From the NCBI GenBank assembly GCA_947561715.1, contig OX387199.1, positions 749,001-813,000 on the forward strand: a stretch of 64,000 nucleotides of DNA, given 5' to 3'. The stretch comes from Ascidia mentula. Its lineage: Eukaryota; Chordata; Ascidiacea; Phlebobranchia; Ascidiidae. The notes under the pieces were generated by a model, which saw only the letters and a list, made by a program, of their open reading frames with translations, was not told the DNA's origin and made no database searches. Every line of letters begins with the position of its first letter. The first letter of the stretch is position 1. The translations under genes and the position numbers were made by a program. Shown here piece by piece: positions 1 through 64,000 of the stretch.

Positions 1-152
1 TCAAAAAAGTATATCTGTCTGAATACAATCAGTATTTCAATTAGTAACCTTAGAACACTTGAACTGAATTTTCCATTTTCACATTGGATAGCAACAGAGA
101 GTTGTGTTGATATTTTATTATTTCATGTTCATGGGAAAGTATTGTCACCAAC

Positions 153-3100
153 CTTTGGGTTTAGTTTCTTGGAACAAAACTTCTTCCTCTTCTTCCTCAC
201 TTTGATCAAACAAACCACCAGATTTTGGAGCAACTTCTTTCTCTTTCGAGGTTTTAGCTTCTGTTGATTCTTTCTTATTGCTTGATTTTCCGGATGACTT
301 AGTTTTCACTTGAGGAGAAGATTTTGCAGAGTCTGTAACCAACGTAATAATAAACTGATGACATTCAGAAACACAATGACTGATTGTTCAGTGTGTTGCA
401 ATAATCACCTATTGTATGTTTGTTTAAATATTCATTAGTTTGCTTTATCCAAATATCTTTTCTTTGTGATAACAATAACACAAAGAGCTGATAATCTATC
501 AAAGTAACATGCCAAAAACTAGTTGTTTAAAAATCAAATATCAACCTTTTCTAGGTGGCTCTGCATCTGCAAATAAATCTTCATCACTTCCACTTTCATC
601 AAATAATCCTTTAGACGGTTTGGAAGTTTGAGGAGGAGGTTCATCTTCCTCGCTTGCATCTGATTGGTCGGAAGTTTCTTCACCCTGTAATGGTACCAAA
701 TGTCACTCTTATATAACAAGGTATTTTATTTTACATCCAAATAACATTTTAAGTTTTTCTATTTGTATACTTCTTAAATCATAACTTTGTTGTAAAGCAA
801 CAATGCAAATAAATTATAATAAAACAGACAACTTTGGGTAGCACCAACACATTCTAAAACATTGCTCTCAACCCTATATGCTTTGTGGTCCCCTACAGTA
901 ACTTTTACCGCCCCCCTGCCCCCTGAAAAAAGTTTAAGGCAAACACTCTTGGAGAATGCCCCACAACTACAGGCCACTGTAAAGACAACCTGTCATAAAC
1001 TTTCAAGCAAACACAAATTTTGAATCTTACATTAAAGAATCCCTTCTTTATTGCTCCACCAAACAATGAAATTCCACCAGTTGGAGGTTTCTTCTCGTTC
1101 TTCTTCTTCTGTTGAGGTTTCTTCACTTCAACCTCCTCCTCCTTCACATCTTTCTCATCATCAGATTGGGATTCACTTTCTTCATCATCAAACGATCCTT
1201 CCACTCCTTCGAATAAACCTGAACCAAAAATAAAAATTTACAAAAACTTTTTTTTTGCATTTCAAAAACCCCATGTAAAATATTGTTTTGTATGATTTCT
1301 GTGACACTTTAGATTTACAACGGATTTATCTTTCATTATTAAAAATTTTTAATTTCATTTAAACATTAAACTCACCACCATCTTTTGGAGCTCCAAACAA
1401 ACTTTTTCCTTTGCCACGAAATAAACCACTAGAGGGGGCAAACAAGTCATCGACATCATCTTCGTCGTCGTCACCAAACATGTCTGGAGTAAAAGATGAT
1501 TTTTGGAAAGACAAAAGTATTTAAACTATCGCAAACTGAAACTAGGTTAATATTAGGCTCAAATTTAAACACAGACATTTCAACTCCCAGCACAAAAACA
1601 TGGACATTATATTTGCAGCAGCAAAAATCTGATTCCATCAATATCAGATATCCTACCTGGTTCTGGTTCTTGTTTTTTCTTCTTCTGTGTTTTCTTTTTC
1701 TTTTTAGATAATTGGCTGTCAGTCCGTGCTTTGGCTTTGGGTTGAACAACAATCGGCTGAATAAGAAACAAACAGCCCATGAAAACTACAATACTGTTAG
1801 TTTAATAGTTGATTGTCATGTTCATTCCAACAAATTACAGAAAGTTTATCGAAAAACATTACTAATATATTTATAAACCTCTTCTTCTGATTCTGAACTT
1901 GAGTGTTTCTTCGCAAACATATCTTCGTTATCTGATGATGTGTAATCACTACTGGAGTTAAAAGACCGTGTCCTTTTTATTGGAACATCTTCTACACTCC
2001 CATCATCTAATACAAATAATAGTCTTTGTATACTGTGACATTGAAATTTGACCTTGATAATTACCCGACAAATCATCGCTGTCGTACTCCGATGACGAAG
2101 CATCGGACACGGTTGGTGGTTTTTCCACTTCATCCTCAGACTCACTCAAGGATCCGACACTTTCCGCTTCATCTAAAAAACAAAAACATTGCAGTTCACC
2201 TTCTTCCAAGCCTGACAGGCATGTTTTCAGACAACAACAGCAAGTAAGGCGGCCATCGTGGAAAGTGAAAGTAACAAAATTGTTACTGGAAACATAGCGT
2301 AACCACTGAGATCTTGTGGAAAACTGTTTTTCCAAACAATTTTTCTCCCGTAAGTGTTCATGAAATTGCTAAATTGTTCAGATTATTGCCTTACTTTGCA
2401 TAGTAAAGTCATGACACTTAGCTTGTCATAAAGTAGTTACTACAATTTGCAAAAAAGCCTGCGCCATGGTTCATTTCACTCTATCCTATATGTCAACTTA
2501 AATGAAAACAATCTTTTATTTGAGACAAAACTTTTAGTGCAAACATAGAACATGGTCAAAAAACTAACAAAGCAACAAACACCAACTCACAGAAGTTTAA
2601 CAAACCTACGACATACCTGAGCTTGGGAGATCCCCAACCCCGACATCATCTTCTTGGTGAAAACCTCGGCTTCCAATCAAATGTGGAAGTGGTCGTATCA
2701 CATAAGGGTCCTTTGGTATAACTTACAATCTAAACTTCATGTTAGGCAACTGATGATGGCATAAGTTATTGCCGAAACGTCTTAAACATGACAATGTTAC
2801 TAACAGCATGGGACAGTCTTTTTATTCCCAGAATTATAAGCATAAGTAAATTTGTGATTTGTGTTCCTATGTTAGACAGGTTTGAGCATTCTCTTACCCT
2901 AGGTTCGAGCAGGACTTCGTTAGGATTCAGTTCGTCGTCATCTTCGTCATCCGAGTCAACGTCAGAATCACCAGCTTTAATGTCAAGGACATCGTACGAG
3001 TCTTCCAGCACAGACAATCCAAACCTTACAGCTTCCGACAACTGGAACATTTCAGTTGTTAATTTGCAATCATTTTATGCCAAATACCAAATATATATAT

Positions 3101-4297
3101 TGTTACTTCCAATATACATTATTTTAAACTTACAATACAACAAAATTGGTTTATGTAATATTGGATTTACAATAACAATTGTGAAATATACATTAACTAC
3201 TGATAAACAATTGCGACTTAATGCATTCACACTAATGTTCTGTCACACAAACATCTCTTTCACACTTCACAGTTTACAACAAACCTTTGGTAAAAGTTCT
3301 GCATCTCTCTCTTCTTTAGTTTTTGGTTTTGATTCCTCCTTTTCTTCACTTTTGTTTGCAACAGAATCATCTTCGTCATAAACTCTCTGCAAATACGACA
3401 CAAAAACAAATATGCAGATGAACAACAAAAATAAGACAAAAATTTCATGGGCCAATAAAACCATTAAGGTTATTGAATCAGTCTATGGCCCAATGTACAG
3501 CATGTCATAAGGTTAGATATACATTACAATGGGTGAAAAGTGCATTACATAGATTAGGTCTATGTATACTCACATTTTCAATGAACTGACTGTCACTTAA
3601 GGTTAGAAAATGGTCGGTAACACTTTGAATTGAAGCATCTGTGAGATTTGTTTCATACGACAACTGGGAGAGATGACGAGATGTCTCTTGTGCTTTGCTG
3701 GTGAGTCTCTCGGCAAAGTCTTGCAAGTGTTTCAACAGCTGGTTAGAAACAATATGAGGTTTGAATAAAATTTCATAGCAAGCCTTTTTATAATTAGGGA
3801 GTAAAATGCTTTTTTAGTCTAAAATAGGTATTCTCACACTTTTCTAATAGATTGAAACAGTGGCATCTTCTGTACAGCTCACCCAACATTATAACTCTGT
3901 TGCTTCCACATTCCTAATTTACATTTACAAGTTTCAATATTTGAGAACAACTATCAAGGACCAACCCCAACATCTGCAGCAAGAGACCAGTGTTCTGCAT
4001 GTTTACGAATCTCCTCACAAGTCCAACTATGGTCCCATTCATTTCCACCATTCTCATTCTGCAAACATCATCCAATTTTGTACACTAATTACATAAAAAT
4101 TAAATTGCAATGCTAATAGTTGTGCAATGAAGGTAGATTAGTTATATTCGTAATTTTGATTTATTTGTATTTTTTGAAGCTGTGTCTTTTCAAAAGTCAG
4201 AAACCTATTGTCATAAAAATCTTAATTAGCCGAACTTCTGGTGCCAACTTACCGTAACAGCGGTCGTGCCATTGGTTAAAGGCTCCGAATCACCCAT
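153..4297 (-). CDS. WASHC2: WASH complex subunit 2 (FAM21), N-terminal part, 13 exons, 3' end outside window
   Basis: FAM21 is the large flexible subunit of the endosomal WASH complex, which drives Arp2/3 actin assembly on sorting endosomes; its acidic tail binds retromer and capping protein. Exons (high to low): 4253-4297, 3966-4058, 3574-3738, 3285-3386, 2898-3041, 2617-2710, 2065-2172, 1879-2006, 1657-1756, 1376-1483, 1031-1218, 546-684, 153-332. All joins keep frame. The start is the ATG in MGDSEPLTNG. The globular head has the family signatures LLKHLQDFAERLTSKAQE, LSDSQFIENRVYDED, LDIKAGDSD and a VIRPLPHLIGS motif. The tail is low-complexity acidic and Lys-rich, with repeated LFa-type motifs (DLFAPSSGLF, KSLFGAPKDGG, SLFGGAIKKG, GLFDESGSDEDLF, GGLFDQSEEEEEE). 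The last exon ends in phase 1 at a GTTGGT donor, so the coding region continues left. Family assignment is secure; exon edges are inferred. Confidence 0.93.
2743..2885 (+). repeat. Interspersed-element remnant in a WASHC2 intron
   Basis: The intron between WASHC2 exons at 2617-2710 and 2898-3041 carries CTGATGATGGC at 2750-2760 and GCCGAAACGTC at 2771-2781. These are two arms of a short hairpin separated by ATAAGTTATT. The same layout (CTGATGAAG, then a CGAAAC arm) recurs at 13.56, 22.96, 42.04, 42.71 and 57.40 kb. I read it as the tail of a short interspersed element. The outer boundaries are approximate. Confidence 0.45.
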
Positions 4298-4330
4298 TAT
4301 ATTTGCACAAACCTACAACTTTAGAAAAAC
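4298..4330 (-). promoter_or_regulatory. Short WASHC2 5' UTR with possible trans-splice acceptor
   Basis: On the minus strand a pyrimidine-rich GTTTTTCTAAAG ends at 4319, 21 bases before the WASHC2 ATG. Such a short leader behind an unpaired acceptor-like site is what spliced-leader trans-splicing produces in tunicates. No leader sequence is visible here, so this is inference. Confidence 0.3.
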
Positions 4331-4510
4331 TTTGGTTCGCTCAACAATCTAAAGTCACGAGAGGTCGAAAAAGGGGGATTTTTTTATTTGCATATAAATA
4401 CAAAATGTCAATATTTCGGATGAGACAAGCTGCAATTGTACGATGTATAGAAAGTATTTGCAAATATACAGTTCCCTAAAATTATCCGTAGTTTTAAATA
4501 AAAACGTAAG

Positions 4511-4516
4511 TTTATT
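4511..4516 (-). terminator. Likely poly(A) signal of the 4.7-8.0 kb gene
   Basis: AATAAA on the minus strand lies about 175 bases past the stop codon at 4689 and about 215 bases before the WASHC2 start codon. It is the only canonical signal I saw in that gap. Confidence 0.4.
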
Positions 4517-4688
4517 TTCTGCGAAGATTAAGCGAGCGATGTTTTTTGTGCACATTTCTACCATAATTTAGCGATGGCCGGTCGCAGTTGACAAAAAGAT
4601 ACAAAAAATAGTTAAAAAAAATCATTGCATGTGCACAAGAAAAGGTGGCAAAATATGAACACAATAAGTAATGTTTCCTCTGCAATGC

Positions 4689-7600
4689 TCAGCTTCTTCC
4701 ACATGTATTGGAACAGACCATTCGAACAGCGGAATCGGTGTAATAATGAATTTGATCGAGTTGTGTTTGGAAAACCTGCATTATATCGAGAAGTAGAAAG
4801 TTGTACGCTTGAGTGGACATGTTCCGACTAACCATATGATCTTTATGTGAGATTGCTTTCAACTGTCGCTGCAGGGGTTGAAAATCTTGGCGGCGAGTAG
4901 AAAATCCCAAAGACATCACCTAACAAATAAACAGTGTGGTAAAATCGCATGAAAGGTGCTCATAACTTAATAAACTAATTTGAAATTTCGCAAATCAGAA
5001 GGTTTATTTCAACCTGGATTCCGCTGTCTTTCAACCATTTCGAGTAGATGCTGGACTGGACAACATCATCACAAGGTCCGGATGTTATCAGGAGGAAGAT
5101 TGAACGCCTGTTGCTCCCAAACTCCCTCTTCTCTCCTGCTTCCTTCAGAGCAAACTGAAGAGCTGGCCCATAACGACGCTTGTTGAATTCTGTGAGAAAG
5201 AAGTGAATGACTGCAAGTCTTCTCGCAAAATGTCACAAAACTTCTATTTCATCCCATGCAAAAGTAAGTAGCAAATCTAATTGGTACACTAAGCAATGTC
5301 ACTGAACCTACAGGTAGAAATCACATTGATATACCTCTAAATATATATACGAACAAATTAAATACAACATAAATTAGTAAATATTTGTTTTTTTTATTAA
5401 GTTATTTTTAGTTCATACTTTTTCGTGTGGGAGCAATTGCGTTAAAACTGGCAAGGAAGTCTCGTTGGCTTTCGTGATCTCCAAGTGAAATCGCTGTAGC
5501 GACTTCGGGTTTGTCGCTGAACCTGAAGAATCCGATCCGAGTGTCAGAAAGTGAGAAGATGAATTTTCTGAGAACGTGAAAAAGTTGAGGAAGTTGAAAC
5601 GAAACGATTCAACACGGATTGTTACCTGACGATATTTCTTACAAATCTCCTCGCCCTCTGCCAGTTTAAACCAGTATCCATTTGGGAAGAGTCAAAACCA
5701 ATTAAGAGATCCATGTTTCCGAACGGCGGACAGAATTCTTCATAAAAATCATAAATTTATGGTTTGTGGTTAGGTTTCATGTCTGCAGTCAATAGAAATA
5801 AACAAAGGCAGACGCGTTTCTTTGCATTTATAACTTTGTGGTAAACGTGGATCAAGATCAGCAATTAAACCTATGCTACGCGAATAAATTCAAAAAACGT
5901 ATTGACACGTGTTCAACTCACTGGTACAACATGGCGGGTCGTTTGTCCACCTTGCAACGTGGACATTAACTTTCTGACAACTTATATAAGATATTCCTTG
6001 TAGTTGGTACGGGAAGGGGCACCTTAACCTACATGCTGAACCCGACTTAAATCCTTGCGTACAATACCTACAAATACAATAAACTGTCAACATATAAAGA
6101 CAATACTAAAAAGTGGCACTTTTAGCTTTTGTCCCCATTCAATTGTTAAATGTTTAAATAAATTGTTGAATAAAAACAAGACTCATAGTTCAAGTTTCTG
6201 CAATTATTCGTTACCTTGTCTTAGTCCGCGCCTGAAGTCCAAGGTTGAATGCGGGACATGATGGTTCGGTGTAACTTACCGGCGTAGTTACAACAGGCGG
6301 AGTGAAATCTGAAAGAAAATCGCTTTATCAGAAAACCGTGTTAGGTGTGAATACGGTTTGCTTCAGGGCGGTTTGGGATCAAACGCGGCAGAATGACAGG
6401 CCAAGTGCTAAAGGTCAAACAAGGTCATAAGTAACCACGTGCGAATTTGGATGTTAGTGATTGCAGGAAACGTTTCGTGTTTCAAACTAAATACGATATT
6501 TTCTGTAAGGTATGACAAATGAATAACGGTTTAGTTTTGAACGGCAGACCGACGGGTAAAGAGTTGAAGGTCAAACGAGGTCATAAAGCGTAAAATAAGA
6601 ATGTTTCAAAATAAATAAAACAACTGGAAGATGTTTTTATTGATCGTTATTGCAACCGTAATTGTTTGAAAATTAAAACCTTTCGGGCAAGAAGTCGATT
6701 CGTCGTTGCTGCACCCGTCTTTGTAGCAACAACACCGGCATACCTCCCCAGGTTTGCCTACGTCACACTCCGATGACGTAGGTCGGTTGGTGAAGATTTG
6801 AGGGGAATCGTTGAAGCAAGCGTTCGCCTGTTTGCATCGTTTGTTGATGCGCTTCGATTTGTTCGGCAAATATCGGATCTCAGTCTGGCAGGCGAGCTGT
6901 GGGAATGAAATCAAGTTTATTGAATCCGGTCAAATTTAATCCGGAAGACTTCTGCCATGTTACGACATGCGTGGAATTTTTATGAATAATTCTAGCACAT
7001 TTTACTTTTGTTTGGTTTAAATTAAAACATTAGTCTTTTTTGTCGTAATGTATACATATTCTTTATGTTTACTTATTGGTTTGCTTTTAAGATTTTTATT
7101 ATTTAATTAAATGCGTTGTTCCCATCATAAAGCCAGGAAAGTTAATTGAATTTTTTGGATCATTTTCATCGTCTTCCGTGGTGGACGAAACTGAATCGGG
7201 TGCGTCCTTGACCAATTTCAGGCAAATTGCCAAACAATTTTCAAAATTGTCGCCCGACCTCATGACAAATACAACGTAATCACACCAACGTAATGGTTCG
7301 GGTTGAACGGGTGAACACGGAGTGATTCAATGTCGCAAAAAATCAACTCGGAAAGTAAAACTTAACTACGAAACGGTTTTGCCCTGAACTGAAGTTGTAT
7401 GAAGAAGGCCAATGGAGTCCACGCGTATCCTCAGCAATAACCGTTTAAACATAAATGCAACAATAATATATACTATTTGCGTTACACTTTACCATAGGTT
7501 TTCAAATATTGCAATATTTAAATATTGCAATAACCATGGTTTCGACCCAGGGTCCACTTTTGTATGTGTCTCACGAGATTTAAATTACATTTTTTTATTC

Positions 7601-8021
7601 CGGTTAGTGTGAAAATAGCTGCAATTGCGGTAAACTGCAGCTCTGAAACATCCGAACCTGATTCTGGTGGCAAAGTTCCTGCCTTCCTTTCCTCAAACAT
7701 TCCCGATGATTCGCAGCGTCCTCACAGACAAGACACACAAGTCCTAGAAAAAACTCATTTCAATTGCAACAAAGTTTACTTTTCTTAAAATAATATTTTT
7801 TTCTGATGCTGCCAGGCATAATTGAAAAGGCTCTTCTACCCTTCAACACAAACGTACACACGCAAAAAAATACCTTGAAGTTGTTGGAAATATCACCCAA
7901 CGTGAATTGTGAACAATATTGAAACAAAACTATTTCCGGAATAAACACAGAAAAACTCACCTGACGTAATCGACCACAAAGCCACAAAAACCGCGGGTAA
8001 CAAAATAAGCTTCATCACCAT
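4689..8021 (-). CDS. Secreted LU-CCP-VWA protein, copy A (423 aa, 9 exons)
   Basis: Exons: 7961-8021, 7658-7743, 6680-6896, 6215-6308, 5922-6067, 5626-5737, 5419-5567, 5014-5189, 4689-4919; they sum to 1272 bases and close in frame. Exon 1 is a signal peptide (MVMKLILLPAVFVALWS). Exons 2-3 look like a Ly6/uPAR fold: GLVCLVCEDAANHREC, then CQTEIRY, CKQANAC and a CRCCC cluster. Exons 4-5 form a CCP/sushi module (SCPAFNLG, CTQGF, CRLRCPFPYQL, SYISCQK, WTNDPPCC). Exons 6-9 form a VWA domain starting at CPPFGNMDLLIGFDSSQM. The metal-site motif DxSxS reads DSSQM, so its last Ser is lost. The C-terminus VRMVCSNTCGRS supplies a closing Cys. No transmembrane segment is seen, so the protein is probably secreted. 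The combination suggests extracellular recognition or adhesion; the function is unknown. Confidence 0.82.
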
Positions 8022-8645
8022 TGTTGTGCGACGTGAAATGTCGTTGAAATCAAACGAAGCAATTTCAAGTAGTTTTGTAGCAAGCAATTTAGCCGCAGGT
8101 CTGAGATTTTCCTGCTATCTCATAATTCGTCGCTTCCAACAATTTAGACTGTGGGAAAAGTTTGCTTTCTTGAACATACGGATACCCGGCCAGTTCTCCC
8201 AGTTCGTTTTTCTGATTAAACTACTTAATGTCAAACTTGATTTTAAGCACATTTCTCAGCACAATTTCTTTCCCCTTTGAAAATGAAACCCAGTCGTGTT
8301 GATAGCAATGCTTTCTGCTTCAAAATTTCGGATTCGAGAGAAAAGACAAGTTCATTAAAATTGCGATTAGTTATATTTAGGTTTTCATCCAAATGCAGGT
8401 GACAATTTGTTACAACGACCAGCGTTAGGCACAATCAAGATTGTGACGTCACAAAAACGAACACGGACGACGATGACAAAGCAAGTACACAAGTTATGGA
8501 ACGTTTTATCAGAATCGATTAGAATCTACAAACATTAAAGAGCATGTTCCGAAACAAGTCGCGGCGACTTCGCGCGTCAAACAAAGGTGTCAGCCGGAGG
8601 TGAAATATAAACACAATATTTACAAAACGCCTTCTGACGTCACAA
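8022..8645. other. Intergenic gap between the two LU-CCP-VWA genes
   Basis: About 620 bases hold the 3' flank of copy B and the promoter and 5' UTR of copy A. I see no additional coding exon, and no convincing TATA box or poly(A) signal. Confidence 0.5.
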
Positions 8646-11600
8646 TCATTCGCGACACGGATGACCGCATAGCGCTTGTTGCACCGACGGCAGGCGACCG
8701 GGAAGAGAATCGATGCCGTTTTCAACAAGAATAATCTGAACAAAGGGTCTTTGTTTAAAGAGCGAATGAACAAATATATTACGCCACCTTTTCCGCCGAG
8801 CCCGTGATTTGCAGGAGTTTCTGCATGAACGCCATCCGCTTGGTGGCGGTGTTGTCCGGTAATATCCCTATTACCAAAATCTAAAAGAGGATAAGTGCTT
8901 GAAAACGAACAGGCAGCTCATTCTTTACAATGTTTCACAAAACAAATTTGCATACTTTCACTCCACTGTCGCGAAGTTGACGCGCGGGTATTGTTGCGTC
9001 ACTATTCTTGGATTCATACGTAGGAACATCGTAAACAATCAATATAAGGACATCGGGCACTCCTTCACGGTTTCCACTAAATGGATCCAGTGCTATTTTT
9101 TGCGCGTGATCGAGTGGGGCGTTCCAACTTGATCCTACACCATACAGTAAAGTAAAACCCCAACATAAAACCTAATTGACATCTGATCATGGGTTACGCC
9201 TGAGGGGAAATTTTGTCTTAGCAGATAACTTTTTCTACACAGGGAAATGGGGTACACGACCGGTTCTTCCCGAACAAGTACAGACAGACTTAAGCTACCA
9301 GACGATTCTAGTTGTCTAACTCCGCGGATTGCAACAAAATACCGGTTAGTACTTATTCTAATCAAATGTTTTAGGTAAAACTCAAGATTGATGCAAAAAC
9401 ACAAACCGGATCTTCAGGTTAACATTGGTAAAATGCTATTAAATTTACTCCCACCTTTTCGAGGTGACCAATCCTGTTCTGCCACGTCAGCCATCACCTC
9501 ATTCGGATGTTGGAAATATCTTTGAGATGGGCTTCCAGAACGATCGAACTTCTCTTGAAAGAAGAACATCTTCACCTTCGTTTCAAATGACGTCAATCGA
9601 ATCATTTCTCTGTGAATGCAAAAAATAACTGACAACACTGGCAAGTTAGCTTAACATTTGGTCCTTGTTAAAATTTATACTGATTGATTCCTAAAAAAAT
9701 TAAAGTATTTTATATTTATTCATTTACTACTTTAAAACTTACCATGATGTGCGTTCTATAAAGATAAACAATAACGCCCCTACTAAGAAAAAATTATATT
9801 TAAATTGTTGTGCGGTTACCATTTTTACTGGCGGGGAAAATATTTTTGTTTTAATTGAAAAAAGTTTTGTTTTTGTTTGAAGTCTGTGATGGTTTTAAAT
9901 ATTTTAAACAGAATAAACATCATGTAGCGAATAAGCTGACCAGGTATGTGGGTTAATAAAATGGTAAGCTTATGCCTATATCCGATATATCAACAACAAT
10001 ACATGGGAAAAAGATGTGCAAAATATATTTTTGTTAGTAAATTTGTGTTACAAGAGTATTTTCCTGAATTTAAGCGAGATGAACTTTTGGTAAAGTACAG
10101 CAGAATAATACGAAGGCAACCAACGTTATAAGCTTGACAGAAAAATCCTTGACTTCACTCCATTGCTGTGATGTGTAACCAGATGATTGGATTCCAAGCA
10201 CAAGGTCAACAGAACCATATGGAGGACAGGTTCCTTAACATAATGCTTTTTAGTTTATATGCAAAAAAGTAAAGCTTTTGAAAGGTATAACATGTACAAA
10301 GCAACATAAACAGATGTGTAGAAACCATAGCATTTTTAATAAACTGGCCAAATTTGCTAAATTTGTTTCTCCAACTAAAAATTGCTGTGGTTCTAAGCTT
10401 ACTGTGCTGTTGTATGCTGTGTGATTTTGGTACACATTTTTCCCCATCCGAAATACTTTTTAAATGTAAAAAAATTGTTGAAATTGAACTTAATTAACAA
10501 AACATGTTAATTTTGTATGGCATGCAATTGTAATTGTGGGTATTTTTTTTTGAGGTTTTCAGTGAAATACACAAACAAAAATGTTAAAGGATTCTTACGT
10601 GCACAACAAGGTACTTCCCCTGTCCAGTAGGCCAACCCCTGTTCCCGTTTCTGACAACTTATGTCTTTCTCTCCGACCAAGTTGTAAGTTTCGTCACATG
10701 TAAAGTGACAGTGTGAGCTCGGGTGGTTCCCCCTGGAGCAAGTTTGGCCTCCGTTCACTGGGAAGCCTTCAATGGAAGGACATCGCGCTTCTTCTAGAGG
10801 TGGTGCGAACTGGATGGATTGCTCTATGATGGTAAATGCTATGTTACTAGTAAGTTGTGGTTGGTATGGTATTTGTGCCAATGCGACTTTTCGTCCATCG
10901 CAGTAAGATTGCTTCCTCGCGTACGTCTTAAAATAACTTTGAAACGCGAAAAAAAACTTTTGCTTTTTTTAAGCTCATAGCTTTTGATGCAGCCATTTTT
11001 CAAATACGCGGATTGTAATATAAATTGTGGTAGATTGATGGTAGATAAATACCCTGATCATTTCCTTTTAAACAACGTTCGTTGCACTTAATTTTCTTGC
11101 TTATTTTTGCAAAATTTTACGCAAAACGTTTTAGTTTTCTACTCCACATACATTTCCACATACATTTTGCTTATTTTCTCCACATACATTTTGCTTATTT
11201 TCGTTTTTAACCCTTTTGTGCTAAAGTCGTTCTTACCAGCTCGGCACGCGTCATATAAACCGGAGTTACATCTGTTCGTCTGACAACAACATCTGCAAAC
11301 CGAGCTGAACGTTTTGCTCCCAATCTCCCAGACACACTGACGATTCGTCGCCTGGTACCTTCCGACGTCGTTCTGGTTCTTCAGGTTGACGCAGGCCAAT
11401 GCTTGTTTGCATCGTTTAATAATCAGCATTCGTTTGGTTCCAACTTGTCGGCGGACCTCGGTCAGACAAACTTCCTATAGGTAAGAAATAAACTTTCCTG
11501 GTTAAGAAATGAGTTTTAAACGTTAATATCGTGGCTACTTAAACTACTTAAAGGTAGTTGTGGTGCAATTTGCTAAAAACAATGCAAAATCATGGCAGAA

Positions 11601-12038
11601 GCCTACCCGCTGGAAAATTATAAAAACCCTGGGAAGGCGAAGACGCCTGCGCATACTTTCCTATGAGTGGCAATAGAAAAAAAACATTGTTTAACTTACG
11701 TTTGTTCCGCAAGTTCTGATTCTGCCACTCCTTAAACATTGCTCCTCGGATCGAGAATTGACGCATACGTAACACACAAGCCCTGCAAATAATTGCGATG
11801 TTTTTACGTAGCCATAAAGCCAACCAATATCTGATAAATTTTACTTGCAACTTAGGTTAAGTTGTTGTCTTAAAGTCCAACAGAAAATCCACAAAAACAT
11901 GCACGCCTATCAAATGATCAGCGAACTGCGGTTTTGTGTTCGGCGTTCGAGATCTTATCTCCGACACGACTTACCGTTTACTATGACGTCAGAAAGAGCA
12001 ACCAACAAAAGCAAAGTGACGGCATAAATGCAAGTCAT
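8646..12038 (-). CDS. Secreted LU-CCP-VWA protein, copy B (9 exons)
   Basis: Paralogue of the gene at 4689-8021. Exons: 11975-12038 (signal peptide MTCIYAVTLLLLVALS), 11700-11782 (GLVCYVCVNSRSEEQC), 11237-11474 (CLTEVRR, CKQALAC, CRCCC), 10599 to about 10886 (CCP: ARCPSIEGFPVNGG, CHFTCDETYNLVG, YWTGEVPCC), 10125-10233, 9455-9609, 8956-9134, 8788-8880 and 8646-8735. The VWA domain starts at CPPYGSVDLVLGIQSSGY, where the first metal-site Asp is Gln, and ends at ALCGHPCRE before TGA. The CCP exon lacks the internal intron of copy A. The last intron is only 52 bases; the alternative is to read through it to a TAA at 8779, but splicing restores the closing VWA cysteines seen in copy A. The 5' edge of the CCP exon is uncertain: in-frame acceptors also lie at 10838 and 10823. 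Confidence 0.78.
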
Positions 12039-12195
12039 GTTGACAAATCACCTGAAACTAAATTACAAAGACTAGTTATTGATTCTATTGTGTGTCTGTT
12101 GTTCAGAAAGTTTTCAAACAGTTGTTCATTTTTTCATGTCAGATGCGGGAAAAACTGATACTAGTTCTTAATTTGTTTTTGCCGGCATCGCTTTT

Positions 12196-12828
12196 ATGCA
12201 GGCTCATGACCAACCTGACCCAATTGCGTGCAGACATACGATTTCATTTTGCATTTTATGTAAGACACGTTTTGGCAAAACAACTCTTGTCATGCTAATA
12301 TTAATAGCGGCCTGTCTCTGTACACGTTTTTGTGTTCTTTTTGTCACAACAAAATTCAACATTATTTTGGAAAACGCTTGTACTCTTGAAATAATCCTGG
12401 CATTGAAAATGCATTTTCCTCAACAATTCGTGACTAATAGGATCCAATTTTTCATAAACACTGGTATCTCTACCACTCCAACCGTAGCAATACCCGTTTG
12501 TCCTCTGATTGCTTTAACGTGCGGACATTTTCCCTTCTTCTCATGTGTGACCTTGAGATCGACCTCCCCCCTCCCCACAAAGAGCCAAGTTGTGTTTCGC
12601 GATCCAAGGCAGGATATGTTGAATGTCACGACTTACGCACGCGCCCTTGCAGAGTTAATGCACCGAAGGTTGATACCGATAAACATCGCGGCAGCATTAA
12701 ACGCGCTGAACTTGACCAAAATTGCAAAAACCAAAACACGAATCCTCACTTTGTCGAATAGCTGCCATAATGTTTCATGTGTTCCAGATGGTGTTGAGAA
12801 TGCTATACTGTTTTTTAAGCACATTTAA
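12196..12828 (+). other. Unexplained 210-codon open frame, plus strand
   Basis: A single uninterrupted frame runs 210 codons from an ATG just upstream of copy B. That is long for an AT-rich, intron-rich genome. The translation has a hydrophobic stretch near residues 30-50 but matches nothing I recognise. The segment 12.48-12.83 kb is also open in a second plus frame and on the minus strand. Low stop density could therefore explain it. No poly(A) or splice context was found. Confidence 0.2.
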
Positions 12829-12838
12829 ATTTAATTGA

Positions 12839-14299
12839 GCCTAATTATCTTAGCCGATAAGTACTGGCGGAAACATTTTATGTAGTGTAGTTTTCTTTTT
12901 TATAAATTAGTGATTTAAAAAAATTATTTATTGTAAATTAGTGATAAAATTGAATGATTACATTTTGAAACTTGACTCGTATATTTAGTTTAGTGCAATG
13001 TTTGTTTTCTGAGGGTGTCCATTGTTGTTTATAGATTTATGTTTGTTTTTTGTTAATATTTTGTTCCGTATGGAATCAGTTACCAAGATTTTATATCATA
13101 TTCATTCGATCTTTCCTAATTAAAATTTTCCGTAACACAGCAGGGACAGTAGAGGTTTGTTGCGATAACAAACATGCTTACGTGGAAGCTGAACAGCTTT
13201 ATCAGCTCTAACCCACAATAGAGCATAACCTCCATCGTCCTGGGCTGGGTTAGGGCTTGGCTATCGCTCGGCTATCGCTCGGTTAATCGCTGCTATTTTT
13301 GAGGAAGCGTTAAATGCCAAAAGTTGTGTGGAAATGTCAAATGTAACGTGTACGTCACCGAAAACATTAGGTCACGTTTTGAAACCATCTGCTTTGCAAA
13401 GCGAAACCATCAACATTTGCGCTCAATGTATGAGACAGGTTTTTGGTATTTCCTTTAACATAGACTCAATTTTACAAATCGAGATATCAGCGGTCTGTAC
13501 CGGTTTGGTTTATAACCACTTTACAATCATTGAGAGATCCACACAATACTGCGCACTGTTTCGACCTTTAAGGTTTCATCAGTGAATTGGCATTTTAAGG
13601 AGCAAGCGCAAAGAATGCTGTAATGGCTCCAGGGAAGCTGTAGAAAAATCATTAACTGAATGACGTTTGAAGTCAAAGCTCACAAATGCCGAGCGTGAAA
13701 ACATGCAAACCCCATACTCTGCGCTCAATCTTCGGGCACTTTCCCAAGTGTTCATGGACCCCCTGATGTGAAAACAGGTTGCATTTACCGCAATTGGACC
13801 CAGTTTACACGAAATAAGTACGCAGGTTGATTGAGCGAGAATGCGGATATACTGTATTTATTTTACCTGAATACTAGCGGATGTCGACATGAGCGCGAGT
13901 GTTCGCTTATTTTGTTTATTGCACGAAAACATTCATTGAATTGTTGCAAAGACTGCTTTTTCCACGCTTACTTTACATTTATCTTCATCTATAGATAAAA
14001 AATATTTCCGTTACGCCGTTCCGCTGTAAACGTGTGGGGACAGGGGTCCAGCAACTATTACAGTTATGGACCTGAGACTGACACGGCGTATTTTAATTAT
14101 GTGCCATATGTTTGTGTGACATTTTCAGTTGCATGAATTTTTACAAATATAAATAACGCTTAAAAGTGAATTGCGTTTTTAAAACGTTGATTGACATTTC
14201 CGATACAATTTGTTACCGATCAATGGACGTCACTTCCTGTCACCAACTCTGCGCCATCTGTTTCCTCACGGGGGAAAATATTTAAGTGTGGGCATCAAC
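12839..14299. other. Intergenic region without a supported gene
   Basis: No exon with matching splice sites is visible. The stretch contains a hairpin-tail element at 13558-13582 (minus orientation: CTGATGAAACC, then GGTCGAAAC) and otherwise AT-rich spacer. Confidence 0.4.
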
Positions 14300-14445
14300 T
14301 TGCATTACATGTGTCTAATTACACGAAGCTAACTACCGACTTCTAATATTACGCGGTAATATGTTGATTGTCTACAGAGTGTGGCTGATCAGAAACTTGA
14401 CATCCTGTTCGTGATGTGATGACATTGGTGTCCGAGGCTGAAGTC
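14300..14445. repeat. Duplicated flanking segment shared with 18340-18480
   Basis: Two copies share GAAGCTAACT, CCGACTTCT, AGTGTGGCT and CCTGTTCGTGATGTGATG in the same order and spacing. The copy at 18.4 kb lies about 500 bases upstream of the peptide gene starting at 17859. The one at 14.3 kb has no identified gene on its left. A shorter relative (CTGTTCGTGAAGTGACGATG) lies upstream of the genes at 19.6 and 21.5 kb. Confidence 0.5.
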
Positions 14446-14782
14446 ACAAAATGACATTGACGTGGTTCCTTGCATTTTTGTTTATGCTTCAGGTTAGTTC
14501 CAGACTTGTGAAGAATTCAGTGCTTTGGCGTTTTTCGTTTCTACAAAGTATTACCGCAGCACTTACCTAACACAATTTCGCAATCTCGTGTCGATTACAG
14601 CTTGTCTTTTCAATGTTGGATAATTACTGCACTGCTGATTAACACAAAGTTCAACCCCCTAAGTTATCTACACGTTAACGTAAGCGCGCTGTAACATGTG
14701 TCACAAACAAGGTTAAGTTAAATCTTGTATTAACAATCACGTGATCAAACGGATTCACAACCTCCAATCCTCTGTCAGGCTT

Positions 14783-15220
14783 TTACTCATCGTCAGCATC
14801 TATTAAAATACAAAATATTCTTTAAAGCAGAGTTTCCGGGCAAAATGTTGAGAATCACCTGCCTTAAATAATCTTGCGCATTGAGTAGTTATCAACTACA
14901 CACACAGTAATGTTGTTGTACCTTTCATGTCCTGCAATTCAAACAAGTCCATAAGCATATCTGCTGCCTCTTGGATGTCCGATTCTTCATCCCATGGCAC
15001 GTCCACCCTGTTAAGTTTTAATTATTTGGTTCGCGTGGTGTTACTAAGCAACATGGCGCAGTTTAAAATTCCAAATATGGCATCGTTTACTTCAACAATA
15101 TTATAATTGCATTATTTTTTTGAATTTAGGAAAACAAGTATTTTTTTACCCTCCGTTGTTGCTTGTTCGTCCGCCGGCACAGTGAACAACAGAAAACATG
15201 CAACTGGTTAAAATCAACAT
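14783..15220 (-). CDS. Small secreted peptide, SNNGG family member 1 (57 aa)
   Basis: Exons 15150-15220, 14922-15007 and 14783-14799 close in frame. Exon 1 gives a hydrophobic leader (MLILTSCMFSVVHCAGG) then RTSNNGG and ends in phase 2 at a GTAAAA donor. Exon 2 gives VDVPWDEESDIQEAADM, then LMDLFELQDMK, and ends in phase 1. Exon 3 is five acidic residues, DADDE, and TAA. Predicted mature product: a very acidic, probably helical peptide of about 40 residues with one Trp. No known family is recognised. Support comes from the shared SNNGG exon, the shared Trp-Asp motif and identical intron phases in seven neighbours. Confidence 0.72.
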
Positions 15221-15957
15221 CCCCAAACAAAAAAGTGGAAACCTTCATCTCTATTATTTTCACTTAAAATCTCTATCAAAGAAAGTAGTTTTTAGTTTGC
15301 CTCGTGTTCAGATCCATACCCATATTATCGCTACTCAACCGAAGTTGATTTTAGTTTGTGAAAGTATCTGTGCCCCCGCCCAAATCCACACACCCAAATC
15401 GAAAAGTAACATGAAATTGTTCCCTTCTCACAGCCAACCCTCCACGCTACCTCCAACTAACATGACATCCCTATGTCACAAACTCAAGTACTGAAGCTTT
15501 GAGTAAGGATACGTTTTATTATCGGTCTTTGAATATGACATCCTGTTTACCGCTTGCTTTGCGGGAGTTAGAGTGTAGGGAAATGGTAAACAATCAAACA
15601 CCAAATAGTTTCCTCATAGATGTGCTGAAAGTTTTCCCGAAAAAGATATCACTGAGAACGATGGAGCCCTGTTCGATACAACTAACTTAAAACAATGTTC
15701 ACTTACAATTCAATAAGCCGCGGTTGAATTGCAGCATTCTGTGCGTTACTGCATGCACACTGAAGCTGCAATTGTGTTCATGGCACGGATGATAACGCGA
15801 TGGCAAAATATATATCGCTTTGGGATTCAACTTATTTCCTTTCTAAATACTTTACAATGTTTTTTATTGTATATGTTTCCTACGACCAAAAAATTAAATT
15901 GTCCATCCTTAAATATCGTATAGTTTTTTCCTGATCTTCCGCAAGGATAATTTTTTT

Positions 15958-16330
15958 CTATCCATCCTCTGTGTAGGATTTCATAACTTTTGTGAGGCCT
16001 GAAAGTAGAAACGTGTATGTTGCTATATTTCGTGTGAAGTTCTGCGTGTAATTACAACATTCGCATACATACTGACATCAGTTTCAAGTACGCCCACCTT
16101 TGAATATTTCCCTCATTATTTCTGCGAATAATTTGTCCATTGTTTCATCTTCAACGAAGCATGAGTCCTAATTGACCGAAATCTTGTAATGAAAAGCACA
16201 TGAAATCGCACCAAGCAACTCATGCTCCTGATCATGAATACTTTCTTGAATTATTTGAAGTCACGTGTCTCACCCTCCGTTATTGCTGTTTCGTGACGGA
16301 GTTGCGAGTCCATTAGAAGTGCCCAAAACA
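15958..16330 (-). pseudogene. SNNGG family member 2, probably inactive
   Basis: An exon ending at 16274 encodes TPSRNSNNGG and has a good GTGAGA donor. Its open frame is preceded by a stop and has no ATG. The next family-like exon (about 16.10-16.17 kb) reads DSCFVEDETMDKLF, then AEIMREIFK, but only in a frame that does not fit the phase-2 junction; in the joined frame a stop follows after about 17 codons. A terminal mini-exon with EDG and TAG lies at 15958-15968. Either a signal exon farther upstream was missed or this copy is dead. Confidence 0.45.
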
Positions 16331-17135
16331 ACTGGAAACCAATATTAGTCCGAATTTTGTAACCAAATTTGTCATTTTTGATTTCTATTTAAAACCTAAA
16401 TGAAGTTTTCTTGACTTTTCGTAAACCACGTGACGAGAACTTGCTGTTATTTCGTTCTGTTAAGATAACGATGCGATTCTTTACTTGATAGAATTACAGA
16501 AGTGTGGTAAAAGTGGATGGTCTCGGTTGCAATATATGCGATAACTATAGTTGGTGGTAACGTAATTGAGCAGATCTCTGGACACTGCGCGTTTTCTACG
16601 TTTTTCTTAGTTCGCACGTGTTGTGCAGACTGACCATACAGGCGATTTCATGCATTGTAACCGTGGGTAAGACCACAACTCTGTACAGGTACTTTGAACG
16701 TCGTCCCTATCAACGTATATTGTGTTGATGCCGATCAACAACTACCTTGTTATTAGCGATTCTTGTTTGATATTACAGCGGTGAAAAGTAAAGTGTCTCC
16801 TTTAAGTGATGAAACCATTAGATTTCGCTTTTTAATTTTCACCGTATTGGCTGCACTTAAGCGCGTTGTCTTGGTGAAACGTCATCTAATTAATATTATT
16901 TTACCAGGAAAGATTTTTAATTGACTGAACATTATGCCTGATGGTGTCAGCAACAAGTTGCATTAGATTTTTAAACCAAATCATGGAAATTATTCAACAC
17001 TTTCCATGTAACCTCAGCAACGACAAACACGTGTAACTTTGCGTAACTTGAATCAGTTTAATTTCAACTAAAATCGGCATTGACTTGTAAATTTGAGCCA
17101 TTCCGTTGCAAATATTCAGCTTGCGTCGTCCACGA

Positions 17136-17859
17136 TCAGAAACCATCATCTCCGTCATACTTATGAATGTTTTCGATATCTGCAAATTCGGAAACTATTT
17201 AAAATTATTTGTTTTTACGTTCGAGTGAAGTAAATGCCATGCAGCATGAAAATATTGTTCACCCGTTTTGTTATACAAACTATACAATTCTACTAACATT
17301 ATGAAATACTACAAAAGTATTTCTATATACTTGTACTAAACCTTTTATTATCCGTGTGGTCATTATATCGGCGAGTGTTCTTTCTAACTCCCTCATTTCC
17401 ATCTCATCCCACATAACACTCCATGAAGCTCCGTTACTAAAAAACAAAAATATTCGCACGTGTTTTCTCCAATTGGTCTCGTTTGCTTGTAGGGAACATT
17501 GAGAGTCGACCCTTTATGGACCTGCCTCAACCTAGTGCGATCGGAGACTTGTTGGTACAGGGTGATGATGAAAAAGTGGGGACTTAGGGAGGGCTCAACC
17601 ACATACAAATCTGACAAGGACACAAATGCAATACCTACTGACTTGCCTCCTCCTGTCTAAAGTATACAGCCAAGAGGACAAAGTGTCCTAAACACTCATG
17701 CCAGAACATATGTTAATCAACGGATCAGCGACAAAATGTGTGACGCAATACTTAACGTTGCGTAATAACCCACCCTCCATTGTTGCTGGTGAGGATGGAG
17801 ATTGCGCAACATTCTACAATCAAAATAAATCCAATCGCTATCGTGACACTGTTCATCAT
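17136..17859 (-). CDS. Small secreted peptide, SNNGG family member 3 (74 aa)
   Basis: Exons 17774-17859, 17342-17436 and 17136-17179 close in frame. Exon 1: leader MMNSVTIAIGFILIVECCA, then ISILTSNNGG, phase 2. Exon 2: NGASWSVMWDEMEMRELE, then RTLADIMTTRIIK, phase 1. Exon 3: DIENIHKYDGDDGF and TGA. The Trp-x-x-Met-Trp-Asp block and a helix ending in ..IIK match members 4 and 5. Predicted secreted. Function unknown. Confidence 0.74.
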
Positions 17860-19026
17860 TTTACTATGACTTAATGATGAGCCTGAAAAGAGTTAAAACG
17901 TTGTTTTTTCACTTGAAGCAGTTTGTCCAATAATTTCATGGGATTACTTAATCAACCCGTCTCATTCAATATCTCCCTGTTTATTAATTTCTCGGCTATG
18001 TTGGCAACCTTTTTTAGCAGTTTTTAATCTAATCTTCCAAACTGTAAATCCACATAAAATTGTTTCATTTCCTGACCTTATCCACACTTTATCGATAAAA
18101 CGCCTGCAGATTGTATGAGATATTGCGACAATCCAGCTTGGTATTTCTATCCAGGAAATTATTACGCTTGACATGAAATACTGATGACAAGCATATGTTG
18201 ACACTAAGGGTGACACGAAGCGGGTGGTGGTTGACCAAGAAAAGCGAATTTGCCGTTCACCATTTGTTCATCCGTCACTTCACGCAATATAAGGTCGCAA
18301 TCATTAAATCCGCTCTGCCATAAACCTTCGATATGTAGTAGTTTACTACTAGAAGCTAACTGCCGACTTCTGATATTTATTGTTAAATATGTTTAATGTT
18401 TACAGAAGTGTGGCTCATATATCCAGGATATTAGCTTCCTGTTCGTGATGTGATGTGATTGTCTCAGATGCTGGAGATGGAATGCTTGGGAAATATTGTT
18501 CAAAGACCTTGAGTTTTTCCATGTTTTATAAAAAGTAAAAACTCTTGATGGAAATCACACGTCTAAATCCTGGACGAAACTGAAAGAAATCTCACCTTGG
18601 TAAGGTTTGAACTCAAGGTATTTTGTATTCCGTGTCTACTGTGTTGTACTGAGTGATCTTAAAGCGATGTTTGCTAATCACACGCACCAAACAACCGCGG
18701 AGAATCCTGTTAAACTCATCCACTGCCAACTACCCATATTTTATTTTTGATTCATGTTGCCATAACAACGGTATCAAGATGTTGATGCGGAGTCCCCATA
18801 CCTTGCACATAACATAATTTGCCCAATGCTGAGTTGTCCTATTACAGAAATTGGTCAGATCAACCACAAGCTCGGTAAAAATTATCCTTTTCTTGGTCAT
18901 TTACCCCCTGCACCTTGAACCCTTCCAAACCCATGACTGACACGATACCACGTTTGATGCAACAGTTTAATCAATTAGCATACATATTATCAATATTTCT
19001 TTGCCAGGTTGCTTCACCCTCAACTT

Positions 19027-19585
19027 TCAGTAACCATCATTTTCGCCGTCTCTATTAACTCTTCTCATATCTAAAAAATAGTATTTCCTATTACAAAATG
19101 TATTTATTTAATTATTATTTACACAAGACGCTACTTTGGCTGGTTCTAAAGGCTTTAATAAAAGCACGGTGCAGTGGCCAGGAAACAAAATGTAAATAAA
19201 TTAATATTCTTAGAACATAAAGCGCATCTGTTAACTTTCCTGGACCTTTTATCATTCGGTTCCTCATCATGTCAGCAACTGCTCTGTCGAAATCCGATAT
19301 CGCATCCCACATAATCCTCCAGAAAAACCGAAGACTAAAAAAAACAACAAAAAACTTCGAACGCGCTCTTTTATACAGAAAAAAAGGTGAAACAGTTGGA
19401 CTTGTGACGCAACAGTAACGTATTCTTTACAAATACAGAATTGTATGTAGCGCAATTTAACCCCACCCTCCATTGTTGCTGTGTCGGTAGGGAATACGAA
19501 ACCTTCGAGATCTTCGAAATCTGAAGGAGTCGACACTGCATACCACAATCAACAGAAGCACGAACACTATCACCACGCTCTTCAT
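19027..19585 (-). CDS. Small secreted peptide with cationic N-terminus, SNNGG family member 4 (83 aa)
   Basis: Exons 19467-19585, 19246-19334 and 19027-19070 close in frame. The leader is MKSVVIVFVLLLIVVCSVDS. It is followed by a strongly basic, aromatic segment FRFRRSRRFRIPYRH that no other member has, then SNNGG. Exon 2 gives LRFFWRIMWDAISDFDRAVA, then DMMRNRMIK; exon 3 gives DMRRVNRDGENDGY and TGA. A cationic core ahead of a more acidic tail resembles precursors of antimicrobial peptides. That is an analogy, not a family match. Nearly identical to member 5 outside the basic segment. Confidence 0.78.
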
Positions 19586-19859
19586 TCTTGTTTATCGCTA
19601 GAAGAATACAAAACTATTAAACCTTGTTTACAATGTAAAATGATTAATAATTTTAAGGTAGTTACACAATGCTATGTACATTGCAAAAATCATTTTTAAT
19701 CTACTTTCCTCCTCAACTTGTCCTTGTTTATTTATTTTTTGTTTATTGTAGTTGCTCGGCAAAGTTGGCAATATATTTGTAACACTTTCTATTTGTAATA
19801 GATTTTATATACCCTGACAATGTCTACACTCCACGGATAATAGACCTGCAGTTTTTGCG

Positions 19860-19945
19860 ACATATTGCTGCAATCCAGCTTGGCTTTTCGACCCAGGAAG
19901 TTGTCACGCTGTTCGTGAAGTGACGATGGGACATATTGACTCCTG
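19860..19945 (-). promoter_or_regulatory. Upstream element shared by members 4 and 5
   Basis: About 280-360 bases upstream of the member-4 ATG, the segment CAGGAAGTTGTCACGCTG, then TTCGTGAAGTGACGATGGG and ACATATTGACTCCTGC, is repeated at about 21745-21835 upstream of member 5. This may be a promoter, or simply part of the tandem duplication. Confidence 0.35.
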
Positions 19946-20210
19946 CTATGGTGGCGGTAATTATATTTTTATAATGTATTTGTTTATGTCGCGTGGCATC
20001 GCTCATACCATGGTATAAGGAACATGCATGGGAATTGATAAAAAAGTGTTTACAATATTGGCAACCGCTTTGGCAACGAGCCGAAAGAAGTGCAAACGAT
20101 TATCAACGTTGAGCAATGGAAAATCTCACGAACTACTTTGTCTGCTACTGTAGAGTGCTTTATCGGCCTCATTTATTATACACATAAGTTTTCATCCAGT
20201 AGATTGTTCT

Positions 20211-20402
20211 ATGAGTGATCTAGAAGCTGATAAATACTTACAATGTGTGAGGGATCTGGATCGTCGCATCAATCCAAGGACTTGGTATCATGTTTGTGAT
20301 ATGCTGGTGTCACGTACTGGACTATTGGAGAACTTACTTAGTAATAAAATGTCCCGCCGAGGCATTATGCGTTTTTATAACATGTTGCAATCCTTAACAT
20401 AA
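20211..20402 (+). CDS. Unexplained 63-aa open frame with protein-like composition
   Basis: On the opposite strand to its neighbours, this frame reads MSDLEADKYLQCVRDLDRR, then INPRTWYHVCDMLV, and ends LQSLT before TAA. The spacing of Leu, Ile and Trp looks like an all-helical domain, loosely like death-fold modules. I cannot assign a family. There is no visible intron or poly(A) signal. It could be a retrocopied fragment, a small gene or chance. Confidence 0.3.
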   Translation: MSDLEADKYLQCVRDLDRRINPRTWYHVCDMLVSRTGLLENLLSNKMSRRGIMRFYNMLQSLT

Positions 20403-20677
20403 GTTATTGGAAATATCTCATCCTAGTTAGGTTCAATTATACGTTTTTTACGTGCCAAGCTGCCCGGTAACAACGTCTCCTTGACCTTGCAGTTAGATCT
20501 ACTGTGTGTTGATTTAATAATTGTAAGCAACGTATTTCCTTTTCTGAACAAGGCAGGCAAACACGTTTAACGCAACTTTTCCGTAGTATAACATTTTAAT
20601 TAAAATAAAATTCGACATTGACTTGTAAATTTTGCAATTTGAACATTCTTTTGCTAGATAGCATGCCTCCTTGACCT

Positions 20678-21517
20678 TCAGTAGCCATCATTTCCGTCAT
20701 TCCTTTGAGCTCTTCTGATATCTACAAAATATTAGGTTTGTTTTAAATACTTCCCAATTATTTTGATGATATGCGCGCTAACTTTGGACATCAGACGCTG
20801 CTCGCCTTTCTCAAACTATAACAGCATTGTGATGTAACTGAGGGCAGAATATTTATGTTTACATACTATTGGTTACGTTTGGATGGTTTAATATACTCTG
20901 ATACGAGTGGATCAAATTAAATTTTAAATCTTAAAATTTTTAAAACCAAACCATGAATTGAAAGTTTCGCGCAAAATCCATTTCCTCACTCGGAAATAAC
21001 GGATAGAATTATTTAATTAAACATTTATTTCATATTTTGTTTGTTTAGGAAGTGGATTGTTGACTGCTGATATTTGTTACACCTGAATGAAATGCTGCAA
21101 AACAGCATGCGCAAAATTTTGTAAGACTTTACATTCAACAAACTGCTATATTGTTTCTCATTATGGTTTTTAAAACTGATATTTGCGTTTGTATTAACTT
21201 TCCTGGACCTTCTATCATTCGGCTCCTCATCATGTCAGCAATTGTTCTGTCGAAATCTGATATCGCATCCCACATAATCCTCCACACAAACCGATGACTA
21301 AAAAACAACAAAAAGTTTTCTGCATTCTTTGTATAAGACAAGAGGTAAAACTGTTGAACTTGTGACGTAACAGTAGCGTATTATTAAAATACAGAATAGT
21401 ACGCAACACAATTAAGCCCTACCCTCCATTGTTGCTGTGATGAAAGACACCCTTAAATGAGTCCACGCTACAGACCACAACCAACAGAAGTACGAACACT
21501 ATCGCCACGCTCTTCAT
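20678..21517 (-). CDS. Small secreted peptide, SNNGG family member 5 (75 aa)
   Basis: Exons 21423-21517, 21209-21297 and 20678-20721 close in frame. Leader MKSVAIVFVLLLVVVCSVDS, then FKGVFHHSNNGG; exon 2 HRFVWRIMWDAISDFDRTIA, then DMMRSRMIE; exon 3 DIRRAQRNDGNDGY and TGA. It is a recent tandem duplicate of member 4. Leader and exon 2 are almost identical, while the segment between leader and SNNGG differs in length and charge. Confidence 0.78.
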
Positions 21518-22187
21518 TCTTGTTTTTCGCCACAACTGCAAAACGTATGTTTACAAAGTAAATCGTTTAATGGTGTAACGGTTATTACAATGCTAAAAAA
21601 GCTACTCCTTTTTTAGTCAATATTTCCTTGTTAATTTGCTCGGCGAAGTTGGCGATCTATTTGCAAACACTTTCTTTGTCAAAACTAAAAATTCATCTAC
21701 GGCTTATCCTGACTTTATTCACACTCCAATATTTACAAGACCTGCTGTTTTTGCGACAATCCAGCTTGCTATTTCTACACAGGAAGTTGTCACGCTGTTC
21801 GTGAAGTGACGATGGGACATATTGACTCCTGCTTGGATGGCGGTAAGTGAATTCTATTTCTGCAATGTTTTTATTCTGCTGCGTGGCATTAGTCAAACCA
21901 GATATAGGCAACATACAGAAAAAGTCTTTGACATTGTTAAGTACACAACATAGGCCTACATGGGTTCAAAAATATAAAAACGTCAACAATGGGACAACGT
22001 ACAAAATGCTAACAAAAATAGTAAAATTCCATGAACAACCGGGGTTTCCGAGAATTTATGTGCTGTCCGTTGAAGTTTTAACTCAGATTCAATGTTAAAA
22101 AGATTTCATCACATTACGAAACAAATAATCGTGAAAAAGTTTTTGCGTAACAAAATGCCATGTGTTGTGAACCACGTGATCAGCTGT

Positions 22188-23211
22188 TTAAGACCAATAG
22201 ATTCTGTCCTCGTCGTCAACCGGCAATAATTCCATATCTGTGGAAGTAAATTGATATTTGATTACTTTCTACACTGCATAATAAGTGCGCTGTAACACTT
22301 CTATAACCACGTGTTACCAACTAATATAACCAACTATTGCGTTGTTTATTCAGCAGAATGATTTCGCCAGCCAGTGATGTATTGTGGCACGCAGTTGGAT
22401 TAGTGGGGAGTCATATTTTGCTTGTATGTTTTTGTGTTATTTAATGTCTAATATACGGAGCAAAAAGTGACCCCTAAACAGTGGAGCTTTACCGCCATTG
22501 TTTTTACCTTTTACGTTTACTCGTTTTTATTAACTCATATCGTTTAGCCTACGTTTAAGCAAAGAACACTGTTTTAAGTTTGTTCAACGAACCATATTCT
22601 TGTTTAGTATCCTCGTTCGACCGACCCACTTCGAGCTCTGTCAACTCACGAATAATTTCTTCAAACTTTTCCAACTTTTCGGCTTCTTTATCCCACATAT
22701 TCTGCCAACCACTTTTGCTGGAAGCGCTTAAAACATTTTACAACAGTTCTATTTGCTTTGTCGTTTATGTCAGGGAGATACTCGCAGTACTTTATGTGTT
22801 GTCGGCACAAACGTCAATCTATTACTTAGAAGGAAATGGTTGATTTTATGTTACGGTTTGACTGACAGGATTCCGCAATGTCAACAACAGAACAGGAATC
22901 CATCACCTCATATATATTTTGAACAAAGTAAACAAAGGTAAGAAATTTCTTTGCTGCACCTGAAGAAGCGAGATCACGAAAGCTCGTGCTAATAAACTGG
23001 TTTCATAGTCAGTCCCTTATAGAAGCAGTGCACCAGCAAGCAATATATATTCAAAGGTAAGAAACTAATTTGTCTCGAATAACTTAGGTTTGTTTGATAT
23101 TTCTTACCCTCCGTTGTTACTTGCGATGGCAGACATACTTGCTGCACACACAGATGTCTTCGAGATTTCGCACATTGAGATAAGATACAACAAAAACAAA
23201 CCAACAAGCAT
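22188..23211 (-). CDS. Small secreted peptide, SNNGG family member 6 (about 92 aa)
   Basis: Exon 1, 23108-23211: leader MLVGLFLLYLISMCEISKTS, then VCAASMSAIASNNGG, phase 2. Exon 2 starts at 22717: KSGWQNMWDKEAEKLEKFEE, then IIRELTELE, a charged helix. Its donor is uncertain: phase-1 GT sites exist at 22592 (used here) and slightly upstream. Exon 3, 22188-22237: DMELLPVDDEDRIYWS and TAA. The model closes with the 22593-22717 exon. Confidence 0.68.
22955..23065 (+). repeat. Interspersed hairpin element (inverted copy at 42.65-42.75 kb)
   Basis: GCACCTGAAGAAGCGAGATC and ACGAAAGCTCGTGC form a hairpin, followed by a segment ending AGTGCACCAGCAAGCAATAT. The reverse complement of the whole arrangement appears at about 42640-42750. 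The two copies are diverged, so this is an old interspersed repeat. Confidence 0.55.
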
Positions 23212-25407
23212 GTTGCAAATGTTATGAGGTTTGTATTGTAATAGAAATTGTTAAAACCTTATTTCTGTCTGCAATAATAACAATTTAATTCCTGCCTGTC
23301 TGTTTCCCTGATAGCACCCAACCATCTTATATATTGTGCCAATGTTAGATGCATGAAATCCCAAGCACCTTTTGTGTACGCCTAACGTCATATATTTTGG
23401 CTTAATTGAAGTCGGAGGAAGGATTGTTGGTCTTAATACGGCCGCCAGTGTCGTGCAATCCTGCAGTGACTGCAACTTCCTCATGAAAGAGTGATTATGG
23501 CGGCTGTGGTTTGGAAGGAGAAGTGTTTGATCTGCAACGTGTTTATTACAAAATTGCCCAATGTTGGTGTGCATGTCTAGAAACATCGACGTTTAATCCA
23601 GCAGACTTTTGCACAACTTCACATTTACGTTTTCTGTAGCCTTTGTAAAGCTGCGTTACGTTGTGTCGCAAACTCTTAGGTGTGTGCCTACAAGTGCAAA
23701 AGCGAGCACAGTGCCACAGTCAGCAGCTGAAAAGGTGCATGTTTATACAATGGTGGAAACCCGCACTACCATTTCTAATTGAATCCAACAGGAATTACAC
23801 AAAAAAAAACTATTTAAATATCCCGGCGCAATGTTTACCTCACAACTTCGTAAATCAACGATATTTGACAATGTTTTCTAAACCTGAACTAACGCAGTTA
23901 TTTAAAACCACCCTGCAGGTGTAAGAACGTAGGTGACAAAGCTTCAAACAACCCACAAGTAGCAATTGATCGTCGTTTTCATTGTTAACCACCAACCTTA
24001 ACGCTCTCTCTGCAACACAATATAAGGAAGCGGCATTTTGCATTTATTTATGTCTTGTAATTTGAATCCAGGAAGCCCTGACATTGGATGGGAATAAATC
24101 CGTCATGTGTACATAAGCACTGTCCATTGTGACTAACGCTTGTGAGCGGAAGTGGCAATGAATGGGTTGTCTCAAAATAGCCCGCTGTTCCTCATCACCA
24201 TTCCCAGTAAAAATCGTTTTCTTGTTCCTATGTTGTCAATGTGTCAAATGAGCGTGCGCTATTCCAGCAAGATACAAAAAACGCGAAAATTTATGTCGTA
24301 ATTTAAAATAGCGGCAATGTTATTTCGTTGAATTTCTTCTGTCATTGCGAAATCTCACAGAATATTTGAACGCTACGTAGCTGACTCCGTGCACCCGTCT
24401 TAACTTCCATCTTGTGAATCTAAAACCACGTTTCGCGGGAGGTTTTGGGAAGATAATCAACCACCACAAAAGCAACCGAGTGTATGTGGTGTCCATTACT
24501 TAATACGTAATCATAAGTTGCTATTTTGCACCAAATTCGCATCAGAAATGTTTTTTTTTATTATTAAATCGTTTAATACTTTGTGCAGTTGTAGAGAAAA
24601 AAATTTCTTTCACATTTAGAGAAAGTGAAAAACAATCAGATTCAACGGAAGAGATTTTGCCACTGAACAAATAGCTGGGAAAATGCTTCAAAGTTCTGAT
24701 GTCTTCGTTCTTTCCTTCATCCCCAAGGTAGTTTAACCTTACGCACACAACAGGGTTAAGATGCCTAATGAGCTAAAATCCCTGACCGATTTATGCGAGT
24801 CACCTTGACGAAAGTTTCGGTGACTCGAAACTTTCTTTAAAGAGGGTGGTCACTATCATAAACTCATTGTGACGTAATAACAGCGATTTTGGTTGCTATA
24901 CGATTAGATAGTCACATATGCACCGGACAAAGCACGCTGTTGATGAACCAAAATCAAACTTAAGACAAGCCTGTTGTCTGTCACTGCGACAACTTTTTTC
25001 AGCGTGTTTAACATGTCCCTGTGGACCCTTCGCCCTAGGAGGATTGCGGCTGTTGAATTGTTTCAAATGACGCTTGAAAATCATGATAAAGCGTGAAGGT
25101 GATTCTTGGGACAGTGTGTCTGCAACACCATGCAGGTAATACTAGGGACCTTACTGTTGTCTTTGTTCAAACATTATTTAATCAAAGAACGGATGAGACT
25201 AACGATTACCACGTGTACTTTAATTTCCTGTTTTGGTGAGTGACGTACTTCTTTAAACTTTGAAACCTCGGTGAAAACTGGTTATTGTTAATTTAGTTCT
25301 CCAAAACACCCAAAACTAAACACTTTTTATGGTAAATTGACTTTAATGTATGTGCAAACCATAACAATTGAAAGCTGCAGACAGGGTGTACACACTGATT
25401 CAAAATG
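23212..25407. other. No supported gene
   Basis: About 2.2 kb upstream of member 6. Short open frames on both strands lack signal exons or paired splice sites. I see nothing I can support here. Confidence 0.4.
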
Positions 25408-25612
25408 TAAGGTTTACCAGTGCAGTTGTGGACTGTGGCACTGTGCTAGCTTTAACACTAGCGGGCACACTAATTTCCACTTTGTGGTACCTTTCGGTCA
25501 ACGTCGATCCGTTTGGTTCTCTATACTGAATACCAAACAACAGAGACGATCCACCGTGGAGCGTGTTAAAGCTAGCATAGTGCAACAGTCAACAACTGCA
25601 CTGATAAACTTT
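25408..25612. mobile_element. Foldback/MITE-like element with about 51-bp inverted arms
   Basis: Left arm 25408-25458 begins TAAGGTTTACCAGTGCAG and ends GCTAGCTTTAACAC. Right arm 25562-25612 is its reverse complement with few mismatches (GTGTTAAAGCTAGCATAGTG to CTGATAAACTTTA). The roughly 100-base centre has no coding capacity. The opposed open frames here are a by-product of the palindrome. Confidence 0.6.
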
Positions 25613-26153
25613 ACAGGTCAAAACAGATTTTCGCTTCAAACCGTTGCCCCGCCCAATCTGTAATTGTTTGACGTCATACGCGTACCCTACGTCCCGATTC
25701 AGCCGGGACTGTTCTGGTTTACACACTATCTCGGCCAGTTGTTATAACTCGGTTATTTAGGCGATCAATTACAATGTCATGATATGGTCTATACAGTCAC
25801 GTCTGTTAATTATGATTTTGTGTTTCATTTGCTCTAGTTATCAAACGTTGCAAGTCGGTTTTGGCAACTATTCAGTGCTGCAAGTGATGTTTATTTGACT
25901 GCCTCTTCGAAAGCGTCCTGTTGTAATGTTGTAAAATTTGCCTGTGATGTCATATGTTGCCCTCCCTCAAACAACAATTCATTGCAAACTTGTTTTTATT
26001 GCGTGAACTTCAACCCAGGTCGCTTTATTTAGTTTGCAGGTTTCATCTTGTGGTTGTCTGCAAAGAAGTTGATTTAATTATTTTGTGTCATGCATTTACA
26101 TAGGTTAGAACGTAAAACTTACATTAAAACTATGTAGATTTATAATTCTTTGT

Positions 26154-26412
26154 CTACTGAAAGTTTATTTGGTCGTTACCTGATGCGTCTTCTGTTTCCC
26201 CTGCTTTGTTGGCGATTCCTTCTTCATCCCAACCAACAGATTGCCTTCAAATTAATATAAATATTATTGTGCGCAAACTCGGGTTTAAATAACACTTACC
26301 CTCCATTGTTGCTGCTTATTCCACCGCCTACGTTGATCACTGGTTGGTTCGCCACTGCCGGGAAAAGTCCATTTATTACACCGATGCACATCAGCAACAC
26401 AAACACCTTCAT
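26154..26412 (-). CDS. Small secreted peptide, SNNGG family member 7 (about 67 aa)
   Basis: Exon 1, 26300-26412: leader MKVFVLLMCIGVINGLFPAV, then ANQPVINVGGGISSNNGG, phase 2, GTAAGT donor. Exon 2 starts at 26244: QSVGWDEEGIANKAGETEDAS. It either splices at GTAACG (phase 1) to an unseen terminal exon or reads through to TAG at 26154. The read-through frame is given. A short spacing SNNGG-GQSVGWDE matches members 1 and 8. Confidence 0.66.
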
Positions 26413-26940
26413 ATTGTTACTTGTCTTGTCAGATTTTTTACTGAAATGTTATAACAGGGTTCGTCCGAACTAAAGTTTTCCACGTTATGCTGTGACAACA
26501 ACCCGGACTACTGGATTTTATCAAGCACTTTTCCTTCCTCTGTTTGATTGAAACCTTCCCGCGATTGTTAAGAACTAGTTGTTATGCAGACCCCCTATCG
26601 TGTTGCTAACCACAACAACAAATGCCTTGTTGTGTGCGGATCTGTTGCGTACGTTTCCTCATACTGAGTAGTTAAAAGTCTAAGCATTGCGAACAGCTGG
26701 CAACTGTAAAGAACGTTGCTTTTATCTGAGGATGACGAGTTATAATATTAAAAAAATACGTCAGAATATCAAACTCTGCTTGCTTGTTTTCATCCAAACC
26801 GATTCAAAACATATTTTTTTGACAATAGTTTATAACGTGTGTCAGTCTACAGAAGCCTCTGCGACCATTTTAGTTACTGTCTCCCGGACTCTGAGTAATG
26901 TATCACACTGTTTCCAGCAATACAAACACACATAACTGAT

Positions 26941-27030
26941 GAATGCTTATTGTATTAAATCGAAGCTTAATGGGTCCTCCATGTTGAAAGGGTCTCTGTG
27001 GCCACCGTTCTTTTCAAAATCTAAAATAGT
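26941..27030 (-). other. Possible alternative terminal exon of member 8
   Basis: After a CTATTTTAG acceptor the sequence reads DFEKNGGHRDPFNMEDPLSF, then DLIQ and TAA, in phase 1 and with family-like acidic content. It lies downstream of the apparent stop of member 8. A weak GTCACT donor in the preceding exon would join it in frame. Confidence 0.35.
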
Positions 27031-27099
27031 TTGTAATACGTTAAATTTATTTTCATAAAGTTCTGCTTTCGTTTGAAAGATTCTCAGAGTCGTTTTACC

Positions 27100-27788
27100 T
27101 TAGTGACGTAACTGGTCGACAAAGTCTTCCAGAACTTGTTGGCTGCAAATACATTTTTACATATCAGTGGTTTTGTGTTGGTTAGCAGCCTGGTGTCGTC
27201 TTACCTGTTGAAATTCATGGGGTTTCCTGCGTCTTCTTCTGCTTCTAACAAAAGTTAAAATGAATCAAAATATTAGATATCCAATGACACGCAAACAAAT
27301 CAAAATCATTTCGATATTTTTCATTCTATTTCCAGAGAATATTAACCTGCATTTGAAAGGAACTCTTCCATCAGAGATTCAACTACGTTCCTTGGCCCAA
27401 ATTCGTCCCACTCAGGCTTGTACCTGCAAACCAACACAGGTTTACTAAATTTATTCTGCTGGTTTCTTGCCAGTAACGGATGGAAGTATCGCAAAACAAA
27501 ATGCATGCGAACAAACTCCATCCAAGACATTAGGAACTCGTGCGTATTTCGCTATGTCAGCCACCAATTATAATTATGATATACGTGCATATGTTTTTGC
27601 AAATTTTACCTTATTATAAACATTGTAATTTGGACACAAAAGAACTCATAACAAGTACTTTGTATTTGTGTTCTTAAACTCAGACATTACCTCCCAGTTC
27701 TATCCGGCTTTTTGAAATAGGCCGCCATCACCTGGTAATGTTGAAATGAGGCAAGCAGGGTTATCAACAATAACAAGTTTGATTGCAT
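27100..27788 (-). CDS. Small secreted peptide, SNNGG-like family member 8 (85 aa)
   Basis: Exons 27691-27788, 27347-27423, 27205-27244 and 27100-27142 close in frame. The leader is MQSNLLLLITLLASFQHYQV, followed by MAAYFKKPDRTGR; SNNGG is replaced. Exon 2 keeps the Trp-Asp-Glu motif: YKPEWDEFGPRNVVESLMEE, then FLSNA. Exons 3-4: EAEEDAGNPMNFN and SQQVLEDFVDQLRH, then TAA. Phases are 2, 1, 2. This is the most diverged of the eight, with an extra intron near the end. Confidence 0.68.
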
Positions 27789-28536
27789 TCTGCTCCAGTT
27801 AGGAAACTTAAATATGAAAAATATGATGAAACAAAAACCCATATCTAACGCCAACGGCGAATTCATATTTAACTTCAATTCTCGATGCATTAAAAATTTT
27901 CCAATATTTTTGTTGAAAATTCTGTACATATTTTACCACCATTCGTTCCAGAGCCTTTAGTTAATTGTAAACTTGCGATACCTAATAGTTGTGGTAAACT
28001 TGCTGCAAATAATAATGATTATTATACTATTATATAATACGTACGTAGTCGCGTCTCGTTAGCGAACTGACTTTCTGCGTTGGTTGCTGCATTGCTTTGT
28101 ATAGTGTCGCTTTCCTTTACCAGGATGGATGTTTTCATAATTGAACTTCTGCTTATTGTGCAGCACCAGCTTCTTCCCATTCCTGCCTCCATTGTAAGCA
28201 TAGGAAGGTTGGGAAGGACGTGTTGTTGCTGACACGGGAAGCTGTCATGTGTTTACTGTGTTTCATGTAAAGCTTTAAGGTAAGCCCATGCTGTTTTGGA
28301 TTAAGGCACTGCTGTCTCTGAGGCTCGTTGCGAAAGTGTGGCCCAAAAGTACGCAAATACTCCACTCCCCTCCCCTCCAATGCGGGTAAAACACTAACTT
28401 AAGCTGAGATAGATCACTGATTTTTGTTCCATTTGGTTATTTTATGACTTTCTTGTGCAAAATTTGTCAGTTTGTTTAGAAACGCAATAGTTCTGGTTTC
28501 GGGCTGTAGTAAGATGGTCGTATATGTTCTGTAATC
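27789..28536. other. No supported gene
   Basis: AT-rich flank between member 8 and the minisatellite. No signal exon or paired splice sites are visible. Confidence 0.4.
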
Positions 28537-29738
28537 AAACGCTAAGCAATGCTACGAAAGTTAAAATAAACGCTGAGCAATGTTACGAAAGTTAAAATAA
28601 ACGCTGAGCAATGCTACGAAAGTTAAAATAAACGCTGAGCAATGCTACGAAAGTTAAAATAAACGCTGAGCAATGCTACGAAAGTTAAAATAAACGCTGA
28701 GCAATGCTACGAAAGTTAAAATAAACGCTGAGCAATGCTACGAAAGTTAAAATAAACGCTGAGCAATGCTACGAAAGTTAAAATAAACGCTGAGCAATGC
28801 TACGAAAGTTAAAATAAACGCTGAGCAATGCTACGAAAGTTAAAATAAACGCTGAGCAATGCTACGAAAGTTAAAATAAACGCTGAGCAATGCTACGAAA
28901 GTTAAAATAAACGCTGAGCAATGCTACGAAAGTTAAAATAAACGCTGAGCAATGCTACGAAAGTTAAAATAAACGCTGAGCAATGCTACGAAAGTTAAAA
29001 TAAACGCTTAGCAATGCTACGAAAGTTAAAATAAACGCTGAGCAATGCTACGAAAGTTAAAATAAACGCTTAGCAATGCTACGAAAGTTAAAATAAACGC
29101 TGAGCAATGCTACGAAAGTTAAAATAAACGCTGAGCAATGCTACGAAAGTTAAAATAAACGCTGAGCAATGCTACGAAAGTTAAAATAAACGCTGAGCAA
29201 TGCTACGAAAGTTAAAATAAACGCTGAGCAATGCTACGAAAGTTAAAATAAACGCTGAGCAATGCTACGAAAGTTAAAATAAACGCTTAGCAATGCTACG
29301 AAAGTTAAAATAAACGCTGAGCAATGCTACGAAAGTTAAAATAAGCGCTTAGCAATGCTACGAAAGTTAAAATAAACGCTGAGCAATGTTACGAAAGTTA
29401 AAATAAACGCTTAGCAATGCTACGAAAGTTAAAATAAACGCTGAGCAATGCTACGAAAGTTAAAATAAACGCTGAGCAATGCTACGAAAGTTAAAATAAA
29501 CGCTTAGCAATGATACGGAAGTTAAAATAAACGCTGAGCAATGCTACGAAAGTTAAAATAAACGCTGAGCAATGCTACGAAAGTTAAAATAAACGCTTAG
29601 CAATGCTACGAAAGTTAAAATAAACGCTGAGCAATGCTACGAAAGTTAAAATAAACGCTTAGCAATGCTACGAAAGTTAAAATAAACGCTTAGCAATGCT
29701 ACGAAAGTTAAAATAAGCGCTTAGCAATGCTACGAAAA
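28537..29738 (+). repeat. 31-bp minisatellite, about 39 copies
   Basis: The unit CGCTGAGCAATGCTACGAAA plus GTTAAAATAAA (31 bases) is repeated head to tail for about 1.2 kb with very few changes. Most changes are GAG to TAG in the first seven bases, interspersed rather than blocked. Degenerate single units at 39148-39235 mark the paralogous position in the duplicated segment. Confidence 0.95.
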
Positions 29739-30059
29739 ACAATCTTCCTCCATACAAATGCTCGGCGACGATTTGTGATTTTTTATTTGTACTTCGAATG
29801 TGAATAAATACATTCCGAAAAATAAGATGGTGTCGAAATTCCTTCTTCAATCATCTCTGTGCGGAGTTTTACTTTGGTCTATGTAGGCTGTAATAAATGT
29901 TTGAGGCATGTTACAACATTTGTTACGTTCAGCCATTTGCCAAAGAACACAGAAATTCAATACTTACGTTTTGAGTATTATTAAGGCATCGTTTTAGTTC
30001 TTTTAACAGAGAAAACAAAATGATAAGCGCAGAATCGTTGTTCGTTACCAATTTGTTTA

Positions 30060-30392
30060 TTAAATAATGTTTTTACCTTTGAAAAGATCCTGGTCAGACA
30101 CCGACCACTCATCAAAAAGATCAAGCTCTTCCAATTCACTTTCATCATTGCTCTCCGCTCTGTAACGTAGTAATATAAGTAAAGCATTGTCGTGTCAAAT
30201 ATCGGATTACAAAAGTTGTTCATTGTGGTTGGTTTAAAGTCAGCATTAAGTTGTTAGAATGCGGTCACTACCAAAGTTGTTGATATTTCTTAAAACTGCC
30301 AGAAGATTGTTGCATATCGCTTACTCTTGTCCGTTGCAGTTATCCGTGAATACCATCCAGCACACAAGAAATATTATCACTAACTTGTTCAT
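30060..30392 (-). CDS. Small acidic secreted peptide, second family, copy 1 (55 aa)
   Basis: Exon 1, 30325-30392: leader MNKLVIIFLVCWMVFTDNC, then NGQ, phase 2, GTAAGC donor. Exon 2, 30060-30159: EAESNDESELEELDLFDEW, then SVSDQDLFKGKNII and TAA. A minus-strand AATAAA overlaps the position just past the stop, supporting a two-exon gene. A splice at GTAAAA inside exon 2 is possible but not needed. The mature part is about 30 residues, rich in Glu and Asp. No known family; it resembles the SNNGG genes in layout and phase but not in motif. Confidence 0.7.
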
Positions 30393-30606
30393 ATTCTTGG
30401 CTCTTTTTCCATAGATTTCACACCAATTCTAACCAACTAACTAACAGCGGTTTGCTCACAACAACTCATTATATTTCGGCTGGTTTTTACTTCAAATGAA
30501 CCGGACACGTCACGTTACATCCATATGTTGTATTGCAAACCTCTACTAGAACTCACGCTTTTTGAGCTGTCACTTAGTGCTTTGGAACAAAAATACTTTC
30601 AGTTAG

Positions 30607-30614
30607 TCACGTGA
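30607..30614. promoter_or_regulatory. TCACGTGA E-box upstream of copy 1
   Basis: Palindromic TCACGTGA about 215 bases before the ATG. The same octamer, followed by GATAA-type sequence, occurs before copy 2 (40326) and twice before copy 3 (41473, 41593). This is the core bound by MITF/TFE- or USF-type bHLH-zip factors. Confidence 0.4.
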
Positions 30615-31240
30615 TAAAAGTAGCGGGAAAGTCTTCTGCCTGTTGAGCTTGATGAAAACATATGTCGGTGTTAAAACGACACGTTGCATTTTGTATCGGA
30701 AAGCTCGGAACTTGGTTGTTGGCAAATGAAGTGGACACGTCACGCTACATACATATGTTGCATTGCAAACCTCTACTAGAACTGGTTTTATCAGTATCTG
30801 TATGGGTAACTTTGGAACATTACATGATGTTGAACACATTTGACACATTATGCATTATTTTTACTTGGCATGTGATATAACACACGATGACAAGGCGACG
30901 GATCAGAAGACAAACACCAATTGCTTCTTCGAAACGTAAACCAAGTTTTTGTCAATACAGGTGAGACTTTTCAGGGTTAATGGCATTTCAAACCACGATC
31001 CAAAACCGCTGCAGGAAAAACGTTTTCTTCGGCAGTAGGTCTGGGTTGGTATTAAGCAAGCTTAAATCTTCTTTCGTTGCAGACTGAAAACGGCGCTTTT
31101 CGAGCTGTTACGTAATGCTTTGGAACAAAAGTACTTGCCAATGTTTTCATTCCTTTTTTCCCGCGGTCGGCAGTTAGTCACGTGATAAAAGTAGCGGGAA
31201 AGTAGTTTCTGCCTGCTGAGTTTGATGGAAAATACTACTA

Positions 31241-31470
31241 CACCGGGGCACAAAGTTTTTTCCAAACTTGACCCACATATAAGTCTGTGTAAAACAGAAA
31301 TCTGTGCGAATTTTAATGATTAGGCGTAAACAGGGCAACCACCTGTTATTTTTGTTTATATATTTAAGTTGAAATACTACACGAAATCGTAGCGTTAATA
31401 TTCGCACAGATTTCTATGTTACATAGGCTTATGTGTGGATCAAGTTTGGAAAAAACTTTGTGCCCCGGTG
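31241..31470. mobile_element. MITE with about 70-bp terminal inverted repeats and TA target duplication
   Basis: The element starts CACCGGGGCACAAAGTTTTT and ends AAAAACTTTGTGCCCCGGTG. The inverted arms extend inward about 70 bases with few mismatches. TA flanks both ends (31239-31240 and 31471-31472), the signature of Tc1/mariner-type insertion. There is no transposase. It interrupts a local repeat containing GAGTTTGATGGAAA. Confidence 0.8.
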
Positions 31471-31529
31471 TAAAAGTATCTACCGAGTTTGATGGAAACA
31501 TATGGCGGAGTAAAACGACACGTTGCATT

Positions 31530-31596
31530 TTCAGCGTCATCCATAGAATCATGTTGATGCTTCGTTTCGTCCTTAGCATCAACACGCCTATCCTCT
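31530..31596 (-). pseudogene. Relic exon of the second acidic family
   Basis: After an acceptor at 31597-31598 the frame reads REDRRVDAKDETKHQHDSM, then DDAE, closely matching exon 2 of the gene at 41126-41385. No signal exon is present upstream, and the downstream sequence is interrupted by the neighbouring repeat and MITE. Probably a broken duplicate. Confidence 0.5.
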
Positions 31597-33317
31597 CTGT
31601 AAATTGATTTTGTCACATATATCGATTTACTAGCAGTAGATTTCTTGGAGCATTGGCTTTGTACAAGAACGCGACACACTGCATGTCGTCATAAACAAGG
31701 CAAGTGCTTTTACAGGTTGTCGTGAAATTATGACAAGACTTGTCTTAATAGGCATGTGCCATCGGAGGTACGCAAGTTGCCCTGATCCTTGCGCGCTCTA
31801 CGCTTGCGTGAGTGATTGACTGTGTGCTGTCGCGCACGTGTTCAGATAGTGTGGTTTTTCGTTCTTGTCCGGGCGTATGTACTGTTTTCTTTTGGCCTCT
31901 GTGTTTTGCAGTTGCTCCTTAGTTACAGTGACTTAAAGCCTCGTGTATGACCAACTAACTTCATAACACCGGTCTTGTTCAAAGCCTTGTTTGCGAATGA
32001 ACATTGGGTTTTATTGTTACCCCCATGTAGTTTGGTTTTTATTTTTATTTATTTCTGCTTCATTTTGAGGAGTTTTTAATGTTTTTTGTACTTATGTGAA
32101 TCTTATTTGCTTGGTGTTCTTTTGCCAACAAGCTAAACAATTTATAGACTCCAGTGCAATTGTTTGTTTTTGCTTTTGTTTCGCGGAACAAACTAAACTG
32201 AAACTGTTTAGAAAGGATCAATTGGTAAGAAACAGTATAGTACAAGGTATCACATTGTTGCTGTCGCGGATGGCTGATATTTCAAAGGATCACGTGGTTG
32301 TCACACATGACTTGCGTTTGAAAGAATCACTTGAGTAAAAAGCCACGTTGCAGAAACTCGGCTGTTCAACCTCGTAGCTTGGCAGCAAAATGACCCAAAC
32401 GTTTACCAATGGGATTGACAAGTTTAACATTCATCATATTGGTTTTGTGACGAAAGCGGGTTTTCCAAACCAGCAGTTTGAAACTAAGTTTTAGACGAAA
32501 TAAACTTGTCAGACGACATATGATCAACCACTGAGTGAGTTCCTCTTTAAAATGGAGGTAATTTACGATCATGCAGCAGGAATACAATTTGCCAACATGG
32601 GATTCCCCTTAGTTGAGATTGATGGTTGGTGCAACGTCAAAATGAATAATTTAACAGTGAAATTGTTCATATCCATAAACATCATATACAATCGACGTTC
32701 ATATCCCAATGGCTTCCATCATTTTCACTAAATAGCGATATCTGCCTAACTACTTCCATCTGTTTTTAATTATTTCCAAACACTACATGAATTAATGGGC
32801 ATTTTCCATAAACACCCAATGCAGGATGTTGATTGTAAAAACTAAATTACTCAAGTCTAAACGCTCTTTCAACAGCAACCAAACATGTTTATCATAACAT
32901 GGGTGATTATAACACTGTTGCCTGATATAAATCTAATCTGCAGTGTGCGCTTTATTTAACAAAACTTACAATTAAGCGCTTTGTTTATAACCATGTTGTA
33001 GTTTTTCAATCCTTCCCATTAATGTGTGCAAAGGTTAAAACCAATTTTCTTTCACTACAGTTATGGTGGAGGATGTTTTGTGGTCAGTTGAATATTATCA
33101 TGGTGAACCGTGGGCGAGACTCTAAGGCTTGGGGCCTTGCTGCAAGAAGGCAATATGCGATTTTAATATGGCTGGAAAACTGCTTTAAAATTACTTTTAT
33201 TTTCATGCATAATATTTATTTCCAAATACACAGAGGGTAAACATATTTCCGCTTATACAAAAAAAATTGTCAGAATAGTTTCGCTTATATCGTTTCACTC
33301 AAGTAGAAAAGTGTTCC

Positions 33318-36300
33318 TTAATCTTCTAGATCTAAAAAAAATAACATTGTTCAGTGGCAAATAAAATCATTGGCAACGAAACGGAAATTATAATTATTTT
33401 GCAACTGTTGTAAGGTAACATACATACATCATCATCAACTGATTTTTATCCAAAATTAAACACAACAAACGCATTAAAAGGGTTGGGGCGGATGGAGTAC
33501 AAATGTTGGCTGGAAGGTTGGTTTATTGTTTATTGCTGCTATGGTAAACAACTCCTTTAACAACAAGTATCAGAAATCACCTTCATCATTGACTTCGTAA
33601 CGGCTAATCCAAGTTTTGTCATCCAGTAAGTTTTCATGTTCCAAGTCCGTATCCCGAGGGTCTACTTCTATACAAAATGTAAAAATGCACAAATCATTGT
33701 TTAAACAGCCACAAATGGCTCAATTACTTTCGGAAAAGTAATTCGTCACCGTATTTCCCAAAATATTTTTATTCCATTGCGTAATTAAATATGTCCACTT
33801 TAATCCTTTTGGATATAACAATGTATCATATGTGCATCTTACCTAGATCGCCCGCCCCGTCGCGACCAAAACTTTCCTCATCTAGTAAAGTTTCCTGATC
33901 AAAGATCGAATCTCCACTCTCCATTTCTATACAAGTTGTAAAATGCACAAATTATTGTTTAAACAGCAACAATTGCTTCATACCAGAGTAAATTTGATAA
34001 TTAGGAATTTCCCCATAAGTTCATGCAAAAAATCTTGAAAAAATATTTCTGTTGAATCTGGATTTTCAATTCTAGAAATAATTTTAGCCTTTTTTCCTTT
34101 CGTTAACCACAAAGTGTACAAAAAAGGTATTTTAATGTCAATATTTATATATAGGACAATCTTACTACGAGCATCCCTCAGCACTGCTGCATATTCATTT
34201 GACACCTCCCCCAACTCATCTGTAACATTATAACGTGTTTAGCGCAAAGTACGGGCTGTGTTGCTTTGTCATTTCAGCATGGTATGGGACCTCTGGTTTA
34301 TTTGTAACCACGGCCGTTTCTTGGCCAAATTCAGTACTTTATACGGGGTTGGCCGCGATGATAAAAAAAATAACATCCGTGAATTTTGCTTTCACAAATT
34401 GTGGTGACCTTGTTTTGGTACAAGTTTATACCAAGCCCCGACACAACACGTCACATTTATTACTTTACAGTATAACAATGTATCGTATGCACATCTTATA
34501 CCTTCATCGCCAGTCGCGTCTCCACTCTCCATTTCTATACAAGTTGTAAAAATGCACAAATTATTGTTTAAACAGCAACAATTGCTCCATACCAGAGTAA
34601 ATTTGATAATTTAGAATTTCCCCATAACTTCATGCAAAAAATCTTGAAAAAATATTTCCGTTGAATCTGGATTTTCAATTCTAGAAATAATTTTAGCCTT
34701 TTTTCCTTTCGTTAACCACAAAGTGTACAAAAAAGGTATTTTAATGTCAATATTTATATATTGGACAATCTTACTACGAGCATCCCTCAGCACTGCTGCA
34801 TATTCATTTGACACCTCCCCCAACTCATCTGTAACATTATAACGTGTTTAGCGCAAAGTACGGGCTGTGTTGCTTTGTCATTTCAGCATGGTATGGGACC
34901 TCTGGTTTATTTGTAACCACGGCCGTTTCTTGGCCAAATTCCGTACTTTATACGGGGTTGGCCGCGATGATAAAAAAAATTACATCCGTGAATTTTGCTT
35001 TCACAAATTGTGGTGACCTTGTTTTGGTACAAGTTTATACCAAGCCCCGACCCTGATGTTGACTCATTAACTTTCACAAAATTTAAAAGGAACACTTTTT
35101 GCCACAAACTACACTAACCGTCAAAGTCATTTACTTTTTCTCCGTAAGAATCCCGGTTTTCAAGTTGGTCTTGTCGCCAAATCTGATCGAGCGCTGAAAT
35201 ATTAATTAAATTTTAAATAAATTGATTTTACCAATATAAATTCATCCCCATGCATTTCATTAGCGCTGTTTTTGTTGTTTCAGGTAAACAAAAAATCAAA
35301 CCTTAATTTGCGATTAAAAACCTGTTCGTTAAGTTACTGTTTAGTATTCGTGTAAAAATGCGTTTGATTTGCCAAATATCGCTATAATATTTTCCCTGGC
35401 GGTTTATTAATTAAAATCAAAACTTTTACAACCACTGTGAAATTAACATTTTCGAAAATTAACAACACAACACGTCACATTTAGTACTTTACAATATAAC
35501 AATGTATCGTATGCACATCTTATACCTTCATCGCCAGTCGCGTCTCCACACTCCATTTCTATACAAGTTGTAAAAATGCACAAATTATTGTTTAAACAGC
35601 AACAATTGCTCCATACCAGAGTAAATTTGATAATTTAGAATTTCCCCATAAGTTCATGCAAAAAATCTTGAAAAAATATTTCTGTTGAATCTGGATTTTC
35701 AATTCTAGAAATAATTTTAGCCTTTTTTCTTTCGTTAACCACAAAGTGTACAAAAAAGGTATTTTAATGTCAAAATTTATATATTGGACAATCTTACTAC
35801 GAGCATCCTTCAGCACTGATAACAATTTCTTTTTCACCTCCCCCGACTCATCTGTAACATTATAACGTGTTTAGCGCAAAGTACGGGCTGTGTTGCTTTG
35901 TCATTCCAGCATGGTATGGGACCCTCTGGTTTATTTGTAACCACGGCCGTTTCTTGGCCAAATTCCGTACTTTATACGGGGTTGGCCGCGATCATAAAAA
36001 AAATTACATCCGTGAATTTTGCTTTCACAAATTGTGGTGACCTTGTTTTGGTACAAGTTTATACCAAGCCCCGACCCTGATGTTGACTCATTAACATCAA
36101 CACGAAATTTTGCCGCACCAAAATCGGAAGAAACGCTTTTTGCCACAAACAACCCCACTAACCTCCAAATGCAAATCCTTCATCTCCGTCTGTTTCCCGT
36201 CTTTCAAGCTCGTCTTGCCCCCTCTGGTCGGGCGCTAAAATATTTAATTGAACTTTGAATAAATTGATCTTACCAATATAAATTCATCCCCATGCATTTC

Positions 36301-38174
36301 ATTAGCGGCGCTCATTGTTGTAGTTTCAGGTAAACAAAAAATCAAACCTTAATTTGCGATTAAAAACCTGTTCGTTAAGTTACTGTTTAGTATTCGTGTA
36401 AAAATGCGTTTGATTTGCCAAATATCGCTATAATATTTTTCCTGGCGGTTTATTAATTAAAATCAAAACTTTTACAACCACTGTGAAATTAACATTTTCG
36501 AAAATTAACAACACAACACGTCACATTTAGTACTTTACAATATAACAATGTATCGTATGCACATCTTATACCTTCATCGCCAGTCGCGTCTCCACTCTCC
36601 ATTTCTATACAAGTTGTAAAAAAGCACAAATTATTGTTTAAACAGCAACAATTGCTCCATACCAGAGTAAATTTGATAATTTAGAATTTCCCCATAACTT
36701 CATGCAAAAAATCTTGAAAAAATATTTCTGTTGAATCTGGATTTTCAATTCTAGAAATAATTTTAGCCCTTTTTCTTTCGTTAACCACAAAGTGTACAAA
36801 AAAGGTATTTTAATGTCAAAATTTATATATTGGACAATCTTACTACGAGCATCCCACAGCATTGATGGCAATTTCTTTTTCACCTCCCCCGACTCATCTG
36901 TAACATTATAACGTGTTTAGCGCAAAGTACGCCCTGTGTTGCTTTGTCATTTCAGCATGGTATGGGACCTCTGGTTTATTTGTAACCACGTCCGTTTCTT
37001 GGCCAAATTCCGTACTTTATACGGGGTTGGCCGCGATGATAAAAAATTAAATCCGTGAATTTTGCTTTCACAAATTGTGGTGACCTTGTTTTGGTACAAG
37101 TTTATACCAAGCCCCGACCTTGGTGTTGACTCATCAACGTCACCATCAAATTTTGCCACACCAAAATCGGAGGAAACGCTTTTGCCACAAACAACACCAC
37201 TAAACACCAAATGCAATTCCTTCATCTCCGTATGTTTCCCGTTCATCAACTTCATGTGGCCACCGTGAATTGGCGTCATTCGGTGCTCGAATATTTAGTT
37301 AAATTTGACGAAAGCAAATATTTAAACTTATTTTTGTCCTCCTACATAACGAAAATTTTAAAATAGAAAACAATCGACCCGGAGGCAGACATTGTTGCGT
37401 TTTTCTTTTCAAATATCGCAATAATAGTTTTTTATGGTGGTTCAAACAATTAATATCAAATGTTTAACATCCATTGTGAATGTAGCATTTCCCCTTTTTG
37501 AAACGTAGTCGAACATTTGTGCACAGCGAAGTAGCAGAGTGTAAATTTGTGCACGAATCCTGTCTGATTATTTGCAAGCTTAACTCCCGAAAATCAAAAC
37601 TTTTCCACCCATTGCGAATTTACATTTTCTATTTGAAACTCGACAGAGTGACGTCACATCAGGTATTTCTATAACTTACCGTCAAAATTCTTGAAACAAA
37701 GACACCAATTATTAAAACTGGAATTAATGTTCATTTAAAACTATACAGAACATTAATGCTACAAGAAATCTACCAATTAAAATCGCCCAGAAATCTGCTT
37801 AAAATTCATCAACGTTATTCCTAAACATTTTAACCAGTTGTGAAATCAACTATGTTCCCTTTAATACTTTAGAATATAACAATGTATCAGATGTGCATCC
37901 TACCTAGATCGCCCGTCTCATCTTTAAAAAAACAGAGGTAGTCAAGTTAGGAATGCTCTGTTATTACTCATTATCACTAACACTTCAATTCGATCTTACC
38001 AGACAAGACGTCCCCCAGTAGATCAATCTTCACAAATCTGCAAAAGGAAAACACTGCTTTGTACAAGGTTTGCCTAAATCGAGAATGCAAGTATATCAAA
38101 ATGGATTGTTACGTCACTTACCGTCCTGTGACGCAATAGGCAAACAGCAGAACAACAACAATCGACTTATTCAT
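33318..38174 (-). CDS. Modular acidic secreted protein, third family, copy 1 (about 276 aa, 15-16 exons)
   Basis: Signal exon 38122-38174 (MNKSIVVVLLFAYCVTGR, phase 2), then 38000-38037 (FVKIDLLGDVLS) and 37904-37921 (DETGDL). A threefold A-B-C array follows. A exons: 37208-37285, 36163-36234, 35119-35193 (e.g. APDQRGQDELERRETDGDEG). B exons: 36844-36897, 35798-35851, 34775-34828 (e.g. DELGEVSNEYAAVLRDAR). C exons: 36572-36604, 35526-35558, 34502-34534 (EMESGDATGDE). Then an extra B at 34166-34219, a long C at 33843-33926 (ending RDGAGDL) and a last exon at 33570-33667. All internal exons are phase 1 at both ends and divisible by three. The gene ends with TGA at 33570, or by splicing at 33580 to a mini-exon DLED plus stop at 33318-33331; both close in frame. 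Function unknown. Confidence 0.68.
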
Positions 38175-38420
38175 GATCTCTCTTTTACTTTTAATCTGAT
38201 TTTCTACACGTCTGAATACAACAATATGTTTAGGAGAAACTTAATTTGATACGAAGCTGAAAGTCGATGAACTGACGATGGAATCAACACCAAGTATAAC
38301 AACTGTGAGTAGTTTCGTGCGTCTGTTTTTAAACGTGGCAAAGTGGATGTGGATGATTTAACACAAAACTATTTTCACTGGAAGTTTGTGATTGGTCGAC
38401 AGGCAACAGTTCATCAAGTT
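38175..38420 (-). promoter_or_regulatory. Conserved promoter and 5' UTR of third-family copy 1
   Basis: About 245 bases immediately upstream of the ATG are nearly identical before copies 2, 3 and 4. On the minus strand a TTTAAAAA box (about 38336-38343) lies some 32-38 bases ahead of an initiator-like TCACAGTTG (about 38300-38308). That predicts a 5' UTR of about 130 bases. Confidence 0.55.
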
Positions 38421-39147
38421 TACAACCAACAGTTTATGGATTGGAATGTTGGAATGATGTGACAGCGTGATTTGCAACAGTTCGTCAAATTAGCGATGAA
38501 AGTGAAGTTGTTAATATGTGATGGCAATCACAACAGAAACCATCGTGTATGTTCGGATGAATCGATTAATCTCAAATACCGATGAAAAACCAATAAACAA
38601 CACCGGATCGGTGAACCAAGCCACCCTGGTAGGCTGTCGATCGATACCGTATCTGTAGTAGCTGAGTAAAACTTTTAAGTCAATCTTTCAGACAGCTCTT
38701 TTGAAGATGTTTTTTCTCAAATATGTTTATTTTCAATGCAAAAAATTACTCAAATACTAAAAAACTTGGTTTCATTTTATCACGTTGATGACCAACAGTT
38801 TATGGATTGGATTGATGAGATAATGTGACAGCGTTGGTTGATTGGTGTTGAGTCGTTGGGATGTGATTGCAATTAATTACAGAGTTAAAACGTCGTTGCC
38901 CGGCAACCATCTTATGCGGCAACCTTGTGTGATATCAACTATGAAACTGTATGAGTAATATTGGTGTTTGTTTACATGTGACCTGTTTCCCACGTATGCC
39001 TTTGACCAGAGGCACTATATATACGAATTGTATTTGCTTGTGTTGTTTGTGGAGGACGTGAAAGTGAATCCACCATTCTGTGGTGATACCAGGTAGTAAC
39101 ATACGATGGTGGGTAGGAGCTTTCCACGACAAATTGGCATTGATTAA

Positions 39148-39235
39148 TGCAACGGAATATAAAAAACAATAACCAATACTAGAAAATGTAAAAAAAAACT
39201 GACCAGTGCTACGAAATATAAAAAAAACGCAAAAT
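39148..39235 (+). repeat. Degenerate minisatellite units in the duplicated segment
   Basis: About three diverged units (AATGCAACGGAATATAAAAA, CAATACTAGAAAATG, AGTGCTACGAAATATAAAA) resemble the 31-bp unit of 28537-29738. They occupy the equivalent position upstream of the paralogous gene. Confidence 0.55.
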
Positions 39236-39476
39236 AAAGTGCTTCCTTTCTTTAATCATCTGAATGGTATTCTAGCGTGCCCTAGGTACACTGTAATAAA
39301 CGTTTGTTGCATGTTATGACGTTTGTTAAACGTTCAGCCATTTGCTACGTAACTATGGAAGTCAAAAATTACATATACGCATTAGTAAGGTATCCCTCTG
39401 GTTCTATAATTTTTAAAAGTTAAAACTAACAGAAAAAAATTATCTACACACAACCAATGCTTATTTACGAGATTTT

Positions 39477-39812
39477 TTATTGAATATTGTTATTACTTCT
39501 TAAAAAATCTTCGATAGACAGCGAATTTTCATCAAAAGAATCAAGCTCTTCCAATTCACTTTCCTCATTGCTCTCCGCTCTGTAACGTAGTAATATAAGT
39601 AAAGCATTGTCGTGTCAACTATCGGATTACAAAAGTTGTTCATTGTGGTTGGTTTAAAATCAGCATTACGTTGTTAGAATGCGGTCACTACCAAAGTTAT
39701 TAATATTTCTTAAAATTGCCAGAAGATTGTAGCATATCGCTTACTCTTGTCCGTTGCAGTTATCCGTGAATACCATCCAGGACACAAGAAATATTATCAC
39801 TAACTTGTTCAT
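39477..39812 (-). CDS. Small acidic secreted peptide, second family, copy 2 (56 aa)
   Basis: Exon 1, 39745-39812: leader MNKLVIIFLVSWMVFTDNC, then NGQ, phase 2. Exon 2, 39477-39579: EAESNEESELEELDSFDEN, then SLSIEDFLRSNNNIQ and TAA. The stop overlaps a minus-strand AATAAA. The second half of exon 2 has diverged much more from copy 1 than the leader or intron has. Lies in the right copy of the segmental duplication. Confidence 0.7.
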
Positions 39813-40325
39813 ATTCTTGACTCTTTTCACACAGATTTCAAACCAATCCTGACCAACTAACTAACAGCGGTTTACTCACAACAATTGCTTATATTGCATA
39901 CTACTTATTATCATTTACTTGCAGCTCTATGGAAGATTTTTGTGAATGACCAGATTCTAAAAATATCCCGAACCGTCTAAGGTTTTGCGTATCAATAATT
40001 TCAAATCAAATAATGCAAACCTTAACCGTAAAATAATTGTTTGGTTTCTGGATGTGGTTTGTTGAAGAAGTGACCAATATAGTGAACGATGACAGCGGGC
40101 AGGGCAGAATAGAGATAACCATATGCTGTTTTTCTGTCAAACACTGAAAATCCAACCAAGATGTTATTAGTACCGACATTTGCGCCTTCAAATTGGAGTT
40201 TATCAGGTTTATAGCGCAGATAAACCACGTACTAAACCTACTTGTGTTGCAAACTGAAATCGTGCGCTTTTCAACCTGTCACGTAATGCATTGGAACGAA
40301 AATACTGTTTCATACCTGAAGTTAA

Positions 40326-40333
40326 TCACGTGA
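40326..40333. promoter_or_regulatory. TCACGTGA E-box upstream of second-family copy 2
   Basis: Same octamer and flanks as at 30607. It sits about 515 bases from the ATG because about 300 bases of unrelated sequence are inserted between. Confidence 0.35.
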
Positions 40334-41125
40334 TAAGAGTAACGAGAAAGTTTTTTGCCTGCTTAGTTCGATGAAAACATATGTCGGTGTAAAAACGACA
40401 CGTTCTATTTTGTATCGGAAAGCTCGGAACTTGGTTATTTGAATTCAACCGCTTCGTCCCAAAGTTTCATTACTCAGCAAAATGCTATGTTTTGGTGTCA
40501 AAAACTGCATCTGTTGTGTTTTGATTATAATTCCTTACTTTTGGGGGCGTAGCTGGAGCCGAATCCTGTTTTTCAAACAAACCAAGCTTTCCCATCAGCA
40601 CAAAACAAGCAAATGTTTTTTGAGACGTTCCAAACCCACAAAAACAGCGGATGTGTTAAAAATAAAGAACAATGTGTATATTTTCTGGCAATTTACAATA
40701 ACTTTTTGTAACTGCTGCACCTCCCGCCGTATGTTTTTTTTGCCTCCAGCACGCGAACAGTGTTGTCGTGTCCCTTTTTTCCTTTTTTGCTTTTAAATGT
40801 TGTTTTGTGATTAACCTGTTAAACCCTGATTAAGTGTTGCTGTATGGCAGACACAAGTAAAATGTTTTTCGAAGTATTTTATTATATTTTCACATTGGCG
40901 TTAATCAATTTTCCACTTTCAATCCACAAGATTGCCGGGGAAGCTGTCTTCCATGTGCTTGTAATCTGCGGGCAAACGATCCCTAATAAAGTCCTGACAG
41001 AAAACCTCTACAGTTGCTGTTGCTTCACCGCCAACGGTTGTTCTCAAAACTTTACTTTTGTGAAATTAATTAAACATCTGTTGACGATTAAAACTGATTT
41101 AATGTAACTTCATCGTAAACTGACG

Positions 41126-41385
41126 TTACAAATATTGTATCTTACAATCAGCATCATCCATAGAATCTTGTTGATGCTTCCTTTCGTCCTCAGTATCAAC
41201 ACGCCTTTCCTCTCTGCAGAATAAAATTTTAGTGTAAATTAAACAAAGTTTCTTAATTTGCAATTCAGCAAACTATTTGAGTGTCTCAGTTCTACCAGAT
41301 CAGTGTTGTGTGATGCATACCTGGGGTGGCAGCTGTCTGTAACGACCATCCAACACAACAGTATTATAATAAGTGGTTTGTTCAT
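41126..41385 (-). CDS. Small charged secreted peptide, second family, copy 3 (about 50 aa)
   Basis: Exon 1, 41321-41385: leader MNKPLIIILLCWMVVTDSC, then HP, phase 2, GTATGC donor. Exon 2 starts at 41213: REERRVDTEDERKHQQDSM, then DDADCKIQYL and TAA at 41126. A GTAAG inside exon 2 (41144-41145, phase 1) could instead lead to an unseen exon. The mature part mixes Arg/Lys and Asp/Glu rather than being purely acidic. Confidence 0.62.
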
Positions 41386-41472
41386 GTCGTGCGTTTCCTC
41401 AGATAGATTGCAAACTAAACTTAATGCCTACTAACTAAAAGTAGAACTATTACGTCACTCTTCATACGTAAG

Positions 41473-41600
41473 TCACGTGACATTGGTAAACAAGTAAAAA
41501 TACCACAAAACCTTAAAGATTTTACGTTTCACAGATTGATTTTCTTTTTGGGAGGTTTTCCGTTTCGGCCTCTGTTTAAACACAGCAGGTAGTCACGTGA
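41473..41600. promoter_or_regulatory. Two TCACGTGA E-boxes upstream of second-family copy 3
   Basis: Octamers at 41473-41480 and 41593-41600, about 90 and 210 bases before the ATG at 41385. The outer one matches the distance seen in copy 1. Confidence 0.4.
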
Positions 41601-42027
41601 TAACAGGATGCGTCATTTCCTGAAAACTTCTCTGGCTTCAGGGTTTTGTTAAAGGCGAGTGCGCAAAAGAACACCCAGAACCCGATATCTCTAATGCATT
41701 TCGTTATGAAATTCAAACTTTTAACCCATCATTTGGTTTTGTGTCGTCAAAATTTATAATCATGTTTTACCGTGATTGGAATTTGGTCATAAAGGCTCTG
41801 CGGATTCACTAACTTAAGAAAGTAAATGAATTCCATATTACCGAGGTCTAAAACAGATAATCGTCGGCCTGAGGTTCGGCATGTGAAGGATTGAAAACTG
41901 AAAATAGGAAGAGAATGTGTTGAAATGTGAGACTTCGCTACAAAACAATCCAAGAAGATGCATTAAGGGGTCCATGAAACGAAATACAATTATTCCGAAA
42001 ATCCACGTATTTTCCTCTGTTCATAAG

Positions 42028-42750
42028 GTTTCGCTGTCCACGTTTCCACTTCATCAGGTCACAACGGCAGTCAAACCTGCACCTCGCATTGTTTGCAATT
42101 GCGAAACCGCCTTTGTGATGCAATAATACATAATGGCTACTCTACTATTGCAAGTCTTGGCATTGTAGTATATGTGCTTTCTGCTGCAAAAGGCTACCTT
42201 TGTACGTGCGTGCTAGTGTTTCGACCATCACCATGTTGATTAAAACCTAATTTCGACATTTGCAATATGTTTCTTGCAAAGGGGTCCACAGCTTTTCAAA
42301 GAATGTTTTAGGGGTTCGTGATCCAAAAAAGGTTAAGAAACACTGGTTTAAGCGAAGCGCATTTGTTGAAACTTCCGTTATGAAACATTTGTTTAGGATC
42401 AACTGGTAAAAAAACAGCATGGTACAAGTGATCACATTGTTGATGGTTTGAAAGGCTGTCGCGGATGGCTGATATTTCAAATGATCACGTGGTTGTCACG
42501 CATGGATTGTGTTTAGCAAGAGTCACGTGATCAAAAAGCCACGTCGCAAAAATTTAAATAGTTCAAACTTTTAACCATGCAGGGTCTCAAGGAAAATTTC
42601 ACATATGTTAATTTCTTTAATGCGCCGTGTCAGTCTCTGGTCTATGCCAACAGTACTTGCTGGTGCACTGTTTTCATGAGAGACTGACTGTTAAACAACT
42701 TTATCCGCACGAGCTTTCGCGAGCTTGATCTCGCTTTATCCGGTGCTACA
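42028..42750 (-). repeat. Two hairpin-tail interspersed elements
   Basis: Minus-orientation hairpins at 42028-42058 (CCTGATGAAGTGGAAACG, then GACAGCGAAACC) and 42707-42746 (GCACCGGATAAAGCGAGATC, then CGAAAGCTCGTGC). The second is the inverted relative of the element at 22955-23065. The sequence between them is unrelated flank shared with 32.2-32.5 kb. Confidence 0.45.
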
Positions 42751-44289
42751 AAGACACGTGACATTGGTATTTGAACCTGAAGACACGAGGTTATCAAAAC
42801 AGTACCCCAGCAGAAAGTACTGTAATTATATGTCGCATAGTTTGTGACAAAAGCGGGATTTTAAACCAGTATTTTGCCTTTAACTTTAACACGAATTCCG
42901 TGCCACTGCGATGCGTATTGTATGATTCTGTTGTATTTTAACAGGCTCAGACAATTTTGATTGATTTTTAGAATGACTAATGAATAGAAAAATCGGTTTG
43001 ACCATCCTGAATGTGATGACAGTGAACATTAGGGTTATTGTTTAAGCGGACATGCTGTTGGCAATACACAAATTGTGTCAATTAATTTTAACATCAATAA
43101 AATTATAATAAAAACGATACTTAAACCTATCTAATACACTTAAATATTGTGGACACTCCATATTCTGAACATGTTAGAAACAGTTTCTTTTCGAAACAGA
43201 GGTAATTTACAACCATGCAACAGGAATGCAATCTACTAACTGGTCGTGATACGGATATAATCAACATGGGATTCCCCTTAGTTGAGATTGATGGTTGGTG
43301 CAACGTCAAAATGAATAGTTTAACAGTGAAATTATTCATATCCATAAACATCATATACAATCGACGTTCATATCCCAATGTCTTCTATCATTTTCACTAA
43401 TTAGCGTTATCTGCCTGATTACTTTCATCTGTTTTTAATTATTTCCAAACACTACGTGAATTAAAGGGCATTTTCCATAAACACCCAATGCAGGATGTTG
43501 ATTGTAAAAACTAAATTACTCAAGTCTAAACGCTCTTTCAACAGCAACCAAACATGTTTATCATAACATTAGTGTTTATAACACTTTTGCCTAATATTAA
43601 TATTTTTTTATCACAGGTGTTTAAACAGCTATGGTACAGGGGTTGCAAAATGCCAATTGACCAGTTGGGGACGAATAGTTGCAAATGAATTGCGATGTCA
43701 CAACAGAAAAAGAGCATTTGTTTGTTGCTGGTACATAAACAGTTTGTCCGGGACAAATTGATTTCATAATAATATTACACTGTGTTCGCTACAACCTTTG
43801 CCTAACTGCTGAATAATCTCTTGGCGGCAGTAGTTTGGGACGTGAGGCCTTACAGTAGCTGAAAGGGAATTTAATCTGCAGTGTGCGCTTTATTTTACAA
43901 AACTTTCAATTAAGCGCCCTGTTTATAACCATGTTGTGGCTTTTCAATGCTTCCTACTAATGTGTGCAAAGGTTAAAACCAATTTTCTTCCACTACAGTT
44001 ATGGTGGAGGATGTTTGTGGTCAGTTGAATATTATCATGGTGAACCGTGGACGAGACGCTAAGGCTTGAGGCCTTGCTGCAAGAAGGTAATATGCGAGTA
44101 TTAACGGATACCGATTTTGATATACCTGGAATTTAATTTAAAGGTTCACTGATTTGCATAAGATTTATTTCCAAATACACAGAGGTTTAATATATTTCCG
44201 CTTATAATATAGAATTTTGTAATATATTTATAACATAGAATTCAGCACAGTCCGTCCTTATCGCTTCACTCAATTAGAAAAGATGTTCC

Positions 44290-46288
44290 TTAATCTTCCA
44301 GATCTAAACAAATAACAGTGTTCAGTATCAAATAAAAGCAATTACAATCAAATGGGCATTGTATAGTTATTTTACAAATATGGTAAGATAACATACTACA
44401 TTATCATCAAATGATTTTAATCTGATAAAATTCACAAAAGGAGACCACATCAGGTATTTGCAACTTACCATCAAAATGTGAAGAATCTCTCACTAGAAAC
44501 AAAAAAAAAACAGCAAAAATTAAACAGAAAAAAGTAAAAACTGTTCGACACATTAAAAATATAAATAAAATCATGGGGTATTTAAAAGTCAAATTTTTTA
44601 CAGGGGAAAATCTGACTACGAGCTTCTTCCTCACCCGAAAGATCTTTCTTTATAGGTATCCACTTATCTGTAACGTTATGAACTGTTTTTTTTAAAATCT
44701 TTGCCAAAAACAATATTTTTTTAAATTAAAAGGAACACTTTTGCCACTAATAACACCACTAACCGTCAAAGTCATTTATTTCATGTCCGAAAGTATCCCG
44801 TCTTTCAAGTTCGTCTCGCCTCCTCTGATCAGGCGCTGAAATATTTAATTGAATTTTACGGAAATTGTTTTTCCAATATTAATTTATTTTAATTTTTTTG
44901 AAACGACAACAAAACTCACCTTCTTCATGGACGACCCAACTTTCCTCATCTGGGAAGTTTTCCTGACCAAAGTTCGAATCCAAAATCAAACCAGATTCCA
45001 TGTCCATTTCTAAACAAATCTTTAATTCACAATCGCTTCATTTATTTTTGGAAAAGTTTGTGAAAAACACATTTATTTTTTTCTAATAAAAAGAAACACT
45101 TTTGCCACCAATAACACCCGCACTAACCGTCAAAGTCATTTATTTCATGCCCGAAAGTATCCTGTCTTTCAAGTTCGTCTCGCAGCTTCGGATCGAGCGC
45201 TAATATATTTAATTAAATTTTGAAGTGATTGACATTACCAATATTATTTTATTCTATATTCTTAAAGATTTTTACCCATTGTGAAATTAGCTATGCCTCT
45301 TTTATTACTTTAGAATATAACAATGTATCGTATGCACATCTTATACCTTCATCGCCAGTCGCGTCTCCACTCTCCATTTCTATACAAGTTGTAAAAATGC
45401 ACAAATTATTGTTTAAACAGCAACAATTGCTTCAAACCAGGGTAAATTTGATAATTAAGAATTTCCCCATAAGTTTATGCAAAAAATCTTGAAAAAATAA
45501 TTCTGTTGAATCTGGGTTTTCAATTCTAGAAATAATTTTAGCATTTTTTTCTTTCATTAACCACAAAGTGTACAAAAAAGGTATTTTAAGATCAAACTTT
45601 CGAATCCCAAATCAAACCAGACTCTATGTCCATTTTTAAACAAATCTTTAATTCACAATCGCTTCATTTATTTTTGGAAAAGTTTGTGAAAAACACATTT
45701 ATTTTTTCCATAATTAAAAGAAACACTTTTGCCACCAATAACACCAGCACTAACCGTCAAAGCCATTTATTTCATGTCCGTAAGTATCCTGTCTTTCAAG
45801 TTCGTCTTTCTGTTGGGCAGCTGAAATATTTAATTGAAATTTAAAGAGATTGATCTTACCAATATTATTTTATTCTTATTCCATTTTAACGTTTTAACGC
45901 ATTGTAAAATTTGCCTCCTTTATTACTTTAGAATGTAACAATGTATCGTATGTAAACCTGAACTTGATCGCCCGTCGCGTCTTTAAAGACATCATCTGGG
46001 ACGACGCAATTTTAAACAAAACAGAGGTATTAAATTAAGAATGCTATGTTATCCCAGCATAGAATAAAACCCCAAGCTTATTACACACTAACTTGAGAAC
46101 AAAAAAGCGATCTTACCCAATGGGGCACCCCCTGGAGGACCAGTCACATATCTGCAACAGGAAAAGAAAATTTTATACAATATGCGCCTCAATCGAGATC
46201 GCAAGTAAATCGAAATGGATTGTTACGTCACTTACCGTCCTGTGACGCAATAGGCAAACAGCAGAACAACAGCAATCGACTTCTTCAT
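44290..46288 (-). CDS. Modular acidic secreted protein, third family, copy 2
   Basis: Signal exon 46236-46288 (MKKSIAVVLLFAYCVTGR) and 46117-46151 (YVTGPPGGAPL). A exons: 45755-45820, 45128-45199, 44764-44835 (e.g. APDQRRRDELERRDTFGHEI). C exon 45347-45379; long C exon 44920-45009 (MDMESGLILDSNFGQENF, then PDEESWVVHEE); B exon about 44617-44667 (DKWIPIKKDLSGEEEAR). Then 44469-44492 (VRDSSHFD) and terminal DLED with TAA at 44290-44303. Coding exons are phase 1 and divisible by three. Two exons look dead. The one near 45.98-46.0 kb has lost its in-phase donor. A C-type block near 45.61-45.64 kb has lost its acceptor (TTTAA for TTTAG). Exact exon usage needs transcripts. Confidence 0.6.
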
Positions 46289-46530
46289 GATCTCTCTTTT
46301 AGTTTTAATCTGATTTTCTACACGTCTGAATACAACAATATGTTTAGGAGAAACTTAATCTGATACGAAGCTGAAAGTCGATGAACTGACGATGGAGTCA
46401 ACACCAAGTAAAACAACTGTGAGTAGTTTCGCGCGTCTGTTTTTAAACGTGGCAAAGTGGATGTGGATGATTTAACAGAAATTTTCACTGGAAGTTTGTG
46501 ATTGGTCGACAGACAACAGTTCATCAAGTT
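46289..46530 (-). promoter_or_regulatory. Conserved promoter and 5' UTR of third-family copy 2
   Basis: Nearly identical to 38175-38420, including the TTTAAAAA box and the TCACAGTTG initiator-like site. A short deletion near 46470 and a few substitutions distinguish it. Confidence 0.55.
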
Positions 46531-46639
46531 GTGGGATGATGTGACAGCGTTAGTTGATTGATGTTAGGTCGTTGGGATGTGATTGAAATTAAACACAGAG
46601 TTTAAATGTCATGTGTGGTCGGATGTATCGGTTTAATCT

Positions 46640-47330
46640 CGAATGCGTTCCTTTTTTATTTCCACGTTTATTCTCCACGTCCAGGGTTCGAACGGAAAAA
46701 CAATCGTTTTGTTGCGGAATTGTCACCTTATTTTGTAATTTTTAAGTAATGAAGAAAGACATACGGAAAATAAAACTGATGTATTTTATTACCTCTGATG
46801 TGCTGCAGAAGTTTCACCAAAAAATTTTGACAAATATATGACGTATTGTGAAAAATATGAGGAGCTTTTCTGTGTGTTGGACATTGATGGTGTGTTTGCA
46901 TTGAAAAGTGTAAAAGTGGTGATTCTTGTGGGCACAACACTGTGATTGACTGGTGCTGATGGAATGTAGTGGGAAGTGATTAAATAATTAATGTTGAATC
47001 TTCTAAATGATTTGATACAAGAGGAAAAAGGTTAGGACACACACTGTACGAATTAGTTTCTGTTATGATTTATACCATTTAGATTTGTTTGGCGTTGTTA
47101 TAATTGTGAATTTCCTGTAGAGTTTTGACGTGTGAAAGTGATGAGTGAATATCTGAATGTTGGCACAACACTGTGGAGCTGATGGAATGTTGTGGGAAGT
47201 GATTATTCTCGACCCATCCGCAGGTTGATGTATGACAATGTGTGTTGTGAGCGTTCATTGGTTCTTGTTTCAGTTGCTGAGGAAGTTTTGAAAAGCGATA
47301 AAAACGATTAGTTTTTGGCATGTTAATTTT
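46640..47330. repeat. Duplicated intergenic block (partner about 54090-54770)
   Basis: Both copies contain CCACGTCCAGGGTTCGAACG, TTTTTAAGTAATGAAGAAA, GACGTATTGTGAAAAATAT and GGAGCTGATGGAATGTTGTG in order. Together with the genes on their left this makes a unit of about 1.6 kb duplicated between copies 2 and 4 of the third family. No coding exon is supported inside. Confidence 0.65.
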
Positions 47331-48170
47331 AATCGAAAGCCAAATTTTTCCAAAGTACGCGGTAGGCGACCATTATATTTCAAACCAACTTCAAATGAAG
47401 TATTTTTTCAACATTTTATTGAAACTAACAACGTGGTTCCAGTTGAGTCTTACTTGTTTGTCAAAGTTTGAAAATGCTGCATGAAGCCAAGCTCAGTGAC
47501 CGTTCAGTCAGTTTATTTTACGCAAAACAAATCGTCCACTCATAGTGAAGTAATTTTTTAGCATTTTTCCACACGAAAGGATTTTCATTGCGGGTTCGAG
47601 TCCCACCATCTGTTGCAACCCAAAGAATTGTTTTCTCTTCGAAACGTAAAAATCGAATAAAAAAGTTTAAAATTTGGTTCTGCTTGTCGTAAACCACAAA
47701 ATGTGAATTATTTTTGGACTGTCATGACCCCGTACTTTAAGTTTCTGTATATTCATACAACTACGCTCTTCATTCGTGCATTGAAAAGTCTAATCCAGCT
47801 ACAATCATCTTTTCTAACTGATAGAATCGACGATATTGTTTTCAAGCATATTTATTTGCGGCTAAATACAAGTAAAAATAGATCCGTTAATCAAGATAAC
47901 ATGATTCCACATAGAGATCGTATCAATCATTTGGGGAAATCGTCTCTTCGTTCTAGAATGGATTTTTTTTATTTTTTATGAGGTTTAGTTTTAAAAGCAA
48001 CGCACGTATAGAGTTCTAAATTGATTTCGCAACTCCGTAAATATGGCATGTTTGGGTAAAAAAATACGTTATTATATCCGACATTTTTCTTTTTAAATGT
48101 AAGAAATCAAAACTTGCACAATATTATTGGGCAAAACCTTGTCAAATACTTACAGGACTATTAGGTTTAC

Positions 48171-48392
48171 AGGCTTCGCAGCCTAGGCATTGCAGCCTAG
48201 CTGGATCAGCCACTCTCTCATGACAAATAGAAGCGAGATAGGAAATATCTTGTTCCATTGTGTACCTTGGCAACAATATACCGAAGAACTGTCGGTAGAG
48301 TGTTTGATCTTGTTGATTTTTCAGATCTCGCTCCGACTTGTCGGGAAAATGTTCCTGATCCAGCTATACTGCAATGCCTTGGCTGCGAACCT
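48171..48392. mobile_element. Foldback element
   Basis: Left arm 48171-48209 (AGGCTTCGCAGCCTAGGCAT to AGCTGGATCAG) is the near-perfect reverse complement of 48354-48392 (CTGATCCAGCTATACTGC to GGCTGCGAACCT). A second, weaker pair continues inward (GAAGCGAGATAGG with AGATCTCGCTCCG). The apparent long plus-strand frame across it is a by-product. Confidence 0.6.
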
Positions 48393-48516
48393 TTTGATCT
48401 CGATACGAAACCGTGGTGGCCAAGTAAGGGCATGCACAGTGGGGCGATTTATAGTGCGAAAGCATGCAACATTACCACGTTGTGTATGAGTATACATGCA
48501 TACAAGACTCAAATAT

Positions 48517-50544
48517 TTAATGTTTTTTGCAACAACATCGAAACTCACCTTCTTCATGGACGACCGAACTTTCCTCATCTGGGAAGTTTTTCTGATCAAA
48601 GTTCGAATCCCAAACCTCAATTTCTGTACAAATTGTAAAAATGCACGAAAGATTCTCAATTCAGAAACAATTTGAGCGACAAAAAGTTCAAGAACAAATT
48701 CCTAAAAAACCCGATTGTAAGGATGGAGTGTTCTCCCTATGAATCTGGAGTAACATATCAAATGTACATCTGACTTGCATCGCTCAGTAAGTGACAAATA
48801 ACGTTTGCTTAAATAGTCCCGAATTTTTCTTTTCGGGATTCTTCTTTGTTTAAAATTTCTATCGTGATATTTTCACTTAAAAATCCGCCGCCTTAATTCT
48901 CTTAACCACAAAATACATGAGAACAACACACTTCCAACAACGTTACTTTTTGCCATCGGAAATTCCCTAAAGCAGGACCTCAAACACCCAGGAACTCCTG
49001 TGCTTTTTGTGCAGCCCGTAAACCATTGTGAAATATCACATAGTGTATAGTTTTAAAGTATGTGGCCAACCCGAAAACTTGCTACGTTTATTCCAAAACC
49101 AAGATGGCTACACAATAGATACAAGGTTTTAAGGTAGTACGCAGATATATATGTTTCTTTTAAGTTTCAACCGCTGCCCGACCTCCAAGATATCGACAGA
49201 ACACATGATTCAATGACTTTGCTATATTTGCAGCCAATATGGAAGCACGAATGAATGTCAACAACTTGTCATTTCCATTGAGGCCGTTTTTAGATTAATT
49301 AAGACTGAATACGTGAGAGGAAATGTGTGTGTTCCTATTATGTATTATGTGTGTTGTCATTTACTATGCGACCCTCGAGATACTTTTAAAGTTTTCATTT
49401 GTCTTCAGGGGAAATTTGAGACCCCAACCCCCAAGTTACACTGCATAACACATACCTCCATCTCCCATCGAGTCAACTTAAAAAAAAACAATATGTAAAA
49501 ACTGGAATTAGTTGCAATTGAAATTTGTTCAGCACATTACCACAACTGAAATAAGTTAGGTGTACTACAGTAACGAGCAAATCAATCTTATTCCACTTTG
49601 ACACACGATGAACTAAATCACGTTACGAAACGTCATCACTTACGTCCAAGGCCAAATCCTTTATTCCCGGCAGTTTCCCAAGCGTCAAAATGATCACGTA
49701 ACGAGTCCCTCAACCCCAGATCTAGAATGTTTAAATACATTTAATAAAAACTTTCTTCATGATTTTTCTCTAAATTCCATTCGTGATCACTCGTTGTTGC
49801 GGTTGGATTTTAGTAATAAATACAAATCATTCTTTAACGACGAAACAAATGTATTTGTTTGTTCAGTTATTTAACTCAGGAAATTTGATGCTTTTGTTCT
49901 TGGAAAACGTCTTTTTGTGATTTAGTATTAATTTTTTATGATGGTCAACATTTATAATTCGATTGCGAAAAACAACTTTTATTCCCTTAAAAAAACATTA
50001 ATATGATTTTACAATCGTTTGTCTAACGCTGTGTCATACCTCGAAACCTCCTTTCTCTTCCTAGAAATGAATGAAGAGAACATTAAATCAAGAATATTCA
50101 ATCAACATCATTGAGATATCATTAAGACATGAATAAAGATATGTAAAAAAAATAAACAATTTATAAACGAGAAAATAAAACTATGACGGATTTGCGAAAC
50201 ATCTTGCGTCAAGCATACCAAGAGGCTGTGGTTTCAAATCCAACTGTTGTGTTTCCCTTTCACCTGTAAGATTATCAGTTGTTTGTCACACACTGCATAC
50301 TGTTTTTTTTTTTCTGTTGTAACACCACGTGGTGAAACCAAAGCTTATTAAACACTAAATCGTCACCTTTTTCACAATATGCAATCTTACCATTTGAGGT
50401 GCCCCGTCGATAGGCAGAAAGAACTCTGTAACATAGAGAGGCAGTTTTGTGCAAATTGTCATGGTCGCAAAACAAAAGAAAAATCAATTACCGTCCTGTG
50501 ACGCAATAAACAAACAGCAGAACAACAAAAATCGACTTATTCAT
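48517..50544 (-). CDS. Modular acidic secreted protein, third family, copy 3 (incomplete model)
   Basis: Signal exon 50492-50544 (MNKSIFVVLLFVYCVTGR, phase 2, GTAATT donor) and 50391-50425 (RVLSAYRRGTSN). Exon 49644-49721 (DLGLRDSLRDHFDAWETAG, then NKGFGLG) is A-like. Long C exon from 48623 (EIEVWDSNFDQKNFPDEESS, then VVHEE), which reads to TAA at 48517 if not spliced at 48548. These join in frame, but over 1 kb between 48.6 and 49.6 kb may hide further mini-exons. The final exon is uncertain. Confidence 0.5.
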
Positions 50545-50790
50545 GATATCTCTTTTAGTTTTAATCTGATTTTCTACACGTCTGAATACAACAATATGTT
50601 TAGGAGAAACTTAATCTGATACGAAGCTGAAAGTCGATGAACTGACGATGGAGTCAACACCAAGTATAACAACTGTGAGTAGTTTCGTGCGTCTGTTTTT
50701 AAACGTGGCAAAGTGGATGTGGATGATTTAACACAAAACTATTTTCACTGGAAGTTTGTGATTGGTCGATAGACAACAGTTCATCAAGTT
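50545..50790 (-). promoter_or_regulatory. Conserved promoter and 5' UTR of third-family copy 3
   Basis: Nearly identical to 38175-38420, with the same TATA-like and initiator-like positions, although the gene it drives has diverged strongly. Confidence 0.55.
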
Positions 50791-51954
50791 GTGGGATGAT
50801 GCGACAGCGTTAGTTGATTGATGTTAGGTCGTTGGGATGTGATTGAAATTAAACACAAGAGTTTAAACGTAGGCTTATCATATGTTTTACAAACCAGGAC
50901 CTTTCAAACAAGCAGCCAAGTTAATTCGGTATCAATGTAATAATTTTGTTTGTGAACTTCCTTCATCTAAACTAACAATGTACACAGACTTACGAGTTTT
51001 CATTTACCAAGTCCAGAAATCTGGTTGAACGAATCAAAGCTTACACAAAACCAAGACCAAGTGAAAATGTGGATCGTTTTGGTTACCAGTAAACAACGAT
51101 ATGATGTTCGCCACAGGATGTTGATTATAAAGCTAATCTACACATGCATAATAACATATACCTAACATGACAACTGCTTTATAAGCATGGATTATACTTG
51201 ACTGTAATTGTGCGTCCTCTTTGATAGAGATCGACACTTTGTACATTCTTTCCACTGGTATATTCAAAATCAAGCAGAAATTATATTTCTTTAAAGTTTT
51301 GGAGTATGATGACGTCAGTTGAATAATATATTCATCAATAATATCGGGGTGTGGCTGATCCAGCGTGACTGTGATGTCAGTAACATTAGGGTTGTGGAAT
51401 ATGCCTTAATTTGGTGATAAATGAGTCTCTGTTAGTTTAAACAACTACTCTCTGCATTCCTGCTGTACTAATGAGTCCAATTCAGATGCATTCACCTCTT
51501 CTAATTAATCCAATCAACGAAACTGTTTTATTTATTTACGACACAATGCAAGATGTTTGTTGTTCCGTTTATCAATGTAACAAGATGCAACGTAGGTCTC
51601 CTCTCACTATTAATAACGGAATTGATCGTCTCGGTCTAGAAACAAATTGATATCGTTCTCGAGGTTTAATTATTTATGCAACAGACGTAAATAATTTTTA
51701 TACTGATGTTACAACTTAGTTGACTATACATAGTACAACAAACTACATTATTATTAGTTTTCACCTAATTTAACCAAAAATCCTCTGTCAAGTTACAATT
51801 TTCGGTATTAATTTTTCCAAACAGAGCACAGATAACCTTGGAAAAATTATTCTGTAAAATCTCCGTTATTTATTCTAGAAATAAGACTTGGATATTTTTT
51901 CACTCGTCAAGAAAATGGTAAACACAAAGAACATTACAAACCTCCATCGGGAAA
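50791..51954. other. No supported gene
   Basis: AT-rich spacer between copies 3 and 4 of the third family. No signal exon, family mini-exon or clear repeat was found. Confidence 0.4.
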
Positions 51955-53758
51955 TTATTCATCTCCAAATCTTTCACTTCCTTCAAGTTCTTCCAGCCAC
52001 CAATGTCGTATATAGGGCGCTATCAAATTTAATTTCACAAAGATTGTAATTTCAAATTTTTCTGAATTTATTTATTTCGGAACACTGATTGTTGTGTTTG
52101 GATTCAGGTAAATTGCAAATAATTCTCAGGTGACGAGTTAAACCTATTTGTTTACACCATTACAGAATTCTTGACTTTTGCATATGTTCTTGTAAAGTTA
52201 TTTGCAAAACGATTCCTTAAAGTAAAAATTTTAACCTCATCAAAATACCTGAGTCAAAATCCATTACCAAATTTTGGGAATCGCGGAGTTAGGGCAAAAT
52301 GTTAAATATCTACAAGACTCCTATATTTAATTATTATTTTACTTACATATTCCTTGATCAACAAACATAAGAACTTACGTGCTTCGTCATGGGTGGGAAT
52401 ATTACCCCCAACTGTGAAGTCTTCCAAATCAAAATTCAAATCCCGAGTCTCCATGTCTATAATTGTAAAACAGCACAAGTAGTTGTTTAAACAGCCACAA
52501 TCGCCTCATTTACTTTCAGAAAGTTTGGAGTAAATTGAATTAAAAGTTTTCTGATACAGAAAAAAATTTTGGCTTTAGAAATCTTGACTTTTGCCTTTGT
52601 TCTTTTGAAGTTATCGCACAACCTTACGGTTTATATTTGAAAAGTGCCTCAGTAACGTCAGAGTACGACTGTATCATATATACTACATACCTTCATCGGC
52701 AGACGAGGGTCTCGCTTGTAAAAAAAAGAAACAAAATTGAGATATAAAAGCCACGAGATACGAAGAACAAAAGTTTACAAACACAAAAGACACTCTTGGT
52801 ATCACCAATAAATCCATGATTTATTTTAAGGTCAAACTTTTTACACAATCTTACCAGGGTATAATTCACTCTCATCAAACAGATTTTTCTTCAACAAGTA
52901 CCCCAACTCATCTGTAACATTATAACGTGTTTAGCGTATGGTACGGACTGTGTTGCTTTGTCATTCTAGCATAGAATAGAACCAGTAGTTTATCAGTAAC
53001 CACGGCTGCCAAATCGTGCTCTGTACTTCATATATGGGTATAGCCTAGGGAGGCGGAGATCCAAAATGCTCACATCTCTAAATTTTGCTTTTACAAAAAT
53101 TGTGGTGGCCTTGTTTTGGTACAAGTTAATACCAGCCCCGACCCTAGTGTTGACTCATTAACATCAACATCAAATTTTGCCACACCAAAATCGGAACGAA
53201 CACTTTTGCCACCAATAACACCACTAACCGTCAAGGTCATTTACTTTATCTCCGAAAGTATCAGGGCTTTCAAGTTCATCTCGCTGCTTCGGATCGACCA
53301 CTGAAATATTTAATTAAATTTTGAGGAAATTGATCTTACCAATATTATTTTATTCCAAATCCTATAACATTTTAACGCATTGTCAAATTTGCCTCCTTCA
53401 GTACTTTAGAACATAATAATGTATCGCATGTAAACCTGAATTTGATCGCCCGCCGCGTCTTTAGAGATTATTTCTTCACCTGGGACGACGCGATTTTAAA
53501 CAAAACATTAAGAATGCTCTGTTATCCCAGCATAGAATAAAACCCCAAGCTTATTACACACTAACTTGAGAACAAAAAAGCGACCTTACCAAAAAAAGAA
53601 TCCTCTGGAGGTGCCGCCACATATCTGCAACAGGAAAGTATTTTGTACAAAGTGCGCCTAAATCGAGAACGCAAGTAAATCGAAATGGATTGTTACGTCA
53701 CTTACCGTCCTGTGACGCAATAGGCAAACAGCAGAACAACAGCAATCGACTTCTTCAT
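51955..53758 (-). CDS. Modular acidic secreted protein, third family, copy 4 (127 aa)
   Basis: Exons 53706-53758 (MKKSIAVVLLFAYCVTGR), 53590-53624 (YVAAPPEDSFF), 53229-53300 (A: VVDPKQRDELESPDTFGDKV), 52855-52911 (B: DELGYLLKKNLFDESELYP), 52691-52714 (C: ARPSSADE), 52379-52456 (long C: METRDLNFDLEDFTVGG) and 51955-52019 (A-like, APYIRHWWLEELEGSERFGD, then E and TAA). They sum to 384 bases and close in frame. An exon-like block at 53436-53479 is left out: its original donor is mutated and the next GT gives the wrong phase. A single A-B-C set here contrasts with three in copy 1. Confidence 0.66.
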
Positions 53759-54004
53759 TATCTCTCTTTTACTTTTAATCTGATTTTCTACACGTCTGAA
53801 TACAACAATATGTTTAGGAGAAACTTAATCTGATACGAAGCTGAAAGTCGATGAACTGACGATGGAATCAACACCAAGTATAACAACTGTGAGTAGTTTC
53901 GTGCGTCTGTTTTTAAACGTGGCAAAGTGGATGTGGATGATTTAACACAAAACTATTTTCACTGGAAGTTTGTGATTGGTCGACAGGCAACAGTTCATCA
54001 AGTT
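53759..54004 (-). promoter_or_regulatory. Conserved promoter and 5' UTR of third-family copy 4
   Basis: Nearly identical to 38175-38420 over its full length, including the CAGGCAACAG variant shared only with copy 1. Confidence 0.55.
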
Positions 54005-54770
54005 GTGGGGATGGTATGACAGCGTTAGTTGATTGATGTTGACTCGTTGGGATGTGATGGAAATTAAACACAGAGTTTAACCGTCATGTGTGGTCGGATG
54101 TATCTGTTTAATCTCGAATGCAGTCCTTTTTTTTATTTTCACGTTTATTCTCCACGTCCAGGGTTCGAACGGAAAAACAACTGTTTTGGTGCGAAATTGT
54201 AATTTGTTTTTGTAATTTTTAAGTAATGAAGAAAAACAAACGGGAAATAAAACTAATGTGAAAAAAACTATGTACTTTATTACCTCTTAAACCTCTGTGT
54301 GCTGTGGTACACGTAGAGATTTGCCGCAAAAGTTTCACCAAACAATGTTGACAAAGACATGACGTATTGTGAAAAATATAAGGAGCTTTTTTGTGTGTTG
54401 GACATTGAGGGTGTGCTTGCAGTGGAAATGTAAACGTGTAAATTCTTGTGGGCACAACACTGTGATTGACTGGTGCTGATGGAATGTTGTGGGAAATAAA
54501 TGAAAAATTAATGTTGGATCTTCAAAATGATTTGATTTCAGAGAAAAGAGGCGCACACTGTACGAATTAGTTTCTGTTATGATTTACACCTTTTAGATTT
54601 GTTTGGCGTTGTTATTATTGTGAATTTCCTGTAGAGTTTTGACGTTTGAAAGTTATGAGTGAATATCAGAATGTTGGCACAACACTGTGGAGCTGATGGA
54701 ATGTTGTGGGAAGTGATTGTTTTCGAACCATCCGCAGGTTGATGTATGACAATGTGTGTTGTGAGTCGTA

Positions 54771-55260
54771 TTCATATGAAGCTATAAGGCATATTTTGAT
54801 CTTTAAGTGTCCTTACCACCATGCAAATATAACCCTCAAACTAATAAAGTCCAACAAAACATAAACGAACCACGATCACTTCCAGTAGCAGTTATGACTT
54901 TTCGGCAGTTTTGGGGAAAACAATTTTTAATAGTTTTTTCTGTAACACTGCTTGTGCTCTTGGTATTGCCCTGATGAGACTTTCTTGCTGCTCTCTCACG
55001 TTTGGAAATGCTTTTCTCGAATCGTGAGTTTATGTTCGTTTGCATTGCAGAACAACACACTTCGTTACTGTATTGACGATTGTGCAAAATGAGTCTAAGA
55101 TACGATCGACAAAAAGTTTAAAATACGATCATCACTAAAATGTTTGGAAACGATAATATTTTTAAGCAGATTTATTCCCTAACATGACATGACAGATCAT
55201 GCTTGTAGTAAAGTAGTTTTTAGTTAATTTTTCACTGAACTTTTCTCTCCGTCGGGTTCT
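54771..55260. other. No supported gene
   Basis: 3' flank of copy 5. An 83-codon minus-strand frame at 54836-55087 has no splice sites or family motifs and is not called. Confidence 0.35.
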
Positions 55261-56236
55261 TTACCAACAAACAACAGGACCATCCCTGCGTCGTTCGTCG
55301 TCTCGGAGGACCAGCTTTCGCCCGTATTCCTCATCAGGAATAATTTCTCCGGTGCCCAAATCTAAATAAATGGCTTAAATTGTACAAACTAACATAAACA
55401 CATCACAATTATAGCCTGTAGTTTTATTCGCAACACATTGTGCAAAATCTCCAGCAAAATTATTGTTCTAAATCAATTAAGTTACAAACACCGTACAAGC
55501 AACACAACCCAGAAATGTTTTATGCAAACACATGACAAGCCATGATCGCCCCATCGCGAAAACTTACTTAGTTAGCTATCTTTAGATCATAAGATTCACT
55601 GGCGTCAGATAGAGCAGCCCAGCTGGTTTAAAACTAAAAAAACAGGCTTGATCCATCTTGGCTGCGATGTCAGTATAAACACAAATGACTACACAACCCA
55701 TTGTGAAGTTTAAAATGACCCCCGGGAAGGTAAGTGTAACAACATACCATGTATATACAACATGCCTTCATTATCACTTGAATCTCTTCCTTCAGGGAGC
55801 ATGAAAGATAGAGGAATTTGTTCCTCTTCCCACTGGTATATATCCAACGAATCTTCCTTCCCATCTGTAATATCATTAGTTGCTCAACGCACTCAGTGAA
55901 CCGTGTAACTCTCTTGTAGTGGGCATTTTACACAGTAACACGTCACACGTACCATCTAGTAACAAACCATGTGAAGCAAATAGTTTTTGATTTTCTGCCA
56001 CCTGGTCGCCTTGCTTTTCATCCGATACCACAAATCTGCAACGTATTTAAGATATTTGTAAAAAGTAAATAAAACTTTTTGACTTCCTCATGTTTCATAA
56101 ATTCAGACTGGTTCGGAACTTTTGAAGGTCAATGAATGTGACCCAATGAAGCAGAGCAACCGGGAACAAAAAGCTTCACTCACCGTCCTGTGACGTAACA
56201 AGCAACTAGAAAAACAAGAACAATCGACTTATTCAT
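55261..56236 (-). CDS. Modular acidic secreted protein, third family, copy 5 (117 aa, 4 exons)
   Basis: Exons 56184-56236 (MNKSIVLVFLVACYVTGR), 55953-56035 (FVVSDEKQGDQVAENQKLFA, then SHGLLLD), 55748-55864 (GKEDSLDIYQWEEEQIPLSF, then MLPEGRDSSDNEGMLYIH) and 55261-55361 (DLGTGEIIPDEEYGRKLVLR, then DDERRRDGPVVCW and TAA). They sum to 354 bases and close in frame with phases 2, 1, 1. Fewer and longer exons than its relatives; the upstream region is diverged. It may represent the ancestral, unexpanded form. Confidence 0.74.
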
Positions 56237-57354
56237 GATATTTCTGAAATGAAAATTACGTCACCACCAAACCACTGAGAATGTTTTGCGTCGCTTAAAA
56301 CTCCTCAATGTAGATTCAGCAAACAGCTAGTTTCCACTTTTTACACTGGAAGTCTGTGGCTTGTTGACACCCAACAATTCGTCAAATCGAGAGTTTATGA
56401 ATGGGATTAACGGTGGAATGTTTGGATGTGACAGCAATTAAACCAGCTTAAAAACGTGATATTGGGATGTGTAAGTTGAATCCGGAAAATAGGAACTCCA
56501 CGTGTCTTCATATCAACGTCCCAAGTATCAACAATATTGCAAGTTTGCCAGATGAAACCTTGAGGTTGCAAACGAATCATATGGAAAATTCCATAAAACC
56601 GCACCTACTTTTTTCTTGCAAATCGGGGTCATTACATGCGTAATTTGTTATCCCGGCAGAAGCATTAAAAAATAGCGCAAAACAGAGTACACTTTAAAAT
56701 TAACGGGATTGGTCAGTTTTGAACCAAAAATGTGTTTTGAGAAGCTGACCCCAGGAAGTTACAAGTACTCTAAAATTTAGGTAACCATGAGCAAATTTTA
56801 CAAGAAATTATTAACAGCAAACAATTCAATAAACCAACTAAATTGGGCATGAGTGGTTTTCCCACTCACACATACAAAACCTGAATATCTATGTCTGCTG
56901 CTGATCAACAAAACAATTCGTTAAACTTTTGTTGATGTAGCACAGGAAGCTTTGACATGCGACAAGAAATTATTACTTTGGTTATAAAAACAACAAAACG
57001 GTTCCATGGAACCACAGAAAAATAAAACAGAGAACAGTAACACGACCGGAAGTGCGTCGTCACGCATGAGTGGCATAGGTTAAATTAGGGCCACAAATAA
57101 TCGGCATCGAACCTCGTTAGCAAATATTTTTCAATCTGTGTTTGTCATCGAGAGATTCAGCTTTGTGTAAAGACTTGTTGACCAAACTGTGTGATTTGTT
57201 TAAATACACGTGATAATGTTTTCGTTATTTACCTTTGCTTATCTATCCGGCAGAGGGAGCTACCGGACGGTCAACTTCAACACCCTTACACTGGCCGAAA
57301 AATTCCCTTTTACAAAAACAAATTCAAACCAGGGTTTCTCAAAACACTTTTGGA

Positions 57355-57472
57355 TCTGTTCTTCTGGCACAAAATAAACGTACATTTTATTACCGATGTT
57401 TCGTCTACTATTAGGCTAGGCTTCCTCAGGGTTAGGGCATAAAGTGTACGTTCAATTGTGCCAGAAGAACAG
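57355..57472. mobile_element. Short terminal-inverted-repeat element
   Basis: Arm 57355-57389 (TCTGTTCTTCTGGCACAAAA to ACATTTTA) is the reverse complement, with a few differences, of 57440-57472 (AAAGTGTACGTTCAATTGTG to GAAGAACAGA). The centre carries the minus-orientation hairpin-tail motif CCTGAGGAAG to GACGAAACATCG seen elsewhere in the window. No coding capacity. Confidence 0.6.
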
Positions 57473-57880
57473 AATAATTTAATTAACAATGAAGCATACA
57501 ATTTTACCCTTGGCTGGGGATTAGCCCACCACACAAGAAAATCACAAACTTAAAAAAAACACGACTGAAACAGAGCTATATACAAATTTGATACTCCTTG
57601 TAAGACGAAGCAAAATTTTGAAACGCCGTGTCAGTCCGAAGGCGTGTTTAGTGACATTTTGGCCTCCAGCACCAATCAAGGTTCCCGCTTTTCGGCGTGG
57701 AGAGGCAACTTTGCGTTGTTTTCCACTCTCGAACAGATTGTAGTTGTTTTTGGTTGATGTGGACGTATGTAAGGTTGAGGAGTTTCTTAGAAAAGTTTGG
57801 TTGATTTTTCGGTGTGTTTTGGAACATTGAAGTTAGTTTCATGGTTTCAACAGTTGAGACAATGTTTGTAGGAAAGTTTG

Positions 57881-60800
57881 CCGTTATTCATCCGGGGTTC
57901 ATGGTCATGTCGCTCCCTGGCAGTTCCGCTGTCGATCGCCTTCGGCGTGAGATATGAGCGCTCGCCATAGTGTTTCGGCAAGAACCCTTGGTTGAAGGCG
58001 TCTCCGCGCTTAGTGGTTGTTTGTTTGCCAAATTTCGGTTAATTTGTTAAGTTTAGCTGTTGTTGTTTTGCTGTTGGCGTTGTCTCGCCGTTATTCATCC
58101 GGGGTTCATGGTCATGTCGCTCCCTGACAGTTCCGCTGTCGATCGCCTTCAGCGTGAGATATGAACGCTCGCCATAGCGATGTGGCAAGTTCCCTTGGTT
58201 GAAGGCGTCTCCGCGCTTAGTGGTTGTTTGTTTGTTAAATTCCGGTTAATTTGCTAAGTTTAGATGTTGTTGTTTCGCTGTTGGCGTTGTCTCGCCGTTA
58301 TTCATCCTGGGTTCATGGTCATGTCGCTCCCTGACAGTTCCGCTGTCGATCGCCTTCAGCGTGAGATATGAACGCTCGCCATAGCGATGTGGCAAGTTCC
58401 CTTGGTTGAAGGCGTCTCCGCGCTTAGTGGTTGTTTGTTTGTTAAATTCCGGTTAATTTGCTAAGTTTAGATGTTGTTGTTTCGCTGTTGGCGTTGTCTC
58501 GCCGTTATTCATCCGGGGTTCATGGTCATGTCGCTCCCTGACAGTTCCGCTGTCGATCGCCTTCAGCGTGAGATATGAACGCTCGCCATAGTGATGTGGC
58601 AAGTTCCCTTGGATGAAGGCGTCTCCGCGCTTAGTGGTTGTTTGTTTGTTAAATTCCGGGTAATTTGTTAAGTTTAGCTGTTGTTGTTTCGCTGTTGGCG
58701 TTGTCTCGCCGTTATTCATCCTGGGTTCATGGTCATGTCGCTCCCTGGCAGTTCCGCTGTCGATCGCCTTCGGCGTGAGATATGAGCGCTCGCCATAGTG
58801 TTTCGGCAAGTACCTTTGGTTGAACGCGTCTCCGCGCTTAGTGGTTGTTTGTTTGTTAAATTCCGGGTAATTTGTTAAGTTTAGCTGTTGTTGTTTCGCT
58901 GTTGTCGTTGTCTCGCCGTTATTCATCCGGGGTTCATGGCCATGTCGCTCCCTGACAGTTCCGCTGTCGATCGCCTTCAGCGTGAGATATGAACGCTCGC
59001 CATAGTGATGTGGCAAGTTCCCTTGGTTGAACGCGTCTCCGCGCTTAGTGGTTGTTTGTTTGTTAAATTCCGGGTAATTTGTTAAGTTTAGCTGTTGTTG
59101 TTTCGCTGTTGTCGTTGTCTCGCCGTTATTCATCCGGGGTTCATGGCCATGTCGCTCCCTGACAGTTCCGCTGTCGATCGCCTTCAGCGTGAGATATGAA
59201 CGCTCGCCATAGTGATGTGGCAAGTTCCCTTGGTTGAACGCGTCTCCGCGCTTAGTGGTTGTTTGTTTGTTAAATTCCGGGTAATTTGTTAAGTTTAGCT
59301 GTTGTTGTTTCGCTGTTGTCGTTGTCTCGCCGTTATTCATCCGGGGTTCATGGCCATGTCGCTCCCTGACAGTTCCGCTGTCGATCGCCTTCAGCGTGAG
59401 ATATGAACGCTCGCCATAGTGATGTGGCAAGTTCCCTTGGTTGAACGCGTCTCCGCGCTTAGTGGTTGTTTGTTTGTTAAATTCCGGTTAATTTGTTTAG
59501 TTTAGCTGTTGTTGTTTCGCTGTTGGCGTTGTCTCGCCGTTATTCATCCGGGGTTCATGGTCATGTCGCTCCCTGACAGTTCCGCTGTCGATCGCCTTCA
59601 GCGTGAGATATGAACGCTCGCCATAGTGATGTGGCAAGTTCCCTTGGTTGAAGGCGTCTCCGCGCTTAGTGGTTGTTTGTTTGTCAAATTCCGGTTAATT
59701 TGTTAAGTTTAGCTGTTGTTGTTTCGCTGTTGGCGTTGTCTCGCCGTTATTCATCCGGGGTTCATGGTCATGTCGCTCCCTGGCAGTTCCGCTGTCGATC
59801 GCCTTAAGCGTGAGATATGAACGCTCGCCATAGTGATGTGGCAAGTTCCCTTGGTTGAAGGCGTCTCCGCGCTTAGTGGTTGTTTGTTTGTTAAATTCCG
59901 GGTAATTTGTTAAGTTTAGCTGTTGTTGTTTCGCTGTTGGCGTTGTCTCGCCGTTATTCATCCGGGGTTCATGGTCATGTCGCTCCCTGGCAGTTCCGCT
60001 GTCGATCGCCTTCGGCGTGAGATATGAGCGCTCGCCATAGTGTTTCGGCAAGTACCTTTGGTTGAAGGCGTCTCCGCGCTTAGTGTTTGTTTGTTTGTCA
60101 AATTCCGGTTAATTTGTTGAGTTTAGCTGGTGTTGTTTTGCTGTTGTCGTTGTCTCGCCGTTATTCATCCGGGGTTCATGGCCATGTCGCTCCCTGACAG
60201 TTCCGCTGTCGATCGCCTTCAGCGTGAGATATGAACTCTCGCCATAGTGATGTGGCAAGTTCCTTTGGTTGAACGCGTCTCCGCGCTTAGTGGTTGTTTG
60301 TTTGTTAAATTCCGGTTAATTTGTTAAGTTTAGCTGTTGTCGTTTCGCTGTTGGCGTTGTCTCGCCGTTATTCATCCGGGGTTCATGGTCATGTCGCTCC
60401 CTGGCAGTTCCGCTGTCGATCGCCTTAAGCGTGAGATATGAACGCTCGCCATAGTGTTTCGGCAAGTACCTTTGGTTGAAGGCGTCTCCGCGCTTAGTGG
60501 TTGTTTGTTTGTTAAATTCCGGTTAATTTGTTAAGTTTAGCTGTTGCTGTTTCGCTGTTGGCGTTGTCTCGCCGTTATTCATCCTGGGTTCATGGTCATG
60601 TCGCTCCCTGACAGTTCCGCTGTCGATCGCCTTCAGCGTGAGATATGAACGCTCGTCATAGTGATGTGGCAAGTTCCCTTGGTTGAACGCGTCTCCGCGC
60701 TTAGTGGTTGTTTGTTTGTTAAATTCCGGGTAATTTGTTAAGTTTAGCTGTTGTTGTTTTGCTGTTGGCGTTGTCTCGCCGTTATTCATCCGGGGTTCAT

Positions 60801-63800
60801 GGTCATGTCGCTCCCTGACAGTTCCGCTGTCGATCGCCTTCAGCGTGAGATATGAACGCTCGTCATAGTGATGTGGCAAGTTCCCTTGGTTGAACGCGTC
60901 TCCGCGCTTAGTGGTTGTTTGTTTGTTAAATTCCGGGTAATTTGTTAAGTTTAGCTGTTGTTGTTTTGCTGTTGGCGTTGTCTCGCCGTTATTCATCCGG
61001 GGTTCATGGTCATGTCGCTCCCTGACAGTTCCGCTGTCGATCGCCTTCAGCGTGAGATATGAACGCTCGTCATAGTGATGTGGCAAGTTCCCTTGGTTGA
61101 ACGCGTCTCCGCGCTTAGTGGTTGTTTGTTTGTTAAATTCCGGGTAATTTGTTAAGTTTAGCTGTTGTTGTTTCGCTGTTGGCGTTGTCTCGCCGTTATT
61201 CATCCGGGGTTCATGGTCATGTCGCTCCCTGACAGTTCCGCTGTCGATCGCCTTCAGCGCGAGATATGAACGCTCGCCATAGTGATGTGGCAAGTTCCCT
61301 TGATTGAAAGCGTCTCCGCGCTTAGTGGTTGTTTGTTTGTTAAATTCCGGTTAATTTGTTAAGTTTAGCTGTTGCTGTTTCGCTGTTGGCGTTGTCTCGC
61401 CGTTATTCATCCTGGGTTCATGGTCATGTCGCTCCCTGACAGTTCCGCTGTCGATCGCCTTCAGCGTGAGATATGAACTCTCGCCATAGTGATGTGGCAA
61501 GTTCCCTTGGTTGAAGGCGTCTCCGCGCTTAGTGGTTGTTTGTTTGTTAAATTCCGGGTAATTTGTTAAGTTTAGCTGTTGTTGTTTCGCTGTTGGCGTT
61601 GTCTCGCCGTTATTCATCCGGGGTTCATGGTCATGTCGCTCCCTGGCAGTTCCGCTGTCGATCGCCTTCGGCGTGAGATATGAGCGCTCGCCATAGTGTT
61701 TCGGCAAGTACCTTTGGTTGAAGGCGTCTCCGCGCTTAGTGTTTGTTTGTTTGTCAAATTCCGGTTAATGTGTTGAGTTTAGCTGGTGTTGTTTTGCTGT
61801 TGTCGTTGTCTCGCCGTTATTCATCCGGGGTTCATGGCCATGTCGCTCCCTGACAGTTCCGCTGTCGATCGCCTTCAGCGTGAGATATGAACTCTCGCCA
61901 TAGCGATGTGGCAAGTTCCCTTGGTTGAACGCGTCTCCGCGCTTAGTGGTTGTTTGTTTGTTAAATTCCGGTTAATTTGTTAAGTTTAGCTGTTGTTGTT
62001 TCGCTGTTGGCGTTGTCTCGCCGTTATTCATCCGGGGTTCATGGTCATGTCGCTCCCTGGCAGTTCCGCTGTCGATCGCCTTAAGCGTGAGATATGAGCG
62101 CTCGCCATAGTGTTTCGGCAAGTACCTTTGGTTGAAGGCGTCTCCGCGCTTAGTGGTTGTTTGTTTGTTAAATTCCGGTTAATTTGTTAAGTTTAGCTGT
62201 TGTTGTTTCGCTGTTGGCGTTGTCTCGCCGTTATTCATCCGGGGTTCATGGTCATGTCGCTCCCTGACAGTTCCGCTGTCGATCGCCTTCAGCGTGAGAT
62301 ATGAACGCTCGCCATAGTGATGTGGCAAGTTCCCTTGGTTGAACGCGTCTCCGCGCTTAGTGGTTGTTTGTTTGTTAAATTCCGGTTAATTTGTTAAGTT
62401 TAGCTGTTGCTGTTTCGCTGTTGGCGTTGTCTCGCCGTTATTCATCCTGGGTTCATGGTCATGTCGCTCCCTGGCAGTTCCGCTGTCGATCGCCTTCGGC
62501 GTGAGATATGAGCGCTCGCCATAGTGTTTCGGCAAGTACCTTTGGTTGAACGCGTCTCCGCGCTTAGTGGTTGTTTGTTTGTTAAATTCCGGGTAATTTG
62601 TTAAGTTTAGCTGTTGTTGTTTCGCTGTTGTCGTTGTCTCGCCGTTATTCATCCGGGGTTCATGGCCATGTCGCTCCCGGACAGTTCCGCTGTCGATCGC
62701 CTTCAGCGTGAGATATGAACGCTCGCCATAGTGATATGGCAAGTTCCCTTGGTTGAACGCGTCTCCGCGCTTAGTGGTTGTTTGTTTGTTAAATTCCGGT
62801 TAATTTGTTTAGTTTAGCTGTTGTTGTTTCGCTGTTGGCGTTGTCTCGCCGTTATTCATCCGGGGTTCATGGTCATGTCGCTCCCTGACAGTTCCGCTGT
62901 CGATCGCCTTCAGCGTGAGATATGAACGCTCGCCATAGTGATGTGGCAAGTTCCCTTGGTTGAAGGCGTCTCCGCGCTTAGTGGTTGTTTGTTTGTCAAA
63001 TTCCGGTTAATTTGTTAAGTTTAGCTGTTGTTGTTTCGCTGTTGGCGTTGTCTCGCCGTTATTCATCCGGGGTTCATGGTCATGTCGCTCCCTGGCAGTT
63101 CCGCTGTCGATCGCCTTAAGCGTGAGATATGAACGCTCGCCATAGTGATGTGGCAAGTTCCCTTGGATGAAGGCGTCTGCGCGCTTAGTGGTTGTTTGTT
63201 TGTTAAATTCCAGTTAATTTGTTTAGTTTAGCTGTTGTTGTTTCGCTGTTGGCGTTGTCTCGCCGTTATTCATCCGGGGATCATGGTCATGTCGCTCCCT
63301 GGCAGTTCCGCTGTCGATCGCCTTCAGCGTGAGATATGAACGCTCGTCATAGTGATGTGGCAAGTTCCCTTGGTTGAACGCGTCTCCGCGCTTAGTGGTT
63401 GTTTGTTTGTTAAATTCCGGTTAATTTGTTAAGTTTAGCTGTTGCTGTTTCGCTGTTGGCGTTGTCTCGCCGTTATTCATCCTGGGTTCATGGTCAGGTC
63501 GCTCCCTGACAGTTCCGCTGTCGATCGCCTTCAGCGTGAGATATGAACGCTCGCCATAGTGATGTGGCAAGTTCCCTTGGTTGAAGGCGTCTCCGCGCTT
63601 AGTGGTTGTTTGTTTGTTAAATTCCGGTTAATTTGTTAAGTTTAGCTGTTGTTGTTTCGCTGTTGGCGTTGTCTCGCCGTTATTCATCCGGGGTTCATGG
63701 TCATGTCGCTCCCTGGCAGTTCCGCTGTCGATCGCCTTCGGCGTGAGATATGAGCGCTCGCCATAGTGTTTCGGCAAGTACCTTTGGTTGAAGGCGTCTC

Positions 63801-64000
63801 CGCGCTTAGTGTTTGTTTGTTTGTCAAATTCCGGTTAATTTGTTGAGTTTAGCTGGTGTTGTTTTGCTGTTTTCGTTGTCTCGCCGTTATTCATCCGGGG
63901 TTCATGGCCATGTCGCTCCCTGACAGTTCCGCTGTCGATCGCCTTCAGCGTGAGATATGAACTCTCGCCATAGTGATGTGGCAAGTTCCCTTGGTTGAAC
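57881..64000 (-). repeat. 207-bp tandem repeat array, about 30 units, continues past the window
   Basis: Head-to-tail units of exactly 207 bases without visible length change, beginning at the first CGTTATTCATCCGGGG copy near 57881. The array is visibly richer in G+C and CpG than the rest of the window. On the minus strand 207 = 69 codons, so one frame runs through all units (PHHYGERSYLTLKAIDSG, then RERHGHEPRMNNGETT). It is broken only where TTCCGGTTAAT replaces TTCCGGGTAAT, turning a Tyr codon into TAA. Open runs reach 325, 256 and 118 codons. No ATG context or splice sites suggest a gene; I treat it as satellite or minisatellite DNA. Confidence 0.9.

What the first reader, a model, noticed from the sequence alone, without database searches (positions are those of the whole stretch)
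14783..56236. A 41-kb cluster of about 16 small secreted acidic-protein genes with one shared gene plan
Three sequence-distinct families lie in tandem on one strand: SNNGG (8 loci), MNKLVII-type (3 plus a relic) and MNKSIVV-type (5). All have a hydrophobic signal exon ending in phase 2, acidic downstream exons, and phase-1 boundaries at almost all later introns. The plan is kept while the mature sequences differ almost entirely. This is the pattern of one superfamily expanding under diversifying pressure. I recognise no described family.
Basis: partly seen in the sequence, partly recalled or inferred. Interest (0 to 1): 0.87.

Follow-up and report, generated by a model that had tools for sequence, protein, structure and literature searches.

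The report
Sea-squirt cluster of fast-changing secreted proteins
One stretch of a sea-squirt chromosome carries about fifteen neighbouring genes for small, probably secreted proteins of unknown kind, and in one group many of the tiny protein-coding pieces have changed far more than the DNA around them, as in genes caught in an arms race.

Summary
The window is inferred to be chromosome 3 of the ascidian Ascidia mentula, from contig lengths. Fifteen gene models plus two relics lie on the minus strand between 14,783 and 56,236, in families A ('SNNGG'), C ('MNKLVII') and D ('MNKSIVV'). First introns are phase 2 in 15 of 15 models; later introns are phase 1 in 42 of 43. Mature products are acidic in 13 of 15; A4 and A5 are basic. 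None of 13 models tested passes a Pfam cut-off. Genome searches with 5 of 15 models found one copy elsewhere, a broken partial D5.

New result: D genes are micro-exon genes, and 8 of 11 mature-exon comparisons (D5 excluded) diverge more than their introns. Between two D1 cassettes, introns differ by 2.9% but two exons by 29% and 20%; the latter is 11 replacements and 0 silent changes within 54 bases. However, 7 of 9 mature D exon pairs have dN below dS, so segment swapping matters as well as selection. Diversification is supported for D, weakly for C, not for A. Common ancestry of the three families is unproven. No transcripts were available; function is inferred.

The parts
14783..15220 (-). 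A1: 3 exons, 57 aa, ...SNNGG/VDVPWDEE..., terminal DADDE
   Evidence: Exons 15220-15150, 15007-14922, 14799-14783; phases 2,1
16098..16390 (-). A2: relic. The SNNGG-plus-donor site is kept at 16287-16271, but the upstream signal-like frame ends in a stop before it; remnant of the second exon at 16140-16098 (outer bounds approximate, read by eye)
17136..17859 (-). A3: 3 exons, 74 aa
19027..19585 (-). A4: 3 exons, 83 aa, basic (net +8)
20678..21517 (-). A5: 3 exons, 75 aa; closest paralogue of A4
   Evidence: dN/dS with A4 0.34
22188..23211 (-). A6: 3 exons, 84 aa
26029..26412 (-). A7: 3 exons, 68 aa
26947..27788 (-). A8: family A without SNNGG; 4 exons (85 aa, ends 27100), or an alternative 3' exon (82 aa, ends 26947)
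   Evidence: Trp-Asp shared with the other family A models
29847..30392 (-). C1: 3 exons, 63 aa
31530..31595 (-). Relic of a C3-type second exon; no leading exon noticed
   Evidence: tblastn 73% identity over 22 aa, E 2e-8
33318..38174 (-). D1: 13 exons modelled, about 215 aa, with a tandem cassette of micro-exons (units at about 37.3-36.5, 36.5-35.5 and 35.5-34.4 kb and a partial fourth). Three further in-frame exon copies (about 37273-37206, 36897-36844, 34219-34166) were not put into the model. Terminal exon 33331-33318 (DLED-stop)
39256..39812 (-). C2: 3 exons, 61 aa
40919..41385 (-). C3: 3 exons, 59 aa
44290..46288 (-). D2: 10 exons, about 169 aa; terminal exon 44303-44290 (DLED-stop); the exons before it are less certain
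47927..50544 (-). D3: 8 exons, 117 aa
51955..53758 (-). D4: 7 exons, 127 aa
55261..56236 (-). D5: 4 exons, 111 aa; third intron GC-AG
   Evidence: partial broken copy on contig C73

Best explanation
This is a tandemly grown cluster, apparently private to this locus, of small secreted, mostly acidic and probably disordered proteins. Shown from sequence: a leading exon with a hydrophobic N-terminus followed by small exons in a fixed phase plan; D genes are micro-exon genes, and D1 carries tandem copies of a cassette of symmetric phase-1 exons; the leading exons, introns and 5' flanks of recent D copies are conserved while many mature exons are far more divergent, in one exon purely by amino-acid replacement, in another with a stretch that also covers neighbouring intron and looks swapped in. 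Inferred: the cluster makes a changing repertoire of extracellular proteins. Phase-1 symmetry lets exons be duplicated, dropped or swapped without breaking frame, and a constant promoter region and leader keep each new variant expressed and exported. The most likely role is binding to changing outside partners such as microbes at the blood, gut or tunic surface (immune effector or recognition), by analogy with other fast secreted repertoires. My estimates: real protein-coding cluster about 0.85; diversifying selection on D about 0.7 (lowered from 0.8 when the full list of exon pairs was recounted); immune or surface-defence role about 0.4.
For: Coding: rule-based scan, 30 open phase-1 symmetric exons, 23 acidic, versus a mean of 6.5 and at most 3 acidic in 30 shuffles. 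SNNGG plus donor site: 7 of 7 exact genome matches in the cluster. A4/A5 dN/dS 0.34. Divergence by part: D1 units 2/3, introns 2.9%, e5 29%, e6 20%, e4 and e7 3% each; D2/D4, introns 7.6%, e1 0%, e2 34%, e3 26%; D1/D4, introns 4.2%, e1 3.8%, e2 49%. Leading exon less divergent than introns in 6 of 6 comparisons. e6: 11 replacements, 0 silent, in 4 of 6 pairwise comparisons of its four copies, where flanking introns differ by 1.4-2.9% (0.55-1.1 replacements expected); outside the e5 block, 1 of 5000 shuffles gave any 54-base window with 11 differences. The D3/D2 exon pair has 7 replacements, 0 silent. Mature parts have 0-1 Cys; 13 of 15 have pI 3.1-4.5; 15 of 15 lie on the disordered side of a charge-hydropathy boundary, some narrowly.
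Against: No transcript or protein evidence. Signal peptides were judged by eye. Of 9 mature D exon pairs, 7 have dN below dS (ratios about 0.36-0.63) and only 2 lack silent changes, so much of the exon divergence includes silent sites and is better explained by older or swapped-in exons beside homogenised introns than by point selection. Exon e5's divergence runs about 100 bases into the intron. The 11 changes of e6 distinguish two exon versions (u1/u2 versus u3/u4) and may be few events, so the comparisons are not independent and a converted tract is possible. Micro-exons e4 and e7 diverge no more than introns. D5 against its chromosome-9 copy shows exons changing less than introns. C1/C2 is near neutral; A is mostly under purifying selection. 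Nothing found points specifically to immunity; no shared upstream motif was evident. No second species could be searched.
Confidence: 0.47

Rival explanations
1. Reproductive proteins: secreted by eggs, follicle cells, sperm or oviduct of this hermaphrodite (reproductive biology recalled) and diversified by sexual conflict or self/non-self gamete recognition.
For: Fast exon evolution in tandem secreted clusters is also typical of reproductive proteins (general knowledge); nothing separates this from defence.
Against: No expression data. Among 19 of the 74 listed ORFs of the neighbouring 14 kb that were scanned, no gamete-recognition domain was seen; some carry sub-threshold vWA and sushi matches, which fit several roles.
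Confidence: 0.2
2. Structural or ion-binding acidic proteins (tunic matrix, secretory-granule or metal-binding proteins), where composition matters and sequence is free to drift.
For: Asp+Glu 23-32% in D and 30-36% in C, predicted disorder; C1/C2 near neutral and 7 of 9 D exon pairs with dN below dS.
Against: Drift alone does not make exons diverge several-fold more than their own introns or give 11 replacements with 0 silent changes.
Confidence: 0.17
3. Precursors of short processed peptides (hormone-like or antimicrobial), the acidic parts being propeptide.
For: Leader plus acidic stretch resembles peptide precursors; the FSAP signal/propeptide model touches C3 (12.5 bits, E 0.15); A4 has a basic stretch.
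Against: 12.5 bits is far below that model's cut-off of 27; in most models no cationic segment follows the acidic ones (read by eye).
Confidence: 0.12
4. Three unrelated families that happen to lie together; the shared 2-then-1 phase plan is coincidence.
For: A exons hit neither C nor D; C and D match only at E 0.28-0.97 in the leading exon; no shared upstream motif evident.
Against: Same strand; same first-intron phase in 15 of 15 models; queries from all three families hit only this locus, apart from one partial copy and one weak hit. No other gene was noticed between them, though none was systematically sought.
Confidence: 0.35
5. Decaying or non-coding repeats; the exon models are chance open stretches.
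For: Two relics in the cluster (A2, C-type exon) and a frame-broken D5 copy on chromosome 9 show decay; no transcripts.
Against: Scan versus shuffles, A4/A5 dN/dS 0.34, leading exons conserved over introns in 6 of 6 comparisons.
Confidence: 0.08

Closest known systems
Bicycle genes of aphids (gall effectors; PMC9168663, passages read)
   Same: Many very small internal exons, nearly all starting at codon position 2 (intron phase 1); gene structure better kept than sequence; fast evolving. D1-D4 have 13, 10, 8 and 7 exons.
   Different: Mature proteins here have 0-1 Cys, so no CYC motif; mostly acidic; chordate; A, C and D5 have only 3-4 exons; expression unknown.
Micro-exon genes (MEG) of schistosomes (PMC10526429 abstract and introduction, PMC4350168 passages)
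   Same: Most of the coding region in very small symmetric exons; secreted; mature part with higher dN/dS than the signal part.
   Different: D internal exons here run 18-99 nt (27 of 32 at most 81 nt, 12 of 32 at most 36 nt, counted), MEG mostly 15 bp; alternative splicing not tested; unrelated animal group; no sequence comparison made.
Conotoxin and viperid three-finger toxin genes, ASSET (PMC3862624 and PMC2474615, abstracts and outlines)
   Same: Conserved introns with fast-changing mature exons; segments of exons swapped.
   Different: No cysteine framework, no known venom apparatus (recalled), probably disordered products, many exons in D.
SpTransformer (Sp185/333) immune genes of sea urchins (PMC5940198, passages read)
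   Same: Deuterostome family; leader exon; mosaic, disordered mature proteins.
   Different: Two exons only, glycine- and histidine-rich regions; here 3-13 exons and mostly acidic.
LEED..PEED genes of Medicago (PMC4199706, search listing only)
   Same: Lineage-private small secreted peptides with acidic domains.
   Different: A plant family; no relation implied.

Membership tests
Bicycle genes | At least 5 exons, many micro-exons | tested here: met
   Met by D1-D4 (13, 10, 8, 7 exons); not met by D5, A and C
Bicycle genes | Internal exons start at codon position 2 | tested here: met
   All 27 D internal exons after exon 2 are phase 1 on both sides, by model; rule-based scan
Bicycle genes | CYC motifs | tested here: not met
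   Mature parts of all 15 models hold 0 or 1 Cys
Schistosome MEG | Most of the coding region in very small symmetric exons | tested here: met
   D1-D4 only; A and C genes have three or four exons
Schistosome MEG | Signal peptide | tested here: inconclusive
   Hydrophobic N-termini by hydropathy in part of the models and by eye in the rest; no predictor available
Schistosome MEG | Alternative splicing makes variant proteins | not testable with these tools
   No transcripts held; A8 has two possible 3' exons
Schistosome MEG | Sequence homology to MEG families | not tested
   No MEG sequences were compared; Pfam gave nothing over cut-off for 13 of 15 models
SpTransformer | Two exons, leader plus one variable exon | tested here: not met
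   Three or more exons in 15 of 15 models
Conotoxin-like toxins | Cysteine framework in the mature peptide | tested here: not met
   0 or 1 Cys in 15 of 15; the framework as a defining feature is recalled
Frog-skin peptide precursors (PF03032) | Score over the Pfam cut-off | tested here: not met
   C3 12.5 bits against a cut-off of 27

The most novel reading that the evidence does not exclude
A chordate has independently evolved a bicycle/MEG-like micro-exon system: a single locus that builds a changing repertoire of secreted disordered proteins by duplicating and swapping symmetric phase-1 micro-exons behind a constant promoter and leader, with selection acting on single micro-exons, used in recognition of microbes or of other individuals.
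Probability: 0.3. Interest if true: 0.82.

Novelty: new variant of a known kind. Interest (0 to 1): 0.6.

Why it matters
Tiny exons in one phase, a constant leader and introns, and mature exons that diverge several-fold more than the introns are known from parasites' and predators' secreted weapons. Finding the pattern in a free-living chordate would suggest that this gene plan is a general solution for diversifying secreted proteins, and gives a compact 41-kb locus in which selection and swapping of single micro-exons can be measured from two haplotypes and public RNA-seq.

Tried and rejected
Shared upstream motif: 9-mers with at most 1 mismatch in the 400 bases upstream of 10 chosen genes reach at most 6 of 10, mostly AT-rich; no control was run; not pursued. 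CACGTG boxes: 22 in 43.8 kb of the cluster against 17 in 54 kb of flanks (L005, L007, L009, L010 and window 1-14,000), slightly denser, untested; not used. Family copies elsewhere: proteins of 5 of 15 models (A4, A8, C3, D2, D5) found only the chromosome-9 partial D5 copy beyond the cluster, and one weak hit on C67 (E 0.165) that was not followed. Domain homology: Pfam for 13 of 15 models (not A5, C2) gave nothing over cut-off; NCBIfam for 4 and PDB for 2 gave no hits. The A4/A5 exon-3 divergence of 59% is a misalignment across unequal introns and was dropped; the codon alignment is used. C1/C3 silent sites are saturated (dN 0.69) and give no ratio. That the seven SNNGG copies differ only at silent positions was first taken as a sign of constraint, but the copies were chosen by that peptide and pattern, so it is circular and is not used. 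Alignment A4 contained one mistyped row and was not used. In the script the terminal exons of D1 and D2 were cut to one base by a loose end motif; their ends (DLED-stop) were read. No tunicate other than this genome could be searched.
Full report
WHERE. The window is G000:C52:749001-813000 of a 195.8-Mb, 79-contig genome. C52 is 23,172,987 bp and the mitochondrial contig C79 is 19,461 bp. The Ascidia mentula genome note gives chromosome 3 as 23.17 Mb, MT as 19.46 kb and a span of 197.0 Mb (PMC11109543, passages). COX1 reads through under the ascidian code, with AGA/AGG as glycine.

WHAT IS THERE. Reading the minus strand and building exon models in a script gave 15 gene models. A1 and A3-A8 have 57-85 aa. 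C1-C3 have 59-63 aa. D5 has 111, D3 117, D4 127, D2 about 169 and D1 about 215 aa (its model omits three further in-frame exon copies). Relics are A2 and a C-type exon. Every model begins with an exon holding a hydrophobic stretch and ending in phase 2 (15 of 15); later introns are phase 1 in 42 of 43. Because models were picked for frame and splice sites, I rely on four tests that do not use them or that compare copies.

TEST 1, GENOME-WIDE SITE. AGYAAYAAYGGAGGGTR (Ser-Asn-Asn-Gly-Gly plus donor) occurs exactly 7 times in the genome, all in this cluster, on one strand, within 11.2 kb. One-mismatch matches (10) equal the reversed-pattern control (10). The seven copies vary at third bases, but that they vary only there follows from how they were chosen and is not evidence.

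TEST 2, RULE-BASED EXON SCAN. In 33.0-57.2 kb, symmetric open phase-1 candidates number 30 on the minus strand, 23 with net charge of -2 or lower. Phases 0 and 2 give 15 and 9 (1 and 0 acidic). The plus strand gives 5 in phase 1, 4 acidic. 30 Markov shuffles give a phase-1 mean of 6.5 and at most 3 acidic. Four 10-kb flanks, both strands, give 0-7 phase-1 candidates each, 3 acidic in one and none in the other seven. Repeated cassettes and nested candidates inflate the count. Over the A genes the scan shows no excess.

TEST 3, DIVERGENCE BY PART. D1 unit 2 versus unit 3: introns 2.9%, e4 3.0%, e5 29.2%, e6 20.4%, e7 3.0%. Unit 1 versus unit 2: introns 3.7%, e5-type 27.5%, e6-type 8.5%, e4 3.0%. 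D2 versus D4: introns 7.6%, e1 0%, e2 34%, e3 26%, one doubtful exon 13%. D1 versus D4: introns 4.2%, e1 3.8%, e2 49%. D1 versus D3: introns 11%, e1 5.7%. C1 versus C2: introns 16%, e1 1.5%, e2 19%, e3 39%. Against the trend: D5 versus the chromosome-9 copy, introns 22%, e1 9.6%, e2 17%, e3 14%; A4 versus A5, introns 33%, e1 20%, e2 9% (e3 misaligned, dropped). So leading exons are less divergent than introns in 6 of 6 comparisons. Mature exons outrun introns in 8 of 11 comparisons among D1, D2 and D4 (the exceptions are e4 and e7), in 2 of 2 in C, in 0 of 2 for D5 and 0 of 1 for A.

TEST 4, WHAT KIND OF CHANGE. For e6 (54 bases, four copies) the u1/u2 pair against the u3/u4 pair shows 11 replacement and 0 silent differences in each of 4 comparisons, with flanking introns at 1.4-2.9% (0.55-1.1 replacements expected; Poisson P at most 3.3e-8). 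u1/u2 shows 4.5 replacement and 0.5 silent; u3/u4 are identical. These comparisons share one split and are not independent. The differences stop at the exon edges; outside the e5 block 1 of 5000 shuffles gave any 54-base window with 11 differences. For e5 the silent sites are also far apart (dS 0.70) and the divergence continues about 100 bases into the following intron, which fits a swapped-in segment. Over the 9 mature D exon pairs (two of them D5 versus chromosome 9), 7 have dN below dS (ratios about 0.36-0.63) and 2 have replacements only (11:0 and 7:0). Whole genes: A4/A5 0.34, A3/A4 0.49, C1/C2 1.11, D2/D4 0.65 over a poor alignment; C1/C3 saturated. By exon, A4/A5 exon 2 is near 1 (0.097 against 0.104). 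So exon-over-intron divergence is the firm fact; selection on point changes is well supported for e6 alone, and swapping or homogenised introns must explain much of the rest.

PRODUCTS. With cleavage sites guessed by eye, mature parts have pI 3.1-4.5 in 13 of 15 (A4 12.0, A5 9.7), 0-1 Cys, and fall on the disordered side of a charge-hydropathy boundary in 15 of 15, some narrowly. Family A carries an invariant Trp-Asp in 7 of 7 models and, in A3-A6, a strong helical moment in the second exon (0.78-0.80; A1 and A8 0.56, A7 0.31).

PRIVACY. Searches of the whole genome with 5 of 15 models (A4, A8, C3, D2, D5) hit only this cluster, apart from a partial D5 copy on C73 (15,447,500 bp, matching chromosome 9) and a weak unexplored C67 hit. 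The C73 copy lies beside the same kind of 207-bp satellite that borders the cluster, and the satellite-edge sequence is duplicated with it; its first exon is frame-broken.

HOW IT LIKELY WORKS. Shown: constant leader and introns among recent D copies, cassette duplication, exon-confined replacement change in one exon, and a probable segment swap in another. Inferred: export, disorder, and a changing extracellular partner. The phase plan makes exons interchangeable, so duplication, loss and swapping keep the frame. I favour a defence or recognition role over a reproductive one only by analogy; the sequence cannot separate them.

COMPARISON. Bicycle genes share the micro-exons and the exon phase (PMC9168663 passages) but not the CYC motif. 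MEG genes share small symmetric exons and faster mature parts (PMC10526429 abstract and introduction, PMC4350168 passages). Conotoxin and three-finger toxin genes share conserved introns with fast exons and segment switching (PMC3862624, PMC2474615 abstracts). SpTransformer shares leader exon plus disorder in a deuterostome (PMC5940198 passages). None can be claimed as the family. Paper searches for a counterpart listed none: I saw 0, 15, 15, 15, 10 and 15 titles of 0, 15, 46, 1,620, 367 and 7,070 matching papers, in an open-licence library, so this is a weak negative.

VERDICT. A real cluster, a known kind of gene plan, and an unusual host. The strongest single fact is the exon-over-intron divergence in D. 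The weakest points are the lack of transcripts and of any second species.

Noticed in passing
57880-64000, continuing to about 831 kb of C52 (L006, L008): A 207-bp satellite of about 24 kb borders the cluster; the monomer is 69 codons and stays open in one frame over several copies (344-aa ORF at 58453-59487). Pfam matches to that ORF (S26e 4.9e-10 and others) have no stretch that passes on its own and look like repeat artefacts.
   Followed up: partly
L045 5009-5960 (C73:9,900,009-9,900,960): On chromosome 9 the same kind of satellite array is followed by its edge sequence and a partial, frame-broken copy of D5, so satellite edge and gene moved or were copied together.
   Followed up: yes
4900-12040: What look like two tandem minus-strand genes with signal-like starts, cysteine-rich exons and vWA-like exons, one with a sushi-like exon (sub-threshold Pfam matches), lie next to the cluster.
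   Followed up: partly
28537-29737: A 31-bp tandem array (38.7 copies, 97%) sits between families A and C; a degenerate relative lies at 39146-39227 beside C2.
   Followed up: no
31232-31479: A near-palindromic repeat of about 248 bp within the C region (73% self-inverted match).
   Followed up: no
27205-26947: A8 has two possible 3' ends, one by a phase-2 intron to 27100 and one by a phase-1 intron to 26947, which suggests alternative last exons.
   Followed up: no
32593-33450 versus 43262-44422: The 3' flanks of D1 and D2 are duplicated at 95% and 79% identity although the genes' bodies differ, so D1 and D2 share a block duplication or conversion.
   Followed up: no
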